From Ectocarpus siliculosus (taxonomy: Eukaryota; Sar; Phaeophyceae; Ectocarpales; Ectocarpaceae): a DNA stretch of 64,000 nt. The translations under genes were made by a program, and so were the position numbers. A model generated the notes under the pieces. The model made no database searches. It was not told the DNA's origin and was given only the letters and a program-made list of their open reading frames with translations. Every line of letters begins with the position of its first letter. The stretch's first letter is position 1. Location: contig FN649741.1 of assembly GCA_000310025.1 (NCBI GenBank), positions 4,024,035 through 4,088,034 on the forward strand, given 5' to 3'. Shown here in pieces: positions 1-64,000 of the stretch.

Positions 1-389
1 TTCGATTGATTGTTCTTAGCCGCCAAGCCTTCGTGAAGGTTAAGATTTTCTGTCGTATGCCTGAACACCTTGCGCGTACCCTATTGTCGAAGAGCGCGGC
101 TGGAAATAGTGTTTGACTACGCAGACGAGCGTTTTAAGCTACACATGCGTTCTCAATTGACGTGAAACGAGGTCTTGGTGTTCAGATCGAATGAAAACAA
201 AGCATCGCGTTCAGCCAGACGTGATCTATGCAATCGTGCCAATCTTGGTACGATTTGGTTGTTCTCTCTGCACCTTCGACGTGCCTCCCTGAAAATATTC
301 CTGAATTTATGACTCTTGGTGGTAGCGGCGAGGTAGTGGGGCAACGTCACAAGAATTGAAATCGTTTCACACTTTCCTCCCAAACCTAG
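1..389. other. Left edge, probably intron of the IQ-motif gene
   Basis: No open frame with coding character is visible on either strand. The last ~30 bases are pyrimidine-rich and end in the acceptor used by the exon at 390, so this is best read as intron sequence of the plus-strand gene. Confidence 0.5.
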
Positions 390-2086
390 GAGGTGAGCGC
401 GTTAGGGGCGACGATAAAGAAGCGTCGGGAGGAGCTCCAGGAGGTGACGCATACCAACGCCGTGGAGATGGATTCCATCAAGACGAAGGCGGCCGACGCC
501 GTGGCAAAAGCGAAGGAAGATCACGAAAAAAAGGTGTGCAATGTATTCCTATGCTTATTTTACTGCGTTGCTTGTGAAGTCTCGGCCAGTACTACCAGGA
601 ACGGCTCGGTTCTTCTTCTGTTGCAGAAGACAGGTGCGTTCTTTCGAGAACGCCGGGTTTAACGAAAACCATCAATTTTTGGACACTTTCACTTGGGTCA
701 CCACGATACAAACCCTGGTTACAACCACACAAACTGTAGAAACGTTCCATCGACATTCCCAAGGCCTTCAAGTGCCCGCCTTCCCGATCGCGCCGCCACT
801 ACAACTGTGTTCATTCACGTCGCACTCCCTCATCCGAAAAAGGGCCGAGCGCTGACCGAGCGCATCGAGCGTCTAGCGAAGGAGACGGGGGAGGCAGCGG
901 AGCTGCATCAGCAGGAGGAGACGGCATCTCGCAAGAAGAAGGCAAAGGTGGAGGTGGAACTGACCGCGACGGTGGGAAAGTACGACCGAGATATGACCGC
1001 GAAGACAGCCCAGATAGAAGAGATAAAGGTGAGAGCCAGGCACATGAATTTCAACTGCAGTCCCGTAGAACCCCACACACCCTACTACGCACGGCAATAG
1101 GTTCTTGAGCAGGGATTGTTGTGCGTGTACTCCAACATATTTTCGTATACTCTGATATTCTGAAGCGGCGAGGAAAGTGCACCACCTTGATCTGTCGGCC
1201 GAGATGGTCTGGACAGAACACATAGACGTGAGAACGAAACGCTAGGATGATACAAAATAATAGAACATCGATTTGACTAAACGATTCAAGTCCTTTGTCT
1301 AGAGTGTCCACCAAGACTACTGGACGCGTATTCGACCGAAGCCAAAGCAGTCAAATTGGGCCAGCGATCAAGGAAGCGGATGTCGGAGGGGAAATTGCTT
1401 GAAAATTAGCCCCTTACCACCTGTCTGGCCGTGGTTTTCATTATAAGTAGGCTGATCAGGTGCAAGCCGTTGCCGGTGGCCCTCAATGATCAGTACCGCG
1501 GCGGGTCAATGTTGTGGTTTTTGTCGTGACTAAGCTTCATCAGGAGGGCACCAAATACTCAATGAAACGTGAAGCACACCGAGTGGGAGATGCGCCAGAA
1601 TGGCTTCGGTGTACCACCAGGACTTCAATACGAGCTGTTGCTTCCAAATGCATCTTTGTCAAACCGAAAAATTTCAACAATGTCTCGCACATCTCGCGCG
1701 GTACTGCTGTGGTGTCCTGAGGTCGATTCTCCGATGTTTCCGCGTGAACAACAATCAATAAAGCCGTATCCCCATTCCGGCCCTCCTCGACTGCTTCCCC
1801 ATCCCCCGACAAACGACCACAGGCCAAGATGGAGGAAGAGCGCCAAGAGCTAGCTATTTTACAGGACCACTTCGACCGAGTCGACGCCAGCGGGCGACAG
1901 CAGTGGGCGGAGGAAGAGACTCTGGCCGTGGTTAGGGGGAAGGTGGCAAGGGCGATGGGCATCGTGGATGGAGCGGCCACGAAGATTCAGGCGATGTTTC
2001 GAGGGGGAAGGGACCGCGCGGAGTACCAGAAGGCCAAGAAGAAGGCCAAGAAAGGGGGAAAGAAGGGCAAAAAGGGAAAAAAATAG
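390..2086 (+). CDS. IQ-motif coiled-coil protein, DRC9/DRC10-like (C-terminal exons only)
   Basis: Three exons join in phase 0: 390-533, 843-1028 and 1823-2086 (stop TAG), giving the last ~197 residues. The upstream part lies left of the window. The first two exons are charged heptad-like coiled coil. The last has a charged helix starting MEEERQELAILQDHF, then one IQ motif (IQAMFRGGRDR) and a lysine/glycine tail (KKGKKGKKGKK). Coiled coil, one IQ motif near the C-terminus and a Lys/Gly-rich end is the arrangement of nexin-dynein regulatory complex subunits DRC9 (IQCG) and DRC10 (IQCD) of the axoneme; IQ motifs bind calmodulin. The choice between DRC9 and DRC10 is not secure, and another IQ coiled-coil protein is possible. 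The exon at 390 follows a pyrimidine-rich tract and CCTAG acceptor. The gene converges with the giant gene at 3440. Confidence 0.66.
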
Positions 2087-3439
2087 CGAGAAAATATTGT
2101 TGCACGGTTCAACAATCGACGGCAAGAAAATTCTCACCGAGACTAAATGCGTTTCTGATACGCCCCAAACGCAATCTGCTGGATCTCTTCGCTGCGTCCT
2201 TTGGACAACCCGTTATCGTCAACCACGACCATCTACTTTTCGTGATAATTCAACCCCGCAAACTAAGGCAAAAGTGGCCATGTGTTCTAAGATACACTGT
2301 CCAACTGGACATTTCACAACAACAACAGCGACGCCACGAAACTCACTTTTTGATATCCCAGGCATTGGTTCAGAACATATCATCAGCAAGAACACACCGA
2401 AGGCTGGGAAGGGCTTTCTACGTTGCCGTTTCCTGGTGGGGCTGCTCACCCAAGGCTGACTACGGGTGGTACTGCTGTCCAAGCACAACTTCTTTGTGTC
2501 TCAGCTCTCTGGGTTGTGCTTAAATTGCAATAGGTCTGCATGGTACGCTTTAAAGGCACAGTCGAACCAGCAGCATGCACACTTCATCTACTACTAGGTG
2601 CGCTCTTCTGGCTCCTGTAAGTCAAAGACGACGACGCTCGAAACGAAACAAAAACTTCAAGTGCAAGTGACCATGGGTGAGACAGCTCGGCCTCATGTGT
2701 GATGGATCTAGCTGTTTAGTGCGGAACGTTCTCGTTCTCTGAACCGCCCCTGGCGTTTGGTTAGCTGCCCTGTGCGACAGGTGCCCGTGCACGACTGGTA
2801 GTGTCGATCGTTCTTGGCAGGATGGGCAAATCTTCGTCTTGTCCAGAAAAATCAAACTTGATGGCGTACCCACACTGACTGCACGTAGTGCCGCCTTTCT
2901 CTCGAGCGCCGCAGTGCCCGCAAATGACCTAATACATCGTGCGCGAACGGGTTGGATGTCATTCAGCAAGCGAAGCCGTCTCCTACCTTTCCAAGGATTT
3001 GGACAACCACCCGTGTTTTTAACTCTATGTGAACTTCACTATTGTACGAACCGTGGGTGACAACCCCACGACGCTACCCTTAGATAAGGCGCCATTGGTG
3101 CACACTTTCTTGGCAGCACGAGACCGGCCGCATGGACACAACGCGAGGCTGTTTGAATACAGACGCTAGCCCCAATAGTCAACCCACCAATCTCAGAAGC
3201 CAGTTCCTCACCAGATGAATATGAAGGAATCTTCCCATCTGGCTTGAAGGCATTGAGGGCAACGTCGAAACATGTCGTTCTCATGAAAAGGGTCACTTTC
3301 TGCTCCCTACACATTTATTTCCAATCAAACATCGTGCGAGAAACAGTGACTGTTTCAGAACCCCGACATGAAAAAACACGAAAACGCTGTCATTCCTGGT
3401 GGAGGGTGCCGTCATACCGGCATTGCGGGATTCTGAACC
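2087..3439. other. Convergent intergenic spacer
   Basis: This lies between the stop of the plus-strand IQ-motif gene and the stop of the minus-strand giant gene. It should hold both 3' untranslated regions. I see no conserved domain, no exon chain with consistent phase, and no obvious repeat. Confidence 0.6.
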
Positions 3440-6400
3440 TCACATCACGGAGAGACCTCGGTTGGCTAGCTTATTACTCACGTAATTGAACGGCCCAAGT
3501 GCCTGGAGCAGGCTCGTCGCTAGCGCGGAGCATGTCTCCCTCGACTCCGCTTGCATCCTTAGCGCCAGCGCCTCAGAGTCTTCTCGAAGGACGCCGTCCA
3601 CTCCTATTTCGTCGATCTTGTCCAGCCCGAGCTCCCCATCGGTCGCCGGTCCGCGTGGTGGACCAGCGGCCGACTGGGGCCCCGGCAATGGGCAGGCGTG
3701 CGCCACCCCTGGCATCGCTGGCAGGCACTTGATTTTCTTTGTCATTCCCTGGCCGCCCTCGCCAGGAGGGGCAGAAGGAGGAGGAGTCTCCCCCCAAACG
3801 GAGGTCTTAGAGCGATGTCCAGCGTGCTTGGGGCCGCTCAACTTTGTGATGCTGGCGGGCTCATCCTGCACGGTACCGTAGCTGCTCGTATGATTGCTAT
3901 CTTCCGCGGCGTCGATGAGCTGATCCAGCCCGACCCGAAGGAGGCGCCGGCAGATCTTTTCGTTCCCGGTGGCAGCGGTTACAAGCGTCGTTAGAACCCC
4001 TTCCGCGACACCCCATTCGCCCGCCGAGCGGGAGGAGTGGCACAGCTGCGTTTTCAATCACGAAGACGATGAAACGTTTTTCGAGGCAGAGACGGGCAGT
4101 CCCTCGAGCGTTAGCAAGCGAGCGGCGTTCGTGCGGAGGTCAGTGTCGCATAGGGGAAAAAGAACAAGCCGCTACCAAAAACGTTGGCCGTAGTCTGAGA
4201 AAAGCGGCAACGTCAGCAACCTTTGCGGTGTAATGTGAAGCGACCCCGCTGAGCCTGACGAAAGCAATGTCTTTGGGAGCCACGAACGTGGATATGGACA
4301 GCACAACAGCGAGGTCCTGACCAAAGGGACTCCCAAAACACTACAACCTGTGAAACGAACGCCTCTCACCTGGACAAGCGCCTCCAGTCCGCCGGCCCGA
4401 ACGAACCGATTCTTGTTGGCGTCGTTGCCGTGCAAGCAGTTTCTCAGGCCCCACAACACGGGTACCAGCAGCGGTGCTTCGGTGTTGTGGTCGCACATCC
4501 CCAGGAGCACCGCCAATCCGCCGCTTTCGCCCAGGCTTCGCTGCTTGCTGGGGTTTTGCGATACCTGACCCGACCAGAGAAAACGCCGCAAAAACAAATG
4601 TTGGGCTTCATTGACCCACACAGAGGATAGTTCACACACGTGCGGTGTGGATACATTGAAGTGGCAGGGCTCGGTAGCATACGTATGGGGTGGATTTTCC
4701 AAATGGCGAAGAAGATATTTTGCAAAACCGATGTCTTCCGGTTCCCTGGCACGTAATTTGAAGACATGGAGACGTCGGTCAAGACGGCGAACACTACATG
4801 TAGTACCACTTGCACAAATGCAGTGTAGTGTTCCCGACTCGTTTCGAGAAAAATTGACAGGAACAACGTGCACGATGCCTGGTAGAATTTTTTGGCGATG
4901 GCATGACAACGAACTACGTAGAGTAGTTCACGAAACACTCGTGGCCTCTGATCCGTTCCTTACTTCCTGGGCAATTTGTTCGGCGGCCGCCTTTTGCGCC
5001 GTGAGGTTCCCCTTGGTCTGAACGATTCCGAGGAGGTGTGGCAGATCTAGCTGCTGCTTTTTGCCGCTGTCTTCGTCGTCGGCTTCCGTGCAAGCAAGTG
5101 CCGCGAGTATCTTCGCCGCCAGCTCTCGTTCCTGGCGGATAGAAAGTTTAGATTTGGACAGTTTGGATTTCCTTTCTGTCGATTGAGAGCGGCACGCGCG
5201 GAGTACCGCCGTATTCGCTGTGGTGTTTGCGGTGTCGTGGTTTCCCAAGTTGCGTCCCCAGAAACACATGCAACGTACCAATCGTAGAAACCAAGTACGT
5301 TTCTGTTCCCTGGTTGTGAACACTAACCGCCATTGCCATTAGAAAAGTGTTGTTTTCGATCAACACGGCAACTATTCCAAAATAACCTTGCCCTGCAGTC
5401 AAGGAAAAAGCTGTAGTCTACCTTTTGGTACAAATACAAGGAGGAAGTGTGACCACACTCCTTGCATTGTATCTGTTTTCGTGCAGCTAGTGGACTTAAT
5501 GACGTAGTGCGCCTCACAGGTTGCCCTGGGAACACAACAATTTCACCTCGGGTTGCATTTATTACACTGGCAGCGAACGGTCTATCGCCGATAACCGTTT
5601 AATGCTCGACAGGTTCTCCAGCGGCTACACTACGTTGGGTCACAGAAGGATAGCCCACTCACGAATGGTACTCTGGGGATACTGTGTTGAAACCAAAAGT
5701 ACACGTCAGTGCTCTCCAAAACAACAACACAATCTGGTGTCGTATTCCTGGTCGATTCACACAAACGTCGTCAACGGTAGGCTGGTCTGATAACTTTGTC
5801 GCACCTCCGGGTTATCCGAGCCCAGCAGAGCCACCGCCGCCTCCACCCCCCCTGCTTCCGCCACGCGTGACTTGTAGAGGTCGTGGACGGAGACGTTCAG
5901 CAGCGCCAGGGCGGCCGGGTGGCGCACGGCGGTGGGAACGGAAGGCGCCAGGCTCGACACAAAGAGAGCGATGCAACCGGCGTCGACCAACGGCGCCACG
6001 ATGCGATCGACGTACGTGAGAGACACCAAACAACGAAGTGCGGCCTCCTGGACTGGGGCGGGGTGATCGTGATCGCAATACCTGCATGGATCGACGGGGT
6101 GGCACGGCATGAATGATCGGCGATGTTTCAGCTCAAGCATCTTGGCTGAATGGAAGCGCTTAGACATGTACGTTCGGGAAAGTGTTCTGACTTCGAGGGG
6201 GCGAGAGGGAGGAATGGGGCACAGAAGTGGTCGCATATCGACAAGGACGAGGTTCGATCGCCCCATCTTCATGCTTATATTACATCTTTCCATTTGCCAA
6301 CTTCAAGCTGACGTGTTTACCGCGACAAACAGGTCCACAACGGTCGACATCGGGAAAGTACTTCTTTCCTATCTCAAGCAATATCAACACGAAAACGGGT

Positions 6401-9400
6401 GAGGGTTTCGAATATCACTCCCTCGTCAAATCAATAGCAACGACATTCCAAAAACAACTTGTCCAGTTCAATGCATCCCTATGCCGAGGCAGCGTCAATG
6501 ACGGCGTGGATGACGTCTAAAATCCATTCCCTCCATTCTCACCCAAGCAGCGTCAATACCGCCTCGTCGATCGCCTCCAATCGACGTCGATTGGCCTCGT
6601 GGAAGAACAGAGAATTTCCGAGACAGATGAGCGCGTTTGTTCGAATGGGAAGCCACGAGGAAGACGCAAGAGCCAACAGCTGCGAGATGTAGCGGCCGAT
6701 GCGTTCCTGCGGGGGAAAGGTCAGGTCTCGGGGTGAGTATGAGCACTATGGGAGGAGACGATTCTCCTCATGGCACGGTTCGATGGGATTCCAGGCAGAA
6801 ACGAGGTGTAATTCCGCGTACGGAGAAGAAGACCTCGGGTGCTTGCGGCTGCTTCTTTCGTCGTGTGTGTGCCGCAAAAGACCAACCGGTAATTTACAGC
6901 AATTGCGAGCTATCAACAAAAAGGGATACCCGACAATCATTCTTTAAGGCTGCATCGACAGTGCTCAGACGTTCGTGCCGATACGCTACCGAACCACAGC
7001 GCTAGCTGTTTGGTATCGTTTGGTTCTGGTCTTGTATTCTTAAGTCGGGTAGCAAACATGTTTACATCTCATGTGGCAGGATATTCACTGGTGGGCTCAG
7101 ATCATGTCGTCAAAACTGCTAGACAGCCTCTCGATGGCGGCCAGGCGAAAATTTGTCAGCATCAAATGCTAACCCCTACCTGATTGTGAGGGTCCCATGC
7201 CAGGTTTCCAAGAGCCCAGAGGGCATTCGCGCGGACTACGTCGTCATTGGTGTCGCACAGGGCAAAAAGGGCCTCTGCCGCACCCTCGTCGCCCGCTGTT
7301 GCACGGTGAACGTCTGTCTGGCACACGTTTCCGATCACCAGGGCGGCATGTCGTTGCACCTGTTTTGGTCGACGAGATCGAGTGCGGGTGATAAAAAAAT
7401 GCAGAGGGGAGAACAAGACAGAAGGAAGACGGCGCAGCGTGTTGTCCAACATCACGGACATTTTAAATCGACACCCCGAGACGGGGCCGCATGATCTGAC
7501 CATATCTCACGGTGCGTGAACAAGATCGATCGGGTGTGCGAAGAGTAAGCTAAACCACGAAGACAAGCGTGGTGACACCTGACGCGGTCGACACGATTGG
7601 CGTTTCGAATCTCCCATTCCCCCGCTACAGTTGAGGGCGTACTTCCCCTGTTTTCAACATGGTATCTACGAAACCCTAACGAACATTCTGTGTTGTAGCA
7701 GTACCAGCGAACTCCACCAAGGGATAGTCACGGATTCCGGTTCGAGATACTTCCAAGAAGTTCCGGGCTCCGTGACTACAAGAGAGATCAACCGTCCAGA
7801 GAATCAACGCCGTCTTACCTGCAAGTTGTGAGATCCACACATGAGAACCAAGGGGCTGATGCCTAAAGAGTGTATCCTCACTGTGACCTCATCCCCGTGG
7901 TTACGGGTGGCGTTGACCAGGGCTTCGGCTGCGTTAGCCTGGATTTCCTCCGCCTGGAAAGGGATGACGAGCACGACATAGTATGAAACTGAAGAATGCC
8001 GTGCGCTTCCGGACCTCTTGAGTGCGGCGAAACACCCCTTTGCCACTACAGTATACTCCCGTTTCCTCTGGTGATGGGGAACATGTCATCGAGTATTCCC
8101 ATCCACTGCTCTGGACGCTTCCGTTAACAAGGCGATGGTGGTGTCTGCCACTGCTCTGGACGCTTCCGTTAACAAGGCGATGGTGGTGTCTGAAAAATGG
8201 TACATGTCCGCGGTTGTAGTACTGATGCTAACGCATGACCGAATAACATGAACAATATATGTTATCCCCGACTGATCCGGTCGCAACCTGGGATTGGGAG
8301 CAGTGGAGGCCAAGGAACCTTTGCAACAGCATGTTCGAAAACTCTCGAACTTCATGGTTAGAACGAGGGGCACGAACGCGTCTGTAATGCACTGCACGTT
8401 CGCAATGGCATTTTCGGAAACCCTCCAACTTGAATGCCAAAACGGGGCATGACCGCATCTGTAGTTGCCAGCGCACGCACACACACATGCATGCATGCAG
8501 TCACGAAACGGACACACTCATACCTGGTCGAAGTCAAGAAGGTTGTGCGGTTTGTACGACGACACCAACCCCACCAGAACGCCTATCCCACCGGCGGCTA
8601 CAAGCCTCACGGCGTTGGCCTCGCTGTAGCAGAGCAGGTTAGCCAGGGCCGCGGTCGCCGCTTGCACCGCGTCGACGTCCATCGTCGCCGCCGCTCCGCC
8701 CTCCTCACCCCCCTCGTCCTCGACGCCACCCTCCTCTTCGTCCTGCCGCCGTGTCACAATGAAACCCTTGTTTCCCTCACAACCTACTTTAGTCGCGCGC
8801 TCCGCACCAACGTCGCGAGTCTCCGCCTTCTCAGCGTTCGCTTCATCCGTCGAAGACATGTGTTCTTCCTGTTCTCCGCACTCTGCTGTAGCTCCCTGGT
8901 CTCTCTTGTTCGACGGTTCCCCTTCCTTCTTGGTCCTACCCACCCGCTGGACCTCGCCGCGAACGCCCCCGGCCTCGTCTTCTCCAGATTCAGAGCGTCC
9001 TCGCCCATTAGTAGTTATATTGCTTGGTGTAGATCTCCCTCCTCCACTTCTTCCTCGATTACCGCCCCCTCCCTCCGCCTTATCGTCAACTCCATCCTTG
9101 TCAATGCCAGAAGCAACGAGCGGCGTACCACCCCCACTCGTCCCGCCACGATGGCCAACATCGCCCGCATCCACGCCAGCCCTCCCGCGACAGACGTCGA
9201 GCAGCGCTTCCACGGCCCCAGCCTCCCCCGCCTCCGACTGGTACGACGGAGAGCCGAACGCCAGGTTGGCGAGGGCGGTGGCGGCGTGCGTCTGCACCTC
9301 GGGGTCCGGGTGGGGCAGCAAGCTCACCAAGACCGGGATGAGGTCCGGCGCCGCCTTGCCCATGCGGTCGGCGTTGTCCTCGTGGTATGCCGCCACGCTT

Positions 9401-12400
9401 AGGGCCGAAGCGGCGGCCCGAACGACCTCCCAGTCGTCTCTCTCTCTGCATAGGCGAGTCTTTGTTGAAAGATGGGTGATCCGGTCCGGGAGTTGAAGGG
9501 ATTTACATCCAGATGGCAATATTGAGGGCGAGGGGAGAAGGAAGAGGGAAGAGGGATGAGGGAAGACTGGGGTGGAACGGGAACTTGGGGGCCAAGGTTG
9601 TTTGTTTTGATGAACTTTCTCATGGTCACGGGTATCTCTTGTTCGGATCCATCTGGTGTTGCTGGGACCGCAGGAAGAGACGAAACGACTGGAAAAAAAG
9701 TACGTGTTCCTCCAACATACCTTACGTCGACTGATCGGGACGAAATGACGTTGGCTCACTCTCCTACGTATGAAACCCAGAGGCCTACTGAACTCACCAG
9801 CAATGCCACAGCGCCTCCTCCTCCTCCCCGACCGCTGCCTTCAGCCACAATGTCGTCTCCTCCTCCTCCTCCTCCTCCTCCTCCTCCCCTGGCGCCTCTC
9901 CTTCCGACACCCGCTACCTTCACCACTGTGTCCACCCACGCCTCGGGGACACCGGTTCCAGCCGGCGACCACCCGCCGAGTTCGAGTTGATTGGCCTCGT
10001 TTGGCCCTTCTTGCCTCCTAGCCCGCCTGAGGGCCCACTGGCGGCGCTCACGCACAACGGCTCTTGCGCTCATTGCCGCTCTTGGCCTGAATTCTTCTTC
10101 CTCTTCCTCCACTCGTTCTCCTTCATTTTTCTCAGCGCTGCCGTGTTCCTGGTTCTCATCCTCTCCCACGCCACCAAGGCGGCCGGCTTCCGGCGTCGCC
10201 GTCGCCGTCGCCGTCGCCTCGGTGACAAGTTGACCACCCTGTCCATCTCCTGATGACGACGCCCTCTGTCCAGACTCGTCGACAGCAGAATTGTCGGCAA
10301 GGTCGTCCTCGATTGAACGCGAGAAATATTCTTTGGTTGCCTTTCCCGGCCCCCTCTGCTTGGAAAGGAGCGGTGGGCTGTTGGGGCTTCTGCTGGCTTG
10401 TTCGTGCCAGGCAGAAGCAGGGGATGGAGAAGGGGGCGCTGATATCTGATCGGCATGCCTGAACTCCTCGGGTCCGTCGAAGGTCCGCCCCCTCTCCAGC
10501 AGCCGTGCCTCCTCGGCCGGGCAGCATGATTGCACCCAGAGGTCCCAGTGGCGGTAAATGTCCCACGCCAAGACACGCGCCTGGTTTTCAATCGAAGTTC
10601 AATAGAGTTGTGCTGAGAATTCAGTACTTGTTCCAATTTTACATTTTACCTTGGTGCATTCGTTTGACAAAACGTGAACTCCGTCTGTTTGCGTAAGAAA
10701 CGAAGCTGGGAACGTAGATATTGAGAGTTCATCGTTAGCAACAGCAGACGAGCGCAGTTTCTTCGTCGTCCGAGGTGATCAACTGTACGATGCTGGGTCG
10801 GGACGAGGGTCGAGGAGGGCACAAACGGTCAGGTTGTAGAAGCGTTTCACAGACATCTCAACGGGTCTTCTATGGCGAGGGAGTATGCACACGTCCTCTC
10901 TGGGTTTCCAGGAGGTGTTGGAAGTTAAACCCTACCCGAGGGTATTCGACATGAAATTGTGAAATCGCCAGAACCCATCGTCGCCAGTGCCTGAGAGCTC
11001 AACCAGTGTTTGCAGGACAGCTAAAGACACAGCACTAGGCTTGATCCCCGTGCACAAAGTCCAGCAGTGCACCTCGACACTATGAGTACATGTGGTGCCT
11101 TTTTGAAGATGTCGTAATCTACGGATGACTGAGGGCGGCGGAAAGCACAGAAGCGTCTTGTGTTACCTCGGTGTGGCCGTTCCAACCGAGGGCTCCCAAT
11201 GCTCTTGCGGCGAGCCGTCGAAGATCCTTGCGAGGACCGCGGCAGACGGCAGCAAGCACCTCCACAGCACCTGTTAGTTTGGGGCAGGCAACGGGTTCAC
11301 GTGTTCATGCGTTTCGTGATGAAAGTCTGGCGTTTACCCAAGCCTTCCTGGTTCAGTTCCCAGCGGGCAGTGCCATGCATACGCGAGTGAGGTTGTTGTC
11401 AGTAGGCAACGTGATGGTCCTTCGGCGTCAACAACGGAAACGTGCATTGGTCTCTTCGGAAAAGCACCTCCGAGAGAGAACAGTGTACGCATTTAGTAGC
11501 TGGTCGCGACGAGCACGGCGGTGGATATCGTCGAGGCACAATGCCTGAGACTGCTCATGCCAACACTATTAGGCAAACTATTTGGCCGGTATGAACGTAA
11601 CACGGCACACTTCGTCCGCTAGCGAAGAAGCAGTGTACATACACTGATCATCGCGTGCTTTGAAAGCATCGTCAGAGGTTCAAAACAGCTGACCCGCCTC
11701 TCTGCGATGATTCCCAATGACGAATAGAAACTTTTGGGTAGAAATAGGTAGACCTTAAACTTGACGGGGCAGGCTTTCAGCATAGAGGTGGCCTACTATC
11801 GTAGCCAATGAACAACTGTGAAGAATATGCATCGCTTTTCGAGACGTCACAAATTGAGTACTACCGCAAGCACTCACCGTTAGCGCGTAAGGCGTCGTTG
11901 TGTGTCCGTCGAGACCCAGCCAGGTTGGCCAGTCGCTGCGCGAAGAAGAGGAACAGGCCGTCCACGCTCGTGCATAGGAGGCGGATGGCCGTGCGATGTC
12001 GCCACACCTTGTGTCTCTCCTCCCGCTTTTGTCGCTCGTGTTCAATCCTTTCCAGCGCCTGGAGCCGCCTCATTTCTTCTTGGGTTTTGATGTGGAAGCG
12101 AATCTGTGTTGTACGCATATCAGTTATCGAAAGGCATGGAATCGCAGAGTACGAAAGCCATGTGTTGTATCGTGTTGGGCCATGGACGGGGAAGGGCTCA
12201 TGGGCTTGGTACATTAGGTGTTCGCCTTTCTGAACGATGGTTCTCGTCGAGCACGCCGCGGGGCTGGTTCCGAGGGATGGATGATGCCCTGTACCATCAC
12301 CACAAAGCAAATCTGAGACACGGAAACACGCATGATGCCAAGAGGCCTCGTTCGGCAAGGGGTACACCTTGCTGCTAAACTCCTTCGTTCATTGTTCCAT

Positions 12401-15400
12401 AGAAAGTAACGTGCTCGCACGCGCGATAGCTCCCATGCCAATGTACGAAGAAGTGTCTGAAAGATCTTCGTCGGCGGTTTTCCAGATGGCCGCCTGGTTT
12501 CGAGCGGAGGCTGTGCGTTTTCTGCCAGACGCAATGAGGCACACCGGCGACTTAAAAATATCCAAACTAGAACATAGCACCGAAATCGAAAATCCCTTCG
12601 TTCACTTTGCTGACCTCATCGTGCAATGCTGCGATCCAAAGCTCCAGCCGCAGCGAATGCATCCTCTCTGCCCGCAGCTCCGTTCGTAGTTTCTCGGAAA
12701 GCACCTTCAATCACCAGCAACAATGCAAGCATTGTCACAACAACAGAAATGCCCACTACGGTACATACACGAAGGAACACAAGCAGGCAGGCATACTTGA
12801 AACAGCATCTTGAAGGGTGTTTTCCGAGTTTGAATACAAGGGGACTAAATCCTTGGACACAGAAGCTACGCCAGTGCATCACGGCCCGTGGTACCTGTCA
12901 GCATGGTCATGCCGACCGCAGGTCGCATTCCCGACGGTGTGCAAAGTCAAGAAAATTGGGCGTGTGGTATTCTGAGCAGACGGCCAACATCATCGGTGAT
13001 ACTACAATAAGAAAGTTGCATTCAGGGCGATTTCGAGCATCCACACCCTCGCGCGGTCCTTCACGATCGCCAGGCGGTCTTCTGCGGCCTCCCTCTTAGC
13101 TCGTTCCTGAGCAAGGTCGTGCCTCAGAGCCTTTACCCACGCCTCCGTGTTGGAACGCCCGCGGTTCAGCTGCTCGATACGGGCGGTCAGCTCCGCACGA
13201 ACCTTTTTGAACGTTAGCGTAATCAGCACAGAAATTGGGGGAATGGGGGGCATGTGCACATCGGTATTGGATTGTCCTGGAAGCGTCGGAGAACAAAGAA
13301 AATATTATCACGAGCCGCGGTGTTGAGTTTGGCCAAACACGGTTGAATCCGTCGCAACGAGCAGCCTGATTGCCTACGCGTTCTGCATGAGTCTCTCTAT
13401 TCTGCGTTGCGAAACAGAAAGACAACGCTTCACGTACCGATTCTATGCCGACCAAGTGACATTCCCAGGTCATATATCCATTGATTGGGATGCCGTGTCA
13501 AAATACACCACGCCCCTTGGGGAAGCACACGCCCCTCAGGAAGTAAGAGTGTGCTCGGAATCCGAACGGGATATCATTCATCCTCAGCAGGGTTACTTGG
13601 GGTACCCGGACACTACTTTATCAACCCCCCTGCCGAGTAAGTATCGAGCTCGACGTTTGATTTTTCCCTTAGGAACGAAGGTCTAACGATAGGCGGCAAC
13701 CCCTCGACAAAGAATCAGTAGAAGGGCTCACGCACAATGCCATATCGTCGAAGGTCGTCCGATGTACTGCTTCTTAGGAGTTGGCAACACTCTATTGTTT
13801 TGGTAGGATCGGACAGCAACAAAATTGGAATCTAGATTAATTTTTCCTGTCCATTTATTGACCGGTTTCATTGCGTGCTGCTGGTCTCTTCCCAGAACCG
13901 AATGCACGTCACTTATATGCTGGCCACATATGCTTGCCGTAAAATACCTCGTTGTACTCCTTGCGGAGCTCGGACAGAGCCTGCTCTAGCTTGTCAATGC
14001 GAGCGGCAGACTCTTTCCGTTGTTTCTCCAGAAGGCCCTGTGATCGTGTTTTAACAAGCAAGGCAGGTCGGAGAGAGAAACGATGAGGAGGGCTGCATGT
14101 ATGTTTGAACTGGTGATGGGAGCCGTGCGAAATGCTCTGGATATCTTCTCTTTGGGGTTACCATTAAAACAGTCCGAAACGTCTCGTTAAAAAGAGGAAA
14201 GCTTAGATATCACATCATGGCAGGCGACAAGAGCAGGAGCGCATAAGCACGGCAGGGCTCAAACCGCATAGGAACCCCCAAAGAAACAGTTAGATCATAC
14301 ATGTCTTGGCTGCGTTTAGACTCGACTACAACTGTGCTACTTGAAGTATGCACACAAACATTTAAACGTTGTCGAAAAGCAATACTTGCTATGCTCTACC
14401 TTGTATTACACGCCCTCCCCGACCCACTAGGACGGGCGTTCAAAAACACTTCAAAGTTTATTCGTTCGTACACTCTCAACCTTTCCTCAGTACGTGTTTT
14501 TATTAGCCAATGCTGCAACAATACAGGTCCTTGGAGCCTTTTGAAAACTGTCTTCATGTTGTGCGGGGCACATTCGGGCGCCTTGAGGCGCCCGCGCAGG
14601 GCATTTGGATGGGTACTCCTTTAAGTCTCGAAGAACAGATTGCTCCTGCTTTCGTGTTATCGTTATGAAGATAGCCGTATGACGAGGGGTTCGCTCGTTT
14701 TCTGGGCGTGGTATGCCTCAAAGTTATCGCTACAGCACTCAAGCGGTATCGCAACACACCAACGGCACGACACACCTTCAGGCTGTCGACAGCTTCCCTC
14801 CCGGCGGTCCTCAAGGTCAGTATCTCGTGGTCTCTCCAGCCCTCAATCGCCCCTAGCTTGGCCTTGAGGATGGCGACGTCGCGGGCGGCCTCGCGGACTC
14901 TCACGCACGATGATTCCACGGCCTCTTGCTCCACGCGTAGCTCCCGTGCGTGCCTTCCGAGTAGGAGACGCACCTTCGTTTGTCCAGGCGGGCAGACAAA
15001 TGGAGCCGCAGTTTGATTGATCTTTTTTTGCAGGTGTTTGTGCCTTGCTTAGAGACATAATGTTTCCCATGATATTTGTAGGAGCTCATCGAACGCACAT
15101 GGAAGCCCCTTAACCCTTGCGTTGTGCTCAACTTTGCCTACGCGAGGTAGCGCCCCAACCCTTCACCGTGCGTGTCGACGTGCAGTTGGAGGCAAAAATA
15201 TCTGCTGTGCTCAATCCTAGATAACTATTTCCCGTTTCGGTGTCAACGCAGCTCCATTTCAGGGGCCCTCGAACGGGCGCGAGGCCAAACAAATCAATCA
15301 AGAACCCTTTTTCCATACGCCAAAGTGTTATCTCTATCCCATCGAAATTCCCAACAATCCCTTCACAATGACCCACCTCATCTTCGTGCCGTTGCTTCTC

Positions 15401-18400
15401 CGCCTTTGGCAGCCATTGGTCTGGATGGGGTGCGGGAAGTGCTCCCCTGGCAGCACCTTGTACAAGCTCGCCCACGGTGGTCTCGCGCCTTCGGGCCAGC
15501 TCCCGAATCCGCACCATCTCTGCTAGTTTGTCTTCCCAGCCTGTTTCAAAGAGCAGAATCGGTTCCATGGGGTGATGTCAATACCAAAGGGGCTGAAACA
15601 ATTCGTGCCTTCTCAGTCCGTCCGTTTCGCTCTTCTGATCATTCCACTCTCCGCTCCCTCCCCCAATCCTCCTCACGTTTCTGTTCCTTTGCGGCCTCCT
15701 GGAATTCCTCGCTGACCCAGTCTCTGTGGGCAGAATACACGTCTCCCGGAGAAACCGTTCCTTCTGTCCCGACCCCGTCCTTGTCTTCTGCCGCCTCTTT
15801 CTTCCTGGCCTCAAATGTGGATCTTTGGGCGACGAGCGTCGCGTGTCCGACCTACGCGGACAACGGTAAGAAGGTCATGTTGCGGGGTGGAAAGGACGCC
15901 GTGAGCATTGACAATCTTTCACGGCTTGCGCAACTTTTTCTCAGCCACGTGCGCACAATAAATATCGGTCGGGCACACGGAATACGGGTTTGGAGAGATC
16001 GACAACTCTTGGATGACTAACCTTTGAACTATTGCCGTACGAGGGGATGCTAATTGCCTACACAACTCAGTAGACGGGCGACGCTGCTGTCTGGAAAGAA
16101 GGCAACACATCTACCCACGTGCCGAATTTGCTGACAATGCAGCGACGATACAATAGATTATGCCGGACACATACATTGATACAAACATACGCTACAGTAG
16201 CACCGTATCAGGCAAACCAAACCTTCACGAGAAGCCTTATCATGCCCTCCTTCTCCCCCACCGCGGCCCTCTCTGCCAGCAACCTCCGGAACTCGGATTG
16301 CACGACCCACTTTCTCTCTTCGTAAAGCTGCCGCCGACGTCTACCCTCTTCCACAAGACTCTCTCGGAGCTCGGCCACGCGCCTGGTCCAAGGTTGTCAG
16401 CCCGTGTGGTTGTAACGAGAGTTGAACGCAAGCAATGTACAAGAAAAATCCTGGAGTGTTAACTCCCTGTTTTTCGTGCTCCCGCTTCAGGGCTTCCGTA
16501 GTACCGTGGTCGCGTTCTGGATATGCCTGCTATCGTCGCATGGACCGTTGGGTCGAGGGGGCTAAGGGGTAGCGGGGTGCATGTGTCCTGCTACCTTTCC
16601 TCTCTCCCAGGGACTCATGGGAGAAACGTAGTATTATCGTGCGTGGATGCGACGGTGAAGGACGACAACCCAACTTTCTGTAACCAATATTCCCATCGTT
16701 CAGGGGGCTCCCTTTACGGCGGAAGTTAGATCCTACGACCGGCTCCTTCAATACTTCGTTTGACCGGACTATTCGCAATTGATCGACTTCGCCGGCGTAC
16801 CAAATCGTTGTTTTGAGAAATCCGGAAACAGTTTCGTGTGCTCTTCACGGTGTGATTCCGGCGAGTCTCGGAACTGTTGGACATCATATCCACCCGCTAG
16901 AGACCACTAATTCCACACCGTTCCGGCGCTCGGTCCGATGGTCGAGATGTGAGCTTGGTGTCAAACACCCACCTTCATTATGTACGAAGAACAGTGAGAG
17001 ATGGCTTGAGCAACAAAACAACGTACTGGCATACCTTCGGCATTCGATCATCCTGCCTGCTCGTCGCTCTTCCCACCGCAGCGTATCCAGCCGGTTGAGC
17101 GCCGCATCCGGCAGCCTCTCCAGTGCTTCCTTGTCTCTAAGCGCATCTGGTAGCTCCACCTAGGTGCAAGTTGGGGTGTCGCCACTTCTTTGAAATCTGG
17201 ATTTCTCGTCGACTCGACGTGAAATGTTACACCACATTTTCCGCTTGGGTGCGGCAACGGTCTCCTTTCTCCAACAAGGGACGATGCCATCGCAATGTTG
17301 CTATTGGGATGTATAAGCACTTTCTTTCGCCTATCAAGAAGCGACTGGCTGGAGTCAGAACGTTCCTTCTCCTAAACTGTACCACACCCATTCACCACGC
17401 GAATGGGTGCTAGCTCGTGCTGTTTATTCATGCAAATCGAGTCCGTGCTGATTATCGTTGAAGGCCCTCACCTGTAAACGTAGCAACCACTCGTGCGCCC
17501 GGGCCTCCTCGGCAATTTCCTTGGCCAAGGTTGCCTGCACAAAACATGACAACGCCGGGCGAAGAAGATCGATAGCAGAATTGAAACGGTAGCACATTGC
17601 TACCGGGCATGTGCATAGTCTTTTTTCAATGGCACCGAAGACAGGCACAAGGTAGAGTGGGGTGAACTACGAGCACAATATAATCTTTGTAACTGAAACA
17701 GACGTAGTTGCCCCAGGGCTCTAAAGAGACGATATCGCGGTTGAACCCCGCAGATGGATAATTTGGCGCTGTGTCTACAGCACGGAACATACCTCCGATT
17801 TACTTGACCCAGAGACAGTCCTTGTGAGCCAGCCTAATTCCGCCTTTTCGTGGATTTCAACATTAGGTTCAACATCATCAAAGACATTGAAGTGTAGTAA
17901 GGCTTCCGCTCCGACCTTCAATGAGCTTTTCCCCCCTTCAATAGTCTTTCAGTTTACTCGGCGTACGATACTCCCATGGGTATCGTTCTACTAGACCGAA
18001 ATGCTCAGCAAGGCTGTAAATCTAGGTGTTCAATACAACTTGCCTCGAACCTCCGCTTTGCTTCTTGCGACTGTAGCGCTATGTCTTGGTCCGCAGAAGC
18101 CTCCAAGGTCAAAAGCTTCAGGTGTTCCGTGTGGGATCTTGACGGCAGTAGAGAGAAAACGGGCGACTCGGATCTCACGTGGGTGACCCTTGTACGGGCG
18201 GATGGCAATAGTACCAGGGGGATCTGGGGTGGAGCTGACACGGCTGCCTGCAGAGACCCCGGGTCCACTGTGGGGTTCCTCCATTATGCGGAAGGGACAT
18301 GAAGCTCGAAGGTCCGTGTCATTTCATTGCATTTCCTGGAAAATATGTGGAGAGTGCTTCCAGGCACGAAGAAATACATTCCTATAGAGACCATGGTCCA

Positions 18401-21400
18401 GGTTCGTCCACCTGATCACGCTTGGCGAACAGCCGTTCGTTCCCGTAGATTCAGTAGACATTTTCCGTCGAAAAATGAACGCGGAACCATGCAACACCGT
18501 TCGCACCTTGTAAGTGCAGCCAGGGAATCGAGATTCAAGTGGTCTAGTCTTGACTGGTGGCATGTGACAGACAGCCGCTCTTTCCGCTCCACCTCAAGCC
18601 GCTCCCACTCGCGGTGATTGTACTCGTACACACCCATGGCATCGTTGTACCTGGTATGGGAAAAAGACGCGCTTCGGTTGGTTGATTGGTCTTTTGGTCT
18701 GTTGTTACATTCGACACCATCTTGCTCCTCGAGTGAGTCTACTCATCCTATGCAATCACTCTGCCTAGGTAATCTCTAGAACACCCCAATCTGCTTTACC
18801 CTCCCCTCCTCACTCTGCCATATTCTTACCGATTCACCTCAGACCATGTGGCTAATTCAAGTCCGACTTCGCTCCTCGATTTGATTCGATGCCGGTTCGG
18901 CGCTCCCATAGTTGAGCTTCTCTTGTGAGCGTTCGGAGTTGTTTATACAAAATCTCAAATAACGCAGTAGGCTTCGCTTTTGTGTATGTTCCTCTCTTAC
19001 CTGAGCGTTTCTTCCTCGAGCAAAATCACCACCTCTGCTTGTCGCTGGCTGATCACCGTCGTGATCTGTTGCAGCTGTTTCGACGACATGGTCTTCCCCT
19101 CGGGTAGCACGATTGGTTCACCGTGGTCGAAATCTCCGCCACTTTCGAAATTGTTTGAGGCGCATGCATACGTTCGTTGTGAAAGTTTCGGTGTTATTGA
19201 GAGGGAGTGCGAGACGGCAGTGGCGGGTGTACGGACCGATTGGCGAAATGAGAAGAAACTTCCTGCAACAACGCTAACGTTCGGTCCTTCTTGTGTACCG
19301 CTGACTAGCCAATCGATCGAGCGCGACATCGCAGTACGTATGCATGACTGATCCGACTCCACGACCAGGTTCAGCAGCGTACAGTGCACCCACCGTATTT
19401 TTTCCGAAAAAACGTCCACTTCGTCCTGCCGCATTTTCTCTGCGTCGGGTACTAGCGACGGCGGTAACATCCGTCCCGGGTCAAGCGTTGGCGGCTTCAA
19501 CGGTGTCACCAACGGAAACATCAGCAAACAATATGGCCAAAAGATGGGACGAGATAGTGAGCCGAGTCGAAAGGCAAGTCAACCTCAAGAGATGGTGCAC
19601 GCTGGGTCGGAGAGGGTTGACAACCAATGCAAACAGGGGCGAATAGATACAAATGGAAGACTTACTTCTAAGGTCTGTACGTTATTTTAGTTAAATGAGG
19701 TCTTTCCCGGTATCACGGCGTGTTCGTGCGTAACAACTTGCATCCATATCCCATCTGTCTGCACGTCTCTTTGTAGGGAACGAGGAAGGACAGAGAGGTG
19801 TATGCCCGACTGTGTTTGGTAGAGACATACTCTAAACGTGAGGTGTTCTCTATATCAGCACCTCGAACTTATTGAGTAAAGCTTTCGTTGAACCAATAGC
19901 CACAGGGTATCACAACCGTAAACATCAACTTCACGAACAGGTGCGGATCTACCGAAGACTTACGGACGGTGGCTGCGGCTCGATCAACGGCACTCTGAGA
20001 CCCCTTATCTCCATGGCCATCTTTGCCATACCGGCCTGTTGCCGTGAAGCATCGAATGCTAGGCCCGCGAGCGCCATCTCCTCCGCTTCGACCAAATCTT
20101 TCCACCTAATGCAGCCAGGGGTCAGGAATATTCGGGCAAGGTTGAAGGCCGAATGCGAACCTGATGACTTTTGTCGCCAGGGTTATTCAAACACGTTATT
20201 ACACACTTCTGCACCGAATTTCGTACTAGCATGCGCCCAAAAAACGGCCAGCACACCGGCCTTTGGCACAGTCGTGGCAACGCGTGTGTCGGGGCGATCA
20301 ACCGTCATCGCTCGGTAGTTTCTACTCTCTTGTGGAAGACGGCACGAAATCGAGATACCACCCAAGGCACCTCGCCGCTGCTTGAGCTCGCCCTTCTTCC
20401 AGCAGGCCCTGCGTCTCGTTGATATCAACGAGAGTTTGATGCAGCGCTTCCTCCAGTACCACCGCCTCGTAGCGGAGAAGCTCCCTGGCATCCTGGCAGC
20501 CGCGTCTACGAGAGCCTTCCTGGTACCGCCAGGTTGGCCATGCGACCGTTGTTTCGATCAAGGACGCAAACAATACGGCAGCAGAGGCAGGCGTGTTCGA
20601 TCCGACTCGATCTTGTGAGGCCGGGGTCATCTTTGTGGTCCATTCGCCCAATGCAGTCGGTTTGCACGATGGAATATGAGACAATCTGTCAAAACATGTC
20701 TATGATAACTACTAGTGTAGTAGCAGCACGTGGAGGGGCACGGGAGAACGGCGAAGAATGGAGAGATAGTAATGTCCAAGCTCACACGGCGCGAGCAACA
20801 AGAGCAGTTTCGTCCAGCCGAAAAGAAGACCGGAAAATCGGGTATAGCCGATACAAGGACAAACCGTGTTTGAAGGTGACAATCGAAGCCATGGTCAGCC
20901 TGAAGGGTCGCTACACATCCTCAACTCTCACGCCATTTCTGGAACTTGCCGTGTCTGCTTGGACGCTGTTGGGGTCGTATCCTCTCGGTCTGGCAAGAGG
21001 GGCCTCATCTCGCTGGCGCAACATCTCCATCGTCTCCTTGCGCCGCGCCATTTGCCCTGCGTGTTGCTTTTCTTGAGCCTGTGCGCCCACAACACGAGTG
21101 CCAAGAAAGAGAGCAATGATAGCCCCGTCATTGACGCCCGGGTGTATGAGTAACCAAGCGAGCAAAATCGGGCGGAGGAGCAGGCCTCGAGTTATAACGC
21201 TTCAGTCGCGCTTGCGGCAGGTTATGATATTGTGCAAATTGTGGTACACGACAAAGCCAAAGCGATACACAGGCCGTTTTGATCCAATGTGGTTGATGGA
21301 GTGATCGGCAAACCCTGGCTGTTGTCCAGTCCGCTGGAAGAAAAGTAAACGAAAAGGGCAGGATGAACATCGAGAGGGGGCTCGAAAATGTCGTGTACGG

Positions 21401-24400
21401 GAACTTGCTGCCAAACATTGAAAGATATCCCCACGCTCATACCTCCTGGTTATTCCAGTCGTCAGGGATAGAAAACTGAACGGCCCTTCCGCATTTTCCT
21501 GCCGCCACTAACGAGGGAATTTCTGCACCAAACCGGAGCATGACGGCGGACTGTATCACAGGCTCGTCTTGTGTTTCGTCGTCGCAGTCCTCAGCTTTAG
21601 TCAGGCACCCGCTGCCTCCCCGTCCAACGATCATTCCGCTGGCACCAGTCTCGTCGTAGAGATCAGCACTGCCGTCGCTTTCTGTGCGTGCGCTTGCTCC
21701 TAGCGAAATGGGGTTCGTGGCCGCCGATACCTCAACAACCTTGTTCAACCGCTGTCGTGCCTTGTTGAACAAGGGTGCGGCAGGTGGCGGGTTGGGGAGG
21801 CGGTGGTTACCACGGAAGGATTGAGGAAGCGTTTACTGCAGATCAGGCCGTTCGGGGTGCGTGACCACAAGAGTTCACAAGCCAAGTTCCAAGTATTCAG
21901 CGAAACCGTGTCTGGTATTCGTCGTAACCTGGTCTACAATAGTGGCGACATCGTCCTCACTCCTGCCTAGAAACTCAATCGGCAATCCACGCGTAGTGCT
22001 ACTTCAACTTTGTCGCGGTATTGTTGAAAGCCACGACATCGATAACCACCATCACGAAACCGCGAAAACATTGCACAACACCATGACACAATCAGAGAAG
22101 ACGGACAGGGATCCTAGCAACCGTGACGGTCAATGGAACCGTTCCTCTGCGCATACCTCTTGAGCCGCCGCTTCAGCTGCCTGCTGAAGAAAGCCTCGCC
22201 TCGAGCTCATAGCCCCCATGCATAAAGCCCGGGCTGCGGCATGCCTGGATGAGCTCCCAGATAGTGGATAGTCACCGCTACAATCGCCAACGCTGCCACC
22301 ACCTCCATCACTCCCACTGCCACTGCCGTCGCCGTTGTCGTGGTCGACCCGGGGTATCCGCGTTTTCGTTCGTCGCGGTAACCCCGGAGCCACCTCTTCT
22401 TCCCGCTTCCCTATCTGCTCGGCGAAGAACGCGGCAGTGCCCCAGCGGTCGCCCCCTCTAGGGTCCCAAACGCTTTGTGGTGGTTTTTGTACGTGGTTCG
22501 AACCGTTAAGGCCTGCCCAAACCGCCTCCGCTGCCAGCGCGTGAAAAGCTGCGCATGAAACGGCGCCGCTACTCCCCCCCTCCTGTTCCTCGGAGGCACG
22601 AGCGAGAGGGAAAGCTCGATCGCCGATCTCTTGAGCGAGAGTGTCGGGCAGCGTTTTCGACGGATTCGAGAACCGTTCCTCGGTAACCTCCTCGACCCCC
22701 ACTGTAACATCGCCCTCGTCTGAATTGGTTGGATCAGAAAGGTTCGGCAGCGACGGCGAGCTTCGCTCCTCTTCTCCTATGGCGCTGCTGACCTGTAGCT
22801 GCTCCTCTGCGGACCCTTCGTGGTCGGTTCGGTTGCTTCCGCGAGAGCCGCCGCTGGCGGGTTCGGCAGCTGCCTCCCCTGCAGCTTGCGTGGTGGCCTG
22901 TTCGGCCGCTGTTTCAAGTGCTCGATCCCCTTCTCCGCTGGACGAGGCGGTGCGGGGGCTACTTCCTGCTGGTTCTGTTGCCGCTGTGGCAGGATCTCCA
23001 CCGTTAGATGAAGCGGCACCAGCAGCGGCAATGACCATGTCATCTTCGTTGGTCTGCTCACCTCCTACCGCCGACCCGATTGCTGCGTCGTCGGTCGTCC
23101 TTTCCTTCTTGACCTCCTCATAAACCCCACCATCGCCTGAAGTGTCACGGGCATCAGCTGCGTTCGTCACAGCTGTCGCGATATCCGCTGAGACTACGTT
23201 CGTCGACGACAACGTCGTGTTACCACCTCCTGGGCTCTCGTCAACTCCTTGTACTGCACCGGCATCTGCTAGTTCTTTAGTGTTTCCTGCTACCACCGTT
23301 GGTGCGGTCACGTTTCCTTCTACGTCTTGGCTCCTTGCGGTTCCCTCCCCCGACGCTCCTAGTCCAAGGGCGAAGTCGTGCACTTCCAACTCTTCCAATC
23401 GTTTCGCGGCCAGGAGGTCGTGGGCCAAGTCTTCGAGGTTGCGTCGGACCAACTTTAGCCTCCTTTCAAACCTTTGCACACAAGATACAAGAACCGATGC
23501 GAGTGTTGCCCAAAAACGCTCCCGGTATGACAATCTTGCGCGGCTGTGCCGAGCGGAAGCTGTTGCCGCCATCGCCCGAACGAAGCAAGGTAGAGATTGA
23601 CCATGACCAATTTCTACCAAATGAGTTCTCGCGTTTTTCGTGTCCAAGAGATCATGCGATTGACGCCTTGCTGAAGTTCTCTTCGTCCATCGTCCTCAAG
23701 GTATGGTGAGTTTCATCGTCGAACGTATCGCTTCACCTATATTTCGTATCGCCTCACCTGTTTTCTCGTCTCGCGAGCCGAACGATGATACTTCTGATCT
23801 CTGCAACATCTGCGGGTGCTCCCTCCCAACTGTCTCTCTTATCCTTCTGGACAGCCGCGTTGGTCTCAATGCCTTCTTCCTCATTTGAAGAATTAGCCGG
23901 CCCTTGGTAGCACCAGCCTTCGCCTCCCATGGCAAGCTCCTCCACGCTCTGGAGATGAGAAATATTGCGAGTAAGGTTTCGCGAGCGAGTGCGTGTCAAC
24001 ACAGAACGACAAAAACGTCGGCGATGTCTAGCTCTTCAGCAAATAGCAAATGAAGAAAATTATTCTTCCTACAAGGTGCAGACAAGTTCTGGTGGATGGA
24101 ACCTTCGTATTTATGGGGCAATGATGTCCACCTGGATATCGTACACGAACTCGTCTTGATCTTCGTCGTCTTCATCACTGCTCTCATCGTTGGCCTCGCC
24201 ACTCCCATCCTCAAGAGTCAACGGCTCGTCCGCCTTTCGTGTCCGTTTTTCTTCTGCTTCCTTGGCTTTGTTAAGCCACGTGATAACCACCCGGGCAGCC
24301 TAAATCGGTGCAGAAGATGCATGCATTGTAAGACGGAGAGTGCAACAGCGAGGAAGAAGTGATTTTTTTCCATATATTCAGCGAGAGAAACGAGATCAAC

Positions 24401-27400
24401 ATTTACAATGAATGGTCACGAAGAAGCAAACTCAGTACACCCTGAATGGCAAATCGTTTCGTCGGCCATTCGCGGCGTTCGTATTGACGTAATGTTATGG
24501 TGATTCAGTACACACCTCTACAGCCACATCCCTCGAAACCTCGTCTTGGGTGGGGCCCTCCCAGCCCTCTAGCTCGTGCTCTCCAAGCCCCATGGCTTCG
24601 CTCCAGCCCTTGGGTTCCGTTTGAACCACATCCCCTGTAGCACACAGAAGGCACGAAAATGTATCAAATGGGGAGAGTATGGAAAAAGATCGAGACTATC
24701 GTTGTAGCTCCACGATCTTCGTTGTAGACTGTGTTGGTGCAGGGAACGACCCAAAATTCACGAAGCTTGGACGCAGACTCCTAGTCTTAGCCAACCGACA
24801 ACACCAAAAATTGTAGAGGCTTTTGCCCAAACGTAGCGCATTCAATCTTCTCAGCTTAACGATATTGCAATTACAGAGGCGTGTGCTCGATCGCGCAGAG
24901 CCGCCACCTTTGAGATTAGTGCTTCGAATGAAGAATAGAGACAGCCGTAGATACAATACGATTGTTCCCGGGGATTGTCATGCGGCACTCACCGCTGCGA
25001 GAGTTCTGCCAGAACGGCTTGCCCCATCCATCAGTGCCTTGTTCCCACTCTCTGGGGAAGGCGAATCATGACCAGTTTCCACGTACGGTCGGGAAGTCAT
25101 GAGCGTGGGATGGCTCGGTTAGATGGGTACGTTAGCATCCTAGCATCATGAACCTTACTTACACATGTGATATGTTTTGATATTCGTCACCTGGCACGTG
25201 GTTCAAAGAAGTCCATTTAAGGCACTCTTGCGTGCTCTGTAGCGACATCGTTTGCACGCTCAAGGCTACACCACCTCACCTTCCCCGTACCATATTCCAC
25301 CTACCTGAGGGCCTGAAGCCTCGGGTCCACCTTTTCCCCTAGCTCGTTCCTTCCGAGCGGGGGCCTGTACTTCATCTCCGGCGGCGGGTCGTACACCGCC
25401 TCCCCCGACTCCCAGTTTGCGTAGTATGTTCGACCGTAGTCATCAACTTTCGTCTCCCACTGGTTCACAAGCCCAGACGCCAGACGAGAATGCGATGTTA
25501 TCAGCGGTTGCGAAACACGCACACTGGTGGTCATGTGTTCATGCATTGGCAATAGGGTACATGTAGCACTCTGCGCAGCAATGTTACAGTATTTATTGCA
25601 ATCAATAAAGTCACTATGGCACGCGGACACTCTGGTTACAAAATGTAGTTCGCCGGAAGTATTCACCTTCGCTGCTGCCGCAACTCCAGCTCGGATGGCC
25701 TCTACCAGGTCTCTCTCTGCCTCCAGCTCTTCCATCTTGAGAGTTTGTTGGGCTCTTTCTTCCGGCGTCATCGTGCGGAATCGCCTCAGAATGGAGGGTA
25801 CGAGCCAACCCTCTGGCCATAAATTGGCGAGGTATCTGGCACGACATTAATGGTCGGGCGAGTCGGGAGTTGTTCATTTTATGTAATCACGAGAAACGAT
25901 GGGACACCAATAAATGAGTGGTAGCAGGGTATCACTTTCGGCCAAACGAAACCTTCAGAAATTCTCATTCTGCTGTTGAACGCCACCGAGAGTAAATTTA
26001 TCCAGTTTTTCTTGGCATAATGTAGGATGCTGTCAAATACAGTCAACAAATCGGGAAAAAAGGTCGAAACGGGGTAAGAGACACACCGTCGGTCGGACTC
26101 TCGAAGGGCCTTTTCCTCTTGACGCCCAGCGTATGCGGCCGCCAGCTCGTCTTCCAAGGGAAGCTTCACCTCATCCACGCGTTCTTCAACAGCCTGCGGC
26201 AGCCGAAGATGGAGGTAGGCGAGAGGACGATGAGGCAAACAAACGAGCACACAGACAGGTAAGACCGACAGCCCGACACAGGCAGACAGACAGAGAGGCC
26301 GGCCTACGCTAGAAACAAGTTCATGACATGCACCGTCGTATTCGATGAGCACACACAGGACACAAGTAGCCAGCCGCCAGCCATGTTCTACTCTGTATCA
26401 GATTCCCTTGACGATGTCCACTGTCACCTGAGTGAACCTCTCTTCCAGTTTGTTCGCCCTGTCTCGGGTTTGTTCAACTTCCACGCCTGCCGTCGCCAGA
26501 TCTCGCGTCAGTTGTTCTATCCTGAGGCCTCGTTCAAACAGTTCTCGGTTTTGCTGTTCGATTTTCTTCGTCGCAACCTTCACCGCTTCGTTGGCTTTAG
26601 TGACCACCCGTACCCCCTCTTCCACCTTGAGAATACGCACAAAGGAAATTGGCACCGCAGGGCGGCCGACAGAATTCGGAGCCGGAGCCATGTGTGTGAA
26701 TGAGCGTCCCCCTTTTATGTGAACCCTACGGCATTCTCATATATAGCGCGTACTGTTCGACACGAAGGCAACATTGTAGGTTGAACTGCACCTTCGTCAA
26801 ATGTTATTGTACATGATGAAGGTGATTAATCCCTTCCCATCCGGTGCTGGGCATCAGCAAACACCGTTCACACGTCCCGCCTACACTAACACAACTTTGG
26901 CAATTCCACCTTTGTGACGCGAGAATCAGTTTCATCCATTGCGGCAGACATCATCTCGCAAAGAGAGGTAACGGTCGTGCCGCACGCCTCCCATTCCTTC
27001 TTCGTCTTCCGCAGTGCCGCCGCCTCACCCCTGTTGATATGCCAGTTACGGAAAAACGAATCCTCGGTGAAGAAAAGCGCATGTCTTCTGGGGAAGCCGT
27101 ACATCACTTTTCTACGCCAAGCAACAATGGCTGAACAGCATCCAAGAGCCGAATCGTCCATAGTAGATTCCACCCGACCACCTGAACGTGTCTGCAGTTC
27201 TCAATGCCGCCAGAAGGGGTATGGAAATGCTGCCGTTGGCTTCCAAAAGGAATCGCTCGTTCTCACACCTGATTTCATTGAGGGACACCTCGAGCTTTCG
27301 AGCTTGGAGCTCGGCCTCTTTTCCCTTCTTAATGGCCTTTTCTTGCTTCTTCTTGCCCTCGTCGAGGGAGTCGATGTTGTTCATAACTTCCGCAATCTCT

Positions 27401-28691
27401 AGAATGCGCGGCTTGTCGTAGTCCGATTCCCCTGATCAAGTATATCGAACGGCCATAAACCAATTTAGGCAGTAAGCGTGGTTTGCGCCGACTGCTCTCT
27501 TCAAATCCGCTGCGCGCTGGACCTGCCCCTCTGGTATGACAGTTGGAGCGCGACGCTGTAGCTGTACCTCTCCTTGAGAAGTACCCTGTGGGCTACTACA
27601 GTACGCGAGCGGTGCGTACTCAATAACCATCTTCGCTCTGAAATATTTCTTCTTGTCTAGCACGTACGTCTTGTTTCTGAGGAAATTGGAATCCAACTTT
27701 AAATCGCCGATTTGCATCACCCTAGGCCAAGTCGTCTGAACCTCACGCACCGGTCTCCGAGTTGTAGTAGTACGGCTTGCCCTGCTCATCGGTTGCCGCC
27801 GCCCACCCCAGCGGATCACCCGTGAATGCCCTCCGAAACTTGTCGAGCTCCGAAACAATTTCCGCATTCTTGGCGTCGGCATGCTCCTTCGCCGCTTGAA
27901 GCCTTGCTGAGGAGTCTTGAAGGAGGTCCTGTGACGTACAACGGGCGCGGTTGTAGCCGGCGTTGCTTAGTGGATCTCAATAATCTTCACATCGCACTGA
28001 TATCTGCTGTTGTGTACTTGCAACAGCGTCCCACGACCTAAGTACACCTTGAGTAAACAACGCACAGGTTTCTATCTCCGGATTTCCTGTACTGCGGCAC
28101 AATACACTCGACACTGGACTCGTAAGCACACACAGGGGCGAGGGCGTCCGACGGCGACGAACAACAGAGCGACGGCGGCGCGATCGACGAAGGCGGCCCA
28201 AGGCCGCCTGAACGACCTGACCCAACCCATCCCGACGACGGATGAACGATGGGGCGCGGCGGTGCTACTACGGCGTATAGTCTATTGTAGGCTATTGTCG
28301 AATGTCTTGACTACTGCTGCTGTAGATTTCTACGCTCGTCGTTCTGTTCAAATTTGCTCACGAGACTGCTACCGGCGCGTGCCCGCCCCAGCCACAGACT
28401 AAAGTTGTTGGAGATAACCGAGATAATCGACCATGTCACCCGTCCTACAGAATACACGCGGGTGCGCTATGAGTTCTCGTATATGTACACGTATAACATG
28501 CCCTCTCTACGTAGTCTAGTGTGTTACGGTGCGGATGTGCGGATCGAGATCCTCACGTGTTTCTCGCGTTGAAACTCATCATTCTGAGCGGCCAGCCTGC
28601 CTGTCCACTCGTCGTTGAGCTTGTCATAGTCGGCATTGAGGGCCTTGAGCTTCTCTTGAACCTCGAGCAGCTCCGCATTGCCACCGGACAT
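3440..28691 (-). CDS. Giant WW / coiled-coil / armadillo-repeat protein (~40 exons, ~3,044 aa)
   Basis: One continuous minus-strand chain runs from ATG at 28691 to TGA at 3440. About 40 exons join with matching codon phase at every junction (summed CDS 9,135 bases). The N-terminus is coiled coil with three WW-like domains (about residues 85-112, 370-397, 421-451). Next come an acidic stretch, a ~438-codon low-complexity exon, roughly 720 residues of charged coiled coil and a C-terminal armadillo (ARM) array from about residue 1863. WW domains bind proline-rich ligands; ARM arrays form superhelical protein-binding surfaces. The whole suggests a cytoplasmic or cytoskeletal scaffold, but I recognise no known family with this architecture and assign no function. 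It could instead be annotated as two or three genes; the unbroken phase and the lack of internal stops argue for one. An upstream in-frame start is possible. Exons are listed in the four block entries. Confidence 0.82.
8103..8192. repeat. Perfect 45-base tandem duplication in an intron
   Basis: Two identical 45-base units, 8103-8147 and 8148-8192, sit in the giant-gene intron between exons at 8524 and 7953. Read on the minus strand each unit has its own CAG acceptor and an open frame. However, including it breaks phase with the flanking phase-0 exons, so it is probably not coding. Perfect identity suggests a recent event. Confidence 0.85.
9855..9892. repeat. CTC/CCT microsatellite coding for poly-Gly
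   Basis: A run of CTC triplets on the plus strand lies inside the minus-strand exon 9798-10580, where it encodes consecutive glycines near the end of the exon. A second Gly-rich run follows closely. Length is likely to vary between individuals. Confidence 0.8.
11878..21078 (-). other. Giant gene exons 15-30: long coiled coil
   Basis: Exons: 20932-21078, 20371-20519, 19964-20105, 19001-19098, 18573-18650, 18044-18137, 17472-17534, 17035-17159, 16223-16382, 15677-15851, 15377-15540, 14776-14973, 13948-14037, 13047-13202, 12615-12704, 11878-12103 (about residues 1145-1862). Nearly all are short, Glu/Arg/Lys/Ala/Leu-rich helical exons, for example RVAELRESLVEEGRRRRQLY and KESAARIDKLEQALSELRKE. 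Exon 19 carries YNDAMGVYEYNHREWERLEV. The exon 20 donor appears to be GC (GAG|GCAAGT at 18043), because a GT donor nearby would break phase. Ends of exons 18-20 could shift by a few codons. Confidence 0.75.
21443..24299 (-). other. Giant gene exons 11-14: acidic and low-complexity region
   Basis: Exons: 24132-24299, 23758-23948, 22157-23471, 21443-21760 (about residues 481-1144). Exon 11 ends in an acidic run (ESSDEDDEDQDEF). Exon 13 is 1,315 bases, the longest in the gene. It starts with a basic helix (FERRLKLVRRNLEDL), then a long Ala/Gly/Ser/Thr/Glu-rich disordered tract, then a short ordered-looking segment with tryptophans (VWDPRGGDRWG), and ends Gly/Ser-rich before an Ala/Glu helix. Exon 14 reads as a moderately hydrophobic, partly structured segment with no recognisable domain. 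The start of exon 14 is the least certain: AACAAG at 21761 and CGACAG a little downstream both keep phase. Confidence 0.75.
24516..28691 (-). other. Giant gene exons 1-10: coiled coil and three WW-like domains
   Basis: Exons: 28557-28691, 27751-27928, 27182-27431, 26910-27030, 26428-26625, 26087-26193, 25667-25784, 25305-25459, 24993-25051, 24516-24634 (residues 1-480). Exon 1 opens MSGGNAELLEVQEKL, a coiled coil. WW1 spans exons 2-3: W, then TDEQGKPYYYNSETG, then YDKP. WW2 is in exon 8: W, then DDYGRTYYANWESGEAVYDP. WW3 is split over exons 8, 9 and 10: W, then TDGWGKPFWQNSRSGD, then QTEP. All three keep the first Trp, the aromatic patch, Asn and the final Pro, but the second Trp is Tyr, Tyr and Gln. 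Exons 3-7 between WW1 and WW2 are Lys/Glu-rich helix. Confidence 0.82.
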
Positions 28692-29107
28692 CGCACACCC
28701 TTGTCTCGTATTGGCCTCTCCTCCTGCCCTCGGCAGTCCAATGATGTTAGGCATCGATGTCCCTGTATCTTGGATCCAAGCAAGGCGCTCCCTACCCCCG
28801 AACAATCCACGGGGCCCCACCTGCAAACTCCGTCAGTTCCCCCGCATTTCTTTTTTTTTTTCGCCAAGAACAGAATCCCTTTCACGAGCATGGTTGAGCA
28901 TGGCTTTCACAGCAGCCCCGGTGTCCCGGTGTCCCGGTCCCACATGCCAACACGCAAGCACACCGGCTATTTTGCACAGGTTGCGCAGAGCTTCAGCCGC
29001 TGAAGGCTGCTTCTCCAGTCAGGTTGATTGTCAGCATCCCCCAGCAAAGCGAAACGGGTTGTAAATTTAGCTGACTTTTCCAAGAGCTGCGGCAAGACGA
29101 AAAGAGG
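28692..29107. promoter_or_regulatory. Divergent promoter region between giant gene and ZIF-like gene 1
   Basis: The predicted start codons of the minus-strand giant gene (28691) and the plus-strand transporter (29108) are 416 bases apart, so both promoters and 5' leaders must lie here unless an upstream non-coding exon exists. A T-rich run is at 28850-28861. I see no clear TATA box or other named element; the call rests on gene arrangement. Confidence 0.45.
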
Positions 29108-32100
29108 ATGACATGGCGCCAGGGCAATCTTGGACCAAGCTTGGTTTGGTCGATGGTAGCCATCTCATCTTGCCTCCTGGCACAAACAGTCGCGGTCACC
29201 AGCCTCTCAACCTACATTGGCGTCTATGTCCAGCAACTGGTGGGGCTGGCTTCTGCGGACATGGCGGGTGAGGAAAAGAGCAAAAAGGCCCGCTGCGTTG
29301 AAGAATTAATTGGCATCACATTTACATACCTGTACTCACTTTTGTACTGCTGTTGTCGCTGCTGCTCCCTCACGTCTGAATGTATGTACTGCGTAGCTCT
29401 GTTGTGGCTACTGCAGCATGCTTGCGGTGCTACGTGCGCTCTGCAACACATGCGTATCTGCTTTGAATCCCGTTGGCGGGGGCTACTGGCTCTTTGCACA
29501 TGGTTGCAGGTACAACAATCCTCCATAAACTGGTATGGTTACATCTTTGCAGCAGATGCGCACAGCAGACATCCAAAATTAAGATTAGAAAACGTGTGAC
29601 GAACGAAAAAAAAGGTGCAGATGGGGGATGGTATGGAAACGCGCGCGAACATACATACAGCAGTACATTGACCATTACATGTACCGTATGTTGCAGCAGT
29701 TGAAGAGTTTTTTATTTCTTGATTTTCTTAATTAAAAATTAGAAGTTGACACACCGAATCTCCATCCATGCATTATATTGAATCAAGTTCAACGTGTGTG
29801 TGTAGACTAGTCTAGATTAGGAATGAATGCATCAGCGGTAGCTTCACCTAGTTTCTACGATTTCCCAAGGAGACCTCAGCGGAATCTCCTCCGTGGGTAA
29901 CAGACTCAACAAGACAGTTTGTTTGGTAGCTGTCGTGCGTGTCTTTTCTGTATGCATAGACTCTATAGTCTTTTGTTTCTGTTTTTGTTTTTTTCCCTTA
30001 AAAAAATACGACGAATATTCATCTTTATCCACAGATAGACACGCTTCGGATACGTATAGCAATGGGTTGCGCCACAACATAATAACCAACCGTCGTCTCT
30101 GTGGTCCCGAGCAGCATTATGTATCTTCATGTGGTCACCGCTTTTACTATGTAGCTTGAATCCGGACAACAGCCTAGCCTTCCCTGTGACCCCCCTCTCA
30201 CGGGATCCCAGATCATGACCTCGAGTTATTTTCCGTTTTGGCGCTGCACTAAGATTTAGCGTGTTTTCATTGGTCGGTCGGTTAGCGCGGTCGACGGGGC
30301 CAAAAAGAATGAAACACCCGCACACGCAGGATCGGCGTAAGACCCAATTTTGTCCCTCGTCGAGCTGCAATTATCAAGTAACACAGGATGTGCCCTGGAT
30401 CAATCTGCTTCGTCCCAGACTTTCCTTCCTCTGTGTAGCTCCCAACAGCCCGACGGGGGGCGGAGCGCTGCCTGCATACTATGATGCGGGGCTTGCCCCG
30501 AGGAAACACACCAAAACACGTCAACCATTCGATTCGTTTCTCATTTTTCCGCACCCTCTCTCGGCTGACGGCAAACTATTTTGTTTTCAATACACCAGGC
30601 TACTACTCGAGTTGGTTGCTGATCTCATACACAGTCGGCGGTCTCCTCTCAAGCTACCCGTGGGGAATATTCGCTGACCGATTCGGGCGGAAACCGGTCA
30701 TGCTGATTGGCGTATGTGGGACGGGCTTGTTCTCGATTGCCTTTGGAATGTCGGAAACCTTGGCTGCGGCCATGATCTCAAGGTATTTTTTATGATGTTT
30801 TTGGGATGATACCACGAAGAGTGCAAGAAGCTCCATGCTCGCTCACTGTCAGTCAGGACTTGTCGTGACACCGTCGCCTCGGCATTGAAGTGGTCTCCAT
30901 GTTTTATCTTCTACTACGTTGCACATGTAGGCGGCGCGCGGTCTGGCACCGTGTCTGATGCTATGCATACAGTTCGTTTGCACAGCCCCTTAAATGGTCA
31001 GTGCAGCGTTGTCTACGTACAGCCTGAATGAACACCGAAGGTCAAGGGTTGCCAAGGCTATGCCTGAGTTTGAAGCCTATAGTACTTTGGCTGGGTTTCA
31101 TTCGCTTACGATGGTTGAGATGGTGCGCAGTTTTCAACTATTTGACGGAATGTTCCCAGGTGGTGGGTACTGAACTGTTTCGTATGCAGTTCTCCAAAGC
31201 AATGTATTCATGTTTTTCACGGCTGCACCACCCGTGATATAGGCGGCACGTATATACCTTAAACGCGGCGCCACGCACGCAGGTTTCTCTTCGGGCTGGC
31301 AAATAGCATCATTCCCGTGGCAAGGATCATGGCCGTCGAGCTCCTTGGGCCGGATAAGTCTGTCGTTGGTATAGCATTGCTCCCCGGTAAGAAGAGCCGC
31401 TTGTGTGTGTCCACCCGCGCGTGTGAACACTTTCATACCTTGCTTTGTGGCCCGTCTGGGAATAGCGTCAGGCAGGCGTTTCAAGTACCAATCGTGGTCT
31501 CAAAAGGTTTCAAAGAACCTTCAACAGCAGTGCAGGGTTCAAAATCCGTTGTGTCAAAAACGGTTGGCTCTTGCTCGTGAGTATTGAATGTTTTTTCTCT
31601 AGTGTTGGCGAACGGAAAAAGGGCTGTTGCATCGTTCTCTCGACAAGAGTGATGGCATCCACCGTAGAGGAATTTGCGCCTGTCTTGCCCCAAGATCGTA
31701 GCAGCACGGAAGGTAGAACCAGTGAGCAAGGATATTCGTGTGCATCGAAAAAGGGAAAATAGAAAATGTACAAGCAGGGCTGAGGAAACTGCGGACTGAT
31801 AACATGAAATCGTAAAAGATGCTAGAGCGTTTGGTACTGTATCAGGTGTACGTTGTGGCAGGTGAAGAACACCATCCCGCTTTTGACAACCTGTTGCTTT
31901 CCTTCTCCTCGCTGCCTCGGCCGAATGTTGTTTTCTCAACCTTGTGCGAGAAAGGGTCAAGAGCCATCGGATCCATAATTGGTCCAACAATCGGAGGTCA
32001 GCTCGCGCAGCCAAGCATTTTTCACCCGTCCAGCTTCTCGTCAACAGGATTCTTCGCCAGGTATGACCGTGCAGATGCGTGACCAACACTTGGAGACCCC

Positions 32101-33224
32101 GTCCCCTGCGTATCAATTTCATTCCGCTGGTCATCGGCAGCTCATCCACATTGATATCCAGTAACTGTAGCAGTAGGGGTTTCGGTATTGTAACGATTTG
32201 AAGCTGGATGTGAAACAGAGTGTTCGCTGCGCGGTGACTTCCGCCGCCGGGGGAACGGTGGAACCCGTCAAAATTTCACCAAACTCACTAGTTGATGTAC
32301 TGCTTGCTGAATTGGTATGCATGCATGATTAGAGCCGTACTGCAGCCGTCTGTGACATCCTACCGCTCACAATTCCTGGGCACAGGCATTCTATTTCAAC
32401 CGGTTGTCTTTGGGGATCTAGATATTCAACGCGGATCCAACATGGTTACATTTGGAAGAATTTTGATGACATTTCTCGCTCAGTCCTGTACCTCGTTTCC
32501 ACCCTGTCTGCACGTGCAAACCCTTCGCCCTCTCGCATAGGTATCCGTTCCTGTTACCGAATCTGGCGGTGGCCTTCTTAGCGTTCGCGGCTCTTCCTCT
32601 CGCCCTTCTGGTCTTACCCGAGACCCTCAACACAGCGAGACGGGGGCAGCAGGACGATGTGCATACTTCGGAAAACAGGCGAGATGGAACTGCATGTTGT
32701 GCGCTGAAGCGCGTTTTCAACCTGGCAATAAGTTAACCTCCGAGGGCTGTGGGGGCTATATCAGCAATAACTTAACCTCCGAGGGCTGTTGGGGCTATAT
32801 CAGTGAGCTGATGTTGACACCATCGAAGTACGTGGCCACGATTTTATCAAAGCCACGTCACAATCGATTTGCGTGACGCTTGGTGATGTAGGCTGCTTGG
32901 CAGTAAATTGGTTCAGGTTACCGTCTTACAATATGTTGGACACACGAAGGAAGAGGGGGACCGCAATGATTTTCGTCCCTCAGTCTGATACCCCCGTCCT
33001 GTAAAAACTCCATGCGCGTGTGTGTTGTGCACTCCAGATATGCACAAGACACTGCTGCTGTTGCCGGCGATGGCGGTGGCATCGTGCTTGTTGATTCTCC
33101 GGAGAAAACGATACATTCATCGGAAGATGAATGTCCCCCACAAGATCATTGCAGCGTTGGAAAGCTTTCTGCTGTAGGATCTTCACAGGCTGCAGCTGCA
33201 GGGCGAGGAATTTGTAGAAGCGAC

Positions 33225-33260
<36 letters not shown>

Positions 33261-35446
33261 GACAGCATTTCACGCAGAGGGAAAGTCAAAGTCCCGCTTT
33301 TGGACAAGAAAGGACACCGCCGCAACATCAGCAACTATTCGGCGGAGGAGGAGTGTGGTGATGACGCTTCGCCGCGACATCATCGGCGGTCCGGAAGCAC
33401 CGCGCGTGACGGTGAATCCTCACTATGCGGGCCGGGCGGACTGCTGACTCCTCGGCGTGTTCGCTTGCTGGTGCTGATGCAGTGCTTGGTTTCGGTGAGG
33501 GCACCAAACAACACACTCATCACTGGCTGAGGAGTGACGCACTGAGTGCTTCTTCCAGGCAATAGATGTTCCGTCCGGTGACCAATAAGATCGCAGTACA
33601 CGGAATGTTTTTCATTTCAATCCTGGTTCAGAATTGCTGCTCCTGTGGCAGGGTGAGTGAACCCGGCCGCCGTTCTTCACACGCGCAGCATTCCCGTCCC
33701 TTTTTCTTATCTAGATGATGGACGCGGGCTTCGTCCAGATGTATCCGCTCTGGCTGCTGGCGAGCAAGGACTCGGGAGGCTTGGAATGGCCAGTGCCCAA
33801 GATCGGCAAAGTGAGCAGTTGCAACACGCGCAAGAAACCGGAAGACGTGTATGCCTTTGTCGTGACCACTCTCGCAGCCAGCTGACGAACGAGGTTTTAC
33901 CCATCAAGCTTTATTTCGCATGGATTTTCGCATGGATGAATTGGCTTCAAGTATCGTGCTGAACATGCGTTGAAATGCCTTCCTACATGTTTCTGGGTGA
34001 GGCAGGATCCGGTAGATGGTTTCACCCGCTTTGACTGCGATTTTGTCCACGATGTGCCAAGAGCGTAGGGGGTGTAGATGTTGTTTTTGGCGCTCTGAGA
34101 ACTGCACGCATTCCTCACCTACGACCGGCTTACTGTAGTCGTGCAGTATCGAAAATGGAGCTAACACCTTGTTTTCACCTCCATCCACCTTGTTGACAAT
34201 TTTTCCCCGCGTATGGCTGTACGCGCGAACGCGCAGGTCCTCGGTTGGTCAGGCGTCGGGCAATTGCTCTTCCAGTTCTTCGTGTACCCGGCGCTCTGTA
34301 AAACGATAGGAATTGTTTGGCTGCTACGGGGCTCCGGCGTGCTGGCCGCTGCGAGTTTTATTTTCGTCCCCGACATTCAGCGCGCCAACTGGAGCGAGAA
34401 TTGGTCGTGCGTGGTGGGAGCTGCCATCGTCATCTTCCTTGGGTCGTGCATATCTGTGGTGCGATACGGTACTCTGTAGGACTCGAACATATCTCAATGG
34501 TTGACGTAGGGATAGGCCGTGTTTCAAACCATAGGCGTAGACCGAATCCAAGGTGCCGTTTGTACCAGATCGTGCCATTGACTGACCTGAAGGGTTCGGT
34601 TGGTGTCGAAATCTACACTATTAATAGTCTCGCATGTCTGGCACGGCGACATGTTGCTCTTGTCACTGATTACCACGTTTGTTTGTATGATTTCCACCGC
34701 CTCGAAACGATGCTTCACACGTTTAGACTCCCCCGACTGTTTTTGTTTAGTTTTCAATCATTTCCCACCCCGTTCTCGCCCATTTCTATGACCTGCGGTT
34801 TATGAGCAACTTCCCACCGAAAATCCTATGCTGGCGTCTGCTGACGTTTTTGTCAACAGGTAGAGACCGCGATGAACCTCGCCTCGGCGAACGCCGTCCC
34901 AGTTCCAATGCGGGGAAAGATCGGGGGAATATTTGCGGTTGCGAGCTCCTTCGGCAGGGTCATAGGTCCAGCAGGTGATCAAAGTTAATTTTTTTTTCAG
35001 CATTTACTTGCAATATACTTCTATAAGTTTGCGCTACTCTTGCATACGTCGTTAATGTGTGTCGTGTCAATATCGGCGCACGACACACAGGAACTATTGT
35101 AGAACTCGTCCTTGTATATTCAATGAATTTGTTCTGGCACTTTTTCTCAGGGCTCTGCACTCTGCTGGCGTGGTCCCTACAAAGCAGCAACGTGCTCCTG
35201 GACTATCATGCGGTTTTCGTGATAGAAATGGTGCTCATGAGCGTGATGTTCGTGCTAGGGCGGAAAGTGTTGACGCTGGAGGCGTTGACGATCCCGATTG
35301 AAGACAGACATGGCGCGGAATATGAGTCAGTTTCGGTATCGAGCGCTGACATCACGAATACCAGCAGCCAAATTCTCCCCGGGGACACCATGGCGACAAG
35401 CAAGGTGGACAACAGACCTCGAAGGCGGGATCTGTCGGCCGTCTGA
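29108..35446 (+). CDS. ZIF1-like major facilitator transporter, copy 1
   Basis: Ten exons: 29108-29267, 30599-30782, 31283-31386, 31955-32060, 32541-32678, 33038-33494, 33715-33810, 34237-34458, 34860-34974, 35151-35446; summed CDS 1,878 bases, 625 aa. Family marks match plant ZIF1/ZIFL proteins (vacuolar or plasma-membrane Zn-chelator, K+ or auxin-related transporters): GYY before TM2, MFS motif A WGIFADRFGRKP, a FLFGLANSI helix, GPTIGGQLAQP, LPETL, then a long hydrophilic loop, MYPLWLLASKDSGGLEW and FGRVIGPAG. Exon 6 is the cytosolic loop and contains ten AGC codons (33228-33257). Substrate cannot be told from sequence. The exon 5 donor at 32679 appears to be GC (AACAG|GCGAGA). It diverges from the giant gene and is a paralogue of the gene at 45263. 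Confidence 0.9.
32725..32802. repeat. 39-base tandem duplication in intron 5 of ZIF-like gene 1
   Basis: Two copies of a 39-base unit (32725-32763 and 32764-32802) with only a few differences share the core TTAACCTCCGAGGGCTGT. They begin about 45 bases after the proposed exon 5 donor and are intronic in this model. Confidence 0.85.
33228..33257 (+). repeat. AGC trinucleotide run coding for poly-Ser
   Basis: Ten AGC codons in exon 6 of ZIF-like gene 1 encode ten serines in the central cytosolic loop. The paralogue at 45263 lacks the run. The length is likely to vary between alleles. Confidence 0.9.
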
Positions 35447-37398
35447 CTGAGAAAGACGAACAAACTGCGACAACGGCGAGATCTTTGGCCATCTAGTCTG
35501 GGACAGCAGTTGTGAAATATCGTGTTGTCCGTCTTACTCAAGTTCAATAGAGTAGTTTTTTCAGGGGTTAGACTAAAGCTGGGAATGCAAAAGCGGTATT
35601 TATTCACTCGAGGTGAGTACGAGTTACAATGACACATACGCTGAGCTGACACCACATGTTCATGAAGTATGGTATTGTAAGTATTTTTTTACAACGAACT
35701 TCAGGTGTTAGCTGGGTTTTCTCTTTCCTCTCGCGCGCCCTCGCCCGACGTCCCGAAGTGCGTGTTGGCCCACGCGCCCAAGAAAAACCTTCCCCGGCAA
35801 GAAACGATTGATTTTATCCTCTGACGTCTAGGTGGCAAGTGAGACTCTTTTACAGGATGCGACAAGAACAAGTTGTACAGGACATGTTGCGAAGCCCTGG
35901 GGGACGGAGTGACCTGGCTTTCTGAGAGGTTTGACGGACGGTATTTTTATGGCCTTCTTCACACTACTACTGTGAGAGAGATGCCTGGTGCTTTTAATTT
36001 GTTGTTGAAAATTTCAGGTGTATAGCTGGGTTTGCACTTTCCCCGCGCGTGCCCTCGCTCGACGTCCCAAAGTGCGTTTGGCCCGAGCGCCCAAGAAAAC
36101 CTCCCCGGGAAGATGCGATTGTATTCTCCGACGTGTAGGCGGCAATTGAGACTCTTAGAGAATACGACAGGAACAATTTGAACAGAACATGTTATGAAGC
36201 CCTGGGGGACGAAGTGTTTTCTTGGCTTTCTTAGAGGTTGACGGACGGTGTTTGGTATGGCCTTCTTCACACCAATTACTACTGTGACGAGGTGCCTGGT
36301 GTTTCTGAGTTGTTAAAATTTGCAGTGAAAAAATTGTGGTGGGTTTGTACTTTCCTCGCGCGTGCCCTCGCTCGACATCTCAGAGTGCGTTTGGCCCGAG
36401 CGCCCAAGAAAACCTTCCCCAGGAAGATGCGATTGTATTCTCCGACGTCTAGGCGGCAAGTGAGACTCTCAAGAGGATGCGACAAGAACGCGTTGTACAG
36501 GACATGCTGTGAAGCCCTGGGGGACGGAGTGCTTTCTTGATTTTCTGAGAGGTTAGCGGACGGTGTTGGTATGGCCTTCTTCACACCATTACAGTGAGAG
36601 AGGTGCCTGGTGTTTTAAGTTCAAAACGAGTTTCAGGTGCTTAGCTGGGTTTGTACTTTCCTCACGCGCGCCGGCGCTCGACGTCCCAGAGTGAGTTTGG
36701 CGCGCTCACACACAGAACGATGCGATCGTCTTCTCCGGCGTCCAGGCGGCAAGTGACACACTTTAGAGGGCGCGACGACGTTGTTGTTAGTTGTACAGAG
36801 GATGGTGTGAATCGCTGTTTACTTTTGTGGGAAGAGGTGCGTGCTTTGGCTTTCCCAAATCGATGGAGTACATAACCTTCTTCGCACCACTGTGTGGTAT
36901 TGCAAGAGCACGCGGACAGTTCGCCATGCGTTCAGGGGAAAGCGGTGGTGTGTCGAACAACGGTGCTTCGTTTGCGAGTCTTCCACGAGCTTGCTGGATG
37001 AAAAAGAGAAGAGGGCGGGAAAAAAATGGAAACAAAGTACAATAGTTCGACCACTAGCGGTGGGCGTCCAAGGCTCTAGCGTCAACCTCGCCACTGCTGT
37101 GGTTGCTGTCTTGCATCCGGTCATGCCACACAGCGGCCCGCTTGTCAGAATGCACGCTATTCGATTTGAGGCTCACTAAAATACAGCATGTTCTCCAGTG
37201 GTAGCGGCACGGGAAGGTTTTGAGCTTCCTCTCGAAAAGAGCATCCAATGTAAAGCGAGTGAGTGACTACCTCTGTACTCGCACGATTGTTGGAATGAAT
37301 GCAGGCGAATTTACAGAATAAAATTTACAGAACGCAATAAACGCTCACCAGCTGCAACCCTTTCGCTATTGATCTATGATAGCCGTTTGTACTCGTGA
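35447..37398. other. Convergent spacer with tandem array
   Basis: Spacer between the stops of ZIF-like gene 1 and the nucleoside-transporter gene. Most of it is the ~310-base tandem array at 35700-36905; the rest shows no gene. Open frames inside the array lie on the repeat unit and recur in each copy, so I do not call them as genes. Confidence 0.7.
35700..36905. repeat. Four-copy ~310-base tandem repeat
   Basis: Units begin at about 35700, 36014, 36321 and 36633 (lengths ~314, 307, 312, ~273). Shared landmarks in each unit are a start near TCAGGTG..TAGCTGGG, then CGACGTC or a variant, AGCGCCCAAGAAAACC, GGCGGCAA or GTGGCAAGTGAGAC, CATGTT with CGAAGCCCTGGGGGACG, and GGCCTTCTTCACAC near the end. 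The fourth unit is the most diverged and loses part of the middle. No terminal inverted repeat or coding potential is clear. Confidence 0.85.
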
Positions 37399-40300
37399 TT
37401 ACTCTGTGCTTGCAAACAACACCAAGAAAGACAACAGGGACCCAGCCAACAGCCCTCCGCTGAGAAACAGCACCATGGCCGTTCCCGCCCACGCCCCTAG
37501 TTGTGAACCGGCCATCATACTCAGGCTCCCCACGTACCCGTTCGTGAAGGCGAAGACGGGCATGAGGGTCAACGGGAACACGTCAGCCGAGAGCCAGTCG
37601 CGAAACCGAGAGTGCTCCGATCTACAAGCCAGCATGAGCGGAACGAACATAAGCCGCGAGACAGAGGCGGTCGGCAGCCAGGCGTACGGCAAGGCAACCG
37701 CGAGGCCGGCCACTAACCTACCCAGCAGGTCGAATGCATTGAAAGAAACGAACGAGAACATGACGAAGACGTCCCCCGCGAAGAAGCGCGACCGTCCTGA
37801 TTGGCACCGCTGGGAGGACACTATATCCGACGTGGCACCCGGGAAAATAGACAACGTCACCGTGAAGACCAGAAACACTGCGAACGCGTACGACGAGATT
37901 GGCGCCAGCCTGGACCGGAGCCCGTCCACTGGAGTATCGCTCCCAACATAGCTGCCACCATTTACGATTGTTGCAGATTCTCTCTTCTGCGCTCCGTCTC
38001 TTTCTCCCTCGGCATCATGCATGGTGCAGTCCGACAACGGTTTGTCGACCAGGCGTCTATACATGGAAGATCCGGTCGGGCTGGTGGTCGTAGAAGTTAC
38101 GGCTGAACGCCCTACGCCAAGCCACCCGTCGTCGTCGGCACCTCCCCCGTCCGGGTTCCCTTCGCGGACACGCCCCACAGAAACGCCGCCTTCGTCGCAA
38201 CCGTCGCCGAGGCCGACGGCCGTGTTGATGTAAAAAGACGCAAATGGTAGACGCCTTAGCAGGGGGTAGGTCAATATACACCCCAAGAGCACCATAACGG
38301 CGATGCCGAAGTAAACAAAGGTGCTCCAGTCCCTCGCGTATGCTGCACAGGAAGACCCCAACAATGGGTCCACATCCGATGCTCTTTGATATGTCGCCTG
38401 TCGCGCCAGGTGGCCCTCTGTCAAAACGTCAGCACTGCCGCCGGTATCACCGCCGTCACGGACAGTAGCGATTGTGTCATAAAGGTCTACAATGCACGAC
38501 TCATCGTCAGGGCCGGCCAATGTGGTGAACAGTCCAGCCAGAGCAACTGCAAGACCTGCCAGACCTTGACCAGCCATCATTGCCTGGGTGTACCGCGGCG
38601 GGAAAGCGCTCGCCATCGCGAAAATACCGCCCTGCACGTCGACGGTGGGGTGCACGCAAAATGTGGACAGCTGGTTATGACACAAGAACGCCAAAAAAAT
38701 AACGTAGCTGTCCCTCGGCCACCTTCAAAAGAGCTGCAGCTGGCTAAATTTTGGCGTGGAAAACGCCTAAGCATGACGCATGTGGCCCACAGAGCCTTGT
38801 GAGCGCCATAAGGTGTCAAAATATGGTCACAACAACTGGGGTTTCGACATTATCCCCGTTTTTACATGATCGACTAGACCTGTCCCTCAAAACACAACAG
38901 GTGGGGTCCAAATACAGATATATTATTGTGCGTGTTCATGCACAAGATTGAACCGGTACTTGTCTGAATCTCACCTGCAAGACGGCAGTACACAGGCCAG
39001 ACACTACGATGAGGCCCATCGTACAGAAAAACAGGAGCGTGCCGTTGACTCCTTCCGCCAACACGAAGATGCCGCACGCAACAAACGTTCCCAAAGATAC
39101 CGCCAGGGATCCCATGATGCGGCCCGTAAGGTCCCACTGCTCTTGATACCTGTGCACGCGAGTCATGGCACATTTCAAAACAGCGACCATCGATATGGAG
39201 TGACAAAACAAAAGCCTTGTCACGGATACGTGTTCGGAAAAAGGTGCCCATCAACGCAACACGGTTATGTCTTACTCACAGGCGGTCGAGGGATCAACAT
39301 TGGCCTGAGAGTACCTGGCGTCAGCAGCACTCTTGTCAAAGAATCTGTCTTCTCTCGCCGCATCTCTCCACACGCCCATGTCCGACCACAACGACACAGA
39401 TATGACCACAAAACCACTTCGACGACGGTGGAGACTGCATCGAGGTGGATGTCGCCACTACTGTCATCGAGGTGGTACATTACGTGTAGTCCATGTCGGT
39501 GTTGTTGTGGCCGGACCCCACATCAATGTCCGACCACAACGACACCGCATGGACCATATACAATATATCACCTCGATGAAGGTGGCGACTGGGACATCGG
39601 TGTCGTTGTGTCGGACATTGGTATGTGGAGAGATGCGGGGAGAGAAACAGGTTCTTTGACAAAGGAGCTGCTAACGCCAGATGAGAGTAGTTACTCTCAG
39701 GCCACCACGGGTTGAGGTACCTACCCTTAGGAGTGTTGAGAAGAACGCTTTGATGAATCGTTTATGGATTTCGCTGGGCGAGAAGGGAAAATATCTTGGG
39801 CACCAGCCTTTTGGGTTGCGTCATGGGTGCAGGCGCAAGTTGCTTCGCGATTGTCTTTCAAACCCTTCTTGAACAGAAAATGTCGCTGAGCGACAGGACG
39901 GGGATGATTCGTATGCTCGCCCGAATCTAAAAAGTCGCCAATTTCCAATTTTCAAAGACGTCAAAACATTGCTTCACAGAGAAGGAAGTGATGTATGTAT
40001 TGGAAACAATGGACCTACGGCATGCAATATATACAGAGACTCTGTACGAATCCATCGTAAATATCAACCAACATTGTTGCTGGGGGCACTGAACACCCAC
40101 AACAATGAGTGATAGTGGTGTGGAGAGGGCAGGGGCGCGAGAAAACAAATTCGATCTCGGTTGCGAACAAAAAACATGCCCGTCGTGGAGAATGATGATG
40201 TCGCCAGAGCTGTCCTTTCATCCAGAAGCACGAACTAGGCACCAAGGAGGCACCACAACACAAAGCTCAGGGTGCTGTCGGGTCTAGTGGAAGGGGCTCT

Positions 40301-40990
40301 GTCTCGGCCACATGTTGGTGCCCTAACACATGTTCACTAATGGATTAAATCCGTGAGGTGAACGGCAACGGAGCGCAGGAACAGGAAATACAGGGTACTA
40401 CCGAACGGGCCTCGCGACATATCTTCCAAGAGAAGAAGAGGGAGGGAAGATGGCCATTTGTTTGGAGGTCCGGCACACGCGCTTGACAACCGGAAAATCC
40501 CAATGCCAACAAAGAGGAACAATACTGCGCTCTGGTTGTTCATAGCCCGAAACAAATGGTACGAAGTCTGACACTGAGACGACGACTAGAACGAGGTGTC
40601 CCCTAGAAAGAGGTCATTGCTGAACGCGAACTGTGCTTAGACACGACAAAGCACCCGCACAAATTTATGGTATCCCACCGATGAAAAGAAAACTCATCAA
40701 ACCAACTTGTCGTACTCCACTAATGGCAACAGCTCGGGGGTTCTCCTTTGCCCTACAGCAGTCATGTTCTTCATCGACAACGACCCTTAAAATTGCAGGC
40801 ACAAAAATCTCGGTGAAATCAACGAGCTGGCTGACCTTAGAGCGAGCAGCAGACCCAAGATGGCAGCGAGGTTATATCCGACGGAAAAGAAATTCTCGAA
40901 GTTATTCTCGAACGAGGAGCCGCAGAGACGTCTGCGAAAGTAGTCCTCCGCATTGATGAAAACGTTCCATGGGAACAACTGTCCAACGCC
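37399..40990 (-). CDS. Equilibrative nucleoside transporter (ENT/SLC29 family), first exon missing
   Basis: Exons 40836-40990, 38975-39149 and 37399-38631 join in phase and give 520 residues. TM1 carries the ENT hallmark GVGQLFPWNVF. Exon 3 matches TM3-TM4 (GRIMGSLAVSLGTFVACG). The long last exon carries the TM5 motif MMAGQGLAGLAVAL, a hydrophilic central loop, the TM8 motif FNAFDLLGR and a membrane C-terminus. ENTs move nucleosides across membranes by facilitated diffusion or proton coupling. The first exon, with the start codon and the first half of TM1, must lie above 41000 on the minus strand; I could not find one with a convincing phase-0 donor. The two visible introns are 343 bases and ~1.7 kb; the longer holds a foldback element. 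The gene sits between two ZIF-like genes on the opposite strand. Confidence 0.92.
39301..39704. mobile_element. 404-base foldback / MITE-like element in ENT intron
   Basis: The ends are inverted copies of each other: TGGCCTGAGAGTA at 39301 and its complement ending at 39704. The match continues inward with indels for about 100 bases (CAGCAG..CTTGTCAAAGAA, then CGCATCTCTCCACA, then ATGTCCGACCACAACGACAC). The centre holds further short inverted motifs (CATCGAGGTGG and CCACCTCGATG). No coding capacity and no clear target-site duplication are seen. It lies in the 1.7 kb intron of the nucleoside transporter. A non-autonomous DNA transposon or foldback element is the likely identity. Confidence 0.75.
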
Positions 40991-43900
40991 CTGCGCGGTA
41001 CATGGGGGGGGTGGGCGGGGTGGGGGCTGGCAACGTTTCGAACACTTTGGGAAAATAGACAAACAGTTTAACAATATGCACATGTGTCACGTGGTTGGCA
41101 AACTGTTCATCATGTTTCTTTTTCGACTACTCCTCTGTCGCCGCTGGTTCATCAAGCAAGGCCGTACAAAACTATTTGCGTACACAAGACTAATACGCGT
41201 ACATATATGCGTATGGACGTTCAGCCGCGCTTTTCACACTAGGTGGTACTATAGAGCAATCAGGCAATCAGTCAAACATAATCTTTTGTGAGAGGTGACT
41301 GCTGTGTGCTCGTTGCAGGAGGCGTTTGGGGAGCAATAATAGCCGGGCAGCGGTGGAACTCCGTGCCATGCATTTCTGTAAGTTTGGAGAATCCAGCGCT
41401 CGTTTTATGTCTCGGGAAACACAACGATACACGGCATATAACAAGCAACAATCCCAACGCCTAGTGCCATTCGTCTTGTGACTCGCTTCACTCAGCATGA
41501 TGGCGTGCGCCGCAAAACCGTTGTATCCACCACGTCAACTTGCATATGAGGGTAACTACTACCATGTACGGGTTCCTTCTGCACTCTGCACGGATATGAT
41601 TGCGAGCAACGAAATGAACTGTTCAAAATCTCGTATGCATAAGGGGTGCTGCACTATTGTACATATGCAACCTACCGTATAGCTCTATTGCGCTAGATAT
41701 TGAGACGCATGTCCAAATCTCCGTCATATTTTGGACCTGGATACTCTTTGTGGATGTAACAGCCGTTCGACCACCGCAGTCGTTTCAGCTTGCGCAAAGA
41801 GAAATAGAGGAGGAACGGCATACTTCAGCAGTACCTAATTTAGTAGAAGTTAATCCCGGAGGTGAAGTCTATATATGCTGCGCTCTGGAATGAAAAAAGA
41901 TAGCCTACAACAAAGTACATCGTGTAGGCAGTAGGCAGGTCAGATGCGAGGCATAGTATAATGTACCCGTAGGCCGGGCTGTACACCAAGTGCAGTCTCT
42001 ATGTACTAACACAGTACAGCAGAGTAGTATTTGCCTTGACTTGTCCTACTATTTCTGGCGTTGTCGTCGATACAAAAACTTCAGCGGAGAAACTCTCTCG
42101 GGGGAGATGACGCTACACGTGCACACCTGGAGGAAGAAGATGCAGTAGGCCTTGTGTCCGATATCTGCCGGTGGAGACCGCATTTGACGTCGGGGCGTTC
42201 GCAACACAGAGAAGCCAGCGGCGAAACAAGAGTGTCACCCAATGAGCAACAAACGACCACGCTTGAGTGTGGGTGTAAGATGTGTCTCACTTTGCCCCTC
42301 ACCCCCCCCGCCGCCACCCCTCGCTCGCTCGTGTTCTCTGTCTCTGCCTCTTGCCGGTCCTCTCTCAGCGCGCCCTCAGCGCGGCTTATCATCCATGCCG
42401 TCTCTCAAGCTCTCATTGAGGGGTCACGCAGATGAATTTTCCATATCCCCCGAGGAACCAATTGTAAGCCGATCATCCACGGTCACATTGCATTGTTGCT
42501 GTAGCACACTCTCCTTTGCTATACCTGTGTTCTTCCTCTCTCGGCGGCCAGGTGTGTGCTACATCTGAGCGCTTGAACATCAGGAGCTCATGCTGTAGAG
42601 CAGATACAGCAGTAGACTAAAATAATTTCTTCACTGGCTGAACTACACTGATAACGGCAGTACCATTAGACTAGTTCAGCAGGCAGCAGTAGCCACAGCA
42701 TTATCATCACAGAGATCCCTGAACTTCGAAGTAGACTAGAAGTGACCGGAGCATGGACAATATTGTGTGCGTGTTGTCCGTGGGCAGTTTTTATTTGTCA
42801 CTCAGACCCCTGAGGGAGCGTGGAGATGTGCTGTACTTTTAATATTGTGGCACTTTTACTACCTGTTGGTCGCTCAAGACACCTCGCGAGATCGTCCTGC
42901 CTGGCAGCGTCGGCAAGAAAGGCGGAGTTGCGAACTCGGTGTGTGAATACCTGCATGTACTGCATGAATGTACACTGCCGGGCGCTGATTTAGCTCATCA
43001 GGCACTACGTTGTGCTGATCTCCTCTTCGGCGCGTCGTTCCAAACTCGTAAAAAAATGTCCGCACTTGTCGCGCGTGCATATTTATCAGTGTTGGATATT
43101 GGTCGGGCAGAAGGGTTCGATGCAATACGCCCATCGTATCGAGAAAAAAACACAAATACCGATATTTTGTTCGATACAGTATCCCGAAAATGGCTCGATA
43201 CGTATCGAGTATCGATACTCGATATCGATACGGCTGTTTTGAAGGCCTCAGGTTACAAGAAGAGCGAGCGTTACGCAACTACACGTACCCTGGCACACCC
43301 AAACCCTTATCTGAAGTATACAGCAGTGCGCAAGGCGTGCGCGCATGGTCCGGCGGCATGGAAGTAGTGGTGTTTGCCAGGTGCCAGGTGTGTGTGTGCA
43401 GTTGAACATCACGAGCACAACAACAACAGCAGGCACACGTTGTGATGTGATGTTGCGCATACAAAACTGCATCGTGCAAGAGGCAAAAAGTTGGTTGTGT
43501 AGCTATGTCCACCAGATATATTTTACATTTTACAGTCAGTGTGCATGTGTGTATACACGTACACACTATAACACCGCCGTACGGTTGCGATCGAATCAGT
43601 GCAAGCTCGGCTGCGAGCAGGATTTCATGACAAAAAAACGCGGAAAAAACTCGAACACACTTTCTTGGTTTTATATTATCTTACTACCTTCAAAGTTATG
43701 CATGTAAAATTCCACCCACCAGTTGTGGGTGCCCAACAATCAGCAATGCACCTCGAGCGAGTATCAACTCTAGACACCCAACAGCCAAAACGATACAAAA
43801 GAAAAAACATGGCGAAAACATTATGTGCGAAAATCAAACGCTTGCCAAACAAACTTGAACACGACATCATCACCTCTATTCATCACACACCCAAGTGCTC

Positions 43901-45262
43901 GGACATGAAATCAAGCACACCCTGCCATTACGTTTTACAAGTCCCAAAACCAAGTTCACACAGCATAAATTGTCCGCAGGAGGTACGGCCTCTGTTCGCA
44001 CTAATGTAGTAGGTCTACTGCTGAAACTGCGGGAAACGCCAAACCTACGTAGTAAGGAGGCAAGCTGACTCCAACGGGGATGACTGCTACTCATTCGGCA
44101 GAGGCAACGCTATCGCCGGCGACAAAGCCGAATTCTTGAAGACTCATGTTGCACACCGATGTGGTTCTCAGGAGCTGAGACACAGGCGCTGTTGGTGTGG
44201 TGTGTGGCTGGCAGGGGCTGGTGTGTGTGTGGTGTATGGTTGTGATGGCAGTGGGGGGCGACTGGAGTAGGCGCGTAGGCGCCGGAGCGAAAAAAGGGGG
44301 TAGACAGCTGGGAAACTGACCCCCCCTGTAAAAAGGGGGCCAAAATATCGAATATCGAATACCGATATCGATACCGATACCGATTCGTATCGACAAATAT
44401 CGGCGTGGAAACCGGCAATACCGATACTGCGTATCGTCGATATATATCAATTTTGTATCGATATTCGATACCCAATATCCAACACTGATATTTATAGCTG
44501 CTGTTGTTGTTGTACATAGACTAGATCCACAGCAGCATTTGGAGAACAGAGCGCTTTCCACCTACAGCTATCCAACAGCAACACGTATGTATGCATGCCA
44601 GCATGTAACGAAGTGCTTAGATGTACATACATGTAGACACCCACCTTTGGCCCAATTGGTGGTCTCCATGGTTGGCCTCAATGTCGGTAACATACACCCT
44701 CTACCACGGTCTAGTGCACGCCAACCTACTGCTGTACGTGTTCCACGTTGCTCTGACCTCACTTCAACCGGTGGTGTTTGCAAGCTAGGAGAACTCTTAG
44801 TCTATGCCTTGCTGAATCAACCCTTGCTTTCGACAAAGTCGAAATACGCCATCGGATCCAAGCTCTTTTGTGAACCATGCCACTACTGCAGTACCAATGT
44901 AACGTTTAACTAAGATTCGCGTGCCATGAAACTTAATATCGTGACTGTAGCCTCGACTATGCGTACGAAGTTTTGGTGTGCGGCTTTCCTTCTCAATAAA
45001 TAACCACCGCTCCATCACTACGGTGGTATGCTCCGAAAACAATATTGTATCTCCTGAGAACAATCTTCGTACATGGACACGACGCTTTGTTCGTGATGGT
45101 GGGGTACGTGCGATCTGCATGCGGAGACCCTCCGCCGTTTATTGCTTCTGTGTGTTGGTTTGTAACAGAATTCCACACGCCTCGCAAAGAGCAGTTTGTT
45201 GTGAACAGCAGCGCGAAGGGCGAAACAAGGGAAGGTGAACGGGCAACGGGTTAGCGAGAGGG
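40991..45262. other. Divergent spacer between ENT and ZIF-like gene 2
   Basis: About 4.3 kb should hold the missing first exon and promoter of the nucleoside transporter and the promoter of ZIF-like gene 2. It contains the inverted GATAC-rich repeats at 43079-44495. A region at 42061-42570 has overlapping open frames on both strands with Ser/Pro/Arg-rich translations, but no domain and no phase link to a neighbour. Nothing else can be called. Confidence 0.55.
43079..44495. mobile_element. Inverted pair of GATAC-rich repeats (possible ~1.4 kb element)
   Basis: Two segments, 43079-43245 on one strand and about 44340-44495 on the other, share the outer sequence ATCAGTGTTGGATATTGG. Both are packed with CGATAC and GATATCGATA motifs that can themselves fold. 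The shared sequence lies at the outer end of each, facing outward, as expected of terminal inverted repeats around a ~1.1 kb interior. The interior has no recognisable transposase. Two independent insertions of the same short repeat in opposite orientation is the alternative. Confidence 0.6.
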
Positions 45263-48200
45263 ATGGCTGCGTCGCCTGCTACCGGGGCCGTCGCCACGGG
45301 CACCGCCTTTCCCTACCGCCCGGTGGTCATTCTGGCTTTGGTCCTCACTACCAACGGTTACACGCTGTCCAACCTCTTCCCGTATGTGGGGACGATGACG
45401 ATGCACCTCTTGGGTCTCTCCACTACCAACGAGTCAGGCGAGTTCATTGTTCGATGTCTGGATGGCTCTCGCTGCTGTTTTATAACGACGGCTTCTACAC
45501 CTGCCGGGCGAGTGGCGACGTGTAGATACTTGTCAAGGTGTTATATTTAGTACCTTCGCATTCCATAGTAATCGTTGCATCGTTTTACATCCTTGCCGTT
45601 CGATATGCACGGTGCTTTTCCATTGAGTAGCATGCCAGGGTGACCTACATTGTGGCCTATGTGGATGTATCGTTTTGTATCTGGTCGGGGTTTGGGATTC
45701 TGAGTGTTGATTATCAAGGATTATTTATCTGGTTCGATGCTTGATGTATGTGGGAGTACCGGCCTCCTAACACTGGGCTGCGGCTGTTTCTCGCCGGTTG
45801 TCTTCCTTTTGCCCGACAGGCTACTACGCCGGCTACGTCGCGAGCTCGTTCACGTTTGGCCGATTCTTGACCGCCTATGTATGGGGGAATGCGGCGGACA
45901 CAATCGGGCGAAAACCCGTGGTGATTGTGGGCCTGTCGAGCATCATGGCGTGCTCCGTGGTCTTCGGGCTTTCCACCAGCTTTGCGATGGCCGTTGGGTC
46001 GAGGTATGACGCAGTCTCGATTCTGTATATCAAGACAACCGAACCAATAACCCCAAGGGAACAACCAGTGGCGATATTGGACGGGGAATCAAAGCCGACC
46101 TGGAGATGTCCCAACGCACAGAATGCTTTTTTTCCCGGCAGAATGTGGAATCGTGTGCTTATTGCGTAGGTGCCCAGGTTTAGGCAGGTCCTCCAGCATT
46201 GTTTCGTCCTCTCCGTATGTTTCGGCCTCGGGTCACGCCGCACCAGAATGAAGTGCGGGGGGAGGAAGGCGCTTCTCACCGTTGCTGCTTGTTTCGCCCA
46301 CCTCGCAGGTTCGTGCTGGGACTGACGAACGGAATCATGCCTGCCGTGCGGACCTTGACGCGCGAGGTTTGCGGGCCTGAGCACGTCGTGTCGGGAATGA
46401 ACTACATCGCCGGTGAGCGTGGGCGTAACGTTCTGTCGCAGCGGCGTCCACGCGTTCGTAGACCCCTCGGTCACGTTCGGAGAGGGTGCGGGGCCTTAGC
46501 CGTTTCCCTGAGGCTGCAGACAACGGCGGTGTCTGTGTCTACTGGTCTAGAGGTCAAGCCGAACCGCCGCAGCGTGGCGGGCAGACATAGCGTGAGGGAA
46601 AAACGGTGAATTCTGACTGATGCCAGACGAGTGAGGTACTGCTGAAACCGTGGTCGTCACATCGATAAGACGGAGCATGAATTTATCCGTGTTTACGAAG
46701 AACCACGGACTACGTACATGAACACGACGTCCACGGGTGGTGGTGTCACGCCTCCGCTTGACGGCAGGGCATGACCGAAAGAGTTGTAAATAGTACAAAT
46801 AACACCGATTGGGATATATTATGTAGGCCATACTTCGGTTATCCCTGCCGAAACCGAAGCTAATAAAAAACAATGCAACCTATTTCCTTATACTACAGCA
46901 GTTGCTGCTCATGATATGGAATCTGGTCGAGCTTGGGCAAGGGGCTCTCTTGCCCACAGGCACCCCCAGGTGCGCCCCGAACTTGCGGACCCGACGACGA
47001 CGGTTTGTCCCGGTTCTTTTTTCTGCGCACTGGGCGCGCTGCTCCTTGCCCGCAGGTTCGAAAGGCGTGGGTCTCGTGATGGGCACAGCGATCGGTGGTC
47101 TGCTGGCGCAGCCTGCGTCAACCTACCCGGGTGTGTTTTCTGCTACCGGGGTGTTCGCAAGGTGCGCGCGCCTCTCTTGTCGTAATTTGCGTAGACCCCC
47201 CTGCAACACCATTCTTCCAGATGTAGGCCCCTTCCGAGTATCTACACCGCGTGTTTGAAAAATGCTTCACGAAAACTCAGCGAGAACGTGCCTTTTTTAT
47301 CCGACCAGTCGACTTGTGCACTCTTCCAACTGAGACAGACCAAAATTAGATTACAGCGCCCGGATCTCACGAAGAATTGACATTCGAAGAAAATTGACAT
47401 TGGGGTTAGCGTGAGACTGTCCGTGATTGATGGTTTGGCATAGTCCTCGGTCGTCCTCCGTTTCTGTGCGTTCCTTTTATGTACCGTGCTTTTTCGTGCA
47501 CGATATCGCTGGCGCGCACGCGTGGGCGACACCGTGGCTTCTTTCGCGACAACTTGCCACTCTACACTATTTCAAGCCTTTGTCTCTACATACGTCTTGC
47601 CCCACGTGCCGTGTGACTGTCGCCAGGTACCCCTTCCTGCTTCCAAACCTGGTTGGGGCAGGGTTTGCTCTCGTCATGCTCGCTCTTGTTATTGTTTTCC
47701 TGCCGGAAACGAGAACGTCCAACAAGGCAGACGCCCGAGCTGCCCCTCGCCGGTGAGCGGCTGTTTTGTTTTGACAAATTTGGTGCTTTCTTGACGGCTG
47801 ATGCCACCGATTTCTTGTTGGTCAACGATCCGCCAAGTCGCTTTGTCTTTCATGCCTGAAGACACGATGACACGGAAGCCGCTAAACTATTTTAGTCACA
47901 ATATATTTTTTTTGTTGGTGATGTGGACGTATATCATGCATCTCGAGAGACCCGCGCATCCCCAGGTAATTGGGAGTGGGGGGTACAGTGCTCGACGTGA
48001 CACGCCCGTACGCAGTTCGTTGCGGCACTGCCTGAGTGTGACCCTCGTCTTGACATCTCTGCCCGCGCGGGCACCTGCGTGTGTACAGTGAGGCTTTTCC
48101 CGCCGCCAACGCAATTTCTGTGGCCGGGAGGAAGCTACGAAAAAGCAGCAGGAGTCAGCTGGAGTACAAACCCCTCAAGGACAACGAGGAGGCCGACAGC

Positions 48201-50483
48201 GAGCAGCGGAAGTCCGCTGTCAGCAACTACAGGTCAACAAAATATCGCGATGCGGCCTCTCCTACCGGCACAGAGCTCGTGCTCCAGGGAAAGAGAGGCA
48301 GGATGGCCACGAATCGCTACGAACCTTTGAAGGACGACGGAGAGCGGGGCATCCAGAACGATCCAACGGACAACAGTTGTCCCGGCGAAGGCGAAGGAGA
48401 AGACGTACCGGGTCCGTCCCGCGCCGAAGAAATAGAGCCTGGGATGTGTGAGGCCGGCGGATTGCTGTCGACACCGAACGTCAAGATGGTCATCTTCATC
48501 GCAGCGATGGCTCAGGTGGAACTATGTATAGTTGGGCTTGAAGTTTGAGGGAGGGAGAGACAGAGACTTTGACACACAGCGGGTGGGAAAGTGAAGCCAG
48601 CGCACCGACATGGACCGCGAAGTGGCCCCCGGCCTGTCAAGCGTCGTCTCAAGGCGTGTGGTGTTTATACGTGCTTTGCGAAATAGCGTGTGCGACGTTC
48701 GCACGATGGAGGCGATTCGTTTGTTTTCTTTGGCAGCATCTGCACCCGCCTTTTCTGATAACCCTGACGGCTAATGCTGGCTCTGAAGTGTGTTTCGGGT
48801 CAGATGTACCACCCGTCCGAAAGCAACAGAGGTCCGCCCTACATGGGTGACCGGCTCGCGCACAACGTGCTAGCCGCCACGGCCGTGTTCTCAGGTTGTT
48901 TGCCCAACTTCTCCCTGCTTCCTGTGCAATCTGCGGCAACGCCAGATGTCATCAATTGGATTCGATGAGGTCTATCCTCTCTGGGCGGTCAGCACCACCG
49001 ACGTTGGAGGCCTGGGCTGGGCCCCCGTGCAGATCGGGAAGGCATGTATCCACGCTCGCGGTGTTCGGTATCCCTGGTGGTGAAGAAGGTCGCTTTGTTT
49101 TTTTATCTTAACATCAGCGAACAGGCCCTGGTGTTGACACCCCGGCAAACGCGCAACGTGTCTGTGCATACATGTTCTCGCGGTCTGCAGTGCCGTGTGC
49201 CTCACGACGTAAGAAGGATGCAGCCGCGTCAACATTGGAAACGCCTGCAGGTGGACATCGTCATTTTTTGTACCGTTTTCACTTCCGCTTGGCGCTTCTC
49301 ATGTCCACGGTCGTTTTCGCCTCGTCTATGTCCGTCCAGGTTTTGGTCGTGACAGGCACGCTCTTGGCGATCTGTACGTTGGGCATTTACCCGCGCTTAA
49401 TCAAAATGATGGGCATCGTGACGTGGCAGCGAATCGGATGCCTGCTCGGCGTTCCGATTTTTCTCGCCGTTCCCAACGCGAAGTTCTTGAGCTGGAACGA
49501 GAGCAGCCTCTTCGTCGTGTCGGCCCTAACAAACTTTCTCGCGTGTTACAGCATAACCACGGTGAGGGGCGCGAGATCGTCCAGATTGGGAATGAAGGTT
49601 TTCGGCCAAGGCGACCGTGGTCGTTTTGGCTTGCTCTTTCGATTGAGGCTTGATTGGGCGTTCGTTGGGGCCACTTCGACACGACCAGGCTAGCCAGCAA
49701 TGAGGCCAACACTATGTCCCACAACCGAAAAGCCGGGCGCAGTTGTCTCGTTGAGCCCTATTCAGTGTAGTGTAGGGGGGATATTCCGGATATGGGCCCT
49801 TACAAGCTTTGCTGTGCCTGCGCGAGAGGTGCCTCGAGCTGTTGAGGAGGTCGTGTAAATGCTTGTTGTTGTGCGCAGTTGTTGTCAGCAGTGCGATATC
49901 GCCAGTGCTGCGGGGACGACGTCGACAAGTTGGGACGCATCGACCTCCCCCCCTTTTCGTATACCACGGGGCCCGCCCTCTCTCCTCCGTCGCGCTGCCT
50001 CGACCACAGATCATGCTCCCGTTGACAGTGGCATCGACGACCATGGTTCCGCAGCACCAGCGCGGCAAGCTCAGCGGGCTTTTTATGACGTCGGAGAGCC
50101 TCGGCCGCTTCGTCGGCCCGGCGAGCTACTCGAACATTTTCGCGTGGTCGATATCCCCTCCCGCGGAGGGCTGGGTGGACTACCGTTTCGTATTCTACAT
50201 TTCCGCCGGGGTCATGGCCGCAATTTCGGCTTTAGGCTGGAAAACATTCAACTCTGAAGACCTGGCAACGCCAGCAGGACCGGGGGAAAGCCGTGACGAG
50301 TCGGGAAGCGGGCCTGCCGCCGTTGCCAGTGAGGATGGTGCCGCTGGACCTGTGAAACAAACTCTCATGTCGAGCCCAGGCGAGGGCGAAGGCTCGGCGG
50401 GAAGGGAGACGGAGTCGTTTGAGGCGGTGGGTGCGTCTCGAATAAAAGAGCAAGTAAACAGGACTTCGGAGGCATTCGTTTGA
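45263..50483 (+). CDS. ZIF1-like major facilitator transporter, copy 2
   Basis: Nine exons: 45263-45437, 45820-46003, 46309-46412, 47056-47161, 47627-47752, 48089-48515, 48946-49041, 49340-49561, 50010-50483; summed CDS 1,914 bases, 637 aa. Motifs follow the ZIF1/ZIFL order: FPYVG in TM1, GYYAGYVASSFTFGRF, motif A WGNAADTIGRKP, LGLTNGIMP, GTAIGGLLAQPASTYPGVF, LPETR, a long hydrophilic loop, VYPLWAVSTTDVGGLGW and SLGRFVGPAS. Exons 2, 3, 4, 7 and 8 have exactly the same lengths as in copy 1. Exon 9 fuses what are exons 9 and 10 there and carries a longer acidic C-terminal tail. Donors at 45438 (TCAG|GCGAGT) and 49042 (AAG|GCATGT) appear to be GC, forced by phase. Expected location is a vacuolar or plasma membrane; substrate unknown. 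Confidence 0.92.
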
Positions 50484-52729
50484 TGTCTCGCACACATGGT
50501 GTTGTGTTCTTCATGCCAAGTGTGGGGGCGTATGGGTGAGTGCACAAGTCGCTGGGTCAGGTGCCCCAGGTGTAACGGTGGGACGCTGCAGCCTCATTTT
50601 GTTTGTGTCGTTTTGTTGGTATGGGTGATCGTCGGTAACCACTTCGTCGTTAACCACTTGGGACAAGGGCATTGGAGGTGTTGTTGCTGTCGTCGTCCGT
50701 TTCGTGGTCCTTCATAATCCAAACATTTGTTTTATCTTATGCCGCTTCTCCCAGTCTCTTCAAACGAAGCGTGGTCACATTAGTTTAGTGAAAAAATACT
50801 CCGAAATACTCACCGCTGCGTTTGAAAAAATGGACATGGAGCTGAGAACTGCAATATTTGAATCCAAACCCAGAGGGAGACGGCGCAGGGATAGGGTAAA
50901 GTAGAAGGAAGAGTAGGGCCCCATCACTTACATTCGGAAAAGTGGTGGGCCAACAGAGAAATGGAATAACCTCAAAGCACAAAGTATCTAGATTTCCCTC
51001 TGTGTGTGTCAAGCGCGTAGACACCTGCGGTCGGGAGGCCTATGCTTTCGTGTTTTTCGGTATTGCCTTTGGTTTCCGCTCGAAAACAAACGCGGCTTAG
51101 CTTAGAAAAATACAATTTTGGAAATATATTTGTTTGTCTTGCATATTTTGTGCGTTGTCCGTCACTCATAACGTGCGCGGCTGTTTCTCAGACCCGCGAC
51201 GCTCCCTGCAACCAACCGTGCCAACCGTTGTCACATTTGGTGGTATGTAGCCTGTTGCTTTTCGTCCATTGCGTGCGTTCGAAACCACCTGGAACTCGTT
51301 TTTTTCTCGTCGTTTTTCGCTGTGTGGTGGAGAGTAGGGTGGGACTGCTCCGGATACCCCCCGTGTTGTGTTCTGACTACACATACATGCTGTGTTCGTC
51401 AATTCTTGCGTGGAATAATGTTCTGCCAAGGCCTTGCTGACAGGTGCAACGCTTGTGGCGCCGCGTCCTCTACGCTGGCGCCGTCCTTGGCTCAATTTTG
51501 TTGCGTTTTTTGTTTTTCTGTTTTTCTGATCTGTTTAGAAAGCCCAAGAGTACTGACTAGGTAAGCGGATTTGCGATGGTTGTGGTCGACATGCGGAGGT
51601 ATTCGAGAACAAATACTGGTGAGGGGCAATTCGGGGGAATCTATCACGATCATTAAAAAAAGCGAACTTGGTTCTATGATTTATGGGAGGACGTGGTAAA
51701 GTGGATGGTTTTTCCAGTGGGTCGGTGCGCCTTAGCGTTCCGGCACTGCCCAATAGTGTTGGGTATGTAGCAAATACAAGTGATGGTGTTTTGAGAGAAC
51801 ATTCCGTTTATATACCACCGGTGCTTTCGCTCGCGCAAGAGCATCCGCTCCCTACATGCAATGAATTTACGTTGGAGTTGTACCTGTCTAACTCGTAAAA
51901 ATTGTTCTTGGATGTGAATTCGGACAAGGTGTTCCAAATAAACAAACGTATGAACTGACTTGACAGTGCCACCCAAGGCACAACATACGAAGTACGAAGC
52001 AGTCTTTTTTGCCCTTTCAATTGGCTGGAAAACATTTCCAAATCTGTGATGTTTTCCGTCTGGACAACGTGGTTGACAAGATTAGTGCTTGTCGTTGCCG
52101 ACCAGGGCGAAGGTAACCGATCCATCGGTTCCTCGACACACCATTGCCGGCATCATTGATTGGCTCATTCACAAGGCGGCAAGCGCGCTTTCCAGTCCAA
52201 AGTTCACCTTGTATAGGGTCAAACGCCGGCACCATTACAAGGGGAAGTCTACGGTTTACAGGTTTGGTTTTGCTGTGTTTACGCTATTTCCTTTCCGGCA
52301 CACCAACGCAAGCCGCAAGTTGATCTGCTAGGGCAGGCCGCCGCTGGGTTCGCTATCAACTTGGTTCTGTTTTTCTCTCGAGTCTTATCTTACTCGACAG
52401 CGCGCTGGGTGATCCCCGACGCATCCCTCGCAACCACGCTCCGAGCCAATTCATTCCCAGGACGCCCGTCGGGTTCGGCATGCCAACTAAGCCCCGATCG
52501 GACCAAAGTGAGGGCAACCGAACTTATCATGTTCCGTGGTGTGCACATCACACGTGAGCCACACGCATGAAGCATTTCCTCCTACATGCATAGGCAATGG
52601 CTCTTCTACACGCGTTTGCCCACTTAGAGCTACTACAACTTTCGAACCAACAAGGTACTTGGACCAAAGAGCATAGATTACCGACCCATGTGCTACGTCA
52701 TACGTGCAGCCAGTTTGCAGCGCGTTCAT
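50484..52729. other. Convergent intergenic spacer
   Basis: Between the stops of ZIF-like gene 2 and the coiled-coil gene. The base composition is AT-richer than the exons. Short open frames occur on both strands but none has a domain, a splice partner or coding character. It should contain both 3' untranslated regions. Confidence 0.6.
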
Positions 52730-55700
52730 TCACCCTGGTGATTTCTCAGCAGAAGCAGCGGTGACGGCCGTGGCACCGGCAGGGACAACGCTCGGGTTCT
52801 CCTTGCCGCTCAACTTCGATCTTGATTTTGATTTCGACCTGCCGATCATCGCCGCCAGCAATCGTTGTCGAAGTTCCGCTTCCACGTCCCCGCCCCCAAC
52901 ATTGGCAACAGCACCAGTTGCAGAACCGGCCCCACTTGGTGCACGATTTGCGCCGCCTTCGCTGCCACCCACCCGAACCGCACCAACAGCGTTGAGACTC
53001 CCACCATCCACGACAACATCCATGGCAACGGCGTCACCGTTGCCGTCTTCCTCGTTCGCTGCCCCCCAGGTTCCCGGGGGGGCCGCTCCCACCACCGTGC
53101 TGCGAACGCGCTTCGAAACCATCTCCAGCCACTGCTGTGTGTTTCACGTGTTGAGTCCAAGTAGGTGGCGGGGTCGGAAGATGGCGACAAGAGGGTGACG
53201 GAAACGGTTGAGCGGTCTGGAGCATGGCGTATGGTCTCACTTCTACATCCGTGCTTCAGGACGAAGAATACCGCCTAGCAGGTCATTTACTGCGAGGTTG
53301 CAAGTTCAACCCGGCTCTAGTGAAGACACGTACTGGTACAACTTAACCTCTCTTTGTGGCGTGAGTGTCAACACCACCAGTTTTTTTCTACAGCTGTTGT
53401 TGCGGAATCCGACGAAAAGAACGCAATGTTTCTTTTCCTTTATGACCAAAATACAGAGAAGCACTTTATTTTCATCGCTCGCTCACCTCCGCCTCTTCTT
53501 TCTCCGCACGGGCCTGGCGATTCCGTTTGCGGCCCCGCCGTCCCCCCTTTGCCCCGCCGGGCAAGAGAGACACATCAGGCGGCCAATCCAGCGGCGGCGG
53601 CAGGTACAGCCCCGCGCCCCCACCCTCGAGCTCGACCCCGCGCTCCGCTAGATCCGCGGCGCCGTCGTTCATGCCCCAGCGGTCGTCGGCCGGGTCGCGT
53701 GGCACGACCGCTGCCGCTGCGACTGCCGTCGAAGCCGCAGCTGAGGCTTCTGCTTGTGACACCTTAGCACTGTCTCGTTCGCTTTTGTTATTGCCGCCTT
53801 GAGATTTTGGTCCCGCTACTGTCGACGGCGCCGCCGCGGCGGCGGGAGCGGCGGCGGCGATGCCGTGAGTCAGGGTAAGGGTGCCGCTGTTGTGGTTGCC
53901 GCCGTCGGCGACCTGCACCAGGCCTTCTTCCAGAGTCCACCTTTGGTTGTTCGTGGCATTTCTTAGGTAGGTCGGTTGGTGCTTGAGTCGAGGCTCCACG
54001 AATATCTAGACTATCCGAAAGTCCCACCTTTGTGACAACTATAATACCACTGAGCTCCGCAAAACAGCGTCTTCGAGACGTCGACGGACCAACACACCAA
54101 AATAAGGCAACACGAAAAACGAGTCCACCCACCTGTCCGCCATCGACGGCGACTCTGCATGCTTCTTCGAAGCCCCCGAATCCTTCTTCCTGCCTGCAGC
54201 GTCTCGTGCCGCTTGTTGGGCTCTGAACTGCTCTTGAAGCCGCTTGCGCGCCGCCTGTGTTCGGGAAACCCGCACGGGTACGGCACGGAAGACGACCGCT
54301 TGCTTGGGAGTTCGACAAAGTTTGAGTATGGCGTGCGCTGAGATTGGGTGTGGGCTAACAACGGGCGCTTGGCGGTTGGTAAGTACGGAAACCACCCAAA
54401 ACACGATCAATGTCATCCAGACAGGGCTCAAAAGAGTCTTAGGGGTCAGGAGATGCAAAGCGTGTGGAGGCCAGTAAGAGCAAGAGAGCTCTGCGGTCAC
54501 CACCGCTCGCTGCCCTGCACCAGAGTGTTCTCGTAGGGAATTTGTCACCAAATTGCCCTTGCATGTCTCCCGACTCAACCCTACCGCTGTGGACGACAAT
54601 TCCACGTTTTTGGATGCAACTCAACACGCGGCGTGTGAGACGCACGCGCTCGATGGTTTCGTGTGACTGGCCCCTTGCTCGACCAACCCGGATCGACCCC
54701 ACTCTCCTCGTGGCGAATCCAACAGAATCAACAGACCCCACCACGAGCGAGGCTTGCACATACCTTGTTCCTGACTTGCTCGGCCATCTCGTTCCGGCGT
54801 AGCTCCATCGCCAATATCCTAGCCTCGGCCTGCCTTCTCTCGAGAATCTCTCTCTCGGCAGCCCTGCGTCGTGCCGTCGTTGGAAGAGGTTTTTTCATCA
54901 CCAGGGGAGCGAGAAGGGGTGTGGGGGGGTTGACCGTTTGCGTAAAACAGAAGACTTGTTAACGCACAGCCCTTGCATGTGAAATGGGGCCCTGCTGTTC
55001 CTGCCAACGTTTGTTCCCGGGCCACAACCCATGAATGAACCGAAAGTTATTCCCCGGTCACAGCGGTGCAACGCTCGCAATTGTTTGACTGACATTCTCC
55101 CGTTGGGTCCACTTCGGGTGGTGGTGACATGAACGGTTGACACGGCTCATTTTTGGCGGGCAGAAGCGCGAAGATTTGCTTGTGAGCGAACAGTAGTACT
55201 TGTCGATGTACACTTGAGCGAAGGAGATCCTAAACCCTTCTTGCGTTGAGGTAATATTCTAGTGTTGAGTTAACGCACACCCTAGACCCACGTTCAATGC
55301 CCGTTGCTCCTCAAACGCAAGGGTATCAAAACCGACCGGCACGTGCAAGGCAAGCTCTACAAGTCCGAAGTTACCCTTATGGACGTTGACGCCCTCCTGG
55401 TAGTGGAGCAATCGATGTATGGAAGTCAGTCTAGGGCGTGTGCGATGTTTGGCACTTTTACGGTAAAAAACCCGCAAAGAGAGATATTCCGGGTGATGAC
55501 TCCGGATCGGAGCTCTTCAGCTTGATGAGCGAAACCGCCGTCCGCATGGTAGGTAGAAACCGCGAGTCACTCTGAAAAGTTAATGCGACCACGAAAAACG
55601 AAGCCCCATGCGGCACGTATAACAACCAAACCTTGTTGTCATGCGCAAGTATCATGCTCAGGCATGGAACGCCCAAACCCTTCGTGTATGACAAAACCAA

Positions 55701-58700
55701 AGATCTAATCTACGTTCAGCCAAGTGCGAATATACGGAAACTGGACAGAGAAGCGTCAAGTACCGAAGCAAGTGGACACCAACAAAAACGCCAAACACAC
55801 CAACAGCAAGGCAAAGCGGATTACTTGGCCTGTCGCTCCAGTCTCTGCGCCTCCTCCTCTCGTACCCGTCGCTCCTCCTGTGCCTTCCTCCAAGACTTCT
55901 CTTCCTCCTGTTCCGGAAACAAACAAAAATATGGCGTCGCGACAGAGCTTACGGAATATGCCGCAAACACTCGAGGTTCGACACATCAGGTCTGAACCAA
56001 ATCCATGTTAATGGACTTGGTTTCCTCAATTTCTATTCTGGAGACGATGCCCCGAGTCAGTCAAGAAAATGGCGGGCTTGGACCGCACAGAATGAACCAA
56101 AAATCTACCCCGACGGTAACACAATGGAACACAGATAGTTCTGAAGCCTAGTTGCTTCAGTTTTCTGTTGCGGAAATTCTCAAACCCATATTCGATTTTG
56201 ACCCCACCAAACGTGACCCCACCAAACGTGACCCCACCAAAAGTGACCTCACCAAAAGTGACCCCACTCCCTTTCACTTGGTTTTAGAGTAGGCGATCTC
56301 CGGTTTCTTCTCCAAAAGCAAGTTGTTTTTCTTCGGGCGATGTATCTCGAGATCACAATGACAGATTTTCGTGTGGGTTGGAAGAGGTGTCCCTCCTGGC
56401 CCCGTCCGCCCCTCCTGCAAGTTTTGTGCAACACCTCGGCTCTGTTTTTGAGAACGCGTCTGTTGTTGTTGTTGTCGTGTTCGTAGATCTCTCCCGTTCG
56501 ATTGATTCACCGAACAACCAACCCCCCCCTCTTCTTGCTTCAGGACCCCCACGGGTCTTCAACATCGCCGCACCCCACACGACGACGCGAAGAGTCAGCC
56601 TCAGGTCGACGATGCAGGTGGCCGGTTTGCACCGCAATCGACTGCGTCAAGCATACATACATCTATCTCCCGAGAACCATGCGTGGAGCGTTAGTTTGTG
56701 GGGCGTTTTTGCGAGGCAGGGAGGGGCAGAGCAGATGTTACATTCACTCCTGAGGAACGTGCACCGACCTCCAAAGGATTCTTGTGCACAATTTACTACG
56801 TACCGTTCCAACCATTGGCCTCCGTTGTGCTGCCCTTTCGACGGGATACCATACACTACGCCGCCGACAACAATTATTATACCGGGTGGATGCACAACAA
56901 AAATACTGCAGCAAGCACTGATTGAGAACCATAAAAGGGCAGAAGAAGAGCAGATAGCACACACACCATACGCAGAGCAGCACCCCCGCGTCAACTACGA
57001 CGCACTCCACACCACGTTATTTCTTTCTTTCTCTCAGACTGTCGACCACAGCCAGTCACTACTCTGCAACAACGGAATATTTGTCCTTCCAAACTGTCGA
57101 CCACAACGTTAGGTTAGCGTACCAACTAACTGCTGTTTTGACGGAATACATACCCAGCACCACGACTGACTGCCAACAACCATGGTTAGTGTAAAGGTCA
57201 CACGCCCTGCTCTCTTCACACACTTCAGATTGCAGTAGTGCTGACGACTTGGTCGAAAGCAGTGGTCTCCATGTCGGGATACCATTCCTTGGAACATTCC
57301 TTGGGTAGGTGCAGCCCTGCACGGCAACCTAGCTTTTCACCGTATAGCAACCTAGCGTTGACGGTGCACAACAACCTAGCCCTGACACCGTACAGCAACC
57401 TAGCCCTTACCCCCTCCTGCGACGCGGCTTAGCCTAAACGGGACAGCTGCAACCTAGCTTTTTCACCGTGCAGCAACCTAGTGCCGCGGCAAAGCGCCGC
57501 GGCTCTCTCAGATTGCACGCATCATGTACGCCCGGCTTGTCGCCTTCGCGGCTCTTTTTTTCCTCTTACCGTGCAGTCCGGTTATGAAGAGGAAAACTCC
57601 TCACACAAAACTGCCGGCCCGACAAAATGATGAGTTAACCCAAACAACGACCCGCTTCTTTGCGTCCGGAACGAACTCTGGCAACAATCCCTCTCCCTGG
57701 CGATTCCGTTTTACGCCTGGGAGGCGGTACGCGCCAGGCCGGGCTAGCAGCTGCGTGGGCAAGTCGTTCCGCAATGCGTACAAGGAACTTGAGTCACTCG
57801 TATGTGCAACACGCTCTCGCCAAGAGTCCGCTAGATTCATCATCACGCAGTGCACGCGCCGTCACCCCAGACACACACGACAGGTCTGCCTCTGACTTCT
57901 CCGCACACAATCGGGTTCTTTCTGTACCATACCCCGATGATCTCGAACCTCCGACAACACCTCGGGAGTTGGCATACCCTCAAATTTCCCCACCGCCGCT
58001 TCCGTTTTCAAGCAGTGCAATTTCCGCCGCGGGAAAAAAGAGTGACAAAAAGGCTTCAGTTGAGGCCGGGGCTACCCCCGGACTGTTATGACACAACACA
58101 ACCAAGGGCAAGCAGCGAACGAAGCACAATGTTGCTGTCGCGGACAACAGGCGCACGCAACTCGCGCAGAAACAGAACACAACAGAGAGGGAGACTGCTA
58201 AGATACGCATCGAGCAAACAAGACTGACTACCCCTATCCTAAACATCCAAACCTTGACATGCCAAGCCTGGAATTTTTAAATGCATCACCACAGGGGGTT
58301 CTAAATGTTCACCTCGCGCCGGTGCTTGTCCCGAAGCTCGCCGCTAACCCTCTCCACCTCCCGCATGGCAGCCGCCACGTCTGAGTCGGCCGAAATCGCC
58401 GCCCTCCGCCACCGATCTGCCGTTTCGGCTGGTGACGTCACAGAGTGCCTGCCGGCCGTTGCCGCAGCCGTCGGGTGCTTGACAACACCCTCCCTGTGTC
58501 AGTTTCGCGAAAGAGCATATAGGAGTTCGCGTTTACGAGGCATGATGTGATCATGCGCTCGGCAGTGAAAGATGATGAAAAATCATTCGTGCGATCCACG
58601 ATCATTTTGTTGGCAACGCTCTCTCGCGCGCGCCAAAGAAAGGATACAGCAGTTCTACTAGCGCCGCGAGGGTAGGTAATCCACTCCCTACATGATTATG

Positions 58701-61700
58701 TATGTGTGTGCGTTCGATTCGTTCCTTACACATGATGGTAGTCTCAAGTGTCCGACGAAAGACCAGCACAATGCAATTTTGACAGATTTTCATGGAGACT
58801 TTTAAGGGGTATTGTTGTCGCCTTCACATTAAAATCCGCTCTGACATGTAACCAGAAACCGCCTCTTGTAGGCCGTGATATAATGAGGTAGAGCGGTTAC
58901 TTTGTGCTGCAAAGAGAGCGGAAGACAGGGGGTCGGTCGGATTTTCATGATCGAACACATGCGTACGCGTGGAGATCATGTCAATCCTGAACCCGCTGAC
59001 AAACCAATTCTCACCACCATGTTCTCAAGGCAACAAAGAAATTCCAACAGCAGTTTCGCACGGTCGCATCGCAACACCTTGGAGGAGGTGTCGCCCCGCT
59101 ACCCCGCCACAGGGCAGGTAGCTTGAGACTCGACGGCAAGTACACAATATGACATACCGTTGCGCTCTGGCCGTGGACATGACGGCCGCCGCGATTAGGC
59201 GCATGATGCCCTCCGAGGACCTGAGCAATGGGTCGCCGTTCGCCACGGCTGCCCTCGTGTCCGCAAGGCGATGCCTGGGAGGGGGGGGGGGAGGTGGACC
59301 ACACATATTATTCAGAGGCCTGTTTCGATACTTTCCAAGGGCGACAGCAGGTAGTGGTACACTCGGCGCGAACGCGCGTGTGTGTTTTATTATTAGCATT
59401 GACCGAGCTAACCGGCTGACCAATGAAAAGACGTCAGTCTGAGTGCGGTTGAAAACACAAAACACTTCTAAATGCCATTAACTGCGTGTGCGTGGGTGGA
59501 AATATGGAGAGGTTTTCACGGGCTTAGGCCACAGGGCGCTTCGAACTACAACGGGGTCTGATGCAGACGAACACCCAAAAGGAAAACATGCCAAAACACA
59601 CACACACTAGAAGCTAAAACTGCTGTGTAGACGTAGAAACAATACGCCAAATAGACGACGACGCAATACTGATGTACACATGTGCATACCTGGCGGCATT
59701 GACGAGTTTGAGCGACTCCAGCAACCCGTCCGCGACGCCAAGCGCCTCCTCCGCGCTTTTTACGTCCCACGACAGCAGAGAACGCCAGAGGAAGAGAAAG
59801 AAAGAAAGAGAGCAAGAGAGAGCAAGAGAGAAAGAGAGAAAGAGAAAGAGAGAAAAGAGAGAAAAGAGAGAAAGAGATGAAGAGATGAAGAGAGAAAGAG
59901 AAAGAGAGAAATGAAAGAAAGAGAGAAAGAGAGCAAGAGATGAAGAGAGAAAGAGAAAGAGAGAAAAGAGAGAAAGAGAGAGAAAGAGAGAAGGAGAGAA
60001 AAGAGAGAAATAGTGATTAAGAGAGACAACGAGGAAGAGAGAAAGAGAGGAAGAGAGGAAGAGATAAACAGACAGCAGAGAGAGAGACGAAAAGAGACAG
60101 AAACAAACAAAATAGGGAGCTAGTACACATGACCGGAGGTGCGAAGCTTGGGGCAACTGCCGTTCGTCGCGGACTACTCCAAACCACAATTGTAGCAGCA
60201 ACGACGATGTGGAAGCGACAATGGACCAGTGCGGTGTCAGGTGGGGTTTACACCGCCACCACACAGCATAGTAAGGTGGAAAGCGAGGGTAGTAAGGTGG
60301 TAAATGTCTGCCTTTCTTCCTGAGTCGGCGAGCACAGACAGTAACGAGCACAGCTACAAAAACAGAGTGGTGCGGAACGCACACAGCAGTTATAGCTCCC
60401 TCCCGCGATCAAGAAACAAACCTCAACAAAAGCTCAGATTTCGGCGATACGTACCTGAAAAAAATCGAATAAGAATCGCACCTCAGCCGTGGATTATCCT
60501 ACACTAAACTCTATATAATGACCTATGCTCGACGGTAGTGACGAACCAAGAAATCGAACCTCGACCCCCCCAGAAGGACGTTTCTCAAAAGCTGGCGTCA
60601 ACTGTACCTTTCCCACATGAGCAGCAAGTCCCCCTCACTGAGACCCTCCAGGTCCCTCGACAGGACCGTCTCTACCACCTCGACCTGCGCCGCCAACAAA
60701 TTGCCCTTGTTGTTGTCGCCGCCCTCGCCGCCGCCGCTACCGCCAACGCCACCGCTCCCGCCGTCAGCTGGCGGGTGGTCAACGGTGGTGGCGACCGTCG
60801 CCTTGAGGGTCTTCAACCGCGCGCACGTGCCCAGGTAGCGCTGGAGCATGCATGCTCTGGTGAGTGGTTTCATCATTCCATTGGAAATTTTGTTAGGTCC
60901 CCGCCGACGGTTCACACACACAGCACCCAAAATGCGGGCGTGCGGGGGGAGGGGGTGAAACAATATTACTATTACATGTTAGAGCACGGCGATGAGGCGG
61001 ACTCCACGCGTTTTCCAATTTTTCGCTTGAACAAGCAGCTTGATCACACACACACACACACACACACAGGGAAGCAAAAAAGAAAAAGGGATACATCGAC
61101 ACCGCCGCCGTGAATGTGGTAATCAAACCGACAGGGAGGAGCGGGAGGAATGGAGGGTCCACGATGAGGGATCGCGAAAGGGAGGAGACGGGGGACAGGA
61201 AGAGTCTCATAGTTTCGGTTTGGGGGGGCGAGGCATGGACCTGAGGGCAACAACGCCCGAAAAACAAGCGGCGTGACTATGGTTGCGGAAGATGGGACGC
61301 GCAGCTGAAAACGCGCTCGCTCTATAAACTGAATGTACACTCTGGCCCATACGTAAAAACAGCAAAACACACGCGATCGATGGAAACTCATATCAGAGGC
61401 ACGGAGGGACGGCTTTTATGTCGTTGCTTGTCACACGCGATATATCTTGAATGGCCTGCCTTCAGAGACGGACGAAGGACAGCATCCGCGCAAGAGGACA
61501 AAAAAAGTGCAAGACGCCAGCTCCGCAAGAACGATCGCTTTGAATGTTCTTCCGCCTTTCTGTCTTCTCTTTTATTATTTGTTTTTGTCTGTTCGCCAAG
61601 TGCTCTCATTGGCGAAATAATCCAAAAACTTGTGCGCTCTACGTACTGCCGGACAGCAGATTTAAGACAGGGAATACGCTAGCACATCGAAGTATCAGAG

Positions 61701-63948
61701 ATGGCATGCAGTAGGAGAAGACAATGAGGAGCAACAACAACAACAACATAGGGTAGCGGCAGAATAGATAAACTAGAACACAACAATCGATGCTCCTCCT
61801 CCACTCGTGGATCTCATACGGATGGAATCTATCTTGTATCTGTCTCGCCTGGTGATGGCCGTCTCGGTGGCTCTCCTAGCGTCCGCCACGAGGCCTCCTT
61901 CCGCCGTACCGCCGAAAGCTTCCGAACCCCCTTCTTTCGAGCACGCCTCCGACACCTCGTCCAGCAGCGCGGCGGCTGTTTTCATCGGGTGCCAAGAGTG
62001 GGAGAATTGTCGTGAAAACGAGTGACGGAGACAGAAAAAAAAACACATACACAAAAAACTGCGAATGAACAAACATGCACCAGAAATGAGTAGGAACGCC
62101 TGGGCTCATCCTCCCGACCAACAACCACAAGTCTCGAAAACGTCTCGCAGACACCCAAAAGCGCGGCGACCTTCGACATCGGTTCATTGATCGATGCCGA
62201 TTGTACGTGTGCATGTTTTGTGTACAATCAACCGCTTGGTGGGGAGGCCGAAACAAGGGCAATCGTGGAAGCAGGAGCTGTTGCTTTGATCGGACGCAGG
62301 CAGAGAGATGGGACACGGTTAGCGCGAGGCACGGCGCAATGCGGCGCAACACACCAAACGGAGGCACAACGCCTCGAGTGCCAATTTGGTCGATTGACAG
62401 TACACCTTTGACGACCTCCTCCAAGACGTTGGTCGATCAACACACTTTTCGAATCATCATCGAAGAAGCCAGGGAGAGGGGGGTTATTTGCTTTTGAACG
62501 GGAAACGCCGGCACCACGGGCTGTTCCGCCCCAACCTTTCGCTGCGATCGATATATTTTGTGGTGGTCAAGGGGAAACTTGAGACAAAAAAACTGAACTA
62601 CAATAAACTGTCACGAAGCCTTTCCGGCCGGGGGGACTGCAGAAAGTATTCTCAAGGGACGTAACGTGGAAAGTGGAAAGGTGATTTTCATGTGTTGTTT
62701 CTGTGTAAGAGTCACGATCCTCCACCGGGCCCAACGCCACCGCGGGGGTGCGCATGCGAAACACAAAGGTTTACCGCATGGAGTTTTGCCTGTACTTCTA
62801 CATCGCCACACCGGTGCCGCGCTCACCGTGAATACCAGCACCGAACGAACGCCTTCAAAGGAGGAAGTCACGGACGCGTCGAGGAAGCGAGCGGTGTAAG
62901 CACATGGAGCGCGTAAACCCCTTCCAACCCGGTCCCTTCCCGCTCGGCGAGAAATTGACGAAAATATATTAAAAAGGCGCTATAGCAAATCAGGCGGGGC
63001 TTGCCTACATATTCCACCCACCCCTGTCCGCCTGCGGCTTGATGCCCCTGTGCTGCCTCTCTGCCGCCACCAAGGCGAGGCCCTGCGATAGGGACTCTCG
63101 CAGCTGTACCAGCGTCGCCCGAGCTGCGTCGCGGAGCCCCCTGTCCTTCTCCCGCTCGATGCGGATTCTGCGCGGCGTGATGGTGTTTTTTGGCGTGCAA
63201 AGTGAGGGGCAAAAGAAACCACGACGACGACAACGACGAGGCTATATCAGCCAGAAGGAACGAACCAAAACGAAGACACCGGCCGACAACGCCGACGAAA
63301 AATCGAAACAAAGAGAGACACTTACAAAGGAAGAAGAGCCGGAACATGTGCTTATATATCTACGATGAACCCCCCAGCCCATGAAAAGACACTTTCCACC
63401 ACGGTACCGCCCCCCCCCACTACCGCGACCAGCGCAAGGGCTTCCAACCCTAATTCATGGCAACACAAACAGACGTGAAAGCAGTAGCAGTGTACCAGCC
63501 TGTTTTTAATATTGAGAACACACGACCAATTACTTCTTCTTACAAAAACACAAGCCTAAGTCACGGTAACGCGAAAGTACCAGCCTGCTTTTACTGTTGA
63601 GACTACACGACCAGCATACTTCTTCTGATAAAGCACAAGCCCATCATGGCAACACGAAAGCAGAAGCACCAGCCTGTCTTTATCTTACTGAGAATGCACG
63701 ACAAAGTCCAACACTTTTTTCCTATGCCCACAAACCGGCACAAAAGACAAACACCACGCCCGTTCCCTCACACCCCACCTCTCCTCTTCCTCGGCCCTGT
63801 CCGCGGCCGCCTTCGCCTTCCGGACCGACAGCCTCGCGATCGCCACCTCCCCCCTGGCGTGAGCGACCGCGGCCGTCGCCGCCGGCTCGTCCACCAAGGC
63901 CTCGCGGACACCGAGCAACGCCTCGGCGCCCTCCACGTGACCCGTCAC
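52730..63948 (-). CDS. Charged coiled-coil protein of unknown function (5' end outside window)
   Basis: Twelve exons keep phase throughout: 63779-63948, 63022-63167, 61820-61975, 60608-60854, 59690-59755, 59158-59274, 58313-58448, 55825-55907, 54764-54863, 54133-54254, 53487-53940, 52730-53134 (stop). They give 733 residues; the start lies to the right of the window. The N-terminal visible part is Ala-rich helix (ARLSVRKAKAAADRAEEEER). A Gly/Asp-rich linker follows in exon 60608-60854. The core is dense coiled coil (AQEERRVREEEAQRLERQAK). The C-terminus is Ala/Gly-rich with basic patches (GRRGRKRNRQARAEKEE) and ends SAEKSPG. No catalytic or named domain is visible. A structural or cytoskeletal role is possible but unsupported. 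The acceptor at 60854 is the least certain; the usual first AG there would break phase. Confidence 0.75.
56201..56270. repeat. 15-base minisatellite
   Basis: Four and a half copies of ACCCCACCAAACGTG, with later units changed to AAAGTG or ACCTC. It lies in the long intron of the coiled-coil gene. Confidence 0.9.
57325..57482. repeat. CAACCTAGC minisatellite (~24-base unit)
   Basis: Six copies of CAACCTAGC (the last ending in T) start at 57325, 57348, 57372, 57396, 57450 and 57474. Most are preceded by CACCGTRYAG, giving a ~24-base imperfect unit. The array ends 42 bases before the ATG of the plus-strand open frame at 57524. Confidence 0.85.
57524..57895 (+). CDS. Possible nested small secreted protein (123 aa)
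   Basis: A single open frame starts with a textbook signal-peptide pattern (MYARLVAFAALFFLLPCSPV): a basic residue, a hydrophobic core with a Leu/Phe run, then small residues. The mature part is basic and Arg/Thr/Ser-rich, with cysteines near the end, and matches no family I know. An overlapping frame at 57660-58091 on the same strand is also open. It lies wholly inside an intron of a gene on the opposite strand and may be chance. Confidence 0.22.
   Translation: MYARLVAFAALFFLLPCSPVMKRKTPHTKLPARQNDELTQTTTRFFASGTNSGNNPSPWRFRFTPGRRYAPGRASSCVGKSFRNAYKELESLVCATRSRQESARFIITQCTRRHPRHTRQVCL
59775..60110. repeat. Long GAAAGA purine microsatellite
   Basis: About 330 bases of GA/GAAA repeats on the plus strand. 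On the minus strand this is a CTTT-rich tract lying just upstream of the acceptor of exon 59690-59755, so it forms most of that intron's polypyrimidine tract. The long minus-strand open frame through it is a repeat artefact. Confidence 0.9.
61047..61068. repeat. AC dinucleotide microsatellite
   Basis: Eleven or so CA units in the intron between exons 61820 and 60854 of the coiled-coil gene. Confidence 0.85.
63456..63706. repeat. Three diverged ~60-105-base direct repeats
   Basis: Units begin near 63456, 63562 and 63645 and share, in order, CATGGCAACACGAAAG (or CACGGTAACGCGAAAG), ACCAGCCTG with a T-rich stretch, TGAGAA, CACGACCA, ACTTCTTCT and CACAAGCC. The third is truncated. They lie in the first visible intron of the coiled-coil gene, close to the exon at 63779. 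Confidence 0.75.
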
Positions 63949-63954
63949 CTGCGT

Positions 63955-63972
63955 GGGGGGGGGGGGGGGGGG
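63955..63972. repeat. Poly-G run (poly-C on the gene strand)
   Basis: An uninterrupted G run lies near the right edge. On the minus strand it is a poly-C tract ending in CACGCAG, the acceptor of exon 63779-63948. Its length may be an assembly artefact. Confidence 0.8.
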
Positions 63973-64000
63973 CCGGCGACGCCGTCATCTGGGCCCTCCG

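Follow-up and report, generated by a model that had tools for sequence, protein, structure and literature searches.

A likely single, very large gene joining altered WW domains, helix-rich segments and an ARM-repeat array in the brown alga Ectocarpus siliculosus

We analysed a window of 64,000 nucleotides from Ectocarpus siliculosus (contig FN649741.1, positions 4,024,035 to 4,088,034 of assembly GCA_000310025.1), in which positions 3440..28691 carry a long series of coding exons on the minus strand. A conservative splice model joined 39 exons into a protein of 2,569 aa (coding sequence of 7,710 nt with its stop codon, a multiple of three as had been claimed; TGA at 3440-3442 on the minus strand; phase 0 in 26 of 38 introns), and this model under-calls exons. 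Because a second and a third gene model had been trained on exons of the same gene, we built an independent codon model from other genes, namely from WW and kinesin exons in other parts of the genome, although the splice-site weights were still taken from the window itself. A preliminary description of this DNA had proposed about 40 minus-strand exons and ~3,000 residues; the coding exon series was confirmed, and the independent model came near to that length, with 2,901-3,079 aa in 43-52 exons (four settings, stop held at 3440). Across the later gene models the exon number varied from 38 to 55; the first model, with 173 exons, was dropped because retraining on its own predictions had over-fitted it.

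The preliminary description had also relied on matching codon phase at every junction and on a coding sequence free of internal stops, but these are uninformative because any splice model yields both by construction. When exon edges were instead chosen freely around each core, the phase matched at 27 of 38 junctions (P = 2.3e-6 vs. one-in-three; P = 7e-5 if the phase-0 excess is kept, with 16 matches expected). Scored with the codon model, the model frame outscored the other two in 37/39 exons, the misses being 24 and 58 nt long, and it was preferred in 35/35 exons of at least 60 nt, taken at full length, vs. 53-61% of stop-free control windows of at most 150 nt. With the exons cut to the control lengths, the model frame won in 97% of sub-windows, falling below 90% in four of the 35 exons, and the mean in-frame score per base was 0.008 in exons vs. 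-0.09 to -0.11 in controls. Both outer ends of the gene are ambiguous, and the earlier assignment of one start and one stop did not hold: a further in-frame ATG lies at 28754, upstream of the model start, the gene-finding program added an exon at 28945 when the start was left free, and in 6/6 runs of the independent model with no fixed end, splicing continued beyond 3440 to an end at 2708.

The N-terminal half (all features on the minus strand) opens with a helix-rich stretch in exons 1-2 (27820..28691), which is followed by WW1 (residues 82-116, 27397..27820), a helix-rich region in exons 3-7 (25667..27396), WW2 (residues 393-423, within exon 8, 25373..25465) and, across exons 9 and 10 (24603..25050), a stretch at residues 447-476 that resembles a WW domain by eye. 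The presence of a WW domain was borne out on the spliced protein, the N-terminal part of which scored 41.3 bits in two stretches against Pfam PF00397 (cut-off 26.9), with WW1 over the cut-off. Against a WW profile made from this genome itself, WW1 scored 31.2 bits and WW2 11.9 bits (300 shuffled proteins reached 1.5 at best); the WW-like third stretch, at -3.3 bits, was not significant. WW1 is split by the exon 2/3 intron, and its homology spans that junction without a frame break. A single-sequence model of WW2 reached a mean pLDDT of 66 (core blocks, 84 and 77) with two five-residue strands and a two-residue third, and in a fold search all 50 listed matches (of 460) were WW-bearing entries, with every E >0.05.

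None of these three stretches has the expected two Trp residues 20-22 positions apart. The second Trp is replaced by Tyr in WW1 (SDYDKP) and in WW2 (AVYDPP) and by another non-Trp residue in the WW-like stretch (VVQTEP), whereas 28 of the 30 top-scoring WW exons, out of 75 in the genome, retain it, a selection that favours canonical WW domains. The second Trp, which forms the proline pocket, lies in the xP pocket (PMC4301871). Because this residue has been lost, it is doubtful that WW1 and WW2 bind proline-rich ligands, as had been proposed for the protein; the modules look altered, and might provide structural or partner-specific contacts instead of acting as general readers of proline peptides.

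Between the WW region and the ARM repeats, exons 12-14 (22157..23879, minus strand) encode an acidic low-complexity linker (net charge -36 over residues 641-961), in which exon 13 may extend without splicing over the single open frame from 23471 to 22157, and exons 15-28 (12615..20519) encode central helix-rich segments interrupted by Pro/Gly-rich stretches. Helix-rich stretches do lie before and between the WW and ARM domains, but the very long coiled coil of the preliminary description is not supported as worded: a strong heptad-like signal (z of at least 3) was limited to 6 of the 51 fifty-residue windows, and Pro/Gly-rich and acidic low-complexity sequence interrupts the helices (e.g. residues ~640-960 and 1051-1100). 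Further along the same strand, a single open frame (11864..12388) contains both a helical segment (12078-12008) and part of the first ARM segment (11935-11878), with either a 72-nt in-frame intron or no intron between them.

The first ARM segment as a whole (residues 1584-1637, exons 29-30, 11167..11935) was assigned by reading. It is followed on the minus strand by a 280-codon Gly/Glu-rich open frame, part of which is exon 31 (9759..10598), by the ARM repeats of exon 32 that contain the best Pfam Arm stretch (9184..9438), by an acidic Gly-rich insert of 170 residues within the array (8674..9183), by the main ARM array, spanning the last part of exon 32 and exons 33-38 (4370..8673), and by a last exon with the final ARM-like helices, a Pro/Gly-rich tail and the stop (3440..4045). 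The proposed ARM domain was well supported in the spliced protein (Pfam Arm, 83.6 bits vs. a cut-off of 20.6, E 6.3e-24) and was also detected in a single exon alone (9.26-9.34 kb); NCBIfam gave no match for the ARM array. A single continuous match to Vac8 (E 2.5e-15) crosses the ends of exons 33-37 (five) and reaches that of exon 38. In a low-confidence single-sequence model (mean pLDDT 47.5), the exon 32 repeats appeared as helices, and the insert is probably disordered. The Asn-ladder motif of the third ARM helices, a pattern chosen after inspection, had matches in eight repeats, with repeat-like spacing (mean of 1.3 and maximum of 8 in 2,000 shuffles). The ARM array is acidic (net -26), and we would guess its ligand to be a basic linear peptide. 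Self-blocking of the array by the insert on the basis of charge was not supported, as both are acidic (-26 and -13).

Could these exons be chance open frames, or the remains of a decayed gene? The long low-complexity stretches and the disagreement among gene models (38 to 55 exons) might be read that way; however, the frame controls described above refute this for the larger exons, the small ones remaining uncertain, and domain homology passes exon junctions without frame breaks, which leaves such an origin a negligible chance. Gene number is a closer question. Two neighbouring genes of the same orientation, one encoding a WW/helical protein of ~1,000 aa (28.7-~22.1 kb) and the other a helical/ARM protein of ~1,900 aa (~21.1-3.4 kb), are a possible if rather unlikely alternative. 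With the boundary uncharged, two-gene models at their best exceeded the one-gene score by 1.7-2.9 units in 4/4 settings; this gain is about what the bonus for an extra start and stop (3 units) gives, and therefore sequence scores do not decide gene number. In the second gene model, a split into 28691-19949 and 19470-3440 was level with the single model (1275.5 vs. 1275.2), many cut points gave similar scores across gene models, and the third model returned one gene in three of four penalty settings and two genes in the other. The longest intron of the conservative model (22156-20520, 1,637 nt) could hold a gene boundary, the exon 13 frame stays open as far as a natural stop at ~22130, and 21078-20917 includes an in-frame Met; this segment and 21760-21443 are two likely extra exons on the minus strand, in phase 0 in the independent model and absent from the conservative one, and any boundary would fit best around 20917..21760. 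Against a division, phase 0 holds where the frames at 22157, 21760-21443, 21078-20917 and 20519 meet, the free-edge phases match across both 22157/20519 and 19964/19425 (each by chance one in two or three), and the independent model stayed single in 6/6 settings at a boundary penalty of 8. We regard a single WW/helical/ARM gene over 28.7-3.4 kb, presumably read as a single transcript, as likely; of the single gene first described, the coding series from 28691 to 3440 is upheld.

As brown-algal gametes are flagellated, the product could also be an axonemal or basal-body scaffold, in the manner of the ARM protein SPAG6 or the WW/coiled-coil protein CEP164. SPAG6 was indeed among the 60 ARM matches listed (E 5.9e-6), and the next gene matches the axonemal protein DRC10, although neighbourhood is a poor guide in such genomes. 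However, Vac8 was a far better match than SPAG6 and importin-alpha was about equal to it, so that the ARM match is one to generic repeats. CEP164 has a WW domain near its N terminus and helical stretches thereafter, as does the algal protein, but no CEP164 chain was present in the listed PDB sequence matches of the N-terminal half (33/33 and 41/41 being other chains); it appeared solely as a weak fold match to WW2, like many others, and it is not known to contain ARM repeats. A PDB sequence search at E up to 0.1 gave no relative for the central segments (exons 17-28), axoneme entries in the library notwithstanding. We consider a flagellar scaffold unlikely.

Other known systems share single modules with the protein. 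Vac8 has the ARM solenoid in common and is the best natural-protein match in the PDB, over one stretch of ~340 residues, with designed ARM proteins scoring higher; the likeness is limited to generic ARM repeats, and Vac8 is not known to have a WW domain or a long helical half. PRPF40A/Prp40 supplied the solved WW chains closest in sequence to WW1, which differs from them in the Tyr at the second Trp, and the Prp40 order of a WW pair followed by FF domains is not found here, Pfam detecting no FF domain in the algal protein (E up to 1). The ARM_ARMC5 family of Pfam was marginally above its cut-off (81.8 vs. 79.9 bits, three stretches), but BTB, the partner domain of ARM in ARMC5, was not detected in the algal protein (Pfam, E up to 1). 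The second WW domain of WWOX carries the same Trp to Tyr substitution as WW1 and WW2; WWOX, however, is a short oxidoreductase protein, unlike the algal one.

Within the genome, 11/11 matches to the N-terminal query and 7/12 to the ARM query were to the same gene, the other five being weak ARM matches on the same contig at 2.98-3.00 Mb; no second gene with the WW/helical/ARM order was found there by a search that may miss relatives. The ARM query had no relatives in prokaryotic or viral contig collections, nor had the N-terminal query in viral ones, which says nothing about eukaryotes. Plastid rbcL did not turn up in this assembly, and the lineage is supported by a fucoxanthin-protein match. 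Literature searches on a WW/coiled-coil/ARM architecture listed no description of it, and PMC3942036 was concerned with myosins. The earlier statement that no family is known with this order of domains is accordingly not contradicted by the genome itself, by PDB sequences or by this literature, and the gene appears to be a new arrangement of known modules, apparently in single copy.

We consider it about an even chance that the locus is a single, very large algal gene, apparently present in one copy, that encodes an elongated scaffold with altered WW modules and an ARM solenoid as its main binding surface. In such a protein, the helical segments of the N terminus and middle would add length and would probably dimerise; the WW modules, folded yet altered, might make structural or partner-specific contacts, as the lost second Trp suggests; and the C-terminal solenoid would be the main binding surface, perhaps holding a basic peptide from a partner in extended form, for which the Asn-ladder motifs and the acidity of the array would be suited. 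The long insert may, at a guess, tune access to that surface, and the whole could tether an ARM-bound partner to the contacts of the N-terminal half; dimerisation, ligands and place in the cell are inferred. A bolder version, to which we give little credence, would make it a giant scaffold family specific to brown algae or stramenopiles, in which every WW copy has kept the fold but lost the proline pocket and serves for spacing or pairing along a dimeric rod, with an ARM end that captures a basic peptide and a disordered acidic insert that tunes access. Brown algae evolved multicellularity independently, and if this is one gene, its order of domains is unmatched by any described family that we found, in a lineage whose large scaffolds are poorly known; if it is two, each would encode an unremarkable protein built of known modules. 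A set of WW stretches that all lack the second Trp would also offer a clean test case for the role of a WW fold that has no proline pocket.

The exons of the minus-strand gene at 28691–3440 are real, as the preliminary description had held in proposing about 40 coding exons there. Under a codon model trained on 11,598 nt of matches from other parts of the genome (30 to kinesin, 30 to WW; the assembly searched comprises 189 Mb in 492 contigs), the model frame was the best-scoring of three in 37/39 exons of our conservative splice model and in 35/35 exons of at least 60 nt, vs. 53–61% of stop-free control windows in the same test (at most 150 nt long, taken from introns, from the strand opposite the gene and from the right flank on either strand). 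When exons were trimmed to control lengths, the frame was still best in 97% of sub-windows, with 4/35 exons scoring best in fewer than 90% of their length-matched sub-windows; mean score per base was 0.008 in exons vs. −0.09 to −0.11 in controls. Splice sites picked for each exon core independently of its neighbours agreed in phase at 27/38 neighbouring pairs (p=2.3e-6 vs. the one-in-three expectation; p=7e-5 vs. shuffling that keeps the phase-0 excess, with 16 expected). WW homology also crosses the exon 2/3 junction, and one alignment to Vac8, a vacuolar ARM-repeat adaptor, crosses five exon ends and touches a sixth. That the locus is a real coding gene is almost certain.

From exon 1 to exon 39, the conservative model (2,569 aa, minus strand) takes in 28691–28557, 27928–27751, 27431–27269, 27030–26910, 26625–26428, 26193–26087, 25835–25667, 25570–25305, 25051–24993, 24634–24516, 24299–24132, 23879–23758, 23471–22394, 22180–22157, 20519–20371, 20105–19964, 19494–19279, 19098–19001, 18650–18593, 17534–17472, 17159–17035, 16382–16223, 15809–15677, 15540–15377, 14973–14776, 14037–13948, 13202–13047, 12704–12615, 11935–11878, 11270–11167, 10307–10170, 9459–8524, 7953–7819, 7359–7180, 6706–6543, 6081–5805, 5131–4964, 4564–4370 and 4045–3440. 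It under-calls, omitting or only partly taking in coding-looking stretches at 21760–21443, 21078–20917 and 12078–12008, as well as the open frame 10598–9759, much of which looks coding. The ~53% GC of the window and the model's mean intron of 462 nt are near the values given for three brown algae in PMC6418280 (GC 54–56%, mean introns 530–740 nt) and, together with the fucoxanthin-protein match described below, suggest a brown alga.

Membership of all these exons in one ~3,000-residue gene, also proposed earlier, is likely, with model scores undecided between one gene and two. Run with no fixed start and a boundary penalty of 8, the codon model from other loci returned a single gene in 6/6 settings, its start shifted to 28945 and, in all runs, its splicing continued beyond the stop at 3440 to an end at 2708. 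When a boundary was free of charge, two-gene models scored 1.7–2.9 units above the single model in 4/4 settings; the start and stop bonus of a second gene alone is worth 3 units, and two-gene scores were about equal at many cut points. Self-trained models were discordant, one scoring a split and a single gene alike, the other splitting in 1/4 settings. A boundary would fit best at 22156–20520, because the longest intron lies there. The helical segment 12078–12008 and the first ARM segment (11935–11878) lie in a single open frame, split at most by an in-frame intron of 72 nt, so that at least this short helical stretch is tied to the ARM array. We consider a single gene with a single transcript the probable arrangement.

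The single coiled coil of great length initially envisaged is too strong a reading: heptad-like periodicity reached a z of at least 3 in 6/51 fifty-residue windows (residues 151–200, 301–350, 351–400, 1201–1250, 1351–1400 and 1451–1500) and in none of the other 45, and several helix-rich stretches are separated by Pro/Gly-rich or acidic low-complexity stretches.

Pfam WW matched two stretches (41.3 bits). With a profile derived from 22 of the genome's own WW exons, scores were 31.2 bits for WW1 (residues 82–116), 11.9 for WW2 (residues 393–423) and −3.3 for a third stretch (residues 447–476), vs. 1.5 bits for the best of 300 shuffled proteins, and we therefore recognize WW1 and WW2 as WW domains and the third stretch as WW-like. 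In a single-sequence model, WW2 has two strands of five residues each and a shorter third one; of 460 fold matches, the 50 listed were all WW-bearing entries, none with E <0.05. According to PMC4301871, the fold of a WW domain is held together by its first Trp, and its second Trp sits in the proline pocket. At the second position, WW1 (SDYDKP) and WW2 (AVYDPP) carry Tyr and the third stretch a non-Trp residue (VVQTEP). Among the best 30 of 75 genomic WW exon matches, a set biased to canonical domains and holding a few near-duplicates, 28 have Trp there (27 scored by script; the match of the other, L044, stops two positions short, and its Trp was read directly) and two have Tyr, namely the WW exons L034 (G000:C16:338962) and L043 (G000:C26:5787112). 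Such a Tyr does not exclude all binding; it leaves no ground for assuming proline-rich ligands, and this part of the scaffold first suggested, which was to link such ligands to an ARM surface, is doubtful, the second Trp being lost in all three stretches.

The C-terminal array (about exons 29–39) scored 83.6 bits with Pfam Arm, and three HEAT models, ARM_ARMC5 and an ataxin-10-associated model also exceeded their own Pfam cut-offs. An Asn-ladder motif, its pattern written after inspection, occurs eight times, spaced much as the repeats would be, vs. a mean of 1.3 and a maximum of 8 in 2,000 shuffles; two of the eight have the WxxxN form known from importin-alpha. The array has a net charge of −26; within exon 32, a 170-residue acidic, Gly-rich insert (net charge −13) lies between repeats, and a poor single-sequence model of that region (mean pLDDT 47.5) predicts helices, a long low-confidence stretch and helices again. 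From the motifs and the acidic array we infer that the ligand may be an extended basic peptide. Charge-based self-blocking by the insert is unsupported, because array and insert are both acidic. Other ARM-repeat exons cluster on the contig that carries this gene (G000:C16:2.98–3.00 Mb), with 25–35% identity to this array.

The product would most resemble an elongated adaptor, a helical rod with altered WW contact modules and an ARM binding end, and to this extent a scaffold role is plausible, at about even chances. We do not file the protein as ARMC5 or Prp40, whose BTB and FF domains, respectively, are absent from its Pfam listing, nor as CEP164, to which it gave no sequence match; the Vac8 match of the array reflects generic repeats. 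N-terminal and ARM queries, in searches that may miss matches, found no second copy in the genome, and we found no literature description of the WW/helical/ARM order, with the genome comparison covering E. siliculosus alone among eukaryotes. As a single gene it would be a seemingly new combination of known modules.

At 1–2083, a convergent plus-strand gene resembles a DRC10-type dynein regulatory complex protein; its exon pieces, assembled by visual inspection, gave matches to six PDB chains, of which five are DRC10 and one is DRC9 (lowest E 1.3e-10), and it carries a C-terminal IQ motif. Plus-strand Major Facilitator Superfamily exons lie at 30439–30792 (exceeding the Pfam cut-off) and 49776–50480 (under it), and a long Leu/Ser/Phe-coding simple-repeat run occupies 59549–60408 on the minus strand. 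Elsewhere, the genome holds 87 light-harvesting matches, many of equal score on contigs C92, C232 and C488, as if tandem copies; the one protein compared matches FCP17 (9ygv) across all 181 residues (E 7.4e-114), followed by other fucoxanthin-chlorophyll proteins.
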